NCBI GenBank assembly: GCA_001025035.1
Contig: LCZK01000007.1
Coordinates: forward strand, 124,001-188,000
Length of the DNA: 64,000 nucleotides
Origin: Actinobacteria bacterium IMCC26207
GTDB lineage: Bacteria > Actinomycetota > Acidimicrobiia > Acidimicrobiales > Microtrichaceae
Reading direction: 5' to 3'
In this document: piece by piece, positions 1-64,000 of the stretch
Layout of the letters: each line of letters opens with the position of its first letter
Position numbering within the stretch: the stretch's first letter is position 1
Notes under the pieces: generated by a model
What the model was told of the DNA's origin: nothing
What the model saw: the letters and a program-made list of their open reading frames with translations, nothing else
Database searches by the model: none
Made by a program: the position numbers and the translations under genes

Positions 1-54
1 AAAGCCCAGGCCGACATTGCAGTGATACGGCAATAACTGCCTTGCCTGTCCGGC

Positions 55-1761
55 TTAGGAACTCAGCAGAAACGAGGCGGCTAGAGGCCCGCCGCCGGCA
101 GCGGCAATGCCAACTTGTGGGGTTGAACCCGAGGGAAGGGTGCATTGACGTTCCCCTGCTTCACCCCAGAGTTGTAGGCAGGCCTCATGCAAGAACCCGA
201 ACCCATGAAGTCGACCAGCAGAGAGTTGACCGCCGTGAGTATTCAGAGCAACTCCTCCTTCTCTGCCAGCAGCTTCACGGGCAATCCGTTCGCCGCCATC
301 AACAAAGGGACCACCCTCACCTTTGCCGCAGAAGCCGAGTGCTTCGAGCCAGCACAGAGCAATAAAACTGAATCCGTCATAGAGCTCTGCAATATCTACG
401 TCTGCAGGCTTGAGGTCGGTGCGTTCCCACATCATCGAAGATGCGTCACGAAGTGCCATCGTGGTCAGGTCATCGAACTGATCCCAACTCGGCCGACCCC
501 GCAGCGCAGTTCCCATGGCTTCGATTTTGATCGGCGCTTTGCGCAGGTCATCGGCAGAATCACTCCGTGACACGATGAAGGCGGTTGACCCATCAGCAGG
601 CACGTCACAGTCGTATAAGCACAGCGGATCAGAGATCATTCGCACATCCAAATAATCCTGCACCGACATCGGCGTGCGATAAATGGCCTGTGGATTGATC
701 TGCGCGTTTCGGCGGGAATTCACCGCAATCCAAGCCAGTTGTTCTCTGGTTGTTCCAAACTCGTGGAAGTGACGATTGGCCATCATGCCAATCCAATTTG
801 CAGCCGAGGGCGCACCGAATGGCAAAGTCCACTGCATAAAGCTGTCGGCTCGATAGCCACCACCGCCACCGCCGCCACCCATCGTCACCGAGGACCGACT
901 CCGATCCCCTTGGGCTGAAGCCTCCCAGACCGTTCGAAAACACAGAACATGTGAACACAGTCCGGTAGAAACCGCAGCCACAGCGTTCGCTACAGCACCG
1001 AGTTGCCCTGGCAGCTCAAGGCCGCCCGAGAACCAATTCAGCTCAAGTCGCAACGCGTCTTGCAATTCGGTGATGCCCACTCCCGAAAAACCGGGAGGAA
1101 CATTCATGTTGCCCGGATAGGTAGCAAGACCATCGATTTGCGAGCGGTCGAGTCCTGCATCCTCAATCGCTCTGAGCGCAGCCTCAATGGTGAGGTCAAG
1201 CGGTTGCCGATAGATGCGGCGGCCCACCTGCGACTGGCCGATGCCAGAAATGACCGCCTGCCGTTCACCCATATGTGACCAAGTTCTTGCTGCGGGCGCT
1301 ACTAGGGCGACAGGAGTTGAGTCACTCAAATCGGAAGTGGGATTGACTTCAAAAAAGGGGAGCCAGACGGCATCTTCGCCTTCGCCGTACTTCTCAAACA
1401 CCACGTGGACTGCCTGGCCGATCGCTACCTCTTCAGGGTCTACACCAACCAGGTTGGTAGTCAGTCTCAGACCTGGCTGATCAGCTAATTCAACAATTGC
1501 CACCACGTAGGGAGGATCCAAATCTGGGTACCAGAGCTGCCGGTTGATCGTGAACGCATGCACGACTCCTTTGCCCGAGGAAACCTGAGGAGCAACTTCT
1601 GTGCTCAAACAAGCTGGGCAGATAGGCGCTGGAGGATGAATCCATTCGCCACAGGGTGCGCACTGCAAAAAGCACAGCTCATCACGCTCGCCCCCCGTCC
1701 AGAAATGCTGATTCTCTTCAGTCACTCTTGGCAGCACACGGAAGGGCTGAGGCGTGCTCAT
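55..1761 (-). CDS. DUF35 / Ltp2-like thiolase fusion (putative side-chain retro-aldolase)
   Basis: The protein has 568 residues. Residues 1-140 are a DUF35 module: a zinc ribbon with two CxxC pairs (QCAPCG and CPACL) followed by an OB-fold. Residues 165-568 are a thiolase fold of the SCP-x/Ltp type. The usual nucleophilic Cys is absent, but the YDGF and GGQLSAGRLHGFG signatures resemble Ltp2, which cleaves 17-hydroxy steroid side-chain CoA esters together with a DUF35 partner. Here both partners are in one chain, so a retro-aldolase role is inferred. The start was chosen at 1761 because GAGGAG lies just upstream and the ATG sits one base after the TGA of the preceding gene. It is the last gene of a three-gene operon on this strand. 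Confidence 0.8.
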   Translation of the reverse strand: MSTPQPFRVLPRVTEENQHFWTGGERDELCFLQCAPCGEWIHPPAPICPACLSTEVAPQVSSGKGVVHAFTINRQLWYPDLDPPYVVAIVELADQPGLRLTTNLVGVDPEEVAIGQAVHVVFEKYGEGEDAVWLPFFEVNPTSDLSDSTPVALVAPAARTWSHMGERQAVISGIGQSQVGRRIYRQPLDLTIEAALRAIEDAGLDRSQIDGLATYPGNMNVPPGFSGVGITELQDALRLELNWFSGGLELPGQLGAVANAVAAVSTGLCSHVLCFRTVWEASAQGDRSRSSVTMGGGGGGGGYRADSFMQWTLPFGAPSAANWIGMMANRHFHEFGTTREQLAWIAVNSRRNAQINPQAIYRTPMSVQDYLDVRMISDPLCLYDCDVPADGSTAFIVSRSDSADDLRKAPIKIEAMGTALRGRPSWDQFDDLTTMALRDASSMMWERTDLKPADVDIAELYDGFSFIALCWLEALGFCGKGEGGPFVDGGERIAREAAGREGGVALNTHGGQLSAGRLHGFGFLHEACLQLWGEAGERQCTLPSGSTPQVGIAAAGGGPLAASFLLSS

Positions 1762-1762
1762 C

Positions 1763-2131
1763 TCACTCCTCGGTGAGCGCCTGCCGGCCCTCTTCGAACC
1801 CCTCTTGAGCAAAGGGCAACATCTCTCGAGCTGGGACTAGCCCAAAGCTCGGTTGAGTCAGAACCATCGTGCCAAGTACCTCTTGCCAACTCGCTCCGAA
1901 CTCCGCCGCCAGCATCGCGTGACGGCGAACTGCCGGACCGTGGCGCAGAATCACCGTGCAGGTCAAGCGAATCAGTTCGTGAGTCTTGCGGTCGATCCCC
2001 GGCAGACTGTCTAGAGCCGAGAGATAGCCCGATAACCCCTCTGCAAGAACCGGGAAGGCTTCGTGCATCGAGGCGAGTTCGTCTCGAAACTCGCCCTGGT
2101 TGTCTGCTTGAGCGTTGGGTTGAGCAGCCAT
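1763..2131 (-). CDS. Carboxymuconolactone decarboxylase/AhpD-fold protein without the CxxC
   Basis: This is a small all-helical protein of 122 residues. The central block KTHELIRLTCTVILRHG, the later RRH..LA..FGAS motif and the length fit the carboxymuconolactone decarboxylase (CMD) family. The Cys-x-x-Cys that gives AhpD its redox activity is replaced: HGPAVRRH stands where CEYCxxxH would be. A disulphide reductase role is therefore unlikely and a lactonase or structural role is possible. The second in-frame ATG (2131) was preferred because GGAG precedes it at a normal distance; an ATG at 2143 is the alternative. It lies between the SDR upstream and the DUF35-thiolase fusion downstream. Confidence 0.65.
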   Translation of the reverse strand: MAAQPNAQADNQGEFRDELASMHEAFPVLAEGLSGYLSALDSLPGIDRKTHELIRLTCTVILRHGPAVRRHAMLAAEFGASWQEVLGTMVLTQPSFGLVPAREMLPFAQEGFEEGRQALTEE

Positions 2132-2176
2132 GACCTTCTCCATCTTGATCTTGATCTTGAACTTGAGTTTTTAGCA

Positions 2177-3085
2177 TCAGTCGCGGGCCTGATCTTGACT
2201 GAGGCCCTTCGGCATCACCATCCCCACAGGCTGCAGGTGCTGTCCGAGCATCGTATCGAATTGCTCCACTACACCGGGCACGTCCCAGCCTCCGTCTCGA
2301 TGCATCCATGCGATCTGCTTGGGGTGCTGAAAGATCGTGTAGCTAAAGTCAGTGCGACCAAAGATCTGGCCGTTCACATGTCCCGCCTGCTCCGAAGCCA
2401 GAAATGCAATCAGCGGAGCGTTGAGCGAAGGGTCCAAGCTTGCTGGCATCTCTGCGACAGCATCGGCATCTGAGAGGTCGGCAGTCATCCGAGTCACACC
2501 TGCGGGAGCGAGAGCATTAACGGTAATTCCAGACTTTGCTAGCTCGAGAGCCCAGACAAAAGTCATCCCCATAATTCCAGCCTTGGCTGCCCCGTAATTA
2601 GTCTGCCCAAAGTTGCCCCTCAGCCCGGCCGAGGAGGTGATGTTCAAGATGCGGCCGTAGCCCGCCTCTTTCATGATTGGAGCAGCGTGGCGGGTCAGGT
2701 TGAAGGTGCCCTTCAGATGCGTTCCTATCACGGCATCAAAATCCTCTTCTTGCATTTTGACCAATGTGCGATCCCGAACAATGCCGGCGTTATTGACCAA
2801 AATATCGATCTGCCCAAACTGCTCGACGGCCGTGGCAACGATGCGCCCAGCCGCATCAAAGTCCGCCACTGATTCATAGGCCGCCACAGCCCGGCCGCCT
2901 GCCGCTTCAATTTCGGCCACCACTTGCCCAGCCGGATCATCCTGGGTGGAGTCGCCGCGAAGCGTCACCCCAAGATCATTCACCACTACTGCAGCACCCT
3001 CACGCGCAAGAGCCAACGCGAACTCGCGGCCCAGACCCCGGCCCGAGCCAGTCACCACGGCTACCCGGTCCTGTAAAATCCCCAT
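2177..3085 (-). CDS. SDR-family 3-hydroxyacyl-CoA dehydrogenase-like protein
   Basis: The 302-residue protein is a classical short-chain dehydrogenase. It has a TGSGRGLG nucleotide-binding motif near residue 14, NNAG in strand 4, a Ser followed by the YGAAK active-site pair, and a C-terminal extension after the Rossmann fold. The LRGDSTQDD insertion after the second strand resembles the dehydrogenase domain of peroxisomal multifunctional enzyme type 2, so oxidation of a (3R)-hydroxyacyl-CoA is likely. The start at 3085 has AAGGA upstream; longer readings run into the operator. It is first in the operon with the CMD-like and DUF35-thiolase genes, just downstream of the palindrome at 3150-3169. 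Confidence 0.8.
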   Translation of the reverse strand: MGILQDRVAVVTGSGRGLGREFALALAREGAAVVVNDLGVTLRGDSTQDDPAGQVVAEIEAAGGRAVAAYESVADFDAAGRIVATAVEQFGQIDILVNNAGIVRDRTLVKMQEEDFDAVIGTHLKGTFNLTRHAAPIMKEAGYGRILNITSSAGLRGNFGQTNYGAAKAGIMGMTFVWALELAKSGITVNALAPAGVTRMTADLSDADAVAEMPASLDPSLNAPLIAFLASEQAGHVNGQIFGRTDFSYTIFQHPKQIAWMHRDGGWDVPGVVEQFDTMLGQHLQPVGMVMPKGLSQDQARD

Positions 3086-3149
3086 GCGTGCATCCTTCCC
3101 ATCGGGCGTAAAGCCCCGTGGCCGCATCGTAGTCATCCGCAGCGAGCTA

Positions 3150-3169
3150 AACTGACGCAAGCGTCAGTT
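3150..3169. promoter_or_regulatory. Operator 1 of the island regulon
   Basis: The sequence AACTGACGCAAGCGTCAGTT is a palindrome with 9-bp arms and a 2-bp centre, the longest of the eight sites. It lies between the divergent SDR operon (minus) and the MaoC-like operon (plus). The 16-bp core matches the seven other island operators, MTGACRC-NN-RYGTCAG. The form suits a dimeric TetR-type repressor, but no regulator gene is in the window. Confidence 0.75.
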
Positions 3170-3201
3170 CTCTGACGTTTCACACTGACTGAGGGGGATT
3201 C

Positions 3202-3651
3202 TTGGCGCTCACCGAATTGATCGGCACTGATCTGGGCACTCAGACCATCCGCATAGAACAAGGCCCTGTTCGGGCTTTTGCTTCGGCGGTCAAAGATGAC
3301 CCGGATCGATACACCGGTGACCAGGCAAGCACTCCACCAACTTGGCCATTTGTCATGAGCTACTGGGGCTCATCGGGTACTGGCGGCGCGGCCGGGTTGC
3401 CCATGAACAAGCTTCGCGGCCCGGGCCGCATCATTCTTCACGGCGAGCAAGAGTTTGAGTACAGCCGCTCACCACTCGTTGGAGAGACGCTCACTGGCAC
3501 TGGCAGCATCTCGGATGTATACGAACGCGAAACAACTTCCGCAGTCATGGAGTTCTACGTGCGGGAGATGAACTGGCGCGATGAGTCTGGCAACGCCGTG
3601 GTTACCGAACGGTTCACGCTGATCGTTCGCCGCAAGAAAGAGTCAGGCTGA
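3202..3651 (+). CDS. MaoC/hotdog-type hydratase
   Basis: This 149-residue single hotdog domain resembles the N-terminal dehydratase-like domain of the MaoC/FAS1-DH family (IRIEQGPVRAFASAVKD, then PPTWPF). Such proteins hydrate enoyl-CoA, often as heterodimers. Their canonical Asp/His hydratase motif is not obvious here, so it may be the partner subunit or act on an unusual substrate. The start is a TTG at 3202 with GAGGGGG eight bases upstream; no ATG fits. It is first in an operon with an acyl-CoA dehydrogenase (3-bp gap) and an AMP ligase, with the palindrome at 3150-3169 upstream. Confidence 0.7.
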   Translation: MALTELIGTDLGTQTIRIEQGPVRAFASAVKDDPDRYTGDQASTPPTWPFVMSYWGSSGTGGAAGLPMNKLRGPGRIILHGEQEFEYSRSPLVGETLTGTGSISDVYERETTSAVMEFYVREMNWRDESGNAVVTERFTLIVRRKKESG

Positions 3652-3654
3652 AAA

Positions 3655-4878
3655 GTGTCCGCCGCAGTAGGCCACGATCCCTACGAAGAGACCGAGGACC
3701 AACTCGCTCTGCGCGAGTTGGCGCGAGGGATAGCTAGCCGGGTGGTTGAGCCCAGCGCCGCCCAGGGCGATCAAACTGGGGAACCACCTCGCGTAGCCGC
3801 TCAGGCAATGGCTCAGGCGGATCTCTTGCGCGTCACCATCGGTGAAGAGTGGGGAGGGTTTGGCTACGGAGACGTTGAGGCCTCGATCGTGCTCGAAGAG
3901 ATTGCTCGAGCGGATGTCTCAACTGCAATCTGGTGCCAGCTGACCTTCAACGGTCCGCCACGCGGTATTGAGCATCTCGGTCCAGCCGCAATGAAGCAGC
4001 GTTGGCTCCCTGCAGTAGCAGCCGGAGAGGCACTGCTTTCGATCGGTATTACCGAACCCGACGCTGGGTCGGCAGTGCAAGATATGCGCACCTCTCTCAC
4101 CGACACGGGTAACGGGACTTACCTTCTGAACGGCTACAAGAATTACTCAACTCTGGGACATGCAGCTCAGGGAATATTGGTTTGGTGTCGTTGGCCGGGT
4201 GGTTCGGGAGCTCGCGGTATTGGTGCCGTCGTCATTGAGATGGACCGGCCGGGGGTGACACTCACGGGGGTGCATCACTCTATGGGAGTACACGCAGCGA
4301 CCGAAGCCGAGATCGCGTTTGAAGATGTGCAGATCCGAGCCGATGACGTGCTGATTGCTGGCCAACCTGAAGACACCTCCGCATTCAAACTTCTCCTGTC
4401 GCACCTGAACCATGAACGCTGCGGAAATGCATCCATGTGTATCGGCGCGGCTCAAGGTTCCTTGGAATACGCCACCCGTTACCTCAATGAGCGCGTCATT
4501 GGTGGACGAGCCTTAGCTGATCTTCAGGGCCTGCAGTGGAAGCTCGCCGAGATGGCCCTTGAGCTTGACGGGGCGCGACTCCTACTGCGGCGCGCTGTTC
4601 ACTTAGCCGGACCTAGCGGCACGCCACCGGCCATGGAAACAGCCATGGCAAAGACAGCAGCAAACAGGGCTGCAAAACACGTGTGCGATGAGGCCATTCA
4701 ACTGCTCGGAGGCTACGGGTACAGTCAGGAATATCCCGTGGAACGCGTCTACCGAGACATCCGCGGGTTATGCATTGGAGCTGGCACCATCGAGGCACAG
4801 CTGAATTACATCGGCAGCAACGTCGCACGTGGTCGAACCTCAAATTCACCCGGCTGGATTCCCCAGAACTTCACATGA
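3655..4878 (+). CDS. Acyl-CoA dehydrogenase with relocated catalytic Glu
   Basis: The 407-residue flavoprotein has the full acyl-CoA dehydrogenase layout: N-terminal helical domain, beta domain with TEPDAGSA, and C-terminal helices with QLLGGYGYSQEYPVER. At the position of the MCAD catalytic base (YEGT) it reads GAGT, so that Glu is Ala at residue 376. A Glu is present in NHER at residue 254, where isovaleryl-CoA and long-chain enzymes carry their base. Activity on a branched or bulky acyl-CoA is therefore plausible. The start is GTG, 3 bp after the MaoC-like gene; the stop overlaps the next start as ATGA. Confidence 0.85.
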   Translation: MSAAVGHDPYEETEDQLALRELARGIASRVVEPSAAQGDQTGEPPRVAAQAMAQADLLRVTIGEEWGGFGYGDVEASIVLEEIARADVSTAIWCQLTFNGPPRGIEHLGPAAMKQRWLPAVAAGEALLSIGITEPDAGSAVQDMRTSLTDTGNGTYLLNGYKNYSTLGHAAQGILVWCRWPGGSGARGIGAVVIEMDRPGVTLTGVHHSMGVHAATEAEIAFEDVQIRADDVLIAGQPEDTSAFKLLLSHLNHERCGNASMCIGAAQGSLEYATRYLNERVIGGRALADLQGLQWKLAEMALELDGARLLLRRAVHLAGPSGTPPAMETAMAKTAANRAAKHVCDEAIQLLGGYGYSQEYPVERVYRDIRGLCIGAGTIEAQLNYIGSNVARGRTSNSPGWIPQNFT

Positions 4879-6281
4879 ATCATGTAGGACTGGCCCCAAC
4901 CTGGCAGCAGGTAGACCACTCCCCTTCTACGGCCTCGCTAACGAACCTCGCTCCGAGTGACACTCGGATTCAGCGGCTAGCCGGCGGGCTCAACAAACTC
5001 GGGGTGCGTCCCGGAGACCTCGTCTCCTGGCAGCTCGCCAATAGTGAGGAAGCCGCCCTGCTGCTCTGGGCCTGCTGGCAACTCGGTGCGACTGCAGTAC
5101 CGCTACATCATCGAGCAACAGCTCAAGAGGTCGACGTCATGCTGGCAGCAATTCCAGATGCGTTCAGCATCACAGCCAGCGAAACACAGCACATCATTCG
5201 CACCGAATCAGCGTTACTCGAAGTGGTTCCACCTCCGTATGGTGTTGCTCTGATTCTGCATACTTCTGGGTCTTCGGGTGCCCCGAAAGCAGTCCTCCAT
5301 ACCCATGACTCACTCTGCTTCAAAGCGCAAAGCATGGCTCAAGTTCACGCTCTTGGCGCAGAGGATGTTGTGCTCATGCCTGCACCGATGGCTCACATCT
5401 CGGGAATCTTGAATGGCGTGACACTGCCAGCAGCAGCCGGGATGCGCAGCGTGCTGATGAATCATTGGGACCCAGAGCGAGCGCTCGACCTCATCGAGGC
5501 GGAGCGAGTCACCTTCATGGTCGGACCACCTACGTTCTTCCTGAGTATGGTCCAAACCTCCGGTTTCACCTCCAAGAAGGTACGAACGCTCCGCCTGATC
5601 TCGGCAGGTGGCACGGGTGTGAGTCCGGAGTTTTGCAAAGAGATCAGCCAGCGTTTTTCAGCAGTGGTCAAGCGAAGCTACGGCTCGACCGAAGCCCCAA
5701 CTGTCACCACCTCTTGGGCGGGTGACTCCGGCGAGATGATGCATGCCACTGATGGTCGAGCAACACCAGGCACACAGCTCCGGCTGAGCGAGACGGGCGA
5801 ACTTCAGCTGCGAGGACATGGACTCTTTGCGGGCTATACCGACGCAACGCTCACTGCTCAGAGCATCACCACTGATGACTGGTTCTGCACGGGAGACTTG
5901 GCGCAAATCACCGAGGGCAGGATCACCATTACGGGGCGTGTAGCTTCAGTGATTATTCGGGGCGGCGAGAACATCAGTCCCTCGCAGGTCGAGTCAGTGC
6001 TCACAGCTCATCCTGACGTGTTGCAGTCGGTGGTAATCGGCCTCGAGGATGCTCGACTCGGCCAGCGAGTCGCAGCGGCTGTCACCACGCGCAATGGCCT
6101 GCTGTTCAATCTCGAAGATTGCCAGCGGTGGTGCGCCGAGCAGGGACTCAGCCGCTACAAGTGGCCCGAGGCGATCTGCCAACTCGACAACATTCCCCTG
6201 CTGGAGTCTGGCAAGGCAGACCTTCTTGCTGTGGGCGCTCTCTTTGAGCATGGGTCCGGCGGCCGACCAACCACTGCTTAG
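4875..6281 (+). CDS. AMP-forming acyl-CoA ligase
   Basis: The 468-residue member of the ANL superfamily activates a carboxylic acid to its CoA thioester. Visible motifs are the P-loop HTSGSSGAPKAV near residue 128, YGSTEA, the TGDLA/GRV hinge, RGGENISPSQVE, and a C-terminal lysine in ESGKADL. The start is the ATG overlapping the previous stop (ATGA). The gene is third in the MaoC/dehydrogenase/ligase unit. Its end overlaps the tail of the convergent CoA-transferase gene by 4 bp. The natural acid cannot be read from sequence. Confidence 0.85.
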   Translation: MNHVGLAPTWQQVDHSPSTASLTNLAPSDTRIQRLAGGLNKLGVRPGDLVSWQLANSEEAALLLWACWQLGATAVPLHHRATAQEVDVMLAAIPDAFSITASETQHIIRTESALLEVVPPPYGVALILHTSGSSGAPKAVLHTHDSLCFKAQSMAQVHALGAEDVVLMPAPMAHISGILNGVTLPAAAGMRSVLMNHWDPERALDLIEAERVTFMVGPPTFFLSMVQTSGFTSKKVRTLRLISAGGTGVSPEFCKEISQRFSAVVKRSYGSTEAPTVTTSWAGDSGEMMHATDGRATPGTQLRLSETGELQLRGHGLFAGYTDATLTAQSITTDDWFCTGDLAQITEGRITITGRVASVIIRGGENISPSQVESVLTAHPDVLQSVVIGLEDARLGQRVAAAVTTRNGLLFNLEDCQRWCAEQGLSRYKWPEAICQLDNIPLLESGKADLLAVGALFEHGSGGRPTTA

Positions 6282-8008
6282 GGACGCAGAAAGAAACCCT
6301 GCGGGTCCCACCCACGAAGGCGTTGCAGTTCCTCTGGCGTTGGAGGTTCTAGTTCAACGCAGTCATCAGCAACGACAAGGTCCCAGCCGAGCCGCTCACG
6401 AATCGTTGCCTCCATACCGGAAACGACTGCAATTAACTCGAAGAGCGTCTGGCTACTTTCTGCTTCCCCCTCCGCAGTTTCTCGCCTACGGAACACTCCT
6501 AATTCGGTCGCAATTCTGCTCACGCGATCCCCCGGCGAAGTTATATACGGCACCTGACTCACGGTTCGCTTTGCGCTCAGCGTGGTCACGATTACTACCT
6601 CGTCAGCAGTGGTGGCAACATCATTTCCTCCCCCGGATCCGACCAAAAATACCTTGCCCGGGATCACGGTGGAATTGATGTTCCCAGCAGCGTCAACCTG
6701 AGCTGCCCCCAGACATGCGATGCAACTCGTTGCGGGGCCAGGGATCATTGCCCCCAGCACCCAATCGCTGTCCGCCAGCATCGTCGCAGACGGAAACGCC
6801 CGGTGATTGAACACGAATGGGTCAGCCAGAGTTGGCTCATATCCCAACAGACCGAGCTCCGCAGTGAGCACAGTTGGGGCGCCGCGCTCACGGGCCTGTT
6901 CTGCGCCCAACCAGGTGGCAAGGTTGGCAACTCCCGCACCGGCGAGCACCGTATCTGCCTGCGTAGCCACGAGTCGATCAGCGAGTGTGCGCGCACCAAA
7001 GATCGCGGCGCGTTCCCAGTCATTTGCCGGGGCCTCAAGATTGGGGGGCATCGAAGCCGCCTCGGCCTTCCAGGAGTCACTCTGCGCTCGCTGGCGCAAA
7101 CTCCTGATGCGTTCAGACCCAAGCAGATCAAGGTAGGCAGAATGGTCGGTGGGTTCGAGCACCCATTTGGTAATCCACTCATCAAACTCGGCGTCATCGA
7201 GCCGGCTGACCTCTCGAGCCTGCGACCAAAACTGCAGGTCTTCTCCATAGGGTTCGGCCGGGGTAAAGGTTCCGTACAGTCCGCCGGGGTGAGCACCCAG
7301 CGGGCACTCGGTCACCGCCAGAACCTGATGGGCCGGGATGCGAACCAGATGCGACCAGGGTCGGATGTCGTCCACAATTCTCTCTACCGTTGCAACCACG
7401 CCGCGCTTGGCAGCAAGGGCACCCCAGACGCCTTCCAGCATCGGAGGGTGAAAGGCAATGTTCCCGGCTGCGTCAGCAATCGCGCCATGCACTACTGCAA
7501 TATCTGGCGCATAAGCCTGCAGCATCCCGACCTTCCCAAAGGGTGTTTCTACGGTGGCGTATCCCTGGTTTGTCTCCATCGAGGATCCTGCAAGTGAATG
7601 CGTTGTGATGGCTGGAAGGCCTCGGGCTGCGGCCTCCATTCGTTGCGCAAAACTCAGAAACGACCAGTGCTCAACTTGCACCTCACCAGAGAGATAGGCA
7701 CTTGCAAAGCGTGGGTTCGGACTGAAGTTGGGAAACACATCGCCCGAGTAGCCCGTAACTACTTTGTTCACTAATCCACCTCGAAAGAACAAGGTTCCCA
7801 AGCTCGACAATGACAACATGACCAGCGTCCACTCGGGGTCCTGGCCCCACCATTTTCGAATCAATGCACGCGCAGCGGCAGACCAACGGGTATGCGAACA
7901 CTGCAGGTGAACCTCGTCACCGGCCTGAACAAAGCCAATGGCCTCGTCCAAGCTGCAGACCTTGTTTGGCGTATTCAACTGCGACTCATCAAACCGTGAC
8001 TCATCCAT
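6278..8008 (-). CDS. Fused class I CoA-transferase-like protein (IpdAB-like layout)
   Basis: At 576 residues it joins two CoA-transferase family I halves: an alpha-like half (residues 15-285) and a beta-like half (about 335-576). The second half carries TAELGLLGYEP, where the Glu aligns with the class I catalytic glutamate. In steroid degraders such proteins (IpdA/IpdB) act as CoA-ester ring hydrolases rather than transferases and are usually two subunits. The role here is uncertain between true CoA transfer and hydrolytic C-C cleavage. No Shine-Dalgarno precedes the ATG, which starts seven bases from the operator at 8015-8030, so the transcript may be leaderless. Monocistronic. Confidence 0.75.
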   Translation of the reverse strand: MDESRFDESQLNTPNKVCSLDEAIGFVQAGDEVHLQCSHTRWSAAARALIRKWWGQDPEWTLVMLSLSSLGTLFFRGGLVNKVVTGYSGDVFPNFSPNPRFASAYLSGEVQVEHWSFLSFAQRMEAAARGLPAITTHSLAGSSMETNQGYATVETPFGKVGMLQAYAPDIAVVHGAIADAAGNIAFHPPMLEGVWGALAAKRGVVATVERIVDDIRPWSHLVRIPAHQVLAVTECPLGAHPGGLYGTFTPAEPYGEDLQFWSQAREVSRLDDAEFDEWITKWVLEPTDHSAYLDLLGSERIRSLRQRAQSDSWKAEAASMPPNLEAPANDWERAAIFGARTLADRLVATQADTVLAGAGVANLATWLGAEQARERGAPTVLTAELGLLGYEPTLADPFVFNHRAFPSATMLADSDWVLGAMIPGPATSCIACLGAAQVDAAGNINSTVIPGKVFLVGSGGGNDVATTADEVVIVTTLSAKRTVSQVPYITSPGDRVSRIATELGVFRRRETAEGEAESSQTLFELIAVVSGMEATIRERLGWDLVVADDCVELEPPTPEELQRLRGWDPQGFFLRP

Positions 8009-8014
8009 ATCTAA

Positions 8015-8030
8015 CTGACACTAACGTCAG
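8015..8030. promoter_or_regulatory. Operator 2, in a 27-bp divergent gap
   Basis: CTGACACTAACGTCAG fits the island consensus with one imperfect inner pair. Only 27 bp separate the two divergent start codons (8008 minus, 8036 plus), and the operator fills 16 of them. Binding here would block both genes at or next to their start codons. Confidence 0.75.
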
Positions 8031-8035
8031 CATGC

Positions 8036-9553
8036 ATGAATGGCTACGAAGGCAACCGAACTCTGCGTGGGGGCCACATCGCCATAAGGAGCGAAGAACG
8101 CAGCTTGAGCTATGCCCAACTCCACGATCGAGCCTCTCGACTGGCTCAGGTACTCGCCGCCGAAGGTCTCAGCGAGGGCGACCGGCTCGCAATCATGATG
8201 CCAAACCTGGTGGAGTTTGTGGAGTGCCTTGCGAGCAGCGCCAAACTGGGCTGCGCAGCACTCTCGGTAAACTTTCACCTTGCTCCCGCCGAATTGGCCT
8301 ACGTGCTGAATGACTCACAGGCCAGCATGCTGATTGCGCATGTCGATCTGAAAGACGTGGTAGCCGCAGCCGAGCCGGCCTGCCCGGTAATCTTCGTTGG
8401 CGATAGGACAGCCGATGGCTATGAAGCAAGATTGGCCGCTGTAAGCGCCGAGCCAGTTGAGTATCTCTGGCCCGCCCCTTGGCCTGTGATCTACACCTCG
8501 GGTACTACCGGCCGGCCCAAGGGAGTGGTTCATGGCGCGTTAGCGAGTGCCGAGGTGCTGGCCTATACACAAAACTCGTTGACGCAGATGTGGGGCTACA
8601 CCGACCAAGATGTTCACCTTGTTGCCGGGCCCTTGTACCACGGCGGCCCGCAGGGCTACGCAAACCTGACGCTGTTTGCCGGCGGCACCGTGGTGCTCAT
8701 GGGCAAATGGGATGCGCTGGATTTTTGTCGCCTCGTTGAGCAGTATCAAGTGACCACGACCTTCCTCACTCCCGCACACTTCATTCGACTGCTGGAGTTG
8801 CCGCCTCAAGACTTAGCTGAGTTTGACCTGACGAGTTTGCGTCACGTGTTACACGCCGGCGCACCCTGCCCGGTATCAGTCAAACTGCGCATGATTGACG
8901 CTCTACCCCAAGCAGAAATCTGGGAGTTCTACGGAATGAGCGAGGGCGGAGCAACCAGAGTCTCACCGGAACAGTTCAAGGAGCGCCCCGGCACGGTCGG
9001 GCCACCTTGGCCGGGAGTGGAACTACAGATTCTTGACCCAGAAACAAAGGAAGTGCTGCCAGCCGGGCAGACAGGTTTGGTCTATGTGAAACCCTCATTT
9101 GGGCGCTTTCACTATCACGAGGATGAAGCCAAAACCCACGAGGCTTGGATTGCAGACTCGTTCACTGTTGGCGACATCGGGCACTTGGATTCCGATGGCT
9201 GGCTCTACCTTACGGATCGTCACGTAGACCTTGTCATCAAGGGAGGTGTGAACATCTACCCGCGGCAAATCGAAGAGGTTCTGCATCAGCACCCCCAAGT
9301 GGTTGATTGCGCAGTGTTTGGAATTCCCGACGAACGCGATGGCGAACACCTGCACGCAGTTGTCGAGCTTCGGCCGGGCCAAAGCCAAGCCACACCGCAA
9401 GAGTTACAAGAGTTTTGCGCGTCTCACCTTGACCGCTGGTCATGTCCCGACCGCTTCGAAATTATTGATCAGCTTCCAAGAGACCCGAATGGCAAGGTGC
9501 TCAAGCGAGTGCTTCGTCAACAGGCCTGGTCTGAGGCTGGCAGGAATATCTGA
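8036..9553 (+). CDS. AMP-forming acyl-CoA ligase
   Basis: The 505-residue ANL ligase has intact catalytic signatures: YTSGTTGRPKGVVH near residue 152, YGMSEGG, the GDIGHLD/DR hinge, KGGVNIYPRQIEE, and the C-terminal lysine in DPNGKVLKR. It should make an acyl-CoA from ATP, CoA and a carboxylate. Alignment of the N-terminus with the family leaves little room for a later start, so the ATG at 8036 is kept although it has no Shine-Dalgarno and begins five bases after the operator. It heads a unit with a DUF35 protein (TGATG overlap) and a degenerate thiolase. Confidence 0.87.
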   Translation: MNGYEGNRTLRGGHIAIRSEERSLSYAQLHDRASRLAQVLAAEGLSEGDRLAIMMPNLVEFVECLASSAKLGCAALSVNFHLAPAELAYVLNDSQASMLIAHVDLKDVVAAAEPACPVIFVGDRTADGYEARLAAVSAEPVEYLWPAPWPVIYTSGTTGRPKGVVHGALASAEVLAYTQNSLTQMWGYTDQDVHLVAGPLYHGGPQGYANLTLFAGGTVVLMGKWDALDFCRLVEQYQVTTTFLTPAHFIRLLELPPQDLAEFDLTSLRHVLHAGAPCPVSVKLRMIDALPQAEIWEFYGMSEGGATRVSPEQFKERPGTVGPPWPGVELQILDPETKEVLPAGQTGLVYVKPSFGRFHYHEDEAKTHEAWIADSFTVGDIGHLDSDGWLYLTDRHVDLVIKGGVNIYPRQIEEVLHQHPQVVDCAVFGIPDERDGEHLHAVVELRPGQSQATPQELQEFCASHLDRWSCPDRFEIIDQLPRDPNGKVLKRVLRQQAWSEAGRNI

Positions 9554-10020
9554 TGGCGAGCGCAGAGCCGCAAACGGATTCGATGATCAGCAGGAACGGC
9601 GATGGCCAAGCAGTTTTACTCGGCGGATTCTCGGAGCAGAGCCAACACAGCCACTTTCCGCGAGCATTGGTGTGTCCCTATACGGGTGCTAACGACGTTG
9701 TGGATCACGAGCTTCCGTCCACAGGGGTGCTGTGGGCCTGCACCGTCGTCAACTCTGCACCGCCGGGATACTTCGGCAAAGTCCCCTTCGGATTCGGTGT
9801 TGTACAACTCGATGACGGTCTACGAATCGTGACTCGAATTGCTGCAGACGACCCCGCAAGTCTGCAGATTGGTCAACCCATGGGGTTAATCATCGAGGAC
9901 CTTCCCGCTGGCGCTGACCAAGATGCCGGCACCATGCAGATCTGGGCCTTCGCCCCTGCATCGGACGACACTGCATCGGACGACACTGCATCCGACGACA
10001 CTGCATCAGGAGCTAGGTAA
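9553..10020 (+). CDS. Stand-alone DUF35 OB-fold protein without zinc ribbon
   Basis: The 155-residue protein matches the OB-fold half of DUF35 (LWACTVVNSAPPGYFGKVPFG, then DGLRIVTRI). It keeps only the CPYTG remnant of the zinc ribbon. DUF35 proteins dock on thiolases and help pass CoA intermediates, and the next gene is a thiolase, so the two probably form a complex. The start overlaps the ligase stop (TGATG). The C-terminus is three copies of a pentapeptide, SDDTA, encoded by 15-bp repeats, and looks like a recent expansion. Confidence 0.7.
   Translation: MASAEPQTDSMISRNGDGQAVLLGGFSEQSQHSHFPRALVCPYTGANDVVDHELPSTGVLWACTVVNSAPPGYFGKVPFGFGVVQLDDGLRIVTRIAADDPASLQIGQPMGLIIEDLPAGADQDAGTMQIWAFAPASDDTASDDTASDDTASGAR
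9956..10009 (+). repeat. 15-bp tandem repeat in the DUF35 gene
   Basis: Three copies of CTGCATCGGACGACA, the third with one change, and a partial fourth encode the C-terminal SDDTA repeats. Near identity of the copies at DNA level points to recent slippage or duplication. Confidence 0.9.
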
Positions 10021-10067
10021 CTCTATGAAGGCAGTAACTCTATGAAGGCAGTGACTACATGAAGGCA
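10017..10067 (+). repeat. 17-nt tandem triplication of a start-codon junction
   Basis: The unit GTAACTCTATGAAGGCA occurs three times (10017, 10034, 10051; the last with two changes). Each carries an ATG. The first two open six-codon mini-ORFs, MKAVTL (10025-10045) and MKAVTT (10042-10062). The stop of each overlaps the next ATG as ATGA, and the third ATG (10059) starts the thiolase MKAVAL. Ribosomes could pass down this chain by termination-reinitiation. Confidence 0.9.
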
Positions 10068-11195
10068 GTAGCTCTAGCAGGCGTGGGGATGTACCCCTTT
10101 GGCCGACACGGCGATCTCACTGCTACCGAGATGGGGGCTACCGCTTTGCAGGCAGCGCTATCCGAAGCGGGAGTGCACCGAGGAGAGTTTCAGGCAACCT
10201 TCTGCGCGACTGCGTATGGCGGGGTGGCTGCTGGGCATCGAGTCCTGAGCAGTCTGGCGCTCACGGGTGGTCCCATCATCGATGTTGAAGCAGGCTGCGC
10301 CTCGGGTGGCGCAGCGCTGGGGCTCGGGGCCGCTGCAATTCAGTCGGGTCAATATGACACCGTCTTGGTTCTTGGCATCGAGAAGATGCCCAAGGGAATG
10401 ATCCGCTCCTCGTTCTTTCCTAGTTGGATGGAGACCGCGGGTCTTGCCGCAACTCCGGCATATTTTGCGCTTCGGGCTCAGCGCCTCATGATTGAACAAG
10501 GCATTACCTCTCATGACCTTGCCGACCTAGTCGTCAAGAACCGAGCCAATGGCGTTCTGAACTCAGATGCGATGTTTCGCTCGGCAGTTACCCGTGAGCA
10601 GGTCCTTGCTTCAAAGCTGGTGTGCGACCCGCTCCACCTGTGGATGCTGTGCTCACCGAACGAGGGGGCTGCAGCAGTGGTGTTGCAGCGCGCAGACCTA
10701 GCCCCGCCAGGGTCGGTTCGCCTGCTTGCTACCTCATTGCGAAGCCACCTCCCAGGCTCAGTGCTCGATGAATCAACCCCCTTAGCTGGACTCAGCGACA
10801 GCGAGATCACTCCCCCTTCTACCCTCGCAGCTGAGGATGCGTACGAGCGCGCTGGTCTCGGTCCTGCCGATCTTGATCTGGTCGAATGCCAAGACACTGA
10901 CGCAGCACGGGAACTCTTGACCTGGCCCGAGCTTGGGCTCTGCCAGGCCGGTCAACAGGCGCAGATTTTAGCCGAGGGATCCTTTGCTCTTGGGGGGCGA
11001 CTGCCCGTCAATTCCTCGGGCGGATTGCTCTCCAAAGGCGAACCCCTTGGAGCATCTGCCTTGGGCCAAATCGTTGAACTCGTGCATCAACTCCGCGGGG
11101 ACGCTGGCCACCGCCAAGTCGAGGCTGCTCGCGTTGGCCTCGCTCACACGATCGGTCGCGGCGCCAACGCATCAGTGACCATTCTGCAGGCCTGA
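10059..11195 (+). CDS. Thiolase-fold protein with altered active site
   Basis: The 378-residue SCP-x-type thiolase keeps the nucleophile in EAGCASGG (Cys80). The conserved His of the KGHP motif is Glu (SKGEPLGAS), and the usual EVHDCF/A motif reads ECQDTD, so both active-site His signatures are altered while GLAHTIG remains. It may bind acyl-CoA without full Claisen chemistry, or act on an unusual substrate with the DUF35 protein encoded just upstream. The start is the third ATG of the 17-nt ladder, chosen because only this frame continues. Confidence 0.8.
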   Translation: MKAVALAGVGMYPFGRHGDLTATEMGATALQAALSEAGVHRGEFQATFCATAYGGVAAGHRVLSSLALTGGPIIDVEAGCASGGAALGLGAAAIQSGQYDTVLVLGIEKMPKGMIRSSFFPSWMETAGLAATPAYFALRAQRLMIEQGITSHDLADLVVKNRANGVLNSDAMFRSAVTREQVLASKLVCDPLHLWMLCSPNEGAAAVVLQRADLAPPGSVRLLATSLRSHLPGSVLDESTPLAGLSDSEITPPSTLAAEDAYERAGLGPADLDLVECQDTDAARELLTWPELGLCQAGQQAQILAEGSFALGGRLPVNSSGGLLSKGEPLGASALGQIVELVHQLRGDAGHRQVEAARVGLAHTIGRGANASVTILQA

Positions 11196-11224
11196 ACCTG
11201 CCTGCAGTGAAGAGGCCACAAGAA

Positions 11225-11240
11225 CTGACGCCAGCGTCAG
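11225..11240. promoter_or_regulatory. Operator 3
   Basis: CTGACGCCAGCGTCAG has perfect 7-bp arms around CA. It lies 13 bp before the GTG start of the HMG-CoA-synthase-like/DUF35 gene and after the end of the preceding thiolase, so the following three-gene unit has its own promoter. Confidence 0.75.
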
Positions 11241-11253
11241 ATAAGATGGCGCA

Positions 11254-12690
11254 GTGAGCACACCTCGTGAATGTCACAGCGCAGTCCTATCGATCGGTGT
11301 CGCTGCACCCACACTTCGGCTGCATGTCGCACAGGTAGCGGCAGGATGGGGACGGGCCGGTGGCCGCGGTCAAGTAGCAGTCTGTGGCCCATCAGAGGAT
11401 GCTCTGACGCTGGCTTGGCTAGCTGCTCGTCGCGCAATCACTGCTGCAGGCATTCTTCCCGAGGAGATCGGTGGTGTGTGGTGGGGCTGCACCCGACCAC
11501 CCTTCGCAGAGGGGCCAAACTTAAGCTTCTTGAGCGCAGCCCTGAGGCTGCACCCACAGAGCGAGGCAGCTTTGCTGTCGGGTTCACCCCACGCGGGCAT
11601 CGACGCCCTCCTAGCCGCCGCCGATGCGGTTATTTCTGGCCGTGTGAGCACTGCGCTTGTGGTCGCTTCAGATTCCCTGCTCCCCGCTCTTGGATCAGGG
11701 CTCGAGGCAGCGAGTGGTGCCGGTGCAGTGGCTGTTCTGCTTGCAGCCGAAGGCCCCGCCACGCTCGGTCAGGTCACCACCGAGTGGTCCCCCGTATTGG
11801 ACCGCTACCGAGGAGATCTCGAGACTGAAACTCGAGAGGTCTACGACGGCCGACTGTTTCGCGAGCAAGTATTTCTACCTCTTTGTCAGACCGTTGGTTC
11901 CTCGCTCAGTGCAGACCCAAGCACTCGCTGGTCACTACCAGATCCAGATGGTCGCCTTGGCCGAACCCTTGGGGAACGATTGGGGTCAATCAAAGTCGTG
12001 TCGAGTGCAGCCAGATCCGAGCTCGGCGACACGGGCGCCGCTGCGCCGCTACTTGGCCTTGCTGCTGCTTTGGGTGAACCGGGCAACTTAATCGCACTTG
12101 GTTTCGGAGGCGGGCGCGCCACAGCACTGTCAATTCAGGTCTCCTCACCCGTCCCTGGATCATCGGTTGTGCAGCAACATCTGAGCGGTGGCCAAGAGGT
12201 GACCTACACCGAGGCGCTTCGCTGCCGGGGCCAACTCGTAGCCTCGGGTGAAACCGTAGAGATGGCAGTGCCTCCTGGGTCTGCAATGTTTGTTCGCGGA
12301 TCACATGAGATGTTGGCGCTTCTTGGCGCACGTTGCTTGGCCTGCGCCACGGTCAACACCCCGCCCAATGTCCATCCAACTTGCATTGGCTGTGGGGCAA
12401 TCGAGTTTGAAATCATTCCCCTTCCTCTGCATGGCACCGTACAAACCTTTGTGGTGAACCAAACCATGCCAGCACCGTTCGTCGCTCCGCTACCGCTCCT
12501 CGTCCTCGACTTAGAGGACGGCTCCCGAATCTCTTGTCAGGGTGCAAGCGACGGATCAGACCTGTATATCGGAGTTCCGGTAGAGCTGCAGTTGCGCCGC
12601 TACGCACTTGAGCGGGGCGTACCCATCTATGGCTACGCGGCTCTGGTAGCTACTGCGAGCGACAACTCAAGCGAGAGGCCATCAACATGA
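11254..12690 (+). CDS. HMG-CoA-synthase-like / DUF35 fusion lacking the catalytic Cys
   Basis: Residues 1-300 of 478 have the condensing-enzyme (HMG-CoA synthase/KAS III) fold, with the tail of the half-repeat visible in ASGAGAVAVLL. The stretch where the catalytic Cys should lie reads SGSPHAGIDAL, so Cys is missing. Residues 335-470 are DUF35 with a complete zinc ribbon (CLAC and CIGC) and an OB-fold. In archaea HMG-CoA synthase, thiolase and DUF35 form one complex; this fusion plus the thiolase next to it mimics that set. The start is GTG at 11254; the end overlaps the thiolase start (ATGA). A scaffold or acyl-carrier role is inferred. Confidence 0.7.
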   Translation: MSTPRECHSAVLSIGVAAPTLRLHVAQVAAGWGRAGGRGQVAVCGPSEDALTLAWLAARRAITAAGILPEEIGGVWWGCTRPPFAEGPNLSFLSAALRLHPQSEAALLSGSPHAGIDALLAAADAVISGRVSTALVVASDSLLPALGSGLEAASGAGAVAVLLAAEGPATLGQVTTEWSPVLDRYRGDLETETREVYDGRLFREQVFLPLCQTVGSSLSADPSTRWSLPDPDGRLGRTLGERLGSIKVVSSAARSELGDTGAAAPLLGLAAALGEPGNLIALGFGGGRATALSIQVSSPVPGSSVVQQHLSGGQEVTYTEALRCRGQLVASGETVEMAVPPGSAMFVRGSHEMLALLGARCLACATVNTPPNVHPTCIGCGAIEFEIIPLPLHGTVQTFVVNQTMPAPFVAPLPLLVLDLEDGSRISCQGASDGSDLYIGVPVELQLRRYALERGVPIYGYAALVATASDNSSERPST

Positions 12691-13877
12691 AGACCCCTGG
12701 GCCATGGAACAAAGTTGCCGTAGTCGGCGCTGGAATGATCCGCTTCGGCGAGTTGTTTGATCAGAGCTACGAGCAGATGGCCGCCGGTGCTTGGCGTGCT
12801 TGCCGAGAGTCGGTTGACTTGGGTCTCGACCCATCCCAGGTCGAGGCCATGTTTGTCGCCACCCAGCGAGGCACCCTGTGGGGTCAGGAGGGTATCGGTG
12901 GTAACACCGTGCCAAGCGCAATCGGACTCAGTGGGGTTCCCTGCACCCGGATCGAAAACGCTTGCCCCACAGGCTCAGATGCCTTCCGAGTGGGCGCTAT
13001 GGCAGTGGCCTCTGGCGTGCATGACGTGGTACTCGTCATCGGCGTCGAGAAGATGCGAGATAAATCCGCCGAGGAGGGCTTGTTGGCTCGTGCCGCCGGT
13101 GGACACCCTATCTACACGCGCGGCGAATCTGCACCTGTGCTCTTTGCCCCATTCGCGACGCGACACATGCATGAGTACGGCACTACAAAAGAGATGCTCG
13201 CCTCGGTAGCAGTGAAGAATCACTACAACGGCGCACGTGATCCCTTTGCCCACTTCCAAAACGAGATCACCGTCGATCAGGTTCTGGCTGCTCCAGAAGT
13301 CTGCTCCCCGCTCGGGCTACTTGATTGCTGCCCACAAACTGACGGTGCCGCAGCAGTGTTGCTCGTTTCGGCTGAGCGCGCTCAAGAGTTCACCGATTCC
13401 CCCGTCTATGTAGCTGGGTTTGGCGTTGCGACTGATCACCCCTATTTACACGAGAAACAGGATTACTTGGGTCTGCTTGCGAGCCGCTTGGCCTCGGCTC
13501 GGGCATATGAGATGGCAGGCATCGTTCCCAAACAATTGGACTGCGCAGAGGTCCATGATTGCTTCACCATCACCGAGATTCTAGATATTGAAGACCTCGG
13601 ATTCTGTGAAAAAGGAAGTGGTGGTGCCTTCTCGGCCGCCGGAGAAACTGCAATCGGAGGCTCGATGCCGGTCAACACCTCGGGCGGGTTGCTGGCCAAG
13701 GGCCATCCCATCGGGGCCACCGGAATTGCCCAAATCATTGAACTCTGGTGGCAGCTGCGTGAACAGGCGGGCCCTCGACAAGTAGCGCTCAAGAACGGCT
13801 ACGCATTGCAACACAATGTGGGCGGCCGCGGCTCAGGCGTATCGGTTGTGAACATCCTGACAAGGAACGCGAAATGA
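12687..13877 (+). CDS. SCP-x-type thiolase (catalytically complete)
   Basis: This 396-residue thiolase carries all expected active-site signatures: nucleophile Cys93 in NACPTGS, EVHDCF, GLLAKGHPIGATG and the final QHNVGG. It should cleave a 3-oxoacyl-CoA, probably with the HMG-CoA-synthase/DUF35 fusion, whose stop overlaps its ATG. The downstream crotonase start overlaps its stop, so the three genes are translationally coupled. SCP-x thiolases often handle alpha-methyl-branched chains, which would fit a steroid or isoprenoid side chain. Confidence 0.85.
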   Translation: MKTPGPWNKVAVVGAGMIRFGELFDQSYEQMAAGAWRACRESVDLGLDPSQVEAMFVATQRGTLWGQEGIGGNTVPSAIGLSGVPCTRIENACPTGSDAFRVGAMAVASGVHDVVLVIGVEKMRDKSAEEGLLARAAGGHPIYTRGESAPVLFAPFATRHMHEYGTTKEMLASVAVKNHYNGARDPFAHFQNEITVDQVLAAPEVCSPLGLLDCCPQTDGAAAVLLVSAERAQEFTDSPVYVAGFGVATDHPYLHEKQDYLGLLASRLASARAYEMAGIVPKQLDCAEVHDCFTITEILDIEDLGFCEKGSGGAFSAAGETAIGGSMPVNTSGGLLAKGHPIGATGIAQIIELWWQLREQAGPRQVALKNGYALQHNVGGRGSGVSVVNILTRNAK

Positions 13878-14668
13878 TCTCGGTGGAGCTCACCGCAGGC
13901 CTCTTGCGAATCACACTCGATCGACCCGAGGCACGTAACGCGCTCACAGTAGAGATGCGTGATCAGCTTGTGGCGGCGCTACACCGAGCGCGATCCGACG
14001 ACATGGTCCGTTCAGTTCTCATCACCGGGAGCGGTGGTTCGTTCTGTTCCGGCATGGACTTGGGAGCCTCAACCGTTTCACAAGCAGGCCGACCGGGATT
14101 CGACCCACGAACCACATCTGAAGCGCTCCGTGTAGGGGTGCAAACAATCGTGCAGCAACTGTGGGAACTCGACAAACCAACCGTTGCCGCCGTTGACGGC
14201 TATGCAGTCGGCCCAGGTGCTCACATCGCACTGGCCTGTGACCTAGTGCTCGTTCAGCCCGGCAGCGCGTTTATGTGGACCTTTGCAAAGTGGGGATTAG
14301 TTGTCGATGCCGGCGGCGCCTACTTGCTCCCCAGATTGCTCGGCCCAGCACGAGCCAAGGAGCTTGTGCTGCTGGGCGGAAAGATCCTCGGGTCTCAAGC
14401 TGTTTCCGAGGGCCTAGCCATGAGGTGTTACGAGAACTCCGAACAACTCGCTGCTGAAGCCGAGCTACTCGCTGCGCAGTTGGCTAGTGGCCCTACCCGA
14501 AGCCTGGGTTTGTCGAAACAACTCCTCAATCGGAGTTTCGAGACCGATCTAGGCACGTTGCTCGAAACCGAAGGCCACTTCCAAGCATTGGCCACTGCCT
14601 CAAGCGATTTGGTTGAAGGAATGGCTGCATTCAGCGAGAAACGCGACCCAAAGTTCACCGGCCACTGA
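13874..14668 (+). CDS. Enoyl-CoA hydratase/isomerase (crotonase) family protein
   Basis: The 264-residue protein has the crotonase core: LDRPEARNALT at the N-terminus, oxyanion-hole segments SFCSGMDLG and GYAVGPGAHIALACDL, and the trimerisation C-terminus. The first hydratase glutamate position is not acidic, while the second is Asp (VVDAGGA). This fits an isomerase-like or atypical hydratase better than classical two-Glu hydration. It is last of the HMG-CoA-synthase/thiolase/crotonase unit, coupled by ATGA, and converges on the amidohydrolase gene with a 20-bp gap. Confidence 0.8.
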   Translation: MISVELTAGLLRITLDRPEARNALTVEMRDQLVAALHRARSDDMVRSVLITGSGGSFCSGMDLGASTVSQAGRPGFDPRTTSEALRVGVQTIVQQLWELDKPTVAAVDGYAVGPGAHIALACDLVLVQPGSAFMWTFAKWGLVVDAGGAYLLPRLLGPARAKELVLLGGKILGSQAVSEGLAMRCYENSEQLAAEAELLAAQLASGPTRSLGLSKQLLNRSFETDLGTLLETEGHFQALATASSDLVEGMAAFSEKRDPKFTGH

Positions 14669-14688
14669 CGCTTGTTCCTCTAGTTCAG

Positions 14689-15858
14689 TTAGCTAGGAAT
14701 TGGTGCAGAACGAGACCAGCCCTCACCTAAGTGGGCCATGACCTCATCTAAGTCGATCCGATAAAAGCGAGCCGGTGAGTCAACGAAGATGCTGCGCTTT
14801 TGCTCACTACTTAGATCAGGACGATCACGAAGCAGTGCGATGGGGTCAGGCCACGCACCATCTTGATGAGGCCAGTCGCTTGCCCAGAGAAGATTCTCTG
14901 CGCCAATCAACGCAACGGTTGCCCCAAGACCTGAGTCCGCTGGTTCACCAGAGATCACGCACTGGGCCTTGAACTGTTCCACGGCTGATCGGACGGGCAC
15001 GTCCACCACCAACGCCATCTTCTGATACGTCTCGTCAAGGCGTCCAAGCCAATGCGGCAGCCAACCGACATCGCCCTCAAAGAACCCAACCTCTAAATCG
15101 GGATGACGCTCAAGTACGCCACCATCGATCACGTACATGATCCCGATTTGTAGCTGGAACGGCACTCCCATTTGCCACTGTGCCCTGTTCTTGAGCAGCT
15201 TGTGGATCCGAAGCGAAGGTGAGCCGGGGTTTGATGCGTGTACCACCACCGGCACTCCAGCAGTTTCCATCATCGACCAAAAAGCATCGAGCTCTGCGCT
15301 TCCAAGTGTCTGGCCAGAAGGAGTCGGGATTGGTGACAGCATCACGGTGGTGGCCCCAGCAGCCAGAACGCGTTCTGCTTCGGCCAGGGCAAACTCCAGA
15401 TCTGCAAGTGGGATGACACCAGCCCAGCGCAGCCGAATGGGATCTTCAGCACAGAACTCGCAGATCCAGTCGTTGTACGCCCGCGCATAGGCATTGCGAA
15501 AGTCCACCTCAGGGATGTCATCAAGTCCCAAAGTCATGGTCGGAAACAGCACGCTGACAGCAATGCCTTGTTCGTCCATCAACTCAATACGTCGCACTGG
15601 GTCATCCACCCCGCGGTCAACCTCGGTATCGAGATCAATATCTAGGCGACCTCCCTCGGCGAGTCCGCCCGGGGTACACAGGGTGCCAACTGTCCACTCC
15701 ATGGTGGTGGGGTGTCCATAAAACAGAATCTGCTCGGTGCCATCTTCGGCTCGCTCGCGCCGCCAGGCCCGGTCGTGATACTGCTCCGGCAAACGCTCGA
15801 TCCACATGTCAAAAGGCTCGAACACGTGACCGTCGGCGTCAATAATGGGCAGTCTCAT
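14689..15858 (-). CDS. Amidohydrolase-2 (ACMSD-like) metal-dependent hydrolase
   Basis: The 389-residue TIM-barrel protein shows the amidohydrolase-2 metal motifs: DADGHVFEP at the N-terminus, the strand-5 histidine in VVVHAS, and ASDWPHQDG near the C-terminus. Relatives hydrolyse or decarboxylate cyclic acids; in catabolic clusters they often open lactone or 1,3-diketone rings. The start at 15858 has CAGGAG upstream and is the third ATG of a 17-nt repeated junction. It forms an operon with the upstream ferredoxin and P450. Confidence 0.8.
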   Translation of the reverse strand: MRLPIIDADGHVFEPFDMWIERLPEQYHDRAWRRERAEDGTEQILFYGHPTTMEWTVGTLCTPGGLAEGGRLDIDLDTEVDRGVDDPVRRIELMDEQGIAVSVLFPTMTLGLDDIPEVDFRNAYARAYNDWICEFCAEDPIRLRWAGVIPLADLEFALAEAERVLAAGATTVMLSPIPTPSGQTLGSAELDAFWSMMETAGVPVVVHASNPGSPSLRIHKLLKNRAQWQMGVPFQLQIGIMYVIDGGVLERHPDLEVGFFEGDVGWLPHWLGRLDETYQKMALVVDVPVRSAVEQFKAQCVISGEPADSGLGATVALIGAENLLWASDWPHQDGAWPDPIALLRDRPDLSSEQKRSIFVDSPARFYRIDLDEVMAHLGEGWSRSAPIPS

Positions 15859-15906
15859 GCTGTCTCCTGGATCATGCTGTCTCCTGGATCATGCTGTCTC
15901 CTGAAT
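15855..15906 (-). repeat. 17-nt tandem triplication at the ferredoxin/amidohydrolase junction
   Basis: Read on the minus strand, CAGGAGACAGCATGATC is present three times, each with an SD-like AGGAG and an ATG. The ferredoxin ends in IQETA-stop. Two mini-ORFs, MIQETA (15892-15872 and 15875-15855), follow, each overlapping the next start as ATGA, before the true start at 15858. The layout equals that at 10017-10067 although the sequences are unrelated. Confidence 0.9.
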
Positions 15907-16095
15907 GGTGAGCGCGCCTTCTGGGCAGGTCGCAACGGCACGGCGGGCCGACTCACGCAATTCCTCTGGCGGTTCAGCGAGCAAGAGTTCGCAATGCCCT
16001 AGATCATCAGAGCCAAAAACCTTTGGAGCTAGGGAATAGCAACGACCGTGGCCCGTACACGCGTCAAGGTCCAAGAGAATCCTCATTCTGCTCAC
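15889..16095 (-). CDS. P450-partner ferredoxin (3Fe-4S type)
   Basis: The 68-residue protein has the spacing of single-cluster ferredoxins that serve actinobacterial P450s: CTGHGRC near residues 13-19 and CPEGAL near 57. The position between the first two ligating Cys is non-Cys (H), typical of a 3Fe-4S cluster. It would carry electrons to the P450 encoded immediately upstream (4-bp gap). The start is taken as GTG at 16095, with an ATG at 16086 as alternative. No ferredoxin reductase is in the window. Confidence 0.88.
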   Translation of the reverse strand: MSRMRILLDLDACTGHGRCYSLAPKVFGSDDLGHCELLLAEPPEELRESARRAVATCPEGALTIQETA

Positions 16096-16099
16096 TGGG

Positions 16100-17329
16100 T
16101 CAGACTCCCGAATTCAACTTGAGCGGCATGAACTCGAGCGGCAGCTTTTCTACCTCTCGGATTCCTGGCGAATAGGCCAATTCGAACCCCTCGGTGATCC
16201 GATAGTCGGGGATTCGCCGGTGCCACTCCTCGAGCGCCACACGAAGCTCGAGCCGGGCTAGATGAGATCCCAAGCACCGATGTGGCCCACCACCAAAGGC
16301 GAGGTGTCGGTTGACTTCGCGGTCGATGCAGTACTCCTCAGCGGTTTCACCAAACTCACTTGGATCAGTGTCCGCAGCACCGAGCATCAACAGCACCGTG
16401 TCACCCGTATTCATCTTGACCCCATGCAACTCCGTCGGTTCTTTAATCACTCTCAGAATCTGCATGACGGGAGTATGAAAGCGCAGCAACTCCTCTACCG
16501 CTGCCGGGATTCGGCTTGGGTCCTGAACGAGCGCGGCACGGTACTCGGGGTTTTGAGCAAGGTAGGCAAGCGAACAGTCCAGCGTTGAGGTGACGGTGTC
16601 GAGTCCGCCCAGAATGAACAAGTAGCAGATGTCCAACATCTCATCGTTCGACATCTCTCTGCCATCTACCTCAGTACCAAAGAACCTGCTGAGCAGGTCC
16701 GTTCCAGGGTTTTCTGCCCGATCCTTCAGGACGTCAGCAAAGTAGCCATACAGGTCGGCGCCAGCTGCACGCCTGCGAGGGGTTGCTTCCTCTGGAGGTA
16801 ACAGGCCCCCACCGGGTCGAATGATCTCATCTTTCCAATTGAGCAACAGGTCAAGATCATCAAGGGGAAGCCCCGTCATCTGCAGAAAAACCTTGCCTGG
16901 AAGTGGCACCGAAAATTGAGCGTGGGCATCCACCTGACCATCAGCTACAAACTGGTCGATGACCTCGTTGACCCGCAGCCGGATCTCGTCCTCGAGTGGT
17001 GCCATCTCGTGCGGACCCAGCGTTGGGTCAATCACTCGACGGTACTTTGCGTGTTCTGGGGGATCGATCTGCAGCGGGATAAGCGGGCGGTCTTGGCCAA
17101 TGTCTACTGCAACAAGGTCCGAGCTAAATATCTCGGGATGCTTGAGCGCCCAACGAACATCCTCATAGCGACTGATGATGTAGACCCCAGCGCCCTGCAT
17201 CCCTTCCATCGTGGCTACAGGACAGTGAGTTCGCAAAGCGGAATAAAAAGGAATTGGGTCAGCAGCCACGGATGGCGTGTACGGGTTGGCTTCTCCGGTG
17301 GATACGTTGACCTCTAGTGCCGAACTCAT
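16100..17329 (-). CDS. Cytochrome P450 monooxygenase
   Basis: The 409-residue P450 has an I-helix with GGLDT (241-245), ExxR in EELLR (E280, R283), and the heme-ligand loop [10 protein letters not shown] with Cys352. Class I bacterial P450s of this type hydroxylate or oxidise terminal methyl groups of steroids and terpenes, which would create the acid that the ligases activate; this is inference. The start was set at 17329 because AAGGGGG precedes it; a longer reading starts nearer the operator. Operator 4 lies 34 bp upstream. First gene of the P450/ferredoxin/amidohydrolase unit. Confidence 0.9.
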
Positions 17330-17362
17330 GTGCTGTGCCCCCTTGGCGTAAACCTGCACTGT

Positions 17363-17378
17363 ATGACACGCGTGTCAG
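17363..17378. promoter_or_regulatory. Operator 4
   Basis: ATGACACGCGTGTCAG contains the perfect 14-bp palindrome TGACACGCGTGTCA. It lies between the P450 start (17329, minus) and the end of the preceding dehydrogenase gene (17380). It therefore marks a second promoter on the same strand rather than a divergent pair. Confidence 0.75.
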
Positions 17379-17379
17379 T

Positions 17380-19611
17380 TTATGTTGGGAGTTCGTCTCG
17401 CGGTAGACCTAAGAGCCGTTCCGCAATGACGTTTCGTTGGATTTCAGAGGTCCCCCCTGCAATCGATAAAGCACGATTCCCAAGGAATCCTCCGAACCAA
17501 ACTGCACCTTCATTCTCGTCGATCACCGTGGTCGAACCCAGCAGATCCATGCCCACTTCCTGCACCCGCTGTTCGTGTTCAACGCCAAGAAGTTTACGAA
17601 TGCTTGCCTCGGGACCCGGACCCACAGCTGCGGTTTCAAGTTCGGAACTCAGTGCCCGAAGGGTCGTTCGCAGACCCATAGCTGATAGCGCCTGAGCCGA
17701 AGCAAGTAACCCGCCCAGAACGTCTCCGACTCGGGCATCGAGAGCAGACTCTGCCCGATTTGCAAGATCCAGCACAGACTCAAGTCCAGGACCGAACGAT
17801 GACCCCGATCCCATCGAGACGCGTTCGTTCTCGAGCGTGGTGCGAGCACAACTCCAACCCCCATTCACCTCGCCCACAACGCACTCCCCCGGCACAAGAA
17901 CCGCATCTAGGAACACCTCGTTGAACATCGCAAACCCGGTGAGTTCACGGAGCGGGCGAATCTCGATGCCGGGAGTGCGCATGTCCACTAAGAAGCAAGT
18001 GATGCCCTCATGCTTCGGAGCAGTTGGATCCGTCCTCGCCAGACAGATCCCCCAGTCTGCTTCGGTGGCGAGCGTGGTCCAGACCTTTTGTCCCGTTAAC
18101 GACCAGCCACCTTCCACCCGCTCAGCACGAGTTGCGACCGAGGCCAGATCCGAGCCTGCCCCGGGCTCAGAAAAGAGCTGACACCATCGCAAATCAAAGC
18201 GCAGAGATGCACGAATGAATCGCTCCTGCTGCTCGCTGGTTCCATGTGCAATCAAGGTGGGCACTACCCATCCAGCAATCTGGATATGCGGTCGCCGTAT
18301 GCCTGCTTGGCGAAATTCCTCGTCAATAACAAGCTGTTCTAAGCCGCTCGCTGAACGACCCCAAGGCTGTGGCCAATGGGGAGCAATCCACCCTCCATCG
18401 GCGAGTTCTCGGTTCCAGTTTTCTCGATCAACCTGCTTAAGTTCCGAGATCATGCTGCGCACCTCTGGCCGGAACTCCTCGGCAGATGCGGGCAAATCAA
18501 CGGTCATTGACCTGCGCACACCCGACTGCACCTGCTGCAGCACTCGCTGCCGCCATGGCACAGGGTCACCGTTCAGGTGCCGGGCCACTGTGGCGCGACG
18601 AAGGTATAGGTGAACATCGTGTTCCCAGGTGTACCCGATTCCACCCAAAATCTGGATGGCATCTTTAGCGCACTCAAATGCCGCCACTGCAGCTAAGGCT
18701 CCAGTTACTGCAGCCGCTAGTGGGAATTGCTCATCACGGGGATCGAGTTCGGCCGCATCCCAAGTCGCTGCCCGAGCTTGTTCTAGTCGGCAAAGTGAAT
18801 CCGCACAGCGGTGTTTGACTGCTTGGAACTGTCCGATGGGCCGATCAAACTGAACGCGATTCTTTGCGTACTCAGCGGATGTACTGACGCACCAGGCTGC
18901 AACTCCAACGCACTCAGCGGCTTGTAGAACAGCGGCCAGATCGCGCACCTGATGAGTCTGAACTGGAACACGCCGCGCGGAGCTGACAGACAGATTCTCC
19001 GCTGTCAGAGACGCCAGCCTGCGCACTGGGTCGGCAGATCGAAGGGGGGTCACCTGCAACTCATCGCGATGCAGCAAATACCAGTCAAGAGTTGAGTCAC
19101 CTTCTGTCGCTGCTGCGAACTCAACCGGCACCAGAAACCATTCAGCGAGTGCTCCACCATCAACTGGTCTCAACTCACCTGTGATCAGCACTGTTGCACC
19201 CGAGGTGACCCCGCAAAGCACACCTCCGCCTACTGCCACTGCCCCCGGCGACCCAGCAAGAATCGGTCCAAGGTGTTCGGGCGCATATGAACCCAGAAGC
19301 GTTGCGAGCAGAGCCGACCCTGGGAATGGGCCTGGTGCCACAGCCAAGCCCCACTCCTCGAGCACGGTAACAAGATCCGCAAGAGATCCTCCTTGGCCGC
19401 CATGTTCCTCAGAAACGCTTAATCCGACCCAGCCAAGGTCTACCAATTCTGGCCAGAAATCTGGCAGAGCCTCGGAATCTAATTCCAAAGATTGCCGCAC
19501 CACCGAGATTGGCGAATTGGCCGCCAGCCATCTCCGCGCAACTCGTGCTAACTCCAAGCGATCTGGATTCAGCGTGGATGGTGCAGTTACTCCCGAAAGT
19601 GGTGCGCTCAC
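17380..19611 (-). CDS. Double-length fused acyl-CoA dehydrogenase (FadE34-like)
   Basis: The 743-residue protein consists of two acyl-CoA dehydrogenase domains. The first (about 15-370) ends in ILGGIGYTWEHDVHLYLRR and has no GT-EIQR motif. The second (about 375-743) has FSEPGAGSD, LENERVS and AGGTSEIQRN, where the MCAD Glu is Gly and a Glu is available in ENER. This equals an alpha-beta pair fused head to tail, as in FadE34 of cholesterol degraders. The start is GTG overlapping the kinase stop (GTGA). Side-chain dehydrogenation of a bulky CoA ester is likely. Confidence 0.85.
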   Translation of the reverse strand: MSAPLSGVTAPSTLNPDRLELARVARRWLAANSPISVVRQSLELDSEALPDFWPELVDLGWVGLSVSEEHGGQGGSLADLVTVLEEWGLAVAPGPFPGSALLATLLGSYAPEHLGPILAGSPGAVAVGGGVLCGVTSGATVLITGELRPVDGGALAEWFLVPVEFAAATEGDSTLDWYLLHRDELQVTPLRSADPVRRLASLTAENLSVSSARRVPVQTHQVRDLAAVLQAAECVGVAAWCVSTSAEYAKNRVQFDRPIGQFQAVKHRCADSLCRLEQARAATWDAAELDPRDEQFPLAAAVTGALAAVAAFECAKDAIQILGGIGYTWEHDVHLYLRRATVARHLNGDPVPWRQRVLQQVQSGVRRSMTVDLPASAEEFRPEVRSMISELKQVDRENWNRELADGGWIAPHWPQPWGRSASGLEQLVIDEEFRQAGIRRPHIQIAGWVVPTLIAHGTSEQQERFIRASLRFDLRWCQLFSEPGAGSDLASVATRAERVEGGWSLTGQKVWTTLATEADWGICLARTDPTAPKHEGITCFLVDMRTPGIEIRPLRELTGFAMFNEVFLDAVLVPGECVVGEVNGGWSCARTTLENERVSMGSGSSFGPGLESVLDLANRAESALDARVGDVLGGLLASAQALSAMGLRTTLRALSSELETAAVGPGPEASIRKLLGVEHEQRVQEVGMDLLGSTTVIDENEGAVWFGGFLGNRALSIAGGTSEIQRNVIAERLLGLPRDELPT

Positions 19612-21032
19612 GACTCCCTCGATTCTGGTTCAGGTTGGAATGGTGGACCGCTGAGTTCAACAAATCTTTCATAACGATTCAACGCCGCCTCAGACCAGGC
19701 CGAATCAGGCTCAATTCTTTTTCCGACCCGAGCCCAGCGACCAGCGCCAGATGCATCCGGCACCTCCCCAGCAGCGACGCGAGCGAGATAGGCGGATCCC
19801 AGAGCAGCCCCCTGAGGCACCGCAACACAGTCGGCGGGTAGACCCGTAACGTCCGCAATAGCCTGTACCCAGCGGCGGTCCTGCGAGCCGCCGCCCGTGA
19901 CCACTAAGCGCCGAGCAACGGTTGGCCCTCCGCCTCCTTCGAGCAGCCCAGCAAGCTCAAGATGACGGCGTGTCACGAATCCAGCGGCCTCATAGACAGA
20001 GCGCCACATAGATGCGGGGCCGTGTGTGATGTCCAGATCATGAAGCTCAGCTCGCCGACTTGGATCATGCAAAGGAGTGCGCTCTCCGCGTATAAACGGT
20101 AACCAGACCGGCACAGAAGTTGGCTCGATTTCTGCGCTCGCCGGCTGCCCACTCAACGATCCTCCGGCCCAGTTCCTAAACAGTCCTCCGGCATTCGAGG
20201 GGCCACCTACCAGAACCATGCCAGGTGCAGTATGCGGAACGGTCCAGAGTCCAGCTATCTCGATCCATTCGGGGACTACTGCCCAGATAATCAGGGTGGC
20301 TCCGATGATGATCAGTACATCGCCCGGTTGGTCTGCACCTGCTACGAGTTGCTCGGCGAATGCATCAATGGTTCCCCCGCCAATCACTGCTCCACTCAGG
20401 TCCGGGCCGAGCTGATCCAGAGCCATGCCAGCCGGTTCGGCGCCGAATGAGATCCGAGGGAGCTGTGCTGCCGTCGCGCCTGCAGCCTCGAGTATCTCCT
20501 CATCCCATCCCGAAAAATCAAAGAGCGGGACCATGGTCATTGCCGTGACGGAGTCCACAACTCCTGTACCGCACAAGGCAGCATTCGCTACTGCCTGAGC
20601 TGGCCAGTAACCGGCCGCATCTGGGTAAAGCTTCGTGAGCAGCGACAACATGCGTGCCGACTCACCCGAGGTTGAGGGATCGGCACCTCGTACTCCGCCG
20701 ACGGTTCGTTCATCGCCGTAGAGCAGGCCTTCACCGAGCGGAACCCCTGCCGAGTCCACAGCGCAAAGTGAGGGAACCATTGCTGCGACATTCACGCCAA
20801 TCACACGGTGAGCAGTTGTGGCAGCTTCACGCGCGAGTGCTGTGGCAGCCTCGAGCACGGACTCTCGCCATACTCGCGCCGCATCATGTTCGACTCTGCC
20901 GCACTCGCTACTCCCACTCGTTGAGCGGTCGGCGTGTTCAATTCGCACTGAACCCAGCACGACCCCGTCCTCAGACGCGATCACGGCCTTGACGGAGGTG
21001 GTTCCGATATCGATTCCAATCGTTAGGTTCAT
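19608..21032 (-). CDS. FGGY-family carbohydrate kinase
   Basis: The 474-residue kinase has the FGGY/hexokinase fold: IGIDIGTTSVKAVI at the N-terminus, an Asp in the central LYGDERT region, and the C-terminal ATP-site segment VTGGGSQDRRW followed by GAALGSAYLA. Xylulokinase/gluconate-kinase-like enzymes phosphorylate polyols or sugars with ATP. Placement in an acyl-CoA operon (its stop overlaps the dehydrogenase start) is unusual and suggests that the substrate bears a polyol or sugar. The start at 21032 has AGGAGG upstream; the longer reading crosses operator 5. Confidence 0.85.
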   Translation of the reverse strand: MNLTIGIDIGTTSVKAVIASEDGVVLGSVRIEHADRSTSGSSECGRVEHDAARVWRESVLEAATALAREAATTAHRVIGVNVAAMVPSLCAVDSAGVPLGEGLLYGDERTVGGVRGADPSTSGESARMLSLLTKLYPDAAGYWPAQAVANAALCGTGVVDSVTAMTMVPLFDFSGWDEEILEAAGATAAQLPRISFGAEPAGMALDQLGPDLSGAVIGGGTIDAFAEQLVAGADQPGDVLIIIGATLIIWAVVPEWIEIAGLWTVPHTAPGMVLVGGPSNAGGLFRNWAGGSLSGQPASAEIEPTSVPVWLPFIRGERTPLHDPSRRAELHDLDITHGPASMWRSVYEAAGFVTRRHLELAGLLEGGGGPTVARRLVVTGGGSQDRRWVQAIADVTGLPADCVAVPQGAALGSAYLARVAAGEVPDASGAGRWARVGKRIEPDSAWSEAALNRYERFVELSGPPFQPEPESRES

Positions 21033-21070
21033 TGGCTCGCCACCTCCTGAGGAACAACTCCTCGCAAAAC

Positions 21071-21086
21071 CTGACACACACGTCAG
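21071..21086. promoter_or_regulatory. Operator 5
   Basis: CTGACACACACGTCAG lies between the divergent FGGY kinase (start 21032) and PaaK-like ligase (start 21139). It matches the island consensus with one imperfect inner pair. Confidence 0.75.
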
Positions 21087-21138
21087 TTTGGGAGCGTATC
21101 CTGTCAACGCAGACACCACATCCGTCATGGAGGAAAAG

Positions 21139-22461
21139 ATGCCGTCCTACGGTCCCGAGGTCCTCGGACCCCCAACACGCTCACTTGACCAAGCCCACTG
21201 GGATCCAGAGATGCAAACGATGGACCCTGCAGAGCGCAAGGAACTTCAACTAGATCGTCTGCGCACCATGGTGGGAAAGGTGTTCGATTCCAATGTTGGA
21301 TTGTTTCGCCGCAAGCTTGAGTCCGCTGGAGTTACGGGCCCTGGGGACATCAACAGTCTGGAAGATCTGAACTCCATTCCGACCACGCTGAAACAAGACC
21401 TTCGGGACTCCGAGGCCGATCATCCACCACTCGGCGACTATCGGTTCACCACAATCCACGACTGTGTGCGTATCGGGCAATCCACTGGCACAACCGGTAC
21501 CCCGACCGTCACCATGCTGACCCGGCACGACCTGTGGGTCGAATACGAATCAGCTGCCAGAAACTGGTGGCGCAACGGATGGAGACCTGGGCAGATTGTG
21601 ACCCACAGCCATCCCGCCTATCTGTACGGCGGTGGCCTGATGCTGTCGGGCACCCTTGAATACTTTGGCTTCCTGAACTTGTGGGTGGCCCCGCCCGACA
21701 CTGATGAGTCAGCCGAACAAGGAATCCGTATGTGGCAGCGGATTCACCCCGACATCTCGATGGTCACGCTTTCCCAACACCGTTTTCAAGAAGTCGCGGC
21801 CAAGCTCGGCGTAGACCTCAAGGTGGATTGCGGTTTCCCTGACTTTCAGATGGGGGGCTTTGGTCGCGGACTCATGCCACTGATGACCGCTGGCTTTGAG
21901 TGCTACGGGTTTATCGGTGGGCCCAACAACGTCAGCGATGGGGCACATATCCATGAGGATTGGGCGATTGTGCAGGCCATTAATCCCGATACGGGCAAAG
22001 ACGTGCCCGAAGGTCAGTGGGGCAACCTAGTAGTCACCACACTCGACCGAGATAACGGACTGCTTCGCTACGACCTCGAAGAGGCAGCAATGTTTGATAG
22101 TTCCCCATGCCCCACAGGTGAGACCACGAAGCGTGGATTCTGGGGTGGGCGCTTCAAGGACTTGCTCTCTTGTCAGGGGGTGCATTTTCAGGTGACCGAC
22201 CTTGAACGGGTGCTGGCAACCGGAGTTCCCCAGCTTGTAGATCCCACGCTGGAGTTTGTGGTGGTGAACCCACAAGGAACTCAAGGACCGCTTCAGATCC
22301 GCATAGAAGTAGGGGTCTCTGGGGGAGACAAGGCGCAGATTAACGATCAGATCTGTTCTCTTGTTCGCAAAGAGCTACAGATGCAAGCCGAGGTATCGGT
22401 TCTCGATCGCGAGACCCTTCCAAGGTCGGGCTACAAGCTCAAGCGCGTGGTGGACGCCTAG
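21139..22461 (+). CDS. PaaK-like AMP-forming CoA ligase
   Basis: The 440-residue protein resembles phenylacetate-CoA ligase more than the other ligases here. It opens with a helical region, then SIPTTLKQDLRDS, the P-loop QSTGTTGTPTV near residue 116, and a C-terminal domain with GRFKDLLSCQGVHF and a final LPRSGYKLKR. PaaK-type enzymes activate aromatic or cyclic acids. The start is ATG at 21139, with GGAGG six bases upstream; a 21127 ATG is possible. Monocistronic, divergent from the FGGY kinase and convergent with the thiolase. Confidence 0.85.
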   Translation: MPSYGPEVLGPPTRSLDQAHWDPEMQTMDPAERKELQLDRLRTMVGKVFDSNVGLFRRKLESAGVTGPGDINSLEDLNSIPTTLKQDLRDSEADHPPLGDYRFTTIHDCVRIGQSTGTTGTPTVTMLTRHDLWVEYESAARNWWRNGWRPGQIVTHSHPAYLYGGGLMLSGTLEYFGFLNLWVAPPDTDESAEQGIRMWQRIHPDISMVTLSQHRFQEVAAKLGVDLKVDCGFPDFQMGGFGRGLMPLMTAGFECYGFIGGPNNVSDGAHIHEDWAIVQAINPDTGKDVPEGQWGNLVVTTLDRDNGLLRYDLEEAAMFDSSPCPTGETTKRGFWGGRFKDLLSCQGVHFQVTDLERVLATGVPQLVDPTLEFVVVNPQGTQGPLQIRIEVGVSGGDKAQINDQICSLVRKELQMQAEVSVLDRETLPRSGYKLKRVVDA

Positions 22462-22478
22462 TCACCACCTAGTCAGCA
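22457..22478 (+). repeat. 11-bp duplication across a stop codon
   Basis: CCTAGTCACCA is followed directly by CCTAGTCAGCA. The first copy contains the TAG stop of the PaaK-like gene. One of several stop-codon duplications in the window. Confidence 0.7.
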
Positions 22479-22486
22479 CCGGCCAA

Positions 22487-23701
22487 CTAGCAGGCTGGTA
22501 CTTCAATCACCATGGCAGCACCCATGCCGCCACCTGCGCAGAGGGCAACGACACCGATGCCACCGCCACGGCGTCGAAGTTCGTACACCATGGTCACCAC
22601 GAGCCGCGCTCCCGATGCTGCAACAGGGTGACCAAGTGCAATTGCACCGCCGTTCACGTTGACCTTTCCAGGGTCGAGGCCGAGAACTTCAATGGTGCCA
22701 ACCGTCATCGCGGCGAAGGCCTCGTTTATCTCAATCAGGTCGACATCTTCGAGTGTGAGGCCCGCTCGCTTGAGCGCCCGGGGAATGGCAACCGTTGGAG
22801 CTAGGCCCGTTCGAGCTGGGTCAACACCTGCAGCGGCCCAGGACCGAATCCGAGCGAGCGGCTCGATTCCCTCTTGCTGTGCTTTTGCGGCCGAGGCCAC
22901 AACTAGTGCTGCCGCCCCATCATTCAATGGTGAGGAGTTACCCGCCGTGACCACACCCTCAGGCCATCCCGACAACACACGAAGCGAGCCAAGTTTCTCG
23001 AGCGTGGAATTCGCTCGCGGGTGCTCATCGGTATCGATCAGCGAGACTGTCCCGCCGGGACCGGGAACGGACACGGGGACGATCTCCTGGACAAAGCGGC
23101 CCTCGGCCATCGCAGCTACTGCTTTACGATGGGAGTCCCAAGCCCACTGATCGACCTGCTCGCGAGTAATACCGAGTTCCCGAGCCGTGTTCTCGCCGAC
23201 CGTGACCACCATGTTCATATTTGGTGCATCTGCGGTGTCTGGATGTGAGGGTGAAATGAACTGCTCAGGTGCGCCGTACGGGTAGGGCGCCTTGCGATAG
23301 GTCAGCGGGGACTGCGTCATGTTTTCAGCACCGCCAGCCACCACCACCTCATCCATCCCAGCGGCAATACTCGCCGCCGCAACAGAGACGGCAGACAGCC
23401 CAGAGGCACATTGCCGGTTCATCGATAGTCCGGGCGTATCTGCGGGCAGACCCGCCGCGATGGCTGCGTACCGAGCGATACATCCGCCGCCCTGCAGCAC
23501 TTCTCCGAGGATCACATCGTCCACAAGCGCTGCGTCAATACCCGATCGGCGAATCGACTCGGTGACAACCAATGCAGCCAAGTCGCGCACGTCCACACTT
23601 GCCAAGGACCCCTTATATGAATCAGTAATCGGCGTGCGGCACGCGCTCAGGATTACTGGCATTGTCGGGGAAATATCGCCCGATTCAGTCTGATTCGCCA
23701 T
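22487..23701 (-). CDS. Acetyl-CoA acyltransferase (degradative thiolase)
   Basis: The 404-residue classical thiolase has the nucleophile in NRQCASG (Cys98), NEAFA, GGAIALGHPVAASG with the catalytic His, and the second Cys in ALCAGGGMG. All catalytic residues are intact, so it should cleave 3-oxoacyl-CoA to a shortened acyl-CoA and acetyl-CoA, as FadA-type enzymes do. The start is ATG at 23701 with GGGGG upstream. It is monocistronic, and operator 6 lies in the 113-bp gap to the divergent SDR gene. Confidence 0.9.
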   Translation of the reverse strand: MANQTESGDISPTMPVILSACRTPITDSYKGSLASVDVRDLAALVVTESIRRSGIDAALVDDVILGEVLQGGGCIARYAAIAAGLPADTPGLSMNRQCASGLSAVSVAAASIAAGMDEVVVAGGAENMTQSPLTYRKAPYPYGAPEQFISPSHPDTADAPNMNMVVTVGENTARELGITREQVDQWAWDSHRKAVAAMAEGRFVQEIVPVSVPGPGGTVSLIDTDEHPRANSTLEKLGSLRVLSGWPEGVVTAGNSSPLNDGAAALVVASAAKAQQEGIEPLARIRSWAAAGVDPARTGLAPTVAIPRALKRAGLTLEDVDLIEINEAFAAMTVGTIEVLGLDPGKVNVNGGAIALGHPVAASGARLVVTMVYELRRRGGGIGVVALCAGGGMGAAMVIEVPAC

Positions 23702-23739
23702 GTGTACATACCCCCGTTTTGATCAGCGCGTGATCCTAC

Positions 23740-23755
23740 CTGACACACGCGTCAG
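23740..23755. promoter_or_regulatory. Operator 6
   Basis: CTGACACACGCGTCAG sits between the divergent thiolase (23701) and SDR (23815) genes and matches the island consensus. Confidence 0.75.
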
Positions 23756-23814
23756 CAGAGATGGCTACGATTCCTAGGTTGCCGGGGGGCAGCCGAATCA
23801 GGAGCGACGCGCAT

Positions 23815-24708
23815 ATGCAATCAGATCAACTTCTTCTCGGACGCTCAGTGCTCGTTACGGGCGCCGGGCGGGGCATTGGCCGAGAAGAGGCGCTGTGCCT
23901 CGCAGCCCTTGGCGCCAAGGTCATGGTGAATGACGTCGATCCTGAACTCTCTCAAGAGGTAGTCGAGGAAATCACCGCAGCAGGAGGGACCGCAACTTTG
24001 AACGCTGCCGATATTGCAACCTGGTCCGGAGCAGAACAGGCGGTAGCTGCAACCGTTCGTGAATTTGGGCAGCTCGACGTATTGGTCAACAACGCTGGAA
24101 TCATTCGCGACACCATGAGTTTCTCCATGAACGAGGAACAGTGGGATGACGTGATCCGAGTGCACCTCAAAGGCCACGCTGCCTGCGCGCACTTTGCCGG
24201 GACCCACTGGCGCGACCGTTCCAAAGCTGGCGAATCTGGGGTCTCCGGTCGCATCATCAACACTGCTTCGGAGTCGGGGCTCTACGGACTTGCGGGGCAA
24301 ATAAACTATGCCTCTGCAAAAGCTGGGATTGCGGCAATGACTGTTGTGCTTGCCCGAGAACTGCACAAATACGGAGTCACCGTTAACGCAATTGCTCCTC
24401 GTGCTCGCACTCGGATGACAGAGAGCGTCCTTGGTTCACTGCTACCCGAGGAGGGCGCCTTTGATGAGTGGGACCCAGCAAATATTGCACCGGTTGTCGC
24501 TTGGATTGCTGCCGAGCTGTCCGCTGGAATTACGGGGCAGGTCTTTGTGGTCAACGGAGACAAAGTGCATCTGATGTCTGGGTGGCATCGCATCGGTCGT
24601 ATCGATAATTCGGGCCATCAGTGGACGGTGGATGAGTTACAAGCCAAGTCTGCCGAACTTTTTGGCGAGCATTCCACGGGGCGGCCCGCCATGGGATTTG
24701 GTGAATAG
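23815..24708 (+). CDS. SDR-family oxidoreductase (MFE-like)
   Basis: The 297-residue SDR has TGAGRGIGREE near residue 15, NNAG, the catalytic Ser in NTASESG and YASAK. A C-terminal extension beyond the Rossmann core resembles the other large SDR of the island (2177-3085), so both may be hydroxyacyl-CoA dehydrogenases. The start at 23815 is preferred because AGGAG precedes it and the Rossmann strand begins shortly after. An ATG at 23761, five bases after the operator, is possible. It leads a unit with two ligase genes. Confidence 0.8.
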   Translation: MQSDQLLLGRSVLVTGAGRGIGREEALCLAALGAKVMVNDVDPELSQEVVEEITAAGGTATLNAADIATWSGAEQAVAATVREFGQLDVLVNNAGIIRDTMSFSMNEEQWDDVIRVHLKGHAACAHFAGTHWRDRSKAGESGVSGRIINTASESGLYGLAGQINYASAKAGIAAMTVVLARELHKYGVTVNAIAPRARTRMTESVLGSLLPEEGAFDEWDPANIAPVVAWIAAELSAGITGQVFVVNGDKVHLMSGWHRIGRIDNSGHQWTVDELQAKSAELFGEHSTGRPAMGFGE

Positions 24709-24715
24709 CCCAGCC

Positions 24716-26212
24716 ATGGCACTTCTCATTGATCAGCTCAGTTATATGGCGAGCACCTACGGCGAAAAACAGGCGTATGTGGATCTCCGAACTGGAAACT
24801 CACTGAGTTTTCTTGAGTGGGAGGCAGAGTCCAACCGCTTAGCCCGGCAGTTAGTCAGCTCCGGAGTCGCCCCTGGGGATCGAGTTGCTTTGTATCTCGA
24901 GACCACTCAGGTCTTCGCGTGGATCATCGCCTATGCAGCAATTCACAAAGCCGCCGCTGTTGCCGTACCCACCAACACGCGGCTCTCAACACGAGAACTA
25001 GCAACGGTTCTCGGTCATGCCGAGCCAACGGCAGCTCTGACCTCATCCACCCTTCGGACTTCTCTTGATGCCGCTCAGACCGAGTCAATCCCCTCACTGC
25101 GAATCATCCTTGAAGCAACAGAGGGATCTTGGCCAGATGCAACAGCCGAGTCAGACGCAACGTTTCGGGTTCCTGTAACCGAGGACGACCTCGCTGACAT
25201 CATGTACACCTCTGGCACTACGGGTATTCCCAAGGGGATCGCCGTGCGGCATCGCGATCTCCACATCATTGCGAACGGCACCCCCGAATGGAGTTCCAAG
25301 GCATGGCTTCACAGTTCACCGCTGTTCACCTTTGCTGGTCTGAGCTTCATCTATAACCCGATGAAGATGGGCATGTCCACGCTGTATCAGTCAAAATTTG
25401 ATGCGGGGATCTGGCTCGAGACTGTGGAAGAGCACCGACCCACGATGGCCTTTTTAGTGCCGGCAACAGCACAGCTCTTAATGAGCCACCCTGGCATCGC
25501 TGCTGCCGATCTATCGAGTCTGCAGTTGGTGTCGATCGGCTCAGCACCACTACCTGCAGGCCTTCATCGCCGCCTTGCCCAGCTGCTGCCCGAAGCGGCG
25601 GTGACGAACAACTACTCAATGACCGAGTCGGGAACCTCCTTTACCTACCTGCCCAAAGAAGAGGTTGAACGAAGGCCCGGGTCGGTAGGAATACCCATGG
25701 GTACCAAGATCCGGATCGCCGATGAAGATGGTGCTGAAGTTACAGCCGGCCAGATCGGCGAGATTCTGATTGGAGTCGGCGACTCTCAGCGCGAGTACTT
25801 CAAAGACCCCGCAGCTTCTGCTGCTACGTGGAAGAACGGCTGGCTGCACAGTGGCGACCTTGGGCGACTTGATGAGGATGGGTATCTCTACATCGTTGGT
25901 CGGGCCAAAGAGGTCATCATTCGCGGTGGCAACAACGTCTATGCGACCGACGTTGAGACGGTTCTCTATGAACACGAAGATGTCGCCGAGGCCGCTGTGG
26001 CTGCTGTTGCGCACGAGGTGCTCGGTGAAGATATCGGCGCATGGGTGGTGCTTCGAGCGGGGGTAACTCCCGACTCTGAATCAATCATCACGTTCTGCAG
26101 CGAGCGACTCGCTGACTACAAAGTTCCACGCGTCATCACGTTCTTAGATGAGTTGCCACGCAACCCAACGGGCAAAGTCCTCAAACGCGAGTTACCAGCA
26201 CCCCAAACCTGA
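24716..26212 (+). CDS. AMP-forming acyl-CoA ligase
   Basis: The 498-residue ANL ligase has intact motifs: YTSGTTGIPKGIAV near residue 165, NNYSMTESG, SGDLGRLDEDGYLYIVGR, RGGNNVYATDVE and the catalytic lysine in NPTGKVLKRE. It should activate a fatty or side-chain acid. The ATG at 24716 was used; a GTG at 24701 would overlap the SDR stop and is an equal alternative, since neither has a strong Shine-Dalgarno. Second gene of the SDR/ligase/ligase unit. Confidence 0.87.
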   Translation: MALLIDQLSYMASTYGEKQAYVDLRTGNSLSFLEWEAESNRLARQLVSSGVAPGDRVALYLETTQVFAWIIAYAAIHKAAAVAVPTNTRLSTRELATVLGHAEPTAALTSSTLRTSLDAAQTESIPSLRIILEATEGSWPDATAESDATFRVPVTEDDLADIMYTSGTTGIPKGIAVRHRDLHIIANGTPEWSSKAWLHSSPLFTFAGLSFIYNPMKMGMSTLYQSKFDAGIWLETVEEHRPTMAFLVPATAQLLMSHPGIAAADLSSLQLVSIGSAPLPAGLHRRLAQLLPEAAVTNNYSMTESGTSFTYLPKEEVERRPGSVGIPMGTKIRIADEDGAEVTAGQIGEILIGVGDSQREYFKDPAASAATWKNGWLHSGDLGRLDEDGYLYIVGRAKEVIIRGGNNVYATDVETVLYEHEDVAEAAVAAVAHEVLGEDIGAWVVLRAGVTPDSESIITFCSERLADYKVPRVITFLDELPRNPTGKVLKRELPAPQT

Positions 26213-26239
26213 CCACAGCAAACCTGACCGGCAAACCAG
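26204..26239 (+). repeat. 15-bp duplication across a stop codon
   Basis: CAAACCTGACC recurs after 15 bp, with a partial third copy (CAAACCAGAC) near 26232. The first copy holds the TGA stop of the ligase gene. The repeats fill the gap before the next gene. Confidence 0.75.
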
Positions 26240-26261
26240 ACGAAGATTGCAGGATATTTCC

Positions 26262-27854
26262 ATGAATCAAGAACGACTTCATAGCTTCACGTTGGCCGAC
26301 ACCTTCCGAGAGCATCGACGCAATTACCCCGATCGACTAGCCACGGTAGACATCGAGATGAGCTTGACCTGGCCACAGCTGGACGACCGAATCAACCAGC
26401 TAAGTTCGGCACTCACACAAGCCGGGGTGGGCCAGGGCGACGTCATTTTGTGGCTCGGCCAGAACAGCTTCCGAATTGTCGAGTGCCTCGGGGCCGCTGC
26501 AAAACTTGGAGCAGTCTGCTGTATCGCAAACTGGCGGCAATCCGCAGATGAGACAGCGTTTGTGTTGCAAGATTCTCAGCCATCAGTCGTGATCTGGCAA
26601 GAGGAAGAGGTGGGCGACACCATCAGAGGCGCTCGGGATTCTGCCAGTCTCGGATCTGCTATTTGGCTTCAACATGACGCTCAAGACACGGGAAGTGACT
26701 CCTCCGGCTCGCTCAGCTACGAGGCATTCTTAGCCTCAGGCGAGTTAGTGGATCCTCAGGATCGGCCTATCGCCGTCCAAGCAGGGGCCGAAGATCCAGT
26801 CCTCATGTTGTACACCGCAGCGTTTACCGGCACCCCGAATGGTGCGCTGCTCTCGCATAACGCCCTACTGATCCAGAGTCTGATGATGGCGAACTTGCAG
26901 CGGATCGATGCAAGCTACCGATACCTCAACTCCGGGCCGCTGTTTCATGTTGCAACCCTGATGACCACGCTGGCCACCCTGGTGATGGCCGGAACTAACT
27001 TGTTTCTTCCGCGAGTTGAGGCCGAGTCAGTGTGTCGCCTGATTCAAGACCAAGGTTGCACGGGTGCTTTCCTGATGGGTCCAACCATCGATCAGATCCT
27101 CGAGTTCAACGCAGCAGACCAAAACGGTGATTCCCCTTATGACCTCTCCACACTGCGAAGCTTTCGCGGTAAGCCAGAGTGGAATGCGATGATCACCGTG
27201 GATGATTCACCCTGGGCTGTGAAACCAGCCGGCTTTGGGCAGACCGAAGTCATGGGGATGCTCACGTTTAACGCTGTCGGTGGCGACTGCGTAGGGTCCG
27301 CAGGCCGCGCATCTCCCATGGTCAGGGTTCGCATCCTCGACCCGGATGGGCAAGAGGTTGCCAGTGGTGAGACGGGAGAAATCGTGGCCGCAGGGCCGCA
27401 GGTCATGTCGGCCTACTGCAATCACCCCGAAGAAACCCAGCGAAGGCAAGCAGGCGGTTGGCACCACACAAACGACCTTGGCAGAAGAGAACTCGACGGG
27501 TCGCTGAGTTTCGTGGGGCCGAAGGGTCGACTCATCAAGTCCGCAGCAGAGAATATTTATCCCGCCGAGGTTGAGGCTGCACTCAATTCCCAGGATGCGG
27601 TTCGCGAATCTGCAGTCATCGGCATCGCTGACCCAACTTGGGGACAGTCAGTCTGCGCAATCGTTGTGCTCAATGATGGTGCAGAGATCACCGAGGCTGA
27701 GCTGATCGAGTCAGTGAAGTCCCGCATTGCCTCGTACAAGAAACCCAAGAGCATTGTGTTTCGAACAGAACCGCTCCCCCGTCTGGGCTGGCCGATTGAT
27801 TACGAGACACTCGATGCAGAGTACGGCGGCGGCGGATACCCGGGATCGGGCTGA
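26262..27854 (+). CDS. ANL-superfamily protein with degenerate ATP-site lysines
   Basis: The 530-residue protein has the ligase fold (GDVILWLGQNSFR early, hinge WHHTNDLGRRE, AAENIYPAEVE). The P-loop reads YTAAFTGTPNGALLSH, so the usual TSGTTG becomes AAFTG and the lysine of PKG is Asn. At the C-terminus the family lysine is missing: PLPRLGWPIDYE stands in its place. A mycobacterial ligase subfamily with a similar P-loop seems familiar to me, so this may be a functional variant rather than decay. Adenylation by the usual mechanism is doubtful. The start is ATG at 26262 with AGGA upstream. Confidence 0.8.
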   Translation: MNQERLHSFTLADTFREHRRNYPDRLATVDIEMSLTWPQLDDRINQLSSALTQAGVGQGDVILWLGQNSFRIVECLGAAAKLGAVCCIANWRQSADETAFVLQDSQPSVVIWQEEEVGDTIRGARDSASLGSAIWLQHDAQDTGSDSSGSLSYEAFLASGELVDPQDRPIAVQAGAEDPVLMLYTAAFTGTPNGALLSHNALLIQSLMMANLQRIDASYRYLNSGPLFHVATLMTTLATLVMAGTNLFLPRVEAESVCRLIQDQGCTGAFLMGPTIDQILEFNAADQNGDSPYDLSTLRSFRGKPEWNAMITVDDSPWAVKPAGFGQTEVMGMLTFNAVGGDCVGSAGRASPMVRVRILDPDGQEVASGETGEIVAAGPQVMSAYCNHPEETQRRQAGGWHHTNDLGRRELDGSLSFVGPKGRLIKSAAENIYPAEVEAALNSQDAVRESAVIGIADPTWGQSVCAIVVLNDGAEITEAELIESVKSRIASYKKPKSIVFRTEPLPRLGWPIDYETLDAEYGGGGYPGSG

Positions 27855-27896
27855 TTCAGTACAACAGCCCTTCGCAACAGGCCCGAGCAACAGCAG

Positions 27897-28340
27897 CTAG
27901 GCAGATGGTGCCTGTAGAAGCTGTGGTTCTTCACCTGTGAAGACAATCTCTCGAATGGCAAATCTCCAGACACCGTCGGCTTCCAGGATGAGTTCATCGT
28001 GATACCGGCCGGTGGTCGTAATGACCCCTTTACGGTTCACGAACAGAAAATCACTCCAGCACTGAGCAGAACTCGCATCCTCCGAGACCAAAATGAGCGG
28101 ATTGATCACCACGTGCTTTCCACGCAGTTCCGGTGGTTGGCCAGCCTCAATGAACGCCTGCACTCGGTCCCTTCCGGAGTGGCTAGTGCCCATCACGTGT
28201 AGCTGTGTGCCAAGAGTGAAAAGCAACCCCCACTCCTCGAAGCGGCCATCGTCACAGAACATGCAGTAGCGAGCGAGAGTCTGCCGGATCGATTCTTCAG
28301 CCGTTGTCGATCTCACCACAGATGACTCGTGTTCGTTCAT
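27897..28340 (-). CDS. SnoaL/NTF2-like protein
   Basis: The 147-residue protein has the NTF2-like alpha+beta barrel pattern: an N-terminal helix (IRQTLARYCMFCDDGRFEEW), then RDRVQAFIE, KHVVINPLIL, and C-terminal strands GRYHDELIL and WRFAIREIVF. Members include ketosteroid isomerases, polyketide cyclases and ring-hydroxylase beta subunits; catalytic residues differ and I cannot choose. The start at 28340 was preferred because the longer reading would include operator 7. Monocistronic, divergent from the LplA-like gene. Confidence 0.7.
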   Translation of the reverse strand: MNEHESSVVRSTTAEESIRQTLARYCMFCDDGRFEEWGLLFTLGTQLHVMGTSHSGRDRVQAFIEAGQPPELRGKHVVINPLILVSEDASSAQCWSDFLFVNRKGVITTTGRYHDELILEADGVWRFAIREIVFTGEEPQLLQAPSA

Positions 28341-28368
28341 ACAAGAACCGTAGCTGAACCCAAGAAAC

Positions 28369-28384
28369 ATGACACGAGTGTCAG
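28369..28384. promoter_or_regulatory. Operator 7
   Basis: ATGACACGAGTGTCAG lies between the NTF2-like gene (28340, minus) and the LplA-like gene (28424, plus). The 6-bp arms TGACAC/GTGTCA are perfect. Confidence 0.75.
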
Positions 28385-28423
28385 CTAACATCACTCAAGT
28401 CGTCGCGGACCAGGGGGATCAAG

Positions 28424-29581
28424 ATGGAGCGCGAGCAGTGGAGATGGCTTGACCTGGGCCGGCAAGGGCCTTATGAAAACGCAGCAACGATGCCCGTGCT
28501 CGTGCGCTCGGTCCTTGAACAGGGCCGGCCCATTCTGCAAACCAGCATCTGGGGCGAAACCCACCTGAACGTGGGTTGGTTCGATGACGTGGACTCAACC
28601 TTGGACCTGCAAAGGTGCGAAGAACTCGATATCGCGGTCATGCGCCGCTCCTTCTACGGCGGAGGAACTGCTTACTATCAGGCTGAGTGCTCCATGATGT
28701 GGGGGTTTCTGCTGCCCAAAGACATCCAGATTCTTGGTGTTAGTACCAACGATCTTGACGCGTTGCTTGCAAAGTTTCAGGTGCTGTTCTCTGACGCTCT
28801 GCGCCGAATTGGACTGAGCGAGGTTCAGTTTGAAGGGTCCTCTGATCTGCGATGGAACGGTCGCAAGCTCGGTGCCCTCACTGCCCAAGACGTTGTTGCT
28901 TGCGTCTCGATCGGTGGATTCTTAAACCTCGCTCCTCCAGACCTGACCACCTACTTGCAGGTAGTGCGAATCCCTGAAGACAAGTTCAAAGACAAGATCG
29001 TCAAGGACATGACCGAGTACGTCTGCACGGCCGAACAAGTTGTTGGTCACCCAGTCAGCTACGAGCACCTACGCGATGCAATCATCGAATCGATGGCTGC
29101 AGCCGGAGTCGACCTAGAACTCAGCGCCCTCTCCCCCGGCGAAGCCAAAGGGGTAGCAAAGGCTTCGGGCAGGGTCGGTTCACCTGAGTCCATTCGCCGT
29201 ATCTCTTCGGATCAGTTTCTCTTGGATGCCCCCTCGGGTTCTTGCTGTGGTTTCGGCAACTTCAAGGGCCGCAAGCTCTGTCGTGCCGGAGTCGCCCTTG
29301 CCCCCGATGGGCGAGTTCTCGCAGCCATGATGGCTGGCGATATGCACGTGTCTCCACCTGATGTGATGGACCGTGTGGCTGCTGCGCTCCTAGGTGCCGA
29401 CAGCAGCAACAGCGACGACCTACGCCAACGGATCAGCACCGTGTTTGAAGCAGAAGATGTGCATCAGGCCGACCAACTCATGGGCGTTACCACCGAAGAC
29501 CTGCTGGCCGCCGTACTAGTAGCTGTGCAAGCAGCAGCCTCTATCCCAACTGACGCCACGAAGGACGAGAACCCAACATGA
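28424..29581 (+). CDS. Lipoate-protein-ligase-A-like protein
   Basis: The 385-residue protein resembles LplA. AVMRRSFYGGGTAYY (72-86) matches the RRxSGGGxVYHD lipoyl-AMP loop, NGRKLGA carries the expected catalytic lysine (Lys148), and the C-terminal third has the GFGNFKGRKL and AMMAGDMHV blocks of the accessory domain. LplA attaches lipoate to E2 and H proteins, but none is encoded nearby. A catabolic regulon is an odd place for housekeeping lipoylation, so it may act on another carboxylate. The start has GGGGG upstream; the stop overlaps the alcohol dehydrogenase start. Confidence 0.75.
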   Translation: MEREQWRWLDLGRQGPYENAATMPVLVRSVLEQGRPILQTSIWGETHLNVGWFDDVDSTLDLQRCEELDIAVMRRSFYGGGTAYYQAECSMMWGFLLPKDIQILGVSTNDLDALLAKFQVLFSDALRRIGLSEVQFEGSSDLRWNGRKLGALTAQDVVACVSIGGFLNLAPPDLTTYLQVVRIPEDKFKDKIVKDMTEYVCTAEQVVGHPVSYEHLRDAIIESMAAAGVDLELSALSPGEAKGVAKASGRVGSPESIRRISSDQFLLDAPSGSCCGFGNFKGRKLCRAGVALAPDGRVLAAMMAGDMHVSPPDVMDRVAAALLGADSSNSDDLRQRISTVFEAEDVHQADQLMGVTTEDLLAAVLVAVQAAASIPTDATKDENPT

Positions 29582-30807
29582 AAGCACTTCAATTCCTTGC
29601 CGATCCAGAGCCCTGGCCCTATCCCGTCGGCCCTGAGGACCCACTCCTCCTGCAGCACCTTGCGACCACCCCGATGGCCCTGCTCGATCTCCCTGATCCG
29701 ACCTTGATCGATGACGACTGGCTCGTGTTACGCACGCGACTGACTGGAATCTGCGGATCTGACTCCAAACAAGTTCTGATGGATTTCGAAGATGCAGGCG
29801 ACAACATGATGACGGCCTTCATCACCTTTCCTCAGGTTCTCGGCCACGAGGTCGTAGCCACTATCGAACAAATGGGTCCGGCAGTGGAAGGGTTTGAACC
29901 TGGGCAACGAGTGGTGCTGTATCCAAATATTGGGTGCCGGGCACGTGGGCTCAGCCCGCTGTGCCCCGCCTGCGAGCGCGGCGACTACTCAATCTGCCAA
30001 CGCTTTTGGGAAGGTCGACTCTCGACTGGAATCCACACAGGGAACGCTGTTGAGGCAACTGGCGGGTTCGCGGAATTCCTCCCCGCTCACACCTCGATGT
30101 GCCTGCCAATTCCCGATCAGATTTCCGATGAGCTCGCCGTACTCGCGGACCCGTGGTCAGTTTCGTTTCATGCCATCACACGCAATCCGCCAGCACCCGG
30201 CAGCCGAGTGTTGGTCTACGGCTCGGGTGCCCTTGGCAGCACTGCTGCTGCCATCCTGACCCAGCTCTATGACTGCTCGGTGGCGGTGGTTGCCAAATGG
30301 GATGCTCAGCGAGACCTAGCAAGTAGTCGTGGTGCAACGGTGTTTCACTCCGACCCTACCGAGGCACTTATTGAGCAACTTGCCGAGTGGTCCGGCGGAA
30401 TTCTCCGACACCCTTGGGAAGGCCTGCCGGTTTGTTTCCCGGGAGCAATCGATGTGGTCTACGACACCGTTGGCTCACCGACAACAGTAGAGGTGGCACT
30501 TCGGGTGCTCGCCGAGCGCGGCAGATTGGTGCAACTCGGGGTGAGCTCACCGGGCCGATTCGAGTGGACCCCTTGGTACTTCAAGGAGCTACAACTCATC
30601 GGTTCTAACGCGTTTGGAGTTGAAACCTTCGAGGGTCAGACAAAGCACGCGTATGAACACTTCTTTGATCTGATCCTCGCTGGCAGGCTCGACTTGTCTG
30701 GGCTGCTGACCCATCAGTTTCGACTAGAAGAGTGGCGAGAAGCGTTCACTGCCATTGTTCATCAGGGCGAAACCGGAGCGATCAAAGTGGCATTCGACTA
30801 CCGCTAG
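29578..30807 (+). CDS. Zinc-dependent alcohol dehydrogenase (MDR family)
   Basis: The 409-residue medium-chain dehydrogenase has the catalytic zinc ligands in GICGSD and GHEVV and a structural-zinc lobe with clustered Cys (LCPACERGDYSIC). The Rossmann motif is YGSGALGSTAA, followed by a substrate domain. It should oxidise an alcohol with NAD(P). A 50-residue insertion around the structural zinc makes it longer than typical 350-residue enzymes. The ATG overlaps the stop of the LplA-like gene, so the two are coupled and probably act on the same or linked substrates. Confidence 0.85.
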   Translation: MKALQFLADPEPWPYPVGPEDPLLLQHLATTPMALLDLPDPTLIDDDWLVLRTRLTGICGSDSKQVLMDFEDAGDNMMTAFITFPQVLGHEVVATIEQMGPAVEGFEPGQRVVLYPNIGCRARGLSPLCPACERGDYSICQRFWEGRLSTGIHTGNAVEATGGFAEFLPAHTSMCLPIPDQISDELAVLADPWSVSFHAITRNPPAPGSRVLVYGSGALGSTAAAILTQLYDCSVAVVAKWDAQRDLASSRGATVFHSDPTEALIEQLAEWSGGILRHPWEGLPVCFPGAIDVVYDTVGSPTTVEVALRVLAERGRLVQLGVSSPGRFEWTPWYFKELQLIGSNAFGVETFEGQTKHAYEHFFDLILAGRLDLSGLLTHQFRLEEWREAFTAIVHQGETGAIKVAFDYR

Positions 30808-30828
30808 ATCACAGCCAAAGAGTGCCGC

Positions 30829-32835
30829 TCAGTCACAGAGGTCAGGTGCAGAGTGGTCAGGTGCAGAGTGGCCAGGTGCAGAGTGGTCAGGTGCAGAGTT
30901 GCCAGGTGCAGAGTTGCCAGGTGCACAGTGGCCGGGTGGTGAGGGTGGCACATCCAGAGCAGGGTTGCGATCAAAGAATCCGTACGGCATCAACATGAAA
31001 CCGGTGTACTCGACTGGCATGACTGGCCAGTCCTCGGGTCGAGGAATGTGAGTGATACCGAACGTGTACCAGAGCACGATGTCGGTATCCACAATCTCTC
31101 GGTCGGCGGCGGTCCATTCCGGCAGCCCCGCCCCACCCTCATGCTGATTTGGGAACTCGCCCGCAGCGCGCAGTTCCTCAGAGTCAAACGGAGTCACCCA
31201 GAGATTGTGCTGAGCGAATCCGGCTCTTCTGGCAACCGAAGACTCCGGCCGAGCCATCAAGGTTGGGGTCGACATCGTGGGAACCAACTTGTATCCGACC
31301 GGCCGGTTGAGGCCGTTCAGCACACTCGGGTTCGTGACTCGCCAAGTACGGCTCGAGGCTGAGTCGGTCTGCCATTTCGCACCAGACTCACGCTCGAGCA
31401 ACTGCGCTCGAGCAGCGAAGCCATTCCCCCACGGGTTATCGGGGCCGGCCGGCATGGTCTCGACATGGACTTCCTCAACTCGGTTCTCCTCTCCGTCAAC
31501 ATCGAAATCCAACCGAGCGCAGAACAGATGCTGATGCACAGGCGCGACCACACCCGATGCGATCCGTCCGGCGAACGGGTGAGGCTCAGAGTCAGGCAGC
31601 CCCTGACTCGACATAATGCCGGTCAGCTTGGCCTCCATCTGGATATTGCCGTCTAAGTAGAGATACCAGAAGAAGCCGTACTCGTAGTTTCCGACCGTTG
31701 CGATATGGCTAATCACCAAGCGTCGGCTGCGGCGAACCTCGTGTCTACCAGTCAGCAAATCAACGTGCTTCCAGCCAATTCCATAATCCTCTTCGTGCAT
31801 ACAGATCGCATTTGGCACCACCCAGGCGTCGCCTTGTTCGGTAGCCATCGTTGCATCCATGTAGTAGATCTCGCCCAAACAATCACAGCCCAGTGTGAGT
31901 GATTGCGTCATGCGGCCAAGGCCCCATTCGCCGGCATCAAATGCGTTCTTCCAACCCTGCACCGGACCGGGGTCACCGTAAGGAACCACCATCTCAGAGA
32001 TCGAGGCGCGATGCAGGATCTTTCGAACCCGGCCGCTGTCGAAGTAACCGAGGTCATGCAAAACCAGACCTTCATACGGGTCCCACCCAATCCGCAGAGA
32101 CCACTTCTGCCAAGAGACCAAGTTGTCTTCAACCGTGAAGCTCGCACCCTCTGGCTGCGTGATGGAGATTGGCAACAAGTCGGTCCGCAAGGGCCCAACA
32201 TCATCGGGGCCGTAGCGTGCAGGAGTCTGCGGGACCGGGATTGGATCAACTCCGTCAAGCTGAGCGTGATCGATGACTTCGATTACTTCTCCAGTGCCAA
32301 GATCAACATGCACCAGCAGTCCCTCTACGGGACGCGCGTAGCCGTTGTCATCGGCAGTAAGTCGAACAAAGCTGATGCAGCGCGCGATTCGTCGACCTTC
32401 CTCGGCTGCAAACCCAAAGGCACCAGCCGGCCAAGGATCAATCTGCACATGCTCCAAGTCGAAGATCCCGCGACGAGCCATCGCTGCGATGTAATCCGGG
32501 TGTTCCTTGCAGGCCAACATGGCAATGAACGACTCGCCCATCAACAACGCCGGCCGCATGCCCTCAATGAGCTTGCGTTCCAGAACCCGCTCCTCAGAAA
32601 TAGAGATGAGCAGCTCGATCATCGTCAGTTCAGCCCCCGGCAAGACCAGCATCTTGACTGTTCGCAAGACAGGGTCACCTTGGCTCCAAGCGGCCAGCGA
32701 TTCCTTTGAAGGCTCCACCAGAATCACGTGGACTACTGCGGCCCCCTCACCTAGGTCTCCGGCCTGAATAGTTACCTGTTTCGCAATGAGCACCTCTTCG
32801 GCGCTCAGCATGGAAAGCGGATGTGCGGCGCTCAC
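30829..32835 (-). CDS. Copper amine oxidase (TPQ-dependent)
   Basis: The 668-residue enzyme has the TPQ-forming motif VGNYEY with precursor Tyr384, the presumed catalytic Asp300 in AFDAGE, copper ligands His434 and His436 (HQH), and His596 in ITHIPRPEDWP. It should oxidise a primary amine to an aldehyde, ammonia and H2O2. No signal peptide is seen, so it is probably cytoplasmic. The C-terminus (about 636-668) is a proline-rich pentapeptide repeat (SAPDH/SAPGN). The start is GTG overlapping the SDR stop (GTGA). Third gene of the dehydrogenase/SDR/oxidase unit. Confidence 0.9.
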   Translation of the reverse strand: MSAAHPLSMLSAEEVLIAKQVTIQAGDLGEGAAVVHVILVEPSKESLAAWSQGDPVLRTVKMLVLPGAELTMIELLISISEERVLERKLIEGMRPALLMGESFIAMLACKEHPDYIAAMARRGIFDLEHVQIDPWPAGAFGFAAEEGRRIARCISFVRLTADDNGYARPVEGLLVHVDLGTGEVIEVIDHAQLDGVDPIPVPQTPARYGPDDVGPLRTDLLPISITQPEGASFTVEDNLVSWQKWSLRIGWDPYEGLVLHDLGYFDSGRVRKILHRASISEMVVPYGDPGPVQGWKNAFDAGEWGLGRMTQSLTLGCDCLGEIYYMDATMATEQGDAWVVPNAICMHEEDYGIGWKHVDLLTGRHEVRRSRRLVISHIATVGNYEYGFFWYLYLDGNIQMEAKLTGIMSSQGLPDSEPHPFAGRIASGVVAPVHQHLFCARLDFDVDGEENRVEEVHVETMPAGPDNPWGNGFAARAQLLERESGAKWQTDSASSRTWRVTNPSVLNGLNRPVGYKLVPTMSTPTLMARPESSVARRAGFAQHNLWVTPFDSEELRAAGEFPNQHEGGAGLPEWTAADREIVDTDIVLWYTFGITHIPRPEDWPVMPVEYTGFMLMPYGFFDRNPALDVPPSPPGHCAPGNSAPGNSAPDHSAPGHSAPDHSAPDLCD
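30838..30938 (-). repeat. 15-bp tandem repeat in the amine oxidase 3' end
   Basis: About six copies of a 15-bp unit close to CAGAGTGGTCAGGTG (plus-strand reading) encode the C-terminal SAPDH/SAPGN repeats. Copies differ at two positions only. Confidence 0.85.
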
Positions 32836-33662
32836 TTGTTAGCGCCGGGGCCAACGGGCGGTGTCATACCAAGGTCCGAAAGGCGCTGCAGCGTGTACTC
32901 GGCTGCTCCCTGGAGGAACCCTTCCGGGTCACCGGTCTTTACCGGCGGCAAGTCTGTAAACCAGTCAGGCACGAATGCCTCGACCATGTTGGACCCAAGC
33001 AGGTCGATCAACGGTTGAAGGATTGCAGACGCTGGTAGCGCCTCGATATCTGACAACGAAGAGTCGTTATCTGGATGGGCAAAAAGCTCGGTGTCGAGCA
33101 CACCGGGTTGTAACACATGAACGCCAATTGGGGTTCCGGCTATTGAAAGGTCGACGCGTAGGCATTCCGCAAAAGCAGTAATGGCAGCCTTTGAGGATGC
33201 GTAGACAGCCTCGGATGGTGGACTGAGCCGAGCCGCCACGGAACCGACAAACACAATCTGGCCGTTGTTGTTTGCGAGTGAATCCAACAAGGCCAACGTC
33301 AGTCGAATCGGAGACTCAAGATTAATTCGCAACACATCCGAGATCTCATCTGGCCGGTGTTCCCAAGCCCACCTTCGTTTGGGAATACCGGCGTTGTTCA
33401 CCAGCACATCAATTCCACCGAACTCCTGGGTCACCGACTCCGCGAACGAATCAAGCGCGTCCAAATCCGATAGGTCTACCGCCCATGCCCGGCTGTTCGG
33501 CGAGAACGAGGTGATGTCTGCAAGGACTTCTGCTAAGCGCTCCTCGCGTCGGCCACAAATCCCAACGATGGCTCCTCGAGCGGCAAGGCCACGGGCCATC
33601 TCGGCGCCCAGTCCAGCCGAGGAGCCTGTGATTAGAACGCGCTTGCCTACTGGATCAAACAT
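32832..33662 (-). CDS. SDR-family oxidoreductase
   Basis: The 276-residue classical SDR has TGSSAGLGAEM near residue 13, CGRREER at the end of strand 2 (an Arg-rich loop that favours NADP), NNAG, the catalytic Ser in FVGSVA and YASSK. It probably reduces or oxidises a hydroxyl group. Start ATG 33662 with AAGGTGG upstream. It lies 39 bp after the acyl-CoA dehydrogenase stop and overlaps the amine oxidase start. Confidence 0.82.
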   Translation of the reverse strand: MFDPVGKRVLITGSSAGLGAEMARGLAARGAIVGICGRREERLAEVLADITSFSPNSRAWAVDLSDLDALDSFAESVTQEFGGIDVLVNNAGIPKRRWAWEHRPDEISDVLRINLESPIRLTLALLDSLANNNGQIVFVGSVAARLSPPSEAVYASSKAAITAFAECLRVDLSIAGTPIGVHVLQPGVLDTELFAHPDNDSSLSDIEALPASAILQPLIDLLGSNMVEAFVPDWFTDLPPVKTGDPEGFLQGAAEYTLQRLSDLGMTPPVGPGANK

Positions 33663-33701
33663 GTGGGACCACCTTGTTGTAAGGAACCCTGTTGTGATCG
33701 C

Positions 33702-34826
33702 TCATAGGACACCGGCACCAGACTCGACTCGCGCTCGAATAATCTCGGCCACTCTGTCCCGGTGCCAGGCAGCAGATCCAAAGCTCACCCGATCAAGCTG
33801 TACCCGCTTGAGGTACAGATGCACATCACACTCCCAAGTGAAGCCCATCCCACCGTGAACCTGAAGGGCAGATTTCAGCACTCGGTCTGCGGCATCAGAA
33901 CACCAAGACTTGGCTACCGAGGCTGCAAGGGCCGTCTCGGGATCTGCCACTTCGGCACACCATGCCGCCCACCAAGTCGAGGACCTCATGCCTTCTAGGT
34001 CAACCAACATGTCTGCGCAGCGATGCTTTACTGCCTGAAAACTGCCGATTGGTCGCCCGAACTGAACACGCTCCTTGGCATGTTCAACCGTGAGATCAAG
34101 GCAGCGAGAAGCCGCTCCTAGAAGCTCAGCCGAATAGGCAATTGCGCCGCGAGCGATGTAGCGATTGACAAGCTCGGGGCCACCGAGTTCTGTGGCCCAG
34201 GTGCCATCAAGGCTCAGCCGCGCAAGCTCTCGCGTCTGGTCCATCGCAGACTCTGCAGCAGGTCTTGACTGAGCGTCTTGCTCGATCAGAAAGAGTCTCT
34301 CTTGGCCATCACCATCGGCGGCTCGCACCACAACAACATCTGCTGATGAAGCGAAGGGAATTGGTTCGGTCTGGCCGCTCAGAATCCAGCCGGAGGAATC
34401 CTGTTTCGCAGCAAGGCAACCAAACCCAGCAGCAGCAATCATGTCGCCTGACACTAGGCCACCGATCAAAGCGGATCGATGCGTCTCTGTAATACCGCCC
34501 ACCACCATGGATGTCTCAGTGGGTGACCCGCAACTCAGGACATCAAGAACTAGGAGCTGACCGAGGAGGGGTACCGGGGCCAAGTAGACCCCTAGTGCCT
34601 CTACAAGTACGGCTGCCTCAACCCAGCCCAAACCAACCCCACCCAACAGTTCTGACGTCGCAATCCCTGACCATCCCTGTTCCATCAGGCTTGCCCAGAG
34701 TTTGCGATCCCAGCCGCCGCCGTTATCGACCACAGCACGAACCCGGACTGAAGAGGACTGCTCACTTAGGATCTGGTTCGCAGCCTCACGCAGAACTCTC
34801 TGATCATCTGACAACTCGAAGTCCAT
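33702..34826 (-). CDS. Acyl-CoA dehydrogenase, beta-like subunit
   Basis: The 374-residue protein has FELSDDQRVLREAANQ at the start, RVQFGRPIGSFQAVKHRCADML and LQVHGGMGFTWECDVHLYLKR. It has no TEPxAGSD-like flavin loop and no GT-EIQR motif. These gaps are typical of the partner subunit in alpha2-beta2 ChsE-type dehydrogenases. It is closest in pattern to the N-half of the fused enzyme at 17380-19611. The likely partner is the divergent gene at 34893. The start ATG 34826 has only a weak Shine-Dalgarno; a TTG at 34835 is possible. Confidence 0.82.
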   Translation of the reverse strand: MDFELSDDQRVLREAANQILSEQSSSVRVRAVVDNGGGWDRKLWASLMEQGWSGIATSELLGGVGLGWVEAAVLVEALGVYLAPVPLLGQLLVLDVLSCGSPTETSMVVGGITETHRSALIGGLVSGDMIAAAGFGCLAAKQDSSGWILSGQTEPIPFASSADVVVVRAADGDGQERLFLIEQDAQSRPAAESAMDQTRELARLSLDGTWATELGGPELVNRYIARGAIAYSAELLGAASRCLDLTVEHAKERVQFGRPIGSFQAVKHRCADMLVDLEGMRSSTWWAAWCAEVADPETALAASVAKSWCSDAADRVLKSALQVHGGMGFTWECDVHLYLKRVQLDRVSFGSAAWHRDRVAEIIRARVESGAGVL

Positions 34827-34851
34827 TGGGACCAAGCGTAGTGGTCACAAC

Positions 34852-34867
34852 CTGACACGTGCGTCAG
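34852..34867. promoter_or_regulatory. Operator 8
   Basis: CTGACACGTGCGTCAG lies between the two divergent acyl-CoA dehydrogenase genes (34826 minus, 34893 plus). One operator between the putative alpha and beta subunit genes would give matched expression. Confidence 0.75.
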
Positions 34868-34892
34868 TTTGGTGGCCTAGCATAAAGACCGG

Positions 34893-36116
34893 ATGGACTT
34901 ACACCCTCAGGAGCACCACGAATCCCTGCGCTCAGAGTGCCGCGCCTGGCTTCAAGAAAATCTTCCCTGGGAGTACGGCTCGGGCCTGCCACCGCGGTTC
35001 ACTGATCTTGGCGAGGAAGTTCTCTTTGGACGTGAATGGCAGCAGCGACTCGCTGCTGGCAAGTGGGTGGGCCTTGCCTGGCCCGAGGAATTTGGTGGCC
35101 GCGCCGCCGGGCCTATGGCCAACTTTGTGGTCCAAGAAGAACTCGCCCGAGCGCGCGCCCCCGAATTGGTCGGCAGAATCGGAGTCAACCTCGTCGGGCC
35201 AACCTTGCTCGCTCACGGAACACCCGACCAACAGCAGCGGTGGCTGCCCAAGATCCTGAATGCCAGTGAGCTCTGGTGCCAACTCTTTAGCGAACCCGAT
35301 GCAGGGTCCGATCTAGCCTCGTTATCTACTCGAGCCGAGCGTGATGAGTCGCTCGGCGGATGGCGTCTTTACGGCCAAAAAGTCTGGACCAGTTACGCTC
35401 AATTTGCTGATCGCGGCTTATGTCTGGCCCGAACCGACGCCACGGCAGCCAAGCATCACGGCATCTCGGCGTTTGCTGTAGACCTGCGCGCTGCTGGCAT
35501 CGAGATTCGACCGCTCGTGCAGGCAACCGGCGAGGCTGAATTCAACGAGGTGTTCTTCGATGGCGCTTTCGTTGCTGATGATGCCCTGATCGGTCCTGTG
35601 GATGAGGGCTGGAGAATCTCTCAATCAACGTTGGGCCACGAGCGTGGAGTAAACCCACGCCAACTAGTGATTCACATCCAGCACCTTGAGGAGTTGCTCC
35701 TGTTGGCTCTCCGAAAGGATTCCTTCTCTGATCATCGCCTGCGGCAGAAACTGGCCGCTGCCTTTACTGAGGTCAAACTCTTTCAACTCCATAACTGGCG
35801 CTCACTCACCCGACTCGAATCCGGACGGCCGCCCGGCCCTGAAGGCTCAGCACTCAAGCTGTATTGGTCACAAATGTCTCAGCGTCTTCACGACACGGTG
35901 ATGGAGGTGCTCGGCGAAGAATCCTCACTGTGGCGTGGCGCAACCGGGATTGAAGGCGACGGGGAATGGCAGCGTTCTTGGCTGTACTACCTGTCTTCTT
36001 CGATTTTTGCGGGCACCAACGAGATCCAGCGCACCATTATTGGTGAACGGGTACTGGGGTTACCACGAGAGCCTCGAGAGCCAACCGTGAGCCGAACAGG
36101 GAGCACCGCAGCATGA
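34893..36116 (+). CDS. Acyl-CoA dehydrogenase, alpha-like subunit
   Basis: The 407-residue protein carries the flavin loop FSEPDAGSD and the C-terminal FAGTNEIQRT motif. Ala replaces the MCAD Glu, and a Glu in GHER is available as base, as in ChsE-type enzymes. It is closest in pattern to the C-half of the fused dehydrogenase at 17380-19611 and probably pairs with the divergent beta-like subunit. The ATG overlaps no gene and lacks a clear Shine-Dalgarno; TAGCATAAAG just upstream may be a -10 of a short-leader transcript. The stop overlaps the crotonase start. Confidence 0.85.
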   Translation: MDLHPQEHHESLRSECRAWLQENLPWEYGSGLPPRFTDLGEEVLFGREWQQRLAAGKWVGLAWPEEFGGRAAGPMANFVVQEELARARAPELVGRIGVNLVGPTLLAHGTPDQQQRWLPKILNASELWCQLFSEPDAGSDLASLSTRAERDESLGGWRLYGQKVWTSYAQFADRGLCLARTDATAAKHHGISAFAVDLRAAGIEIRPLVQATGEAEFNEVFFDGAFVADDALIGPVDEGWRISQSTLGHERGVNPRQLVIHIQHLEELLLLALRKDSFSDHRLRQKLAAAFTEVKLFQLHNWRSLTRLESGRPPGPEGSALKLYWSQMSQRLHDTVMEVLGEESSLWRGATGIEGDGEWQRSWLYYLSSSIFAGTNEIQRTIIGERVLGLPREPREPTVSRTGSTAA

Positions 36117-36943
36117 GCCAACCCTTCGACACGATTCTGTATAGCGCCGAGGGCCATGTAGCTACGGTCACCATGAACCGACCGGGCTCTGCGAACGCTC
36201 TGAACTCGAAGATGATCGACGAACTCGACGCGGCACTCGACCTTGTAGAGGATGATGACCAGGTTCGAGTGGTCGTGCTGCAGGGTGCAGGGAAACACTT
36301 CTCTGCAGGCCACGATATGAAGGAACTCCTCGCTGCAGAGGAGCATTGGGTGGCTATGCGCACCACCCCCGAAGGTAAGCGGCACCACGAGGAAGTCATG
36401 TACTGGGAGCGCTCACTTCGCTGGCGAAACCTGGCGAAACCGACCATCGCAGCCGTGCAGGGTGCATGCTCAGCGGCTGGTCTCATGCTTGCCTGCATGT
36501 GCGACCTGATCGTTGCTTCAGAGGATGCAACATTTTCTAATCCGGTTCTTCGAATGGGAGGCGTTGGCGTTGAACTTCTAGTCGAGCCGTGGGAACTCGG
36601 TGCCCGACGCGCAAAAGAGTTCCTTCTCTGCGCCCGAGTTTTGTCTGCCCAAGAAGCCGAGCGCGCCGGCATGATCAACCGTGTTGTTCCTCGCGCTCAA
36701 CTAGAGCAGGCCGCGCAACAAATGGCGGCAGACGTAGCTCTCGTTCCACCAATGACTGCGCAGGCCGTGAAGAAATCGATTAACGCCCTCCTTGACCGTC
36801 AAGGCCAAACCGACTCCTGGGCCTACCACTTTGATCTCCATCAAGAGGTATCAAATTCCCCAACCGCACTCGCGATGATGGCTAAGAGAGCCCAAACTGG
36901 CATGGCTGGCATCAAGGCAGAGCAAGCGGGGACTCTCGACTAG
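36113..36943 (+). CDS. Enoyl-CoA hydratase/isomerase (crotonase) family protein
   Basis: The 276-residue crotonase has MNRPGSANALNS, the first oxyanion-hole segment HFSAGHDMKEL and the second QGACSAAGLMLACMCDL. The usual catalytic Glu segment reads FSNPVLRMGG, without clear Glu at either hydratase position, so hydration is uncertain. A C-terminal QTDSWAYHFDLHQ segment forms the trimer helix. The ATG overlaps the dehydrogenase stop. It is the last gene of the island; beyond it the operator motif no longer appears. Confidence 0.8.
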   Translation: MSQPFDTILYSAEGHVATVTMNRPGSANALNSKMIDELDAALDLVEDDDQVRVVVLQGAGKHFSAGHDMKELLAAEEHWVAMRTTPEGKRHHEEVMYWERSLRWRNLAKPTIAAVQGACSAAGLMLACMCDLIVASEDATFSNPVLRMGGVGVELLVEPWELGARRAKEFLLCARVLSAQEAERAGMINRVVPRAQLEQAAQQMAADVALVPPMTAQAVKKSINALLDRQGQTDSWAYHFDLHQEVSNSPTALAMMAKRAQTGMAGIKAEQAGTLD

Positions 36944-36988
36944 GCACTGTCGCCTAGCCAGTGCTCTTACCTCGATCAGATCTGACCC

Positions 36989-37615
36989 TCAGGCAGGCAG
37001 GCCTTGGTTGCGAGAACGCATCACCCAAGCTGCAGCGATTGCCAACATGGTCAGTGCTGCAGCCGAGAGAACACCGAAGGGCAACTCGGGAACAACTGCG
37101 GGCGGAAGCACAGGGCATTTGTTTGCAGTTCCTTTGGTCGGGGACAGAGTGGTAACAAAGCTGCCCGTCCCGTTCGGGCATCGCCCGTAGGTGGTTGTGG
37201 CGTGAGTAGTCCAGGTGTAGGTGTCAAGAACCGTGGTTCCGTTGGCAGCAAACAGCCGGGCAGCGTCGGAGGATCCAAGGCCGAATTTAAAGGCAGCTTC
37301 GGTGATGGCGAGGTACGCACCAGGAGCTAAAATCGTTCCCGCTGGGATTGAGTACTTCGTATTTTTGTTGTCATTATCCAGCAATTTCAGACCAGAAATA
37401 TCAACCGGAGTTGTTCCCTTGTTATACAGCTCAAGCCAATCTTCATTGACTGCCGGCCCGGAGACTAGCCATGTGCTTGTGGATTCGACCTCGTTGATTT
37501 TGATATCAGAAGTATCGGCCGAGGCGGTCCCGATATTGATCACTGACACCAAGCTCAGCAACAGCGCTAAAGCCGCCATACGCAACAGAACGGTGTTTAC
37601 ATTCCTCACTGCCAT
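36989..37615 (-). CDS. Secreted lamin-tail-domain protein with C-terminal PELP anchor
   Basis: The 208-residue protein starts with a Sec signal peptide (hydrophobic core 8-27, cleavage near ASA at 33). It then has a lamin-tail domain (IKINEVES, DWLELYNKG, PVDISGLKLLDNDN, YGRCPNGTGSF) and ends with PELPFG, a hydrophobic helix and a basic tail, resembling a sorting signal. The lamin-tail region is closely similar to that of the next gene, so they are paralogues. GGAGG precedes ATG 37615. Its biological role is unknown; a cell-surface protein is likely. Confidence 0.75.
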   Translation of the reverse strand: MAVRNVNTVLLRMAALALLLSLVSVINIGTASADTSDIKINEVESTSTWLVSGPAVNEDWLELYNKGTTPVDISGLKLLDNDNKNTKYSIPAGTILAPGAYLAITEAAFKFGLGSSDAARLFAANGTTVLDTYTWTTHATTTYGRCPNGTGSFVTTLSPTKGTANKCPVLPPAVVPELPFGVLSAAALTMLAIAAAWVMRSRNQGLPA

Positions 37616-37778
37616 AGCAGCCTCCGAGTAGTCAGCGCACAGCAGCGCATAGTTACAATCCAGAAAATAGAGGGCGGAGTTTGCCGGAACCCGACCGCAA
37701 CATGAACCGCTACTCAACTCCTGTTGAATTTGTGGAGGAGAGGGTGAAGCGACCTTGCCTGAGCATGCTGGCCAGCCC

Positions 37779-37816
37779 TCGGGGTGTCTGTGTAGGTAAC
37801 TGCACAGACACCCCGA
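37779..37816 (-). terminator. Strong hairpin after the lamin-tail/propeller gene
   Basis: A perfect 14-bp stem (TCGGGGTGTCTGTG with its complement) and a 10-nt loop lie 25 bp after the stop at 37841. No T-tract follows. It may terminate the upstream gene or stabilise its 3' end. Confidence 0.6.
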
Positions 37817-37840
37817 AGGGTCTGACCTAGCCCGCAGAGA

Positions 37841-39442
37841 TCAGGCAGCTACAGCAGACTTGCGACGACGCAGCACCCAAAGGGCACCGAGCGCTAGCAA
37901 GGTAACGGCCGCCGCCGAAAGTGCGCCGAGCGGAAACTCTGGCACGACTGGCGTAGGCAGCACTGTGTTGCTGCACGGCACATTGCCAGAGCGCAATGAG
38001 TAGCCAGCAGTGTTTGCATCATCTGACCAGAATGCGGGCTTGCGATTGTTCACACACTCGGTGGCTGCAGCAATAGCAAAGCCCTCATTGTTGATATTTG
38101 GCATTGAGGCTGGACGCTCATACATGTTCGTGATCGTGAACTTTTTGGTCACGGCATCCACGTTGAATACTGCTGATCTTCCGGCGCATCCGTCGTCGCA
38201 GACAACCCACAGGTTGTTCAGGTCCTGATCAAACTCGGTTCCCATGACACCGACGAACCCGCTGGTGATTGTGGCGATCCGTGTAAACCCACCGCCGACG
38301 GTATCGAGCGCGTACACATAGAGTTTTCCGGTTGCTTCGACGCCTACAACAAACAGGCCTGCACCGTGATTGGCGTAGTTGGCAGGATTGTATGTGGAGC
38401 CTGTGGACTCATCGAGGAATCCTTGGGCGGTGAGGTAGGAGTCGGGGATCCAAGAGATGGTCTCGAGTCCGGTGTTGGCAGTGTTGACTGGCAGGTCTGC
38501 AGTCAGGTTCCACTCGTTGGTCGCAGTCAGTGTCGAGCCTGCTGCGGAAACGTCGTAGCGGAGGACGCTGTTACGGCTGACCGTGTTCGCTGAGTTGTTA
38601 CGCTCGGCTGAAACGTACAGACCGTCTGTTGAGGCAGTTCCGCCCATGGTGACGCCTTCAGCATCAACATCGCCAGTTCCATCTGTGTAGCGAAGCAGCT
38701 TGCCGCTTCCCCAATCGTTTGTGGTGTCTGGAACCCAGTTGGCACCGTTGTAGACCATACGGAACATCGCACCCGGGCCATTTCTTGTTGCCCACAGCAC
38801 ACCAGGAGTGGCAGTCCCTGAGCCTTCATAGTCAAGGCCGCTCAGGTTGCTGCTAAAGGTGTTGGCGACATCAACTGTCTGCACTGCTGCATCACCTGGC
38901 CAGGTCAGACCTGGAACCAAAGTGGTAGTAGTCGAGGTTGTCGTTGTTGTTGCACTCGCTCCACAGTTGTTTGCAGCGGTCTTTGTAGAGGCAGCCGTTG
39001 TGGCGAAGCTTCCTGAACCATCGGGGCAGCGGCCATAGGTGGTGCTGGCGTGAGCAGTCCAAGAATAGCTATCAAGAAGCGTGGTTCCGTCGGTTGCAAA
39101 CAACCGCGCAGAGTCAGCTGATCCAAGACCGAAGCCGAATGCTGCTTCTTCGATTGTGTAGAAAGCGCCTGCAGCCAGCGTGGTTGAAGCGGGGATTGAG
39201 TACTGCGTGTGGGTGTTGTCATTATCTAGGAACTTGAGCCCCGAGATATCAACCGGCGCAGAACCGCTGTTGTACAACTCCACCCAATCCCCTGGTGAGC
39301 CACCGTTGGATTCAACCTCGTTCACCTTGATGTCAGACACAGCAGCCGAGGCCACCGAAGTGTTGAACACAGTCAGAGTGGTAAGCAGCAGTGCGAGTGC
39401 TCCCACCTTCGGCGCATACCTTGCAATCTTCTTCATTTTCAT
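37841..39442 (-). CDS. Secreted lamin-tail / esterase-like propeller protein with PEFP anchor
   Basis: The 533-residue protein has a Sec signal peptide (cleavage near ASA at 33), a lamin-tail domain (34-155), a Thr-rich linker near 165-177 and a beta-propeller-like region (180-490) with phytase/SdiA-regulated-like repeats (GVLWATRNGPG, DAEGVTM, LYVYALD, NNEGFAIA). The C-terminus has PEFPLG, a hydrophobic helix and RRRK. The lamin-tail part is closely similar to the neighbouring 36989 gene. GGGGAG lies before ATG 39442. It is probably anchored on the cell surface; the enzyme activity, if any, is not certain. Confidence 0.75.
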   Translation of the reverse strand: MKMKKIARYAPKVGALALLLTTLTVFNTSVASAAVSDIKVNEVESNGGSPGDWVELYNSGSAPVDISGLKFLDNDNTHTQYSIPASTTLAAGAFYTIEEAAFGFGLGSADSARLFATDGTTLLDSYSWTAHASTTYGRCPDGSGSFATTAASTKTAANNCGASATTTTTSTTTTLVPGLTWPGDAAVQTVDVANTFSSNLSGLDYEGSGTATPGVLWATRNGPGAMFRMVYNGANWVPDTTNDWGSGKLLRYTDGTGDVDAEGVTMGGTASTDGLYVSAERNNSANTVSRNSVLRYDVSAAGSTLTATNEWNLTADLPVNTANTGLETISWIPDSYLTAQGFLDESTGSTYNPANYANHGAGLFVVGVEATGKLYVYALDTVGGGFTRIATITSGFVGVMGTEFDQDLNNLWVVCDDGCAGRSAVFNVDAVTKKFTITNMYERPASMPNINNEGFAIAAATECVNNRKPAFWSDDANTAGYSLRSGNVPCSNTVLPTPVVPEFPLGALSAAAVTLLALGALWVLRRRKSAVAA

Positions 39443-39703
39443 AGCAGCTCCCCAATTCCCGTTCGCCCACAGCCGAGCGAAGTTGTTGCGAAACTAAACA
39501 ACGCTGTTGGACGCCCCCTTGCCTTTAGGTGGACAGAAGCTCAACAGTGAGCCAACCCTTCCCTCTAGTCGCAGCCTCTAGACACAGCGCAGCTAGTAAC
39601 GCAGACTGTTGGTTCAAGGTTGGAGAGCAACCCTGAGCAAAGAAGCGGCGCGGGAACGAGCTGTTCCGGGGATGGAGTGCACGTGGGGAACCTTCGAGGG
39701 CTC

Positions 39704-41239
39704 ATGAAAACCAGGTTGGCGATAGCTGCCCTTGCAGTTTTCTCTGCTGTCGCATTGTTGAGTACGGCTTGCGTTGCTAGTGGCGCACCGCCTGCAGTAA
39801 GCAACCCTGGCGACTCAAGCGAACTGCTTTGGCTCAAGGCCGTTCGAGGCCAGCAGGCTGGTATCTACGACAGCGCTGGCCGACAAGTACTTCTTCGAGG
39901 TGCGAACTTCAACCACTTGGGTGACTATTTCTCTACTGATCCCAGCCTGCCGACCGTAGCTACCCTCGACGAGACTGACTGGGCCGATGCTGCGGCTCAG
40001 GGCATGAACGTTGTGCGACTCGTCACAACTTGGTCGGCTTGGGAACCGGTTCGTGACCAGATCGATCTGAACTATCTGGCACGGGTTCGCGCTGCTGTGA
40101 CCGCCGCAAATGCCCACGGCATCTATGTGGTGATCGACATGCACCAAGACGCTTGGTCCAAATTTGTTTTCACTCCAGCCGAGGAAATCTGCCCTGCGGG
40201 AACCTCGCATCAGATTGGCTGGGATGGCGCTCCCTCTTGGGCAACCATGACTGACGGCTACCCCACCTGCACACCCGGCGGCCGAGAGAACAGCCCGGCT
40301 GTTCGAGCCGCATGGGAGAACTTTTATAAGAACGCTGGTGGCGTCCGCGATGAACTCGCACAACTCTGGGGATTCATCGCGACTCAGTTCGCAGAGGATG
40401 CCGGCGTAGCCGGCTTCGACCTACTGAATGAGCCCGGATACGGATTCGATCAGAGCATCACTCTGGTCGGCCTTGCACAGTTCTATGCCGCAGCAATCGC
40501 GCAGATTCGCTCTGCTGAATTGGCAGTCAATGCTTCCGGCGGCTCTGTTTCTGGCCGTTTAGCTAAAGGCCACATCGTGTTCTTTGAGCCAACCATCAAC
40601 GGCCCATTCGTGGCTACCGAGTTCAGCGCCGACCCGAATCTGGTCTTCGCTCCTCACAATTACGGCGAGTCCATTATTGGCAACGGAGTAGCCGGGTTCC
40701 TCGACCTTCTCGCCGGAGCCCTGCAAACTCTGACCAAGGCCTACGGCACCACCACCTGGATCGGCGAGTACGGCACATTTAACAATGACCAAGCCGCAGG
40801 TACGGCCTACATGTCACGGTTCAACCGTATTGATGATCGCAACCCAGGCGGCGGCGGTGCGTGGTGGCAATGGGAACAGCAATGTGGCGACCCGCATAAC
40901 GCCAACGGCGCCTATCCGCCAAGCGCCGAGTGGTTGGCTTCACAGCAGCAGAGTTGCACCGAAGCTCCGCGAATGAATACCCCCTGCACAGCCCGCTCCT
41001 ACCCGAGAGCCATGCCCGGCCGCCTGACATCAGTAGTTGCCGAGCCCTGCGGTGGCGCAGTCACCGTAACGGGACGCACCTCAGCCCCAAGCACTGCAGT
41101 GCTGTGGTTCCAGTCGGAGTCTGCAGTTGCGCCAACAGTCACGGGCACCGGCATAGGTGGTTCGAATGCTGTGCAATCCCGAGGTGGTTGGCGAGTCACC
41201 GTCGAAGTCAGCGGCGACTACAAAATCAACCTTACCTAG
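39704..41239 (+). CDS. GH5-family glycosidase, predicted lipoprotein
   Basis: The 511-residue protein begins with a signal peptide ending in a weak lipobox (STAC, Cys23). The TIM barrel shows LRGANFNHLG, VVIDMHQDAWSKF, the acid/base Glu243 in DLLNEPGYG and the nucleophile Glu355 in WIGEYGTF. This pattern fits GH5 endoglycoceramidase-like enzymes, which cleave glycolipids or glucans. A small C-terminal beta domain follows. The start 39704 was chosen because GAGGG lies upstream and the signal peptide begins there. Its 3' end overlaps the convergent PhoX-like gene by 8 bp. Confidence 0.82.
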   Translation: MKTRLAIAALAVFSAVALLSTACVASGAPPAVSNPGDSSELLWLKAVRGQQAGIYDSAGRQVLLRGANFNHLGDYFSTDPSLPTVATLDETDWADAAAQGMNVVRLVTTWSAWEPVRDQIDLNYLARVRAAVTAANAHGIYVVIDMHQDAWSKFVFTPAEEICPAGTSHQIGWDGAPSWATMTDGYPTCTPGGRENSPAVRAAWENFYKNAGGVRDELAQLWGFIATQFAEDAGVAGFDLLNEPGYGFDQSITLVGLAQFYAAAIAQIRSAELAVNASGGSVSGRLAKGHIVFFEPTINGPFVATEFSADPNLVFAPHNYGESIIGNGVAGFLDLLAGALQTLTKAYGTTTWIGEYGTFNNDQAAGTAYMSRFNRIDDRNPGGGGAWWQWEQQCGDPHNANGAYPPSAEWLASQQQSCTEAPRMNTPCTARSYPRAMPGRLTSVVAEPCGGAVTVTGRTSAPSTAVLWFQSESAVAPTVTGTGIGGSNAVQSRGGWRVTVEVSGDYKINLT

Positions 41240-42434
41240 CGAGCAACTCGTCGAATGGCCCGGTGACCTCATAGGTGATTCCGAGCGGAAATCCTAACGG
41301 GCCCACGCTTCCTCTTTGCGAGCTGAAATACAGCCGCTGACCATCGGGGCTGAAGCACGGCCCGGTGACTTCACTGCCATCCTGCCCGGGAAGCCGAATG
41401 ACCGATACTGCAGTGTTGTCAGGTCGCAGCATGACAACTTCCATGTCGCCGCCATCCTCTGCGATGAGCAGCGATCCAGATCCCTGATCAAGCCAGAGGT
41501 TGTCAACGCCGGAAAGAATGCTTGACCCGCCACCTTGGTATCGGACATCAATCTGGCCGGTCGCAAGTTGCACTTCCCAGACCCGATTATCGCCTTTGGT
41601 AGTGAACCAAACGGTGTCTCCATTCGTGGCAATCCCCTCGCCACCATTGAACTCAATCGTTCCGGGAACCTGCTCTCTGCAAGGTTTCTGGAATACGTCG
41701 GGTCGGGGGTTCGGAACCCGCGCCCAAGTGATCCTGCCTCCGACTGTCGAAGCAGTCGCTACTTCAAGCACACCCGAGGAGAGGTCGCCCTCGAGCTTCG
41801 GCGTAAACCGGTAGAGCGCTCCGTCGGGGCGATCCTCGGTCATGTAGACACGCCCATCGGCGGCCACCGCTGCGGCCTCATGCTTGAACGCCCCCATCGA
41901 CCAGCGGCGATGGGCTTGCTCTGCTCCAGTTGGATCGCACTCCCAAACTGAGCCACCCTCCCATTCCTCGCAACTCAGCCAGGTCCCCCAAGGCGTCGCT
42001 CCACCGGCGCAGTTGAGCGCAGTGTTCGCCAGAATCTGCTTCGCTCCCACGACTCTGCCATCCGGAGCGAACCGGATGGAGGTCACGCCTCCCGTTGCAG
42101 GAATCTCATGGTTTACGGTGAGATACCAACCGCCCGCTACTGCTGGGTCAACAAAGGTGGCTGCCCCATCGGGAAACACTCGGTACTTCAGGGCAGTTCC
42201 AGCGATGGTTTCGCCTCCGCGGGCAATCACGCGACTCGAAAAACCTGGAGGGAGCAGAACACCGTTGGCATCAGCGCCAACCTGAGGCTCGTTCGACGGA
42301 GTGCAAGCCTGAGTAAAGGCCGCCGCCACGGCAAGCGTGCCCGCTGCACCGGACCATTTCAGCACCGCACGGCGCGTCACGTGCCCCTGTGACGTGTTCC
42401 TGCTGACTTGGCCGAAATTCTGGTCCGCGCTCAT
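41232..42434 (-). CDS. PhoX-like (DUF839) Tat-exported protein
   Basis: The 400-residue protein has a twin-arginine signal (TRRAVLKWSGAAG, then a hydrophobic stretch ending at Cys44, possibly a lipoprotein) and PhoX-family blocks: TPWGTWLSCEEWEGG, MGAFKHEAAAVAADG, YMTEDRPDGALYRF and VDNLW..GSLLIAEDGG. PhoX enzymes are calcium/iron phosphatases of the periplasm or cell surface. Not all catalytic ligands can be checked by eye, so phosphatase activity is inferred. Its role would be scavenging of phosphate from organic esters. Confidence 0.75.
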   Translation of the reverse strand: MSADQNFGQVSRNTSQGHVTRRAVLKWSGAAGTLAVAAAFTQACTPSNEPQVGADANGVLLPPGFSSRVIARGGETIAGTALKYRVFPDGAATFVDPAVAGGWYLTVNHEIPATGGVTSIRFAPDGRVVGAKQILANTALNCAGGATPWGTWLSCEEWEGGSVWECDPTGAEQAHRRWSMGAFKHEAAAVAADGRVYMTEDRPDGALYRFTPKLEGDLSSGVLEVATASTVGGRITWARVPNPRPDVFQKPCREQVPGTIEFNGGEGIATNGDTVWFTTKGDNRVWEVQLATGQIDVRYQGGGSSILSGVDNLWLDQGSGSLLIAEDGGDMEVVMLRPDNTAVSVIRLPGQDGSEVTGPCFSPDGQRLYFSSQRGSVGPLGFPLGITYEVTGPFDELLAR

Positions 42435-42489
42435 CCCTTCAACGGTAGTGGCATCAGCAAACCCGACTTACCACAAAACCCCGCTTTGT

Positions 42490-42526
42490 CTTGCGCCTGA
42501 CCCCCCATAGGGGGTCAGGCGCATAA
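42490..42526. terminator. 14-bp palindromic hairpin, also part of a dispersed repeat
   Basis: TGCGCCTGACCCCC pairs with its complement across a 4-nt loop, just after the uppP stop (42541, minus). The right arm and flank (42507-42532) recur at 62702-62727 with two mismatches. Confidence 0.6.
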
Positions 42527-42540
42527 CGAAACAGGGTGGG

Positions 42541-43536
42541 TTAGGCGTTGAGCGCACCGGTAATGAGCAGCCCAGCGGTAATTCCGGCAATCACAATTCG
42601 GTACCAGCCAAATATGGCCAGACTGTGTTGCTGCAGATATGTGATCAACCACTTGATCGAGATCACCGCTGCAAGGAACGCGAAGACCAGACCAATCAAC
42701 GGGTCGAGCAGGCCAAATTGGGTAAAGAGTTCCCCTCCGTCCTTCAGCACGGAGTAGCCACTTGCGGCTGACAGCGTGACAAACCCCAACAGAAAGCTGA
42801 ACTCAACGGCGGCGCTCATGCTGACTCCCACGAGCAGGGCGCCAAGGATCGCTGCCAACGAACGACTTGTACCCGGCCACAGCGCAATGCACTGAACTAA
42901 CCCAATGATGAAAGCTTGGCGAACAGTCATTTCCAAAAGGCGATCTCGCCCAGGCTCGGCGGGCTCACCTCGATGAGGAATCTTCCCCGCTCGCTCCAAC
43001 CCCAAGATCAAGAGTCCACCCACAAACCACGCAAAGACGATGGTCCACGAGGAAAACAGGACCTCTTTAATTTTGTCGTCGAGCAGGAACCCCAAGACTG
43101 CTGCAGGAGCGAATGCCACGATCAGCAAGATCAGCAGGTGGCGACCCCCTGCGGACTTGCCGAACACACCCAAAATCATGTCTCGGAACCGCTTCCAGAA
43201 CAGTCCCGCCACTGCCAAAATCGCACCGAACTGAATAGCGATCGCATACGTATCCGCAGCGCCCTGATCCGCCTTGGTTGTGCCGAGCCCTAACAGGTCC
43301 GAGGCCACGAGCAGGTGTCCCGTCGAGGAGATGGGCAAGTACTCGGTCACTCCTTCGATGATTCCCAGCAAGGCCGCTCGCCAAGCAGTCATGGCAGTTT
43401 CTGTCGTCGAGGCCACCTGCACAGTGAGCGCTGCTGCGGTTGCAGGCTGCAGGATTGCCAGCACTGCTAGAGCCCCAAGGGTCGCTGCGACGGCCTTGCG
43501 GCTGACCGCGGCCGTCTGGATTTTGTTCGTGTTCAC
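42541..43536 (-). CDS. uppP: Undecaprenyl-diphosphatase
   Basis: This integral membrane enzyme of 331 residues recycles undecaprenyl diphosphate to the monophosphate carrier for cell-wall synthesis. Motifs visible are GIIEGVTEYLPISSTGHLL (active-site Glu, Ser and His) and ALWPGTSRSLAA with the phosphate-binding Arg. About eight membrane segments are apparent. The GTG at 43536 gives a 48-residue N-terminal extension that looks like a signal peptide. An ATG at 43392 begins right before the conserved part and is the alternative. It is divergent from the universal stress gene. Confidence 0.88.
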   Translation of the reverse strand: MNTNKIQTAAVSRKAVAATLGALAVLAILQPATAAALTVQVASTTETAMTAWRAALLGIIEGVTEYLPISSTGHLLVASDLLGLGTTKADQGAADTYAIAIQFGAILAVAGLFWKRFRDMILGVFGKSAGGRHLLILLIVAFAPAAVLGFLLDDKIKEVLFSSWTIVFAWFVGGLLILGLERAGKIPHRGEPAEPGRDRLLEMTVRQAFIIGLVQCIALWPGTSRSLAAILGALLVGVSMSAAVEFSFLLGFVTLSAASGYSVLKDGGELFTQFGLLDPLIGLVFAFLAAVISIKWLITYLQQHSLAIFGWYRIVIAGITAGLLITGALNA

Positions 43537-43636
43537 CGTGGCAGGGTAACCGTTGCCGCTGATGGGAGGCGTGGACCTTCCGGGCGGCCTAGTTTGGTAT
43601 CCACCTAGAAATTCTTTGTTGAGCTTTGGAGGACAT

Positions 43637-44143
43637 GTGCACGCATTGATTACCACAGACGGATCAGAAGTCTCGATTGAGGCGGCGCAGAAAGCGGTCC
43701 GGTTGCTCAACCCGACAAAAATCACGTTGCTTACCGTTGCAGATACCAGCGTCGCGAATGACTCTGGCGCAGGTGGGTTCGAGGGAAATCTGCTGTCACC
43801 AACAGAGTCCCTCACTGCTCGAAACGCAATCCTTGATGAGGGCCGAGACGAATTGGCTGGCACCGTTGCATCCCTTGGAGTTGATCCCAGCATCGTGGAA
43901 CACAAAGTTGTTGAGGGCTCGGCCGGAATCATGATCTGCCTGGTGGCCAAACAGACCAATCCAGATGTTGTAGTAGTCGGATCACACGGTCGAGGCTGGT
44001 TCAAGCGGGTGGTGATTGGCTCGGTAAGTGAATACGTGTCTCGGCATTGTGTGGCACCCGTTCTAGTCATTCGCCATGCGGATGCAGCCGAGGCGGCTGA
44101 GGATGTGCCCGAGGGCAAAACCCCAGACTCATCGGCCACGTGA
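43637..44143 (+). CDS. Universal stress protein (UspA) family
   Basis: The 168-residue single UspA domain has the ATP-binding type motif: VHALITTDGS at the start, then VVVGSHGRGWFKRVVIGSVSEYV (G-2x-G-9x-G-S pattern) and VLVIRH. It is probably a soluble nucleotide-binding stress modulator. The start is GTG at 43637, chosen because GGAGG lies four bases upstream; earlier readings have no ribosome site. Its end overlaps the start of xseA as GTGA. Confidence 0.85.
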   Translation: MHALITTDGSEVSIEAAQKAVRLLNPTKITLLTVADTSVANDSGAGGFEGNLLSPTESLTARNAILDEGRDELAGTVASLGVDPSIVEHKVVEGSAGIMICLVAKQTNPDVVVVGSHGRGWFKRVVIGSVSEYVSRHCVAPVLVIRHADAAEAAEDVPEGKTPDSSAT

Positions 44144-45579
44144 CCGAGCAGTCGAATCCCTCACTGTTTGAAACCTCACTGCAGGGTGGCGAGCATTCAG
44201 CGCAAGAATCCTTAGAGCCCACATGGTCGGTCTCTGAATTGCATGAGGCAATCAATGGCCTGTTGCAGCACACCTTCGGCTACGAGATGTGGGTGCAGGG
44301 AGAGATCCGCAATTACAAGGTCTCTGCCAAGAAGCATGTGTATTTCGATCTGATCGATAGCGACTCCAAAAATCCCACCTATCCCTCCATGTTGGCAATC
44401 ACATTGTTTGCGCGCGAAGCCGCAGCGGTGAGCAGATTTCTAGAGATGCAGGGCGGTGCAATCGAACTTGCAGACGGCGTGCGCGTTCGCATTTCGGGCA
44501 AGTTGAATACCTACGAATCGCGCAGCTCCCTACAACTTCGCATGAGTGGGATTGACCCCACCTTTACGCTTGGTGTGCTCGATCAGGAACGTGATCGAGT
44601 GCTTGCGCTGCTCTCCGCCGAGGGTCTACTCAGGGCAAACGCGCTCCGTCCCCTGAGCCCCCTCCCCACCCGTGTCGCTCTCATCACAAGCCTAGGTAGC
44701 GCTGCGCATGCAGATGTTCTGGGCGAGTTCCAAAAATCTGGACTTGGGCTGCACATCTTTGAACTTGATGCACGGGTGCAAGGAGCCGAAGCAGAAGCTT
44801 CGATTCTGAGTGCTCTGCGTACGGCTCAAGAGCTACCGGTTGACGTGATCTTGCTTTGCCGCGGCGGAGGTGCGCGAACTGACCTTGCTGCATTCGATCT
44901 GGAATCGGTTGCACGCGCAATCGCAGAGTCAACCCTTGCAGTCTTTACGGGCATCGGTCATGAGATCGATAGCACCGTGGCACAAGAGGTTGCGCATAGT
45001 GGCCACAAAACTCCGACGGCATGCGCAGCCGCTGTGGTGAATCAAGTCAATGCAGCGGCACAGATGATGGAGCGTTCTTGGCTGCAGGCCTGCGAGGTAG
45101 TTGCGAACCGTCTCGATCGCAGCGAACGGCAAATGATTGACTCAGGCGGTCGTGCTGGGCGCGCCGCCCTGCGACATCTTGATCGAGACCAGCAGAGGGT
45201 TTCGCACTTGTTGCACCGCACCAAAATTGCCGTGCCTCGCGTGACTTCAGATGCCGAGACGCGACTCACTGCTGCCTCAAGCAGGATTGGTCGAGCCGCT
45301 AGTCAGTGGGATGCGTTGACTCGCAACCGTCTTGACGCCCTCGCAGCACGCGCTCGTGTGCACGACCCCGCAACAGCGCTTGGCAGAGGCTGGTCCATCA
45401 CCCGCACAGCATCAGGAACGGTGGTTCGCTCAGCCAGCGAACTTCATCAGGGCGAGCAGATCACCACCCAACTCGCAGATGGCAGCGTGCTCAGCACTAT
45501 TGAAACCAGCACAGTTGAATCCAGCCCAGTCGAAACCAGCCCAGGCCAGTCCAGCCCGGGCCAACTTGAGGAGAAGTAG
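44140..45579 (+). CDS. xseA: Exodeoxyribonuclease VII large subunit
   Basis: The 479-residue XseA subunit degrades single-stranded DNA with many XseB copies. It has an N-terminal OB-fold (WSVSELHEAINGLL, VQGEIRNYK, VYFDL), the catalytic core RVALITSLGSAA, CRGGGARTDLAAFD and GIGHEIDSTVA, a helical region, and the late GRGWSITR motif. It starts with GTG overlapping the UspA gene, and xseB follows directly. The C-terminal 25 residues are a Ser/Pro/Thr-rich repeat encoded by 15-bp tandem units, beyond the usual end of the family. Confidence 0.95.
   Translation: MTEQSNPSLFETSLQGGEHSAQESLEPTWSVSELHEAINGLLQHTFGYEMWVQGEIRNYKVSAKKHVYFDLIDSDSKNPTYPSMLAITLFAREAAAVSRFLEMQGGAIELADGVRVRISGKLNTYESRSSLQLRMSGIDPTFTLGVLDQERDRVLALLSAEGLLRANALRPLSPLPTRVALITSLGSAAHADVLGEFQKSGLGLHIFELDARVQGAEAEASILSALRTAQELPVDVILLCRGGGARTDLAAFDLESVARAIAESTLAVFTGIGHEIDSTVAQEVAHSGHKTPTACAAAVVNQVNAAAQMMERSWLQACEVVANRLDRSERQMIDSGGRAGRAALRHLDRDQQRVSHLLHRTKIAVPRVTSDAETRLTAASSRIGRAASQWDALTRNRLDALAARARVHDPATALGRGWSITRTASGTVVRSASELHQGEQITTQLADGSVLSTIETSTVESSPVETSPGQSSPGQLEEK
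45499..45565 (+). repeat. Imperfect 15-bp repeats at the xseA 3' end
   Basis: Units close to GAAACCAGCCCAGTC and GAATCCAGCCCAGTC encode the ESSPVETSPGQ-type tail of XseA. Copies are imperfect. Confidence 0.7.
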
Positions 45580-45819
45580 ATGAGTACCGAAGCAGTTTCC
45601 CCGGAAGAGCTCGGTTTTAGCGCCGCGATGGCCGAGCTTGAACAGATCGTGGCATCCCTAGAATCGGATGGCCTAGATGTGGACGAACTTGCTGAACAGG
45701 TCAGTCGCGCTGCAGAGATTGTGGATTGGTGCCGCAGCAAGCTTGATGCCACTCGGTTTCAGGTTGAAAAAATTGTTGAACGCCTTGACGGCGCAACTGC
45801 CGAATCGGCAGACGAGTAA
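45580..45819 (+). CDS. xseB: Exodeoxyribonuclease VII small subunit
   Basis: The 79-residue XseB shows the family pattern: FSAAMAELEQIVASLESDGLDVDELAEQV and a helical hairpin ending in CRSKLDATR. It is the small, helical subunit that wraps the XseA helical arm. The ATG directly abuts the xseA stop, with GAGGAG upstream, so the two genes are coupled. A 19-bp tandem repeat lies just downstream. Confidence 0.95.
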   Translation: MSTEAVSPEELGFSAAMAELEQIVASLESDGLDVDELAEQVSRAAEIVDWCRSKLDATRFQVEKIVERLDGATAESADE

Positions 45820-45827
45820 TCAGCCCT

Positions 45828-45884
45828 AGAACCCTGCGTACTTCTTAGAGCCCTGCGTACTCTCTATAACCCTGCGTAAAACTG
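45828..45884. repeat. 19-bp tandem triplication across the hydrolase stop
   Basis: Three imperfect copies of AGAACCCTGCGTACTTCTT (45828, 45847, 45866). On the minus strand the copies repeat the last codons (YAGL) and stop of the alpha/beta-hydrolase-fold gene that ends at 45864. Confidence 0.85.
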
Positions 45885-46553
45885 TAAAGCCTCGTCCACG
45901 GTGCCCTGCCCGACTCCCGGCTCGGCCGCAACTGCTGCAAGCCATTCCGGTCGCGCTACTGCGCACACCATGAGCGCCTTTTCCAACTTGCTGCTCTCAA
46001 GGACAAACCGAACATAGGTCTGCGCATAGTCGGGCGGCCGAACGTCTCGAGCCAACTCAAGAAGTGCAAACGGGTCGGGGGGGTTGCTGGCCCAGGGTGC
46101 CGGAAAGGGAACCGATGGAGACCCTGGATGAATCCCGCCACCCACTAAACCAGGCCCATCAGACATCACCACTCCCATCACTTGCTGGGGTCGCGCTGCG
46201 GCAATGAGCAGGCCGATATAGGCGCCGAGTCCGCGCCCCAAAATGGTGACCTCGCCGAGCTCTTCGAGCGATGCATCAACATCTCCGACCAAAATCTCAG
46301 AGGTGTAGCCACCTCCAACTGGAATGGTCGACTGTCCATGGCCTGTAAAATCAAGGCCATAAACGGGGCCGGGCCAGCGAACACTGGGGGGAACTTCATC
46401 GGGTGTTCGCTCGCCGAGTCCATGCAGGAGCAACAGTGGGCGATGGGTTGGATCGGACCCATTTGTGAGGTGATGGATCGCAAGGTCAATACGGTTGTGA
46501 CGCACCCAGATCGTGTCTGAATCGGCAGGGCTCTCTGAATCGAGGGGGCTCAT
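45864..46553 (-). CDS. Alpha/beta-hydrolase-fold protein lacking the nucleophile
   Basis: The 229-residue protein has the fold motifs LLLLHGLGER and GLDFTGHGQS. The nucleophile elbow reads GRGLG (106-110), with Gly108 where Ser, Cys or Asp should be, so ordinary hydrolysis is unlikely. It is also shorter than typical 280-residue members. It could be a pseudoenzyme, a binding partner of the hydrolase encoded upstream, or decaying. Its ATG overlaps the stop of that gene (ATGA), indicating coupled translation. Confidence 0.75.
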   Translation of the reverse strand: MSPLDSESPADSDTIWVRHNRIDLAIHHLTNGSDPTHRPLLLLHGLGERTPDEVPPSVRWPGPVYGLDFTGHGQSTIPVGGGYTSEILVGDVDASLEELGEVTILGRGLGAYIGLLIAAARPQQVMGVVMSDGPGLVGGGIHPGSPSVPFPAPWASNPPDPFALLELARDVRPPDYAQTYVRFVLESSKLEKALMVCAVARPEWLAAVAAEPGVGQGTVDEALQFYAGL

Positions 46554-47473
46554 GAGAGGAACTCCAAAATCAGATCGGCCACTAGGCGCGGCTGCTCGAT
46601 ATGCACAAAATGCCCGACACCTTCTAGGCCTTCGAACTGCGCTCCGGGTGGCAAATAGGGCTCCACATCCGATGGTCGACTGCCCCAGCCCATGACTTCA
46701 ATCTCCAAACCCATCACCCCAAGCATGGGTACGCCTAGCCCTGGCAGCCTCAGCATCGACCACTCCGGCCGCCACGGGCCGAACCCGCCCATACGCATGG
46801 TGGGGTCCAGCTTCCAACGCCAGCCGTCAACCTCTTGTCGCGCACCTACCTGCACCAAGTACTGCAACCACTCGGTAGTCAGGCGTGGGTTCATTCGACC
46901 TCGGCGCTCGGCCAGTTCCTGCACTGTTCCGGGCCTGCGCTGTTTATCACTGAGCGTTCGGCGATGAGCCAGCCACCGGTCCATCTCATCGCGTTGCATA
47001 CGCGTTCGTTCCAGTTCTGACACGTCGGGCATGTTGTTGCCCGAGGGCAGACCATCAAGATTGACCAACGCAGACACCCGGTGCGGTGCAACGTTCGCTA
47101 GGTGCATCACCATGGAGCCGCCTTTTGAATGGCCAATAAACGGCAGCGGCTCATCGGGGAGGGTCGCAAGAACTGAAGCAGCATCTCGGATATCTGCCTC
47201 CCAGCTGTACAAGTGCGCCCAGGCCGATTCGCCGTGGCCGCGCTGATCCCAGCTGACTACCCGGTACCCGCCATCGGCCAACATCGGCGCAAACCTGTTG
47301 AGCGTCTCGGCAAAGTCAAAGCCGCCATGCGCCAGAAGCAGCGCTGGGGCCTGTTCATCGCCCCATTCGGCCACCGAGATCTTCACCCCGGCTGCGTCAA
47401 CTACTCGCCTGCGATCTGGGCGCCGCACGCCTTCGGGCTGCGCGAGTAACTCGCTCGTCAGATCAGGAACCAT
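46550..47473 (-). CDS. Alpha/beta hydrolase
   Basis: The 307-residue hydrolase has the oxyanion region LLLAHGGFD, WDQRGHGES and the nucleophile elbow GHSKGG with Ser116. A late His in GVGHFVHIEQP completes the triad with an acid between. The substrate is unknown; esterase, lactonase or epoxide-hydrolase-like functions are all possible. The stop overlaps the start of the nucleophile-less homologue, so the pair may form a heteromer. Confidence 0.82.
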   Translation of the reverse strand: MVPDLTSELLAQPEGVRRPDRRRVVDAAGVKISVAEWGDEQAPALLLAHGGFDFAETLNRFAPMLADGGYRVVSWDQRGHGESAWAHLYSWEADIRDAASVLATLPDEPLPFIGHSKGGSMVMHLANVAPHRVSALVNLDGLPSGNNMPDVSELERTRMQRDEMDRWLAHRRTLSDKQRRPGTVQELAERRGRMNPRLTTEWLQYLVQVGARQEVDGWRWKLDPTMRMGGFGPWRPEWSMLRLPGLGVPMLGVMGLEIEVMGWGSRPSDVEPYLPPGAQFEGLEGVGHFVHIEQPRLVADLILEFLS

Positions 47474-47571
47474 TGAGCGATGTTAGGGCTGCGCGCTGCG
47501 ATCTCTGAAGTTGTTGCGCAACGGCACAGTATTTGACCGACGATTAGTAGAGTGAAGAGCAGAGACTTCAC

Positions 47572-49395
47572 ATGGACGCCACTGACCTAGAGAGTTCACC
47601 CACTTCAGATGCCGAACGACTCCAAGTCGATCAGGCCGTGGCTGCATTGCGCGCGTTGCCGTTTGGTGGGATTGACGACGCAACCCGAAATTTTGCCCTA
47701 CCCCCGTCGATTCGATCGGGCGTCTCCCCCGCAATTGCGACCCTGCGTTGGGGTGCTGTGGGGTTTGGAATCGTCTTCGCCGCTCCCGCCGCATTTCAGG
47801 GCTCCTATATTGCAGTGATCACAGTTGCTGTGTGCGTGTTCATCACCACCTGGCGAACAGTCATTCCAATCCGACTGGCATCCACGCGTTTTCAGGACCG
47901 ATTTGTAGCTTTCGGAGACGTTGCAATCATCGGTCTGGCCGTTGGGTCGGGCGGCGGCCTAGAAAGTCCATTTATCTTTTCGCTGATGGCCGCCATGGTG
48001 GTCATGAGCTTCGGCTGGGGCTACCTAGCTGGAACGATCGCGTTAGTCACAGGCGCCGTGACCATGCTGATCGCGTTGCCGCTTGGGGCGAATACCTACA
48101 ACCAACAAGCCGACACTCAGCGAGATTTTGGACTGACGCTGGTGATAATTCTGGGCGTTGCCGCAGCGAGTTTCGTGCGGGGTCGACTCTTAGATTCAGA
48201 GGTGCGGCGAGGCTCACTCGCTGGCCAGGTCGACTCGCTTAGCGATGCAAACGATCTGCTCGCCTTGGTCAACAACGTGGCGCGCACGCTGCCGACCTCG
48301 CTCAGCCTTCGTGAGGCCCTAGAGGCATCCCGCCTGCAACTTGGAACTGCCTTTGACACTCGCACAATCTGCCTGCTGGCCCTTGATGAACGCTCTGAGG
48401 AATGGGTACCAAAGTTGGCCGATGGTTGCGTGCTGAATCCGGCCTATAGAACTGCCGCCTTACCCGAGTCGCTTCGCCAAGCCTTGAATTCGACTGCACC
48501 TATCTTGGTCAATCCCGTAACAGGAAGCACTCCCGTAGATGGCGGTGGGTCGCTGTTTCTTTCCAGCAGCAGTCGGAGCGGGCTCTATATCCGCTTGCAA
48601 ACTCGCGGCAATACCATTGGCTTGCTGGGCCTCGAACACGCCGAGAGCGATCACTTTCAGCCGCAGCACCTGAACCTGTTAACCGGCATGGCCGAGGTCC
48701 TCGCCCTCACCATTGACAACGCCCGATGGTTCGGACGGCTCCGAACTCTGGGAGCGGAAGAGGAACGCATCCGCTTAGCCCGAGACTTGCACGATCGACT
48801 CGGTCAATGGCTCACCTATATCTCGTTCGAACTCGAGCGAATCATGAGCAACGAGCCCGAGCAACTCGAGGAACTTACCCAGCTCTACAGCGATGTCCAA
48901 GCCGCCCTTGACGAACTCCGTGAGACGCTCCGCCAGTTGCGATCAGGTGTCAGCGAGGACCAGCCCCTGGCAGTGCTCGGACGCGATCTGGTGGCACGCT
49001 TCGCGGATCGGTCTGCAGTAACCGCCACCTTCACCGTGACTCGACCAGAGGAGCACCTGCCCGTTCCAGTCGAAAACGAAATTCTGCGAATTCTGCAAGA
49101 GGCACTCAACAACATCGCAAAGCACGCACTCGCTACGCATGTCAGCGTCGTCTGGGACGTAGACGGCGGGAACTTTCAACTCGTGGTAACAGACGATGGC
49201 CAAGGGTTCGAAATTGCCCGGGGGGTTCGTGATTCCTCCTATGGTTTGGTTGGGATGAGAGAACGAGCCGATGTCATCGGCGCCGACCTCACCATCGAGA
49301 GCACCCCCGGTTCTGGGACAGTGCTTCGAGTCTTTGCTGGCAAAACTTCGAGTAGCAATTCGGTACCGATCCTCAAACAGGGAGCAATGCGTTGA
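47572..49395 (+). CDS. Membrane sensor histidine kinase (NarL/DegS type)
   Basis: The 607-residue kinase has an N-terminal membrane domain (about 50-205, several helices), a short coiled segment, a GAF-like domain (about 240-390), a HisKA_3 dimerisation domain with phospho-acceptor His407 in LARDLHDRLGQ, and an HATPase domain with NNIAKHA and DDGQGFE. Such kinases sense an internal or membrane signal and phosphorylate a LuxR-type regulator. The partner is the next gene, whose TTG overlaps the stop here (TTGA). Confidence 0.9.
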   Translation: MDATDLESSPTSDAERLQVDQAVAALRALPFGGIDDATRNFALPPSIRSGVSPAIATLRWGAVGFGIVFAAPAAFQGSYIAVITVAVCVFITTWRTVIPIRLASTRFQDRFVAFGDVAIIGLAVGSGGGLESPFIFSLMAAMVVMSFGWGYLAGTIALVTGAVTMLIALPLGANTYNQQADTQRDFGLTLVIILGVAAASFVRGRLLDSEVRRGSLAGQVDSLSDANDLLALVNNVARTLPTSLSLREALEASRLQLGTAFDTRTICLLALDERSEEWVPKLADGCVLNPAYRTAALPESLRQALNSTAPILVNPVTGSTPVDGGGSLFLSSSSRSGLYIRLQTRGNTIGLLGLEHAESDHFQPQHLNLLTGMAEVLALTIDNARWFGRLRTLGAEEERIRLARDLHDRLGQWLTYISFELERIMSNEPEQLEELTQLYSDVQAALDELRETLRQLRSGVSEDQPLAVLGRDLVARFADRSAVTATFTVTRPEEHLPVPVENEILRILQEALNNIAKHALATHVSVVWDVDGGNFQLVVTDDGQGFEIARGVRDSSYGLVGMRERADVIGADLTIESTPGSGTVLRVFAGKTSSSNSVPILKQGAMR

Positions 49396-50045
49396 GAGTT
49401 CTATTAGCTGATGACCATCAGATTCTTCGAGACGGAATCCGTCGAGGACTCGAAAACGCCGGGGAAGAAGTCGTCGGCGAAGCCAGCAACGGTGAAGAGG
49501 CCGTGACGCTTGCACGAGAGACTCAACCCGACATTGTGTTGATGGATTTGTCCATGCCCGTACTTGACGGGGTGAGCGCAACCCGCAGAATCATTAGCGA
49601 GTTCCCAGATATCAAAGTCGTTGTGCTCACGATGCACGATGATCCCCCACTCACTCGGTCCGCCCTCGAGGCCGGAGCCTCTGCATACCTGACAAAGGGA
49701 ACCTCATTTGCCGACGTGCTTGACACTCTGCGCCGGGTACTCGCTGGAGAAGAGGTACTGAGCCCGCAATTGGCGGCATCAATGTTGACGGTGGTCGAGG
49801 CAGAAGATCCCGGAGAAGAACTGCTGTCTTCTCGCCAAACCGAGATTCTGCAGATGATCGCAGATGGCCAGAGCACCAAACAGGTGGCGCGTGAGTTGGG
49901 AATCACCCAAAAAACTGTGCACAACCACCTCAATGCCATTTACCGCCGTTTGGATACGCAAAGCCTGACTCACGCTGTGTTGTCGGCAGTCCGACTGGGA
50001 ATTATTGATCTGCGCCCGACAACTGAAGATAGCGAGGCTGTCTAA
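49392..50045 (+). CDS. LuxR-family response regulator
   Basis: The 217-residue regulator has an N-terminal receiver domain with acidic pair DD (7-8), phospho-acceptor Asp52 in LMDLSMP and a Lys in LTKGT, and a C-terminal LuxR helix-turn-helix (LSSRQTEILQMIADGQSTKQVAR, TVHNHLNAIYRRL). It should bind DNA after phosphorylation by the kinase encoded upstream. The start is TTG at 49392, inside the kinase stop. The targets are unknown; the structured leader that follows may belong to the next gene. Confidence 0.92.
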   Translation: MRVLLADDHQILRDGIRRGLENAGEEVVGEASNGEEAVTLARETQPDIVLMDLSMPVLDGVSATRRIISEFPDIKVVVLTMHDDPPLTRSALEAGASAYLTKGTSFADVLDTLRRVLAGEEVLSPQLAASMLTVVEAEDPGEELLSSRQTEILQMIADGQSTKQVARELGITQKTVHNHLNAIYRRLDTQSLTHAVLSAVRLGIIDLRPTTEDSEAV

Positions 50046-50063
50046 GAAAACTGCGCTCCGTGA

Positions 50064-50132
50064 CAAAACCGGCCTTTAGGCCGCTGCTCAGCAGATCTGC
50101 CTACTCAGAGTGGCGGGCAGTCGCGGGTTTTG
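50064..50132 (+). promoter_or_regulatory. Candidate structured RNA leader
   Basis: A closing helix CAAAACC/GGTTTTG (50064-50070 with 50126-50132) encloses three hairpins: GGCC-TTTA-GGCC (50071-50082), CTG/CAG at 50084-50094, and CTGCC/GGCAG with an inner ACT/AGT (50097-50120). Such a multi-helix junction is riboswitch-like. I do not recognise it as a known class. It lies 54 bp before the start of the secreted Pro/Thr-rich gene. Confidence 0.35.
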
Positions 50133-50185
50133 CCCATAGGAGAAGGATGGGAATTCTGTGAAGATACGTAGGAAGGAGGCGGCGA

Positions 50186-50965
50186 ATGGCGAGTGTCAGT
50201 AACGCAATCACAACTCAACGAGCGCGTCTGGCCCGAGTTCTTCTCGCCGCCTCGGCATCAACCCTGATGACCTGCGTGGTGGCTTTGCCTATGGCGTATC
50301 AGGCACAGGCCGCTCGGGCCGATCAAACCCAAACCCGGCCTACATCGCCAAATACCAAGCCCAATACTACCCCAGGCAGCACAATCTCTACCCTGCCGCC
50401 GGCATCTGTGCTTGGCGCAACCACGATTGCCGAGCCACCTCCTACCACTGCATCTGGCCCGGCCGAATTCGCAGAAGCGCCGACAACAAGACCGCCTAGG
50501 CCCGCATCGCCAAGGGCTACCTCGCCCCCTAGATCACCGACTGGGACCGTTCCTGCCGATCCGCCAGTTACTTCACTCGAGGTTCCCAGCACAGATCCTC
50601 CACCCACGAGTTCGCCGACTAGCAGCGTGCCTGCGCCCACCACCACCGAGGTTCGCAGCACCCCCGGCGGGTTGCGGTGGTCCGAGTCAGATTCCCGCAC
50701 CCCTTCTTTTGCCTTGCAAGACGCCCAGATCACCCAACGCGTATTTGTCTTTCTCGATTCAAGCGTGGGAGACGGCATCTCTCAGGTGGAGTTCTTCCTC
50801 GATGAGAGACTCACAGCTACAGAGCGCAGTTTCCCTTGGGAGCTCTTTGGTGGAACCTCGCTCGACCCAACGAGTCTGAGCACTGGGACCCACACCGTTC
50901 GGGCCGTGATCAGATTGACTGATGGGCGGACACTCGAACGGGAAGCAACGTTCTCGAAGCCGTAA
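50186..50965 (+). CDS. Secreted Pro/Thr-rich protein with C-terminal Ig-like domain
   Basis: The 259-residue protein has a long signal peptide (arginines at 11-17, hydrophobic 18-40, cleavage near AQA at 42), a 100-residue Pro/Thr/Ser-rich linker, and a C-terminal beta-domain (about 165-259) with FVFLDSSVGDGISQVEFFLD and TGTHTVRAVI, typical of bacterial Ig-like domains. GGAGG precedes the ATG. A cell-wall-spanning adhesin-like or structural role is inferred. Confidence 0.7.
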   Translation: MASVSNAITTQRARLARVLLAASASTLMTCVVALPMAYQAQAARADQTQTRPTSPNTKPNTTPGSTISTLPPASVLGATTIAEPPPTTASGPAEFAEAPTTRPPRPASPRATSPPRSPTGTVPADPPVTSLEVPSTDPPPTSSPTSSVPAPTTTEVRSTPGGLRWSESDSRTPSFALQDAQITQRVFVFLDSSVGDGISQVEFFLDERLTATERSFPWELFGGTSLDPTSLSTGTHTVRAVIRLTDGRTLEREATFSKP

Positions 50966-51045
50966 CGGTTCGAGCAGGGCTGCCCTCGCCGCTTGCGCCT
51001 ACGATACGACACAGGTTGTTGAGCAGACAGAACGAGGGAATCCCC

Positions 51046-52275
51046 ATGGCAGAGATCCGCGGCACCGTAGAACCAGGTTTTGAGCAGGTTCAAGAGGCCT
51101 TCGAAGAGAACTTTGATTCACACGGAGAAGTAGGAGCCGCTTTCAGTTTGTATGTTGACGGCAAGGCCGTGGTCAACCTGACAGGTGGTGTCACCACCGA
51201 AGGTACTGAGTACAACGCCAACACCTTGCAGATGGTGTTCTCCTCCACCAAAGGGGCAACTGCACTATGCGCGCACATCTTGGCTCAACGCGGATTGCTA
51301 GATTTTGATGCTCCTGTTGCGCAGTATTGGCCCGAGTTTGCAGCACAAGGCAAAGGCGATATTCCTGTCTCTTGGCTGCTGTGTCACAAGAGTGGCCTGA
51401 TCGATACAAACAAGCGATTGAGTTTGGATGATGCGCTCGATTGGGACACGGTGGTGAGTGCACTGGCAGAAAGCACGCCCGTCTGGGAGCCAGGAACTCA
51501 ACACGGGTACCACGCTGTTACCTACGGTTGGCTAGTTGGAGAGATCGTGCGCCGGGTATCGGGCATGAGTATCGGCGAGTTCTTTGCAACCGAGGTGGCC
51601 GGCCCGCTGGGTTTGGACTTCTGGATTGGACTACCCGAGCAACAACATGACCGAGTCTCTCGTCTGATCCCGATGGGAGTTCCCGAGGGAGTAGACCTTG
51701 AGGTCATCTCAGCCGCAGGTGCGAGCGCTGGTGTTGATGTAGCTACTGGGGAACCCGCGGAACCAGCTTCGATTGGTTTGGTGCAAATGCTCGACATGCT
51801 GCTCGGCCCCGACAACCTTGCAGGCAAGGCGCTCTCTGCACCAGGTGGTGCGTTCATGGACCAAGAGGCTTGGAATACCCCTGCATTGTGGTCGGCCATG
51901 ATCCCGGCGGCGAACGGAGTCACGAACGCCAATTCACTGGCTCGTATGTATGCGGCTTGCGTAGGCGAGGTTGAAGGTGTGCGCCTGCTGTCTGAAGATG
52001 CGATGCACAAAGCAATCGAAGTGCAAACCGAGGGCGCCGACGCAGTGTTGATGTTTCCGATTCCCTTCGCCATGGGATTCATGCGCGGTTCAGACTTCTC
52101 GCCACTCTCCGGTGATCGCTCCTTCGGTCACTACGGGGCCGGTGGATCAGTCGGCTTTGCAGACCCGGATCGCAGAATGGCCTTTGGCTATGTGATGAAC
52201 CAGATGCAGTTCGGCCTTGCCGGCGACCCACGCACAGCCTCGCTGATCAAGGCGGTCGAGGCATCGCTCAGCTGA
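51046..52275 (+). CDS. Serine beta-lactamase-fold hydrolase (esterase EstB-like)
   Basis: The 409-residue enzyme has the class C penicillin-binding fold: the SxxK motif with Ser66 and Lys69 (FSSTKGAT), a Tyr at 155 in GYHAVTYGW, and a C-terminal HYGAGGS in place of KTG. This combination is common in esterases and carboxypeptidase-like hydrolases rather than true beta-lactamases. No signal peptide is visible, so it is probably cytoplasmic. GAGGG lies before ATG 51046. Confidence 0.83.
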   Translation: MAEIRGTVEPGFEQVQEAFEENFDSHGEVGAAFSLYVDGKAVVNLTGGVTTEGTEYNANTLQMVFSSTKGATALCAHILAQRGLLDFDAPVAQYWPEFAAQGKGDIPVSWLLCHKSGLIDTNKRLSLDDALDWDTVVSALAESTPVWEPGTQHGYHAVTYGWLVGEIVRRVSGMSIGEFFATEVAGPLGLDFWIGLPEQQHDRVSRLIPMGVPEGVDLEVISAAGASAGVDVATGEPAEPASIGLVQMLDMLLGPDNLAGKALSAPGGAFMDQEAWNTPALWSAMIPAANGVTNANSLARMYAACVGEVEGVRLLSEDAMHKAIEVQTEGADAVLMFPIPFAMGFMRGSDFSPLSGDRSFGHYGAGGSVGFADPDRRMAFGYVMNQMQFGLAGDPRTASLIKAVEASLS

Positions 52276-52348
52276 CCCCGCTGTACCCCAAGAGCAGGCT
52301 CAGTTTGAAGCCCACTTTGCGTTCTTGGCCCGTGGCGAGTCTCATGTC

Positions 52349-53944
52349 ATGGTGAGTTCGCCCGAAGTCCCCAGTTCCCAAGCCCTCAGGCGACGCACAT
52401 TTGCCATCATCTCGCACCCGGATGCTGGCAAGACCACCCTGACTGAAAAGCTGCTTTTGTATGGTGGCGCGCTCGGCCGTGAAGCCGGCGCTGTCAAGGC
52501 TAAGGGTGCCCGACGCTCAGCTACTAGCGACTGGATGGAGCTTGAGCAGCAGCGCGGAATCTCGATTACATCCACTGTTTTGCAGTTCCCTTATCGCGAC
52601 TGCGTGGTCAACCTGCTTGACACCCCTGGTCACCGCGATTTCTCTGAGGATACGTACCGGGTACTCACTGCTTGTGATGCTGCTGTCATGGTGCTCGACG
52701 CTGCGAAAGGCATCGAAGCGCAGACTCAAAAACTGTTCGAAGTGTGCCGCAGCCGTGGCTTGCCCATCCTGACCTATGTCAATAAGTGGGACCGTCCAGG
52801 GTTGAGTCCGCTTGAACTCATCGACGACATCGAATCAAAGCTGGGGTTGATCTGCACGCCGATGACTTGGCCCGTGGGTATAGCCGGTGACTTTCGCGGC
52901 GTAGTCGACCGAAGCAGCGGAGATTTCATCCGGTTTACTCGAACCGCTCGGGGGTCAACCGAGGCTCCCGAAGAGATCGTTCCCGCCGACCGCGCCCTTG
53001 TTGAAGAAGGCGAATCGTGGACCGAGAGTCTGGATGAACTCGAACTGCTCTCGGGTGCCGAACACGACCGAGAGATGTTTCTTGAAGGTGAGACAACTCC
53101 GATGTTCTTCGGTTCGGCGCTCACCAACTTTGGGGTTCGGCTATTGCTCGACTCGGTCATCGACGAGGTGCCGAGCCCGTCGCCGCGGGCTGATACCTCG
53201 GGAGAGAAGCGCCCACTCGACTCGCCATTCTCTGGGTTCGTGTTCAAGGTTCAGGCAAATATGGATCGCTCACATCGTGACCGGATCGCATTCTTACGAG
53301 TGTGTTCGGGCCGCTTCGAACGCGGAATGGTAGTCATTCAAGATCGCAGCAGAAAGCCCTTTGCCACCAAGTACGCTCACTCGGTTTTTGGCCAGGAACG
53401 CGAGACCCTCGAAGAGGCCTTTCCGGGCGACGTAATCGGACTTGTGAACGCAAATGATGTGCGGGTCGGGGACACACTTTGGGCAGAGACCGCCGTGACG
53501 TTCCCAGAGATCCCGAGCTTTGCCCCAGAGTTCTTTGCCATTGCGCGCACCACCGATGTGAGTCGCACTAAGCAGTTCAGAAACGGCATCACCCAGCTAG
53601 ACGAAGAGGGCGTCATTCAGGTGTTGCGTGACCCTGACTATGGCGACCAAGCACCCGTACTGGCAGCCGTTGGTGCGCTGCAGTTTGAGGTTGCAAAGCA
53701 CCGGCTCGAGAATGAGTTTGGCGCTCCGGTTGAGTTCTCCATGACGAACTACAAAGTTGCCCGGCGTACCGACGCCGAATCCGCACCCACGCTTCGGGCC
53801 ATGCAAGGCGTAGATGTTCTGGCTCGCAGCGACGGCACTTTGCTGGCTGTCTTTGAGTCCAGTTACTGGCTGGATCGCCTGATTGCCGAGCAGCCCGAGC
53901 TGACCTTGGATCGCCTCGTTGCAGAGGGCGAACTTCGCCAGTGA
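52349..53944 (+). CDS. prfC: Peptide chain release factor 3 (RF3)
   Basis: The 531-residue GTPase promotes recycling of class I release factors from the ribosome after termination. It shows the P-loop SHPDAGKTTLTE, the RRSATSDWMELEQQRGISIT switch, DTPGHRDFSEDTYR and NKWDRPG, followed by translation-factor domains II and III with GALQFEVAKHRL. The start is uncertain among nearby TTG, GTG and ATG codons; ATG 52349 is used. Confidence 0.95.
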   Translation: MVSSPEVPSSQALRRRTFAIISHPDAGKTTLTEKLLLYGGALGREAGAVKAKGARRSATSDWMELEQQRGISITSTVLQFPYRDCVVNLLDTPGHRDFSEDTYRVLTACDAAVMVLDAAKGIEAQTQKLFEVCRSRGLPILTYVNKWDRPGLSPLELIDDIESKLGLICTPMTWPVGIAGDFRGVVDRSSGDFIRFTRTARGSTEAPEEIVPADRALVEEGESWTESLDELELLSGAEHDREMFLEGETTPMFFGSALTNFGVRLLLDSVIDEVPSPSPRADTSGEKRPLDSPFSGFVFKVQANMDRSHRDRIAFLRVCSGRFERGMVVIQDRSRKPFATKYAHSVFGQERETLEEAFPGDVIGLVNANDVRVGDTLWAETAVTFPEIPSFAPEFFAIARTTDVSRTKQFRNGITQLDEEGVIQVLRDPDYGDQAPVLAAVGALQFEVAKHRLENEFGAPVEFSMTNYKVARRTDAESAPTLRAMQGVDVLARSDGTLLAVFESSYWLDRLIAEQPELTLDRLVAEGELRQ

Positions 53945-54025
53945 TGCCAGCGAGGCCGGCACGGTGGCAGCAATTAGCCTCGAAAGCACCCCTGTCACAT
54001 AAAAAATCAGCGAAGATAGGCAACG

Positions 54026-55756
54026 ATGACTGAGCCTCGAACCCCTGGTGGCCCCGACGACGCTGACGGGACTGGTGAGTATGAGTTTCAGCGGAACCGC
54101 GATTTTGCGCCAAGCACAAAGCAGGTCGCTCAGCGGCGTCGACTGTTTGTGGCATGCGGTTTGGTTGCCGTATTTCTCATTGTCCTAGTTGTTGGCAGCA
54201 TGCTCTCGGGAGGCAAGACCAAAGAGGATGCAACTCAGGGTGGCGCCACGAGCAGCAGTACTTCAACTGCGGAATCCAAAGACGCAAGCACGACAACCGA
54301 ACTCAAGAAACCTGCGGTCAAAGACCCACTTCAGGTTCCTGTTCCTGCAGTAAAAGGGCAGCTCGTCAACCCAGCAAGCTCGGGTCACATGTGGTCGGCC
54401 GAGGTGCCGGGGCTGTTGACCTTCCGAGGCAACCCCACCCGCTCGTATTACGGCAGGGGCCCCGTACCAAAGGCCCCGAAAGTTGCTTGGTACTACCCCA
54501 AAGATGGCGGGATGTGCTCGAGTTCCTCGTCCAAGGGAGTCACCAAAACCTGGTGCGGAATGGGTTGGACTGGCCAGCCGGCAGTGTTCAATCGCGATGG
54601 TCGCTTGTGGGTGGTGTTCGGCGCGTATGACGGCGCTGTGCATTTCATGGATGGCAACACGGGCGAAGATATTCTTCCCCCGTTCAAGACTGGCGACATC
54701 ATTAAGGGCTCCGTCACGGTGGATCCGAACGGCTATCCGATTGTCTATTCGGGCAGCCGTGACAGCTACTACCGGGCCCTCGCAATCGACCGACCGGGTG
54801 AGGCCGTTGAGCTTTGGAAACTGTCGGCCACCGCTGTATCTCCCACTTTATGGAATGACGACTGGGATGGTTCGGGTCTGATTCTTGATGACTACTTGCT
54901 CGAGGGCGGAGAGAACAGTCAGTTCCATATGGTGAAACTCAATCGGGCCTATGGAGCCGATGGCCTGGTAACTCTCGACCCAAAGCTGGTGTTCAATACG
55001 CCAAGCTGGGATCAGCAAGTCATCAGCGACCTTGCCGGAAACCGTGCAAAAGAGATGTCTATTGAGGATTCAGTCGCTGTATCTGGCAACACCGTGTACT
55101 ACGCCAACTCTGGCGGACTGGTCTCGGGTTGGGATCTTGAGCCAGAAATAGCGGGGACCGGCGAGCCCAAGCAAACCTTCCGCTACTGGGTTGGTGATGA
55201 CACCGACGCCAGCATTGCAATCGATGCCGAGGGGTTCTTATACGTGGCAGTTGAGTACGAACGAGGCAACTCGCGATCAGCCGAGGTGGGACAGTTGATG
55301 AAGCTTGACCCCAAGAAGCCGGATGATCCCCTTGTGTGGAAATATGACGACCGCGTAGCAGCAACAGCGGGATTTTGGACCACTCCTGCTCTTTACAAAG
55401 ATGTCGTCATTGCGGCGACAAACGGCGGAAAGTTGCTGGCGCTTGACCGCGAAACCGGTGCCGAGCGATGGACCATCAAATTGCCGGGACCAACCTGGCA
55501 ATCACCAGTGACGGTTGAGAACACGCTGGTCTACGGCGACTGCAACGGTGTGCTTCGCGGCTACGACGTTTCGGATACCAAAGTGGTGCCACCACAGCTT
55601 TGGGAACTCAAGCTGGGCGGGTGCATCGAGGCCACACCAGCTGTGTGGGAAGGCTCTATTTTTGTGGGTACTCGCGGCGGCAAGTTCTTTGCCCTGCGCG
55701 ATGACGGGAAGCTCACCTCGCCAACAGAGAACCTTTCTGTGGGTGCCGGCGAGTAG
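54026..55756 (+). CDS. Membrane-anchored PQQ-like beta-propeller protein
   Basis: The 576-residue protein has a short cytoplasmic tail, a membrane helix at 40-60, a Ser/Thr-rich linker and an extracellular eight-blade-like propeller (about 105-560) with repeated PQQ-type motifs (DGAVHFMDGNTGEDI, GKLLALDRETGAERW, GVLRGYDVSD, GGKFFALRDDG). Pyrroloquinoline quinone ligands are not evident, so it is more likely a binding or scaffold protein on the cell surface. A dehydrogenase function is possible but not supported. Confidence 0.75.
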   Translation: MTEPRTPGGPDDADGTGEYEFQRNRDFAPSTKQVAQRRRLFVACGLVAVFLIVLVVGSMLSGGKTKEDATQGGATSSSTSTAESKDASTTTELKKPAVKDPLQVPVPAVKGQLVNPASSGHMWSAEVPGLLTFRGNPTRSYYGRGPVPKAPKVAWYYPKDGGMCSSSSSKGVTKTWCGMGWTGQPAVFNRDGRLWVVFGAYDGAVHFMDGNTGEDILPPFKTGDIIKGSVTVDPNGYPIVYSGSRDSYYRALAIDRPGEAVELWKLSATAVSPTLWNDDWDGSGLILDDYLLEGGENSQFHMVKLNRAYGADGLVTLDPKLVFNTPSWDQQVISDLAGNRAKEMSIEDSVAVSGNTVYYANSGGLVSGWDLEPEIAGTGEPKQTFRYWVGDDTDASIAIDAEGFLYVAVEYERGNSRSAEVGQLMKLDPKKPDDPLVWKYDDRVAATAGFWTTPALYKDVVIAATNGGKLLALDRETGAERWTIKLPGPTWQSPVTVENTLVYGDCNGVLRGYDVSDTKVVPPQLWELKLGGCIEATPAVWEGSIFVGTRGGKFFALRDDGKLTSPTENLSVGAGE

Positions 55757-55776
55757 CGGTGCTGTGCGTTAACCGG

Positions 55777-57666
55777 TTAGCTCATCGGCACTGTTGTGCT
55801 CGCGTTACCAGCCACGCCGCCAGCAGCGTCGCTAGTTGCGTCGCTAGTTGCGTCGCCAGAAGCGTCGCCAGTTGCGAGCGGAAGCCAGGTTGGTAGCCCA
55901 GCGGTCAGATTCTTACTACCCGGAGCGTCGGCCTGATTCCACCGCGTGGCCTCATACGCAACGCCCTGATAGCGAATTTGTGAGCCGGCCTCGTAGGCAA
56001 TAGCGCCGCTCCAATCGGGAAGGCTCGCTCCGAGATCACTCTTCGACGCTGCAAGGTCAACAGACACGGGTTGCCACGGGGTTTCCCATGGTCGATCTGG
56101 ACTCGGCGTGTCACCTTGGGTGTACCACTTTGCTTGGTATGCCATCCCCTGAAAAAGAACTCGCTTTCCCTTGGCATAGACCGAAGCCTTGTTCCAAGCG
56201 GGATACGTGCCGTTAGGAAGGTCTGGCTTAGGAGCAGGTCGATCGTTCGGCATGACAGGACCGAGGTAGCGCCAAGGTGAATCCCACAGGTTCTCGACGC
56301 GCTCATCGGGTCGATTCTCTTTGGTCCACCATTTCGCGACGTACACGTTTCCATGCCAAACAATCTTCTGACCCTCAACATAGATCCGACTGTCCTGCCA
56401 TATCGGGTACGGACTCGTGAGCGCATCATCTACCAGCACTGGGCGTTCAGTAGTCGTGGTCACCTGCTCATTCTTGCCAATTGCCCGCCCAGTCAGGTTG
56501 TTCAGAATTCGAGAGAACTCAAGCGGTTCCTGCTCAACGCCACTGCAGGTGTTGCTCACAATAAGTTCGTCCATCTGAGACCCGCAGGGGCCATCTCGAT
56601 TCGCCGACCACAGCGAGAGTCGGCCAAGGCCGTTCACCTTGGCAAAAGAGATCAGCGCCTGTGCGTCCGAAATGGTGAACTGATCAGGGATGGTGTCTTG
56701 CGTTCCCACCATTGGGGTTGCGCCGATTTTGCCCCAGAGATCGGCCGGTTGCAGCTTGTTGCCCGCCCGCTCATAGGCACCGTCTAGCTGTGTGAAGGTT
56801 GACTGCAGAGCTTCCTCGTTTGCTGCCGCCATCGACATTGATTCCGGACGGCCAGCCCCGTAGTCCATGGTCATTACATTTACGCCTGCAAGGTCGACTC
56901 CAGCAGCAAGCGTGGCCTCAACGGCCGCAAGGCCATCTGCGGTTAGTCCCTGCGGGGCAACCGGCAGTGTCAACCAGACAGCAAGCTCTCGGTTTGCCTT
57001 CGTTGCTTCATCCTGAAGGAGCTTCAGCGCTTCACCTCGGCGTTGATTCGCTGCAGTGTCAGCTAGCGCTTCGCCTTCAATATCAAAATCCACGGTTGCA
57101 AGCTCGTACCGATTAATCACCTCTCGGTAGGCCTCTGCAAGATCGGCGGGCGACTTACAACGAAGGGCTAGTTCTGAGTTGCTCAGACCACCAAATGACA
57201 CAATCGCGTTTCCACCCGCTGCTCGTAGACGCGTAATTCTGCGATCAAGGTCGAACGAGGTAGCTGCGCCATCAAGGTCTACATAGGTACCCCAGGTTGG
57301 GGCACACCCCCCGTCTCGATCGGCAACGATAAAGCCAAGAACCACATCTTTTGAGCCACCTTCTACTGGGTTCTCAAAGGGAAAAGTCGGGACCAACGTA
57401 GCGTCCACATACGGGGCAAACCATGCTGTCGGATTGCCCTTCGCCGATTGATCTACAGCCCGGTTCACAAAGCTCACGGTTGCGAAGCTCACACCTGCCA
57501 GGAGCACAAGGGCCACTACCACCCGAAAAAAGGAGACGCGGCGGCGTGGGGTTTTCACAGCCTCGGCTGACTCAGGCTCGGCTGACTTGGGATCGGCTGA
57601 CACAGCCTCGGTTGCTTCCGGATCACCTGACTCAGGCTCGGTTGCTTCGGGCTCGGTTGATTCCAC
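55777..57666 (-). CDS. Membrane-anchored GH18 chitinase-like protein with three CBM5/12 modules
   Basis: The 629-residue protein has an acidic N-terminal repeat region (EPEATEPES), a membrane helix at 46-66 and a GH18 domain (about 80-385) with catalytic Glu197 in TVDFDIEG and the strand IVSFGG. Three CBM5/12-like modules follow, each with W..Y..G..V...G..Y.AKWWT. It should bind and cleave chitin or peptidoglycan-like glycan outside the cell. The GTG at 57666 is preferred because GGAG lies upstream. The C-terminus is rich in DATSDA repeats. Divergent from the GT2 gene. Confidence 0.83.
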   Translation of the reverse strand: MESTEPEATEPESGDPEATEAVSADPKSAEPESAEAVKTPRRRVSFFRVVVALVLLAGVSFATVSFVNRAVDQSAKGNPTAWFAPYVDATLVPTFPFENPVEGGSKDVVLGFIVADRDGGCAPTWGTYVDLDGAATSFDLDRRITRLRAAGGNAIVSFGGLSNSELALRCKSPADLAEAYREVINRYELATVDFDIEGEALADTAANQRRGEALKLLQDEATKANRELAVWLTLPVAPQGLTADGLAAVEATLAAGVDLAGVNVMTMDYGAGRPESMSMAAANEEALQSTFTQLDGAYERAGNKLQPADLWGKIGATPMVGTQDTIPDQFTISDAQALISFAKVNGLGRLSLWSANRDGPCGSQMDELIVSNTCSGVEQEPLEFSRILNNLTGRAIGKNEQVTTTTERPVLVDDALTSPYPIWQDSRIYVEGQKIVWHGNVYVAKWWTKENRPDERVENLWDSPWRYLGPVMPNDRPAPKPDLPNGTYPAWNKASVYAKGKRVLFQGMAYQAKWYTQGDTPSPDRPWETPWQPVSVDLAASKSDLGASLPDWSGAIAYEAGSQIRYQGVAYEATRWNQADAPGSKNLTAGLPTWLPLATGDASGDATSDATSDAAGGVAGNASTTVPMS

Positions 57667-57880
57667 TGCGCAACTCCACAATCTTTTTAGCTACTGCCTA
57701 CTTCAGGCCCGATTCGTAAAATCTCTGATCAATAGTTGGACGACTACTTACAGAACCGTCTGAAGTTTGACACGTCTTCCATTATTACTAAGTAGGGATA
57801 CAGAAGGGTCGCAGGGGACTCCATAGGTAAATATCTGCATTATCTTGCCAATTCATTGGTTCTCCCTTATAGATGCTTGA

Positions 57881-60670
57881 ATGCGAAATTCCAGATTCTC
57901 CCCCCACTCTGATTCCGGGGATTCGGCGGAGATTGCACCAACAGAGCTCCCTCTCAGGGCACCAGGCAGGCGACAAATAGGTGCAGATAAGCGCACCGGG
58001 CCCATGCCGTCTGTGCCGGAACCACCTTCGCGCCGCGCAATCAGCGGTGCCAGGTTTGCCATTGCCATCACCCTTATTGCCTACGCCTCGTACCTAGTGG
58101 ATCAGATCTACCGCGTAGTTCAAAACCCTTTGTCCATTCGCGTCGTCATCGATACAGCTACGTATGCACTCGTTGTGTCGCTGCTCACGGCCTCTGCACT
58201 GGCCTACTTGGTCACCAGACTCGGCTATCTCTACCGAATCCAAGAGCATCACCGCGTCCCACGAGCCAGCATTGATGATTATTTCACTGTGGCGATGCCC
58301 ACGCTCACTGCCATCATCCCTTCGTATAAAGAAGACGCTCGCGTCGTGCGCCAGACCCTGCTGTCCACGGCTTTGCAGGAATACCCGTTTATGCGAATCG
58401 TCTTGCTGATTGACGATCCGCCGAACCCAACAAGTCCAGAAGAACAAGCGATCCTTGAAGCGGCACGCGGCTTGCCACTTGAGATCGAGGAACTCCTACG
58501 TCCCCTCCGCACCAAGTTTGAGCACGAGCTCGACGCGTTTGAACGACACGACTCCGCTGCCGATGTCGACAGTGAAGTTGACCCCATTCAGCAGATCACT
58601 CACCTTGCTGACCTTTATGCCGAAGCAAGCAACTGGTTCCATGAGCAAGCCCTAGCTAATCCAATCATCGACCACACTGACTTGTTCTTGTCCAACAGCG
58701 TGCTCGGTCGACTCGGGACGGAGATGGGCGAGGTAGCTACTGCGCTGAACACTGCTGCAGCTGCCGAGACGCAGCTCAGTCCGCGCCGCATGTTGCAGTT
58801 ACATCGGCGGCTGGCCTGGATCTTTCGGGCGGAACTATCGAGCTTTGAGCGCAAGCAGTACTCCTCACTTTCGCATGAGGCCAACAAGGCCATGAACCTG
58901 AATAGCTACATCGGCTTGATGGGTCGGCGCTTCAAGACTCAAGAGATGGTCGGCGGTACCGTGCTGATCGAAGTTACCGGCGAGGCCGCAGATCTGGAGT
59001 TCCCTGACCCCGAATACGTTCTCACCTTGGATGCAGACTCCACCCTGCTGCCGGAGTACTGCCTGCGCCTTGTGTACTTGATGGAACAGCAGGAATTTTC
59101 TGATGTTGCTGTGTCTCAAACCCCGTATAGCGCCTATCCGGGTGCCAACAATCGAATCGAACGCATCAGCGGCGCAACAACTGACCTACAGCACATCGTG
59201 CATCAGGGTCTCACCCGAGACTCCGCCACGTTCTGGGTGGGGGCCAACGCAGTGCTCCGCAAACAGGCGCTTGATCAGATTTGTGAACTTGATTTCGAGA
59301 ATGGACTCCCCATTCGACGATATGTGCAGGATCGCACTCCGATTGAAGATACGGAATCAACGATCGATATTTGCATCCAAGGCTGGAAGCTCTACAACTT
59401 TCCAGAGCGTTTGAGCTACAGCGCAACTCCCCCAGACTTCGGTTCGCTTTGTGTGCAACGTCAACGATGGGCAAACGGCGGGCTGCTGGTAGTGCCGAAA
59501 TTCCGGGAACTGTTCAGGCTGCGAAAGTCTCAAATCGGTCTGCGCGCTGCTCGCGAGGGCTTCTTGCGTTTGAACTACTTGGCTTCCATCGCCTGGGCAA
59601 GCCTTGGGCTTATCTTGCTGCTCATCTACCCCTACAACAGCGAGCTTGTGAGCCCTGTAGCCATGCTTGCCGCCGTGCCGTACTTCGTTGCGCAGTCAAC
59701 TGACCTGAGGAGATGCGGATACCGGCGAAGCGATGTGCTTCGGGTGTACGGCTTGAATTTCTTGCTACTAGCCGTCAACACGCTTGGAGTCCTCAAGTCA
59801 CTGGAGCAGTCCATTGGCGGGCAGAAAATCGACTTTGCCCGTACCCCAAAGGTGCGCAACCGCACTGCTGCCCCACTCACCTTTGTGCTCGTTCCTTACA
59901 TCATCGTGATCTGGTCCGGGTACACGCTGTGGCACGACATTCGGAACAATCATCTGAGCCACGCTGCGTTCGCTGCGATCAATATGACGTTGACGGCATA
60001 TGCGCTGATCGCCTTCGTGGGGCTGCGCAATTCATTTTCAGATATTCGGGTGAGCCTTGCTGCGCACCTGTACAAGCCAGTGAAGAAGAACTCAGTAGTT
60101 GAAGAGCCTGACTGGGTCTCTGTGCTCTATTACGGCTCGGCTGAAACCTCACGCTCCTCAACTGTGGCCCCACGCGTTGCAGCGTTGGCACTTGTAGACC
60201 TTGACCCGGAACTCCTCGGCGACATCAGCGAAGATCCTCGAGCATCTCACGCAATTCACGCAGCGAACCCAGAGGCTCAGAGCTCGCTTGGAGAAGGTAC
60301 CTCGGCGGATGCCTCATCTGTGAAGCCCCGGCTCAGTTTTCTGAGGGGATCTAGAAGTAATTCCGAGGGCCGCTCCTCGGACACGAACAGACTCGGATGG
60401 CTTTCTCGGACCCACAAAGACGAGACCCAAGCCGCCACAGGCGCAGAGGCTGCCGCGACTGCTGCACTCATCGCCCAGGTTGGGGAGTACGTCAAAGGCA
60501 GTGGCGGTGAGTTCACGGTGCGCTTTGAAGACGGCAAGGTAGAGATCACCGTGGGTAAGTCAGGGTCACTCGACCAAGAAGATCCAGCAGATGATGGCCT
60601 TGTCATTGACCTGAGTGACTCAGGATCTGCCGATCAAGATGTGAGCCCTTCACCCATCGCTGGCAACTAG
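57881..60670 (+). CDS. Processive GT2 glycosyltransferase, cellulose-synthase-like
   Basis: The 929-residue membrane protein has two N-terminal helices, a GT-A domain with TAIIPSYKED, TLDADS (Asp384, sugar-nucleotide binding), an ED motif near RTPIEDTES, and QRQRW (Trp530). Four or more C-terminal helices follow. A helical insertion of about 150 residues lies between the first strand and the DxD. The C-terminal 190 residues are cytosolic, acidic and unlike other synthases. It probably polymerises a surface polysaccharide. The start has no clear Shine-Dalgarno. Confidence 0.85.
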   Translation: MRNSRFSPHSDSGDSAEIAPTELPLRAPGRRQIGADKRTGPMPSVPEPPSRRAISGARFAIAITLIAYASYLVDQIYRVVQNPLSIRVVIDTATYALVVSLLTASALAYLVTRLGYLYRIQEHHRVPRASIDDYFTVAMPTLTAIIPSYKEDARVVRQTLLSTALQEYPFMRIVLLIDDPPNPTSPEEQAILEAARGLPLEIEELLRPLRTKFEHELDAFERHDSAADVDSEVDPIQQITHLADLYAEASNWFHEQALANPIIDHTDLFLSNSVLGRLGTEMGEVATALNTAAAAETQLSPRRMLQLHRRLAWIFRAELSSFERKQYSSLSHEANKAMNLNSYIGLMGRRFKTQEMVGGTVLIEVTGEAADLEFPDPEYVLTLDADSTLLPEYCLRLVYLMEQQEFSDVAVSQTPYSAYPGANNRIERISGATTDLQHIVHQGLTRDSATFWVGANAVLRKQALDQICELDFENGLPIRRYVQDRTPIEDTESTIDICIQGWKLYNFPERLSYSATPPDFGSLCVQRQRWANGGLLVVPKFRELFRLRKSQIGLRAAREGFLRLNYLASIAWASLGLILLLIYPYNSELVSPVAMLAAVPYFVAQSTDLRRCGYRRSDVLRVYGLNFLLLAVNTLGVLKSLEQSIGGQKIDFARTPKVRNRTAAPLTFVLVPYIIVIWSGYTLWHDIRNNHLSHAAFAAINMTLTAYALIAFVGLRNSFSDIRVSLAAHLYKPVKKNSVVEEPDWVSVLYYGSAETSRSSTVAPRVAALALVDLDPELLGDISEDPRASHAIHAANPEAQSSLGEGTSADASSVKPRLSFLRGSRSNSEGRSSDTNRLGWLSRTHKDETQAATGAEAAATAALIAQVGEYVKGSGGEFTVRFEDGKVEITVGKSGSLDQEDPADDGLVIDLSDSGSADQDVSPSPIAGN

Positions 60671-60700
60671 CAGCCTGCAACAACCTGCAGCAACCTGCAA
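60671..60700 (+). repeat. 10-bp tandem triplication after the GT2 stop
   Basis: CAGCCTGCAA, CAACCTGCAG and CAACCTGCAA follow the TAG stop directly. Another case of microduplication at a gene end. Confidence 0.8.
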
Positions 60701-60828
60701 AGAGATTTTTGCCTATACCAATGGTGATAGTTCACTTCACAATAGAACTGATCAACCGACTTGGTGACAGAGGTTCCTTGAACGAGGAACTCAAGGCAAT
60801 CTGCAACTACGCCAAGTCCAGGAAAGAT

Positions 60829-62343
60829 ATGAATCCAGAAGTCGATAGTCCTAAGTCACACAATCTCACCTCGAAGGCGGAGCGTTCAGCTTCGCCGGCC
60901 CGGCGCTTCGGGGCTGGTTTGCTAGCTGTAGCAATCGCTGCTGCAGGCTTTTTGGCACTTCCCCAGCAGGCTTCAGCGGCAACTCTTCGAACGGTGTCGA
61001 CCTCGCTGAGCTGCACCACCACGAGTTTGACCCTAGGTGCAACTACTACCTGCTCAGGTGGGGTTACCGACACCGACACTGGCACAAAGAACGTTCCCGA
61101 CGGCACGGCGGAAATCACTGTCGACTCAGGGAAGATCGCTGTGCTCACCGCCTGCACGCTGGCTTATGTCGCCACAGCGAACAAGTCCGAATGCTCGTTC
61201 AAGATCATCGTTCTCGCCATAGGGGACGGGACACCAAACTTGAAGCTTGCGTTTACGAGCACCGACAGCCATGCCAACTCGAACAAAACCCTAGGGCTGA
61301 CTACGTCGGGTTCCACCTTCAAGCAGTACTCGGCACAAACGCTCACTTCCGGCAAACAAGGGGCCAGCCTGACGGTTTTCAGCGTGGGGTGCGCAAGTGC
61401 AAGCACTCGCTATATCGGGGCGTTCGTCTCGACCGTTGGCGACCCTGCGACCGCCGGACGGGTGAACACAAAGGTCTGGGAAACCAGCCCCGCAGCTGAT
61501 GGTTCCTTCCAGTTTGATACAGCACTTGAGGCCGCCCACCCGACCGGAAGCTTCTATACCCGCTTCTATTGCGCCAACGCTTCGCCAAGTTCGTACTCCG
61601 CTGAATCCATACTGAGCACTTCCTCGCTCTATACCTACGTCGTATCTGCTGCGGCAGTTGCAGGTGCAGCCGCACGAACCGGGCCGGCGGCCGATACGAG
61701 GGGGCTAGCGGGCTTGTTCAGTTCTGACCCGGACGACACCTCGGGTATCGATAACGAATTCATTCCTGGCGCACAGATGATCACCCTGAAACAACGAGTC
61801 GACGCAGCGGCGCCAATCGTTTCAAGAGTCGACCGCTTGAGCCAAGCGTTCCTCGGCAAAATTCCACCCCGCTACTTTGTTGATCTGTGGGTCAAGAACC
61901 TTGCAGCAGGCAAGACCGACGCACAGTTGGTAGTCGCACTCGCCGCCACACCCGAGTACTTCTGGTCTTACGCACTACTCACCCCAACACAGTTCGTCGA
62001 CCGCGCCTATTTCATGCTGCTCGGTCGGGTAGCCACAGCCGCTGAGCGCTCAACAATGGTCAACGCACTGACCACTGGCAAACAATCACCCCAAGCGGCA
62101 CTCGGAGCGATTGCCTCTTCGCCCGAACACATCATGAAAACGGCGAACCGAAGCTATGTGACTGCCGCATATCAGGCACTCACTACCATCATGCCAACTC
62201 AGGCCTTGCTTGGTCAGTACACCAACGACCTCAATGATCGGGGATCAAAGGTGGCCATGCTTGAGAACCTTGCACTGAGCCGCTCAGCCTTCGAGAACTG
62301 GATCGCCGCCCTTGCGGCCAACCCAGCCAACGCCCGCTTTTGA
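60829..62343 (+). CDS. Secreted protein with C-terminal DUF4214-like domain
   Basis: The 504-residue protein has a signal peptide (arginines at 25-26, core 28-44, cleavage near ASA at 50). A 280-residue beta-rich region with several Cys (SCTTTS, CSGG, CSFK) resembles an Ig-like/S-layer-type module. A C-terminal helical part holds TPTQFVDRAYFMLLGRVATAAE, typical of DUF4214 domains of secreted surface proteins. AGGAAAG lies before ATG 60829. Location after the polysaccharide synthase suggests a cell-surface role, but none can be proven. Confidence 0.68.
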   Translation: MNPEVDSPKSHNLTSKAERSASPARRFGAGLLAVAIAAAGFLALPQQASAATLRTVSTSLSCTTTSLTLGATTTCSGGVTDTDTGTKNVPDGTAEITVDSGKIAVLTACTLAYVATANKSECSFKIIVLAIGDGTPNLKLAFTSTDSHANSNKTLGLTTSGSTFKQYSAQTLTSGKQGASLTVFSVGCASASTRYIGAFVSTVGDPATAGRVNTKVWETSPAADGSFQFDTALEAAHPTGSFYTRFYCANASPSSYSAESILSTSSLYTYVVSAAAVAGAAARTGPAADTRGLAGLFSSDPDDTSGIDNEFIPGAQMITLKQRVDAAAPIVSRVDRLSQAFLGKIPPRYFVDLWVKNLAAGKTDAQLVVALAATPEYFWSYALLTPTQFVDRAYFMLLGRVATAAERSTMVNALTTGKQSPQAALGAIASSPEHIMKTANRSYVTAAYQALTTIMPTQALLGQYTNDLNDRGSKVAMLENLALSRSAFENWIAALAANPANARF

Positions 62344-62425
62344 TCAGCAGTAGAGCAAGGCTGACGCCTGTCAGAAATCTCCGGTTTCTGGTACCCATGC
62401 ATGACGCTGGTAGAGTGAAGCTTCT

Positions 62426-62499
62426 GGGGCTGTAGCTCAGTTGGCTAGAGCACTGCCTTTGCAAGGCAGGGGTCGTGGGTTCGATTCCCATCAGCTCCA
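62426..62499 (+). tRNA. tRNA-Ala (anticodon TGC)
   Basis: A complete cloverleaf is visible: acceptor GGGGCTG with CAGCTCC (one G-U pair), D-arm GCTC/GAGC, anticodon stem CTGCC/GGCAG around TTTGCAA (anticodon TGC), and T-arm GTGGGTTCGATTCCCAT. The discriminator is A; CCA is not encoded. Confidence 0.97.
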
Positions 62500-62505
62500 C
62501 ATCAA

Positions 62506-62540
62506 GAAACCCCCGCTACGGCGGGGGTTTCGACGTTTTT
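62506..62540 (+). terminator. Rho-independent terminator after tRNA-Ala
   Basis: GAAACCCCCGC pairs with GCGGGGGTTTC over a TACG loop, an 11-bp perfect stem, followed by CGACGTTTTT. It lies seven bases after the tRNA. Confidence 0.92.
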
Positions 62541-62775
62541 GGACAGGTGTCCAGTTCTTTCTGGAAAGGCCCCGTCCCGCATTGGTCCCGTCTCAGGATG
62601 AGCTTCTACTCCCAAATTCGTTTGCAATGGGTGCCAGATTCTGATCTCACTCGAGGTGTTCTAGGGGCGTTGCTGTGGCTCTGTTATGCGAGGGACCCGC
62701 TATAGGGGGTCAGGCGCAAGACGAAACGAGTTGGATCGGGGTATTGATCGCGTGGTTAGCGTCGTAAAAACGTGG
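62541..62775. other. Gene-free stretch between tRNA terminator and lipoprotein terminator
   Basis: No credible coding region is seen. It contains a GGACA-GG-TGTCC palindrome right after the terminator and, at 62702-62727, a 26-bp match to the uppP hairpin region. No integrase or copy of the tRNA 3' end is present. Confidence 0.6.
62702..62727 (+). repeat. Second copy of the GGGGGTCAGGCGCA repeat
   Basis: It matches 42507-42532 at 24 of 26 positions. The left arm, complete at 42490, is only partly kept here, so the hairpin is broken. Confidence 0.8.
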
Positions 62776-62778
62776 AAA

Positions 62779-62799
62779 GCCCCGACGTTGTGTCGGGGC
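62779..62799 (-). terminator. Terminator of the pentapeptide lipoprotein gene
   Basis: GCCCCGAC pairs with GTCGGGGC over a 5-nt loop. Read on the minus strand it is followed by TTTCCACGTTTTT, and it lies 27 bp after the stop at 62826. Confidence 0.8.
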
Positions 62800-62825
62800 C
62801 TTCGCTCAGTTACTAGGTATGCGGG

Positions 62826-63422
62826 TCAGCCTGCAGCTGTGGGTGGGCATTCGGTAGATTGCATAACACCATTCGGACACATCGTGTCCGACCACGTGAC
62901 CCCGGTCAGGTTCGCCCCGGTTAGGTCGGCGTCGGCCAGGTTGGCGCCGACCAGGTTGGCGTTGGTCAGATTGGCGTCGGCCAGGTTGGCGCCGAACAGG
63001 TTGGCTTTGGTCAGGTTGGCGTCGGTCAGGTTGGCACCTGCCAGGTCGTCATTAGTCAGGTCGGCGTTGGTCAGGTTGGCGTTGGTCAGGTTGGCGTTGG
63101 TCAGGTTGGCGTTCTTCAGGAAGGCGCGGGTCAGGTTGGCACCGGTCAGGTCGGCGTCGGCCAGGTTGGCGCCGGTCAGGCTGGCGTTGGTCAGGTTGGC
63201 AGAAGATAGGTCGCAGCCGTGTAGGTCGACATCCGCCCCGCGTGCGGTGCAGTCTGCGGCAACATCCCCGGTGTCACCTGCAGCAGCCCTGTTCACTGTG
63301 GTCGTCGGGCTGCCTCCCGATTTTGTAGTCGTACTTGACGCGCTGTCGCTGCTGCTGCAAGCCCCGAGCAGACACACACACGCCGCAACTAGGACAACGA
63401 GAACCGAACCTTGTTTCCTCAT
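62826..63422 (-). CDS. Pentapeptide-repeat lipoprotein
   Basis: The 198-residue protein has a signal peptide with a good lipobox (LLGAC, Cys22), a Ser/Thr-rich linker and about 24 A(N/D)LT(N/G) pentapeptides (residues 75-180), which fold as a right-handed quadrilateral beta-helix. A short Cys-containing cap (TMCPNGVMQSTECP) follows. Cytoplasmic relatives mimic DNA and protect gyrase, but this one is exported, so another role is likely. The start MRKQ at 63422 was chosen because GGGG lies seven bases upstream. DNA of the repeats is highly repetitive. Confidence 0.85.
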   Translation of the reverse strand: MRKQGSVLVVLVAACVCLLGACSSSDSASSTTTKSGGSPTTTVNRAAAGDTGDVAADCTARGADVDLHGCDLSSANLTNASLTGANLADADLTGANLTRAFLKNANLTNANLTNANLTNADLTNDDLAGANLTDANLTKANLFGANLADANLTNANLVGANLADADLTGANLTGVTWSDTMCPNGVMQSTECPPTAAG

Positions 63423-63553
63423 CAGCATCCCCCTCAAGCTCAGATGGCAGAACCCCGCCACTCACACAGGATGGCAGTGTTCTCGAAGATTGTCGAGAAG
63501 GGGTTCCCTTTACGAAACGACAAGGTCGCTCACAGATCCAGTGCATGCAAACA

Positions 63554-63815
63554 TGAATCCCACTGGGTTTGGTGGAGACTCGGTGGTTTGGTTTTCTGGT
63601 TAGCTCACTGACGCTGCTTGAGCGTAGTGGGCCTGCTCGAACTCGGCAGGTGGAATGTCGCCGAGTGCGCTGTGGAGGCGCTCGTTGTTGAACCAGTGCA
63701 CCCATTGAAGGGTTGGCAGCTCGACCTGGTCGACGTCGCGCCATGGTCCTTGCCGGCGGATCAGTTCGGTCTTGTAGAGACCGGAGTAGTAAAGGTCCGG
63801 TAGGGGTGGAGGCAA
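63554..63815 (-). mobile_element. IS3-family insertion sequence remnant (right end)
   Basis: TGAATCCCACTGGGTTTGG at 63554, continuing to GGAGACT, resembles the inverted repeat of IS3-family elements. It is followed inward by the C-terminal part of the transposase (63600-63815). Sequence farther to the right no longer matches, and no left end is visible, so the element is truncated. Confidence 0.65.
63600..63815 (-). pseudogene. Truncated IS3-type transposase (C-terminal fragment)
   Basis: Only about 58 C-terminal residues are recognisable: GLYKTELIRRQGPWR, then LQWVHWFNNERLHSALG and PPAEFE, the end of the DDE integrase core with its catalytic Glu missing from view. The first 12 residues of the frame do not match the family. 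This is a remnant that cannot transpose. Confidence 0.8.
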
Positions 63816-63967
63816 GGTTTCGGAGAAGACTTCGGAGAGGTCGGGAACCTTACGTATCGCCTCGCAATCATGCGGCCGACGATTGACAGCGTGAGGAGGC
63901 GGGGATCGTCATCTGGGCAGGCCAGAAGTTGGTTGAACTTATAGACAATGCGCTATACCCTGAGGTC

Positions 63968-64000
63968 ATGTCGATTTCTGGAGGTGCTGTAATCCGAGAG
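63968..64000 (+). CDS. Start of a possible XRE-family regulator (cut by window end)
   Basis: The frame reads MSISGGAVIRE and stays open to the edge. GAGG lies upstream of the ATG, and TTGAAC (63934) with TATACC (63955) could be its promoter. Many XRE helix-turn-helix proteins start with a similar AVIREAR segment, so the call is a guess from 11 residues. Confidence 0.3.
   Translation, partial: MSISGGAVIRE

Follow-up and report, generated by a model that had tools for sequence, protein, structure and literature searches.

A 20-site palindromic operator set across a predicted catabolic island of Actinobacteria bacterium IMCC26207, likely bound by the TetR-family protein TetR-A

A palindrome that recurs at the 5' ends of neighboring catabolic gene units raises the question of whether its copies form the operator set of one regulon, how far that regulon extends, and which regulator would bind it. 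The earlier note had proposed such a regulon, with its gene set, from eight sites in the window, by which we mean the whole 64-kb stretch of DNA analyzed here.

Operator sites and the extent of the island

The consensus MTGACRCNNRYGTCAG is matched without mismatch on the + strand by all eight reported sites, although the first starts at 3152 and not at 3150 (Table 1). With up to two mismatches, the window contains 18 strand matches at 10 places, which is above chance in comparison with 100 dinucleotide shuffles of the window (mean 7.4, maximum 16). Right of 36,943 there is one 2-mismatch and one 1-mismatch match (37543 and 55197) and no exact site, as had been claimed. The gene calls also bear out that six of the eight sites lie between divergent starts, those at 11225 and 17363 being between tandem genes, and that each of the 14 transcription units between 1 and 36,943 adjoins a site. 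The description of all eight as intergenic depends on the start codons chosen: longest-ORF starts make the beginning of a gene run into the sites at 3152, 21071, and 28369, but in these extended ORFs 29-36 residues precede the conserved Pfam domains, which makes later starts likelier.

Table 1 Operator sites and predicted gene units in the window (unit limits are predicted)
Feature	Position	Strand	Sequence	Basis or remark
Operator site 1	3152..3167	.	CTGACGCAAGCGTCAG	between divergent units
Operator site 2	8015..8030	.	CTGACACTAACGTCAG	between divergent units
Operator site 3	11225..11240	.	CTGACGCCAGCGTCAG	upstream of + unit 11254-14668
Operator site 4	17363..17378	.	ATGACACGCGTGTCAG	upstream of - unit 14689-17359
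Operator site 5	21071..21086	.	CTGACACACACGTCAG	between divergent units
Operator site 6	23740..23755	.	CTGACACACGCGTCAG	between divergent units
Operator site 7	28369..28384	.	ATGACACGAGTGTCAG	between divergent units
Operator site 8	34852..34867	.	CTGACACGTGCGTCAG	between divergent units; last site of the island
Fused OB-fold/SCP2-type thiolase (Ltp2-ChsH2-like), SDR	55..3085	-		Pfam; best PDB match 6ok1
MaoC-like dehydratase, acyl-CoA dehydrogenase, CoA ligase	3202..6281	+		Pfam
Single-chain type I CoA-transferase-like protein, A and B parts fused	6278..7951	-		Pfam
CoA ligase, OB-fold protein, SCP2-type thiolase	8036..11195	+		Pfam
HMG-CoA-synthase-like protein, SCP2-type thiolase, enoyl-CoA hydratase	11254..14668	+		Pfam
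Amidohydrolase, cytochrome P450	14689..17359	-		Pfam
Double acyl-CoA dehydrogenase, FGGY-type kinase	17380..21032	-		Pfam
PaaK-like CoA ligase	21139..22461	+		Pfam
Thiolase	22487..23701	-		Pfam
MFE-2-type SDR, two CoA ligases	23761..27854	+		Pfam
SnoaL-like protein	27897..28394	-		Pfam
Lipoate-ligase-like protein, zinc-type alcohol dehydrogenase	28424..30807	+		Pfam
Copper amine oxidase, SDR, acyl-CoA dehydrogenase	30829..34826	-		Pfam
Acyl-CoA dehydrogenase, enoyl-CoA hydratase	34893..36943	+		Pfam; best PDB matches of the former Tcur3483, 4x28

The genome scan that the earlier note had called for showed that the sites are not random but confined to one island and positioned at predicted starts. 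The pattern TGACRCNNRYGTCA has 16 exact places in the 3.32-Mb genome, all within C7:74,280-158,866 (28 strand matches genome-wide, against 5 for the reversed pattern), and with four one-mismatch places these make 20 sites over 87 kb (C7:71,785-158,867), of which the window holds the right-hand eight; outside this block the genome has three one-mismatch places. The pattern CTGACNNNNNNGTCAG occurs at 21 genome places, and RY..RY is the reading at each of the island's 17 but at none of the four elsewhere; CTGACRYNNRYGTCAG has 17 places in the same genome, all in the island, against 0 for the reversed control. At one mismatch the genome gives 22 and 22 strand matches against 15 and 14 for the reversed control, so that lone one-mismatch places mean little outside their position. 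A site stands at the 5' end of 26 of the 28 same-strand gene runs of the ~90-kb island, amounting to about 73 of 77 predicted genes, and for most sites the distance to a predicted start codon is no more than about 110 bp; neither TetR-B nor the three-gene unit opposite it has a site.

So many recurrences in one stretch might also be expected of a dispersed repeat with no regulatory role, but we can practically discount this explanation, as conservation declines outside a stretch of about 22 bp, the copies stand where genes are predicted to begin, and G125, a genome of another family with a largely collinear cluster and proteins 46-79% identical, has sites in the corresponding gaps. Confinement to one genome stretch and retention with homologous genes in other families instead provide good support for the sites defining one regulon. 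In this respect the earlier proposal stands, but its limits do not: the island extends 52 kb further left, so the gene set first given comprises 30 of its 77 predicted genes, or some two fifths.

TetR-A as the candidate regulator

A profile search found no TetR_N match inside the window, in agreement with the earlier note, although the likely regulator is encoded 22.6 kb to its left, and the apparent lack of a TetR-type gene is thus due to the window edge. There are 33 TetR_N matches in the genome, those on C7 nearest the window being at 100,895 and 198,244. The TetR-A gene (C7:100,835-101,422) lies inside the island with a site on each side, and is thus a TetR gene with a site in its own promoter, as the earlier note had suggested looking for. 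TetR-A clearly belongs to the TetR family (TetR_N 57.5 bits, curated cut-off 24) and has a single TetR_N stretch in 208 amino acids. Its predicted model is nearly all-helical (mean pLDDT 84.7), and the nearest solved folds listed include FasR, Bacillus subtilis FadR, SaFadR, and EthR, although the similarity is of moderate strength (TM-score by query 0.47-0.66 among the rows listed) and the top-listed match is an uncharacterized TetR.

The palindromic site at its own promoter is conserved in TetR-A orthologs: all 13 TetR-A loci, our own included, have a site with at most one mismatch within 220 bp, and 12 have it within 140 bp. Among 103 TetR genes, at least six of which are second copies of the same gene, a site is present within 300 bp upstream of 59 of the 75 that fall outside clade B (16 being without one), compared with 0 of the 28 genes of clade B, which is paralogous. 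The underlying tree took 64 of the 79 loci and its bootstrap had not settled; the remaining 15 were placed by a quick FastTree with part of the other rows, nine falling in clade B with no site and six outside it, three with a site and three without. Two rows, L038 and L042, have very long branches and are probably wrong-strand readings, but exact sites flank L038 on both sides and L042 on neither, which leaves the tally unchanged.

The number of sites also follows TetR-A across genomes. Of 198 genomes, 29 have a TetR-A-like gene; 27 of these have at least one site, compared with 33 of the 169 others, and 15 have at least four, compared with 1 of the 169. In a set of 61 genomes, 11 of the 12 that have TetR-A contain at least 10 sites, whereas none of the 49 that lack it do, all of these being raw counts, uncorrected for shared descent. 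The search for TetR-A-like genes scored up to 16 candidates per genome at a threshold of E 1e-25. A TetR-A-like gene without any exact site occurs in two genomes, G064 and G166, while in G107 there are six sites but no TetR-A-like gene at that threshold. In loci picked by site from six other genomes (40 site regions: G012, 11/11; G125, 9/9; G199, 10/17; G174, 6/6; G009, 3/3; G069, 1/5), 36 of 45 sites have an island-gene homolog starting away from the site. The corresponding figure for loci picked by TetR gene, which are enriched for such islands, is 96 of 118, compared with 22-35 of 118 for random positions there. The island gene that most often adjoins a site in related loci is TetR-A itself, by a looser tally than that for homologs starting away, to which alone the random control applies.

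With 33 TetR_N matches in the genome, the sites could be used by a regulator encoded elsewhere, TetR-A being merely one of its targets. This is very improbable given that site number follows TetR-A over the 198 genomes and that TetR-A is the gene most often beside a site, although most related loci were picked by their TetR-A gene, and only the 198-genome evidence is therefore independent. A somewhat less remote, but still improbable, alternative is that TetR-B, or a mixed TetR-A/TetR-B dimer, binds the operator and not TetR-A alone. Indeed, the recognition helices of the two proteins are very similar (SHGTFYLYF and SHGSFYLYF), and all 11 genomes with at least 10 sites in the 61-genome set contain a pair of TetR matches, of which one is closer to TetR-A and the other more distant. 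Against this, upstream sites are confined to genes outside clade B, which disfavors TetR-B as the main binder, and the motif-rich genomes G199, G223, G174, G077, and G152 have a single TetR match at E 1e-25, though this threshold, or the limit of 16 scored candidates, could have hidden a more distant B. None of eight TetR-B loci has a site within 400 bp, and inspection by eye of the upstream stretches, with L051, L054, and L057 read on the wrong strand, gave nothing clear as an operator of TetR-B's own. The sites at TetR-A loci, the site number that follows TetR-A, and the collinear cluster together make it most likely that TetR-A represses both the island and its own gene, and we put the probability that it binds the 20-site operator set in this role at about 0.82.

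Comparison with known TetR regulons

KstR and KstR2 are TetR repressors of steroid catabolism in mycobacteria and rhodococci, and their operators are 14-bp palindromes of two half-sites with a 2-nt spacer (PMC3068626, PMC8228715). Both resemble the present system in being of TetR type and in acting at several promoters, often divergent ones, and the KstR2 site-to-start distances are alike (22-82 bp for five genes, and 285 bp for one gene that is not repressed). However, the operator here, CTGACRYNNRYGTCAG, differs from the published motifs of KstR, TNNAACGTGTTNNA, and KstR2, AnCAAGnnCTTGnT, as the earlier note had recognized, placing the island outside both regulons and, by these motifs, ruling out a KstR or KstR2 operator under another name. 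TetR-A matches KstR2 in the PDB weakly and in the DNA-binding part only (E 1e-4). Its DNA-binding part is more similar to that of Mce3R from Mycobacterium tuberculosis (E 2e-8), but Mce3R has two TetR modules per chain whereas TetR-A is single-domain, and Mce3R binds a nonpalindromic sequence (PMC11667970), whereas the operator assigned to TetR-A from sequence is symmetric. The published BkaR operator, GTTA(N)T(N4)A(N)TAAC, also differs. FasR and B. subtilis FadR, among the nearest folds listed, were solved with acyl-CoA according to their entry titles, though FasR/FadR-type TetR proteins have only 17-21% sequence identity to TetR-A. The literature matches listed for several spellings of the motif were on subjects unrelated by title, and a search for a TetR regulon of Acidimicrobiia, a weak test, gave none among the matches listed. 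The predicted regulon itself is new, while the kind of system it represents is already known.

Predicted pathway and evolutionary context

The island is predicted to encode a breakdown program for steroid-like lipids. Steroid-type best PDB matches are to Tcur3483 and 4x28 (acyl-CoA dehydrogenases) and to 6ok1 (an Ltp2-ChsH2-type aldolase), while the thiolase, MaoC, SDR, and P450 proteins best match general or other enzymes, and matches to the NCBIfam steroid models CasG and IpdE2 are far below their cut-offs. A solely steroid substrate is not borne out by the distribution of 3-ketosteroid 9-alpha-hydroxylase (KshA_C), which this genome encodes outside the island (at C9:315,509 and C5:198,670) and which gives a strong match (E < 1e-20) in no more than 13 of the 29 genomes that carry a TetR-A-like gene. 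Among the literature matches listed, Tcur3483 was not found and there was no lead on steroid degradation in Acidimicrobiia. In the mechanism we propose, a TetR-A dimer on a site near a start codon would block RNA polymerase, with one site switching both genes of a divergent pair, and a pathway intermediate, perhaps an acyl-CoA, would release it. Release would turn on the CoA ligases, acyl-CoA dehydrogenases, hydratases, MFE-2-type dehydrogenases, thiolases, and Ltp2-like aldolases, along with a branched-chain-type ABC importer.

A tandem double TetR of Mce3R-like architecture is found in some relatives, most of which lack TetR-A. Such genes occur in nine of 198 genomes, in only one of them together with a TetR-A-like gene; at least one site is found in seven of the other eight, compared with 26 of 161 genomes with neither. 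In G009, which is without TetR-A, the tandem TetR is located amid homologs of window genes with the same sites. It is conceivable, though we consider it unlikely, that Acidimicrobiia share one ancient polycyclic-lipid program under a single operator, with a TetR-A/TetR-B pair, partly as a mixed dimer, exchanging with an Mce3R-like tandem protein. Counting against the exchange, there is an exact site within 1.5 kb of just one of the nine tandem genes. A clean pairing of the tandem halves with A and B also failed, the C-terminal half being about equally like both, and the literature matches listed gave no lead on the tandem TetR. If true, exchange of separate and tandem TetR proteins at one operator would bear on the origin of Mce3R, and the mixed-dimer pair and the tandem would show stages by which an asymmetric Mce3R-type repressor arose.

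This bacterial group is known mostly from assembled genomes. With a probable regulator, the operator, and some 73 predicted targets, it would gain a testable gene set for a catabolic route, and since the operator is kept with the genes in several families, it may be used to assign scattered pathway genes in other genomes.

Operator sites in the window and across the genome

The earlier note had placed eight 16-bp palindromes in the window, and all eight are found there with zero mismatches, the first of them starting at 3152 rather than at 3150; at up to two mismatches the window contains 18 strand matches, compared with a mean of 7.4 and a maximum of 16 in shuffled sequences. By our own gene calls, six sites lie between divergent predicted starts, as had been described, with the remaining two between tandem genes, and each of the 14 transcription units from 1 to 36,943 adjoins a site. 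The proposal that every site is intergenic depends, for the sites at 3152, 21071, and 28369, on the start codons chosen, which lie about 25, 32, and 77 residues past the starts of the longest ORFs; the later starts are favored because Pfam domains begin 29 to 36 residues into the long versions at those three sites. Directly beside the end of the island (the operator-bearing gene block of about 90 kb, whose right-hand part lies in the window) are two adjacent genes for lamin tail domain proteins.

In a scan of the whole genome (3.32 Mb, 10 contigs, 92.7% complete), where the window corresponds to C7:124,001-188,000, TGACRCNNRYGTCA occurs at 16 places, every one of them in C7:74,280-158,866, with 28 strand hits vs 5 for the reversed pattern. 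Allowing one mismatch to MTGACRCNNRYGTCAG adds four places inside the island stretch (71,785, 80,808, 91,585, and 121,679), each of which fits CTGACRYNNRYGTCAG, and gives three outside it (C7:179,197, which is window 55197, C9:345,064, and C10:419,305), the strand hits being 22 and 22 vs 15 and 14 for the reversed control. The pattern CTGACNNNNNNGTCAG occurs at 21 places, with RY..RY at all 17 island places and at none of the four others (reversed control, 9 and 9 hits), and CTGACRYNNRYGTCAG recovers the same 17 island places with a reversed control of 0. With a uniform model, the chance that 17 of 17 places fall in one 87-kb stretch is about 1e-24, although the pattern was itself derived from this island. 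A longer consensus from the 20 island sites reads WAnCTGACRYNNRYGTCAGnTW, with the outer letters weaker in relatives.

The operator differs, as the earlier note had judged, from the published KstR and KstR2 motifs, which are TNNAACGTGTTNNA for KstR and AAGCAAGNNCTTGCTT for KstR2 (PMC8228715) and AnCAAGnnCTTGnT, also for KstR2 (PMC3068626). Other reports give the BkaR motif as GTTA(N)T(N4)A(N)TAAC (PMC3920632) and the Mce3R operator as nonpalindromic (PMC11667970). Eleven new mycobacterial motifs are presented as logos (PMC4482099), and one of them could in principle resemble the operator. Among the matches listed, in a search of mainly open-access literature, there was no published description of the motif or of an Acidimicrobiia TetR regulon.

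A candidate regulator and its paralog

The likeliest arrangement is a predicted TetR repressor that is autoregulated and has one operator per promoter region. Of the 33 TetR_N matches in the genome, 31 exceed the cut-off; none of the 33 is in the window, in agreement with the earlier note, and two are in the island outside it. A site lies 42 bp upstream of the start of the putative repressor TetR-A and is the own-promoter site for which the earlier note had suggested looking; a second site lies about 35 bp downstream of the gene, ahead of the ABC importer. Among the TetR-A loci examined, our own included, 13 of 13 have a site (at most one mismatch) within 220 bp and 12 of 13 within 140 bp. At the eight loci of the paralog TetR-B, the site is absent from the locus in six, a one-mismatch site is 433 bp off in one, and an exact site is 1 kb off in one.

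In a tree of 88 TetR proteins, B groups in a clade of 19 with support of 98/97, from a bootstrap that had not settled, and 0 of its 18 assessed members has a site within 300 bp upstream, our own B likewise being without; over the same distance the other 69 tree members include 36 with an exact site and 20 with a single-mismatch site. The final tally, which includes 15 loci first omitted and in which six or more rows repeat a gene that two tools had both retrieved, is 59 of 75 outside B vs 0 of 28 in B. TetR-B is about 41 kb left of the window and has the same neighbors in the genome G125, where it is also without a site. Its role may be that of a partner, of a second sensor, or of a regulator of the unit that faces it.

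Predicted features of the island and directly beside its end (coordinates in the window, on contig C7, or in locus L018)
Feature	Coordinates	Strand	Remark
OB-fold (ChsH2-like) and Ltp2-like thiolase domains in one chain	window 55-1563	minus	Pfam
CoA-transferase A and B parts in a single chain	window 6278-7951	minus	Pfam
Lamin tail domain protein	window 36989-37717		
Lamin tail domain protein	window 37841-39442		
TetR-A	C7:100,835-101,422		195 aa as P0001
TetR-B	C7:82,707-83,303 (L018:12707-13303)	minus	run without a site
Three genes facing TetR-B	C7:83,315-86,505		run without a site

Genes were called by a simple codon-usage script on joined neighboring stretches, and all gene calls are predictions. 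The stretch C7:70,643-160,943 has 77 called genes in 28 same-strand runs, 26 of which have a site at the 5' end; when tandem runs are split at the sites within them, 33 of the resulting 35 units adjoin a site, a less fair figure than 26 of 28 because the splitting uses the sites themselves. The two runs without a site are TetR-B and the three genes facing it, and their removal leaves 73 genes. The distance from site to start (n = 32) is between -6 and 106 bp in 26 cases and between 144 and 354 bp in six, and one further site, at 74,280, lies over the start called for gene 74,183.

Distribution of the operator and TetR-A in other genomes

Counts of CTGACRYNNRYGTCAG in 61 genomes are at least 10 in 11 and at most 5 in the remaining 50, and the reversed controls give 0-2. 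Twelve genomes have a TetR-A match at E 4e-40 or better, namely the 11 site-rich ones and G056 (80% complete), which has one site. In an order-wide comparison, at least one site is present in 60 of 198 genomes, and a TetR-A-like gene at E 1e-25 in 29, from a search that scored up to 16 candidates in each genome. Of the 29 genomes with such a gene, 27 have sites, vs 33 of the 169 without (Fisher p ~2e-14, shared descent ignored), and at least four sites in 15 of 29 vs 1 of 169 (Fisher p ~9e-14, shared descent likewise ignored). Exceptions are G064 and G166, which carry the gene and have zero exact sites, and G107, which has six exact sites but lacks both a TetR-A-like match (E 1e-25) and a tandem TetR (E 1e-60).

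The motif occurs 118 times in the 1.10 Mb of 79 named loci that surround TetR relatives, where the reversed pattern gives 0 hits and each of 23 rearranged half-sites gives 0-4. At 36 of 45 distinct sites in six other genomes, a homolog of an island gene starts within 400 bp and reads away from the site; the same holds for 96 of 118 sites in the TetR-selected loci vs 22-35 of 118 random positions (same loci, five draws). In G125, which belongs to another family, C2:7,757-52,515 is largely collinear with our C7:70,643-107,963, corresponding genes being 46-79% identical and some genes missing or added, and each of our seven sites there is matched by a site in the equivalent gap, with two of the seven sharing one counterpart and two being matched only at one mismatch.

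Mce3R-like tandem double TetR genes are found in relatives (L044, L045, L046, L048, L049, L050, and L183-L191) and in nine of 198 genomes, eight of them without TetR-A, and are associated with the same operator. G009, from the same family and without TetR-A, has a 40-kb stretch with homologs of many island genes (nine at 50% or more) that also holds sites and, in its middle, a tandem double TetR. The metagenome bins that contain close TetR-A relatives (88-99%) bear the titles Actinomycetota bacterium or Bifidobacterium breve (isolates MH-09jul19-195 and MiH-22jul19-91). The TetR genes of the B. breve-titled bins at L059, L061, and L099 are close to those of Actinomycetota- or Acidimicrobiia-titled bins. 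The B. breve title is very likely a mislabel, since the titles given to most further relatives are Acidimicrobiia, Acidimicrobiales, Microthrixaceae, Actinomycetes, or Actinomycetota. Our genome probably belongs to the class Acidimicrobiia.

Predicted pathway and inducer

The Pfam scan covered 29 of the 30 called island genes in the window (in longest-ORF form) and 30 of the 47 to its left. It found CoA ligases, an ATP-grasp acyl-CoA synthetase, and a CoA transferase; acyl-CoA dehydrogenases, MaoC-like and enoyl-CoA hydratases, and SDRs; thiolases and SCP2-type thiolases with OB-fold partners; a luciferase-like protein, a P450, a GMC oxidoreductase, and a copper amine oxidase; amidohydrolases, hydantoinase A/B, two sulfotransferases, and a sulfatase; and parts of a branched-chain-type ABC importer. 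The PDB matches of the single-chain CoA transferase are all distant, the best (8e-11) being a glutaconate CoA-transferase family protein.

For the acyl-CoA dehydrogenases at 34893 and 17380, the best PDB matches are Tcur3483 and 4x28, both of them steroid side-chain enzymes. The best match of the fused OB-thiolase is Ltp2 with ChsH2 (6ok1), in which, unlike in the island protein, the OB-fold and the thiolase are two chains. Thermomonospora Ltp2 is reported to act on a C3 steroid side chain (PMC12329534). A purely steroidal substrate is disfavored by the other best matches, which are general acetyl-CoA acetyltransferases for the thiolase at 22487, HadB for the MaoC protein, a (3R)-hydroxyacyl-CoA dehydrogenase for the SDR at 23761, and CYP143 and camphor-type P450s for the island P450. 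It is disfavored as well by NCBIfam steroid models, whose scores on island proteins are far below the cut-off, and by the distribution of KshA_C, which is encoded off the island in our genome, has a strong match in no more than 13 of the 29 genomes that carry a TetR-A-like gene, and has none in G199, a genome with 17 sites. Because steroid-enzyme matches are thus mixed with evidence against a purely steroidal substrate, we call the predicted pathway a steroid-like side-chain beta-oxidation.

The AlphaFold2 model of TetR-A (mean pLDDT 84.7) has as its closest solved folds an uncharacterized Mesorhizobium TetR, followed by FasR, B. subtilis FadR, EthR, SaFadR, and others, and by their entry titles the FasR and B. 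subtilis FadR structures contain acyl-CoA. In the predicted mechanism, TetR-A would repress the island units and its own gene through one operator per promoter region, and, given the fold neighbors solved with acyl-CoA together with the gene content, an acyl-CoA may act as the inducer.
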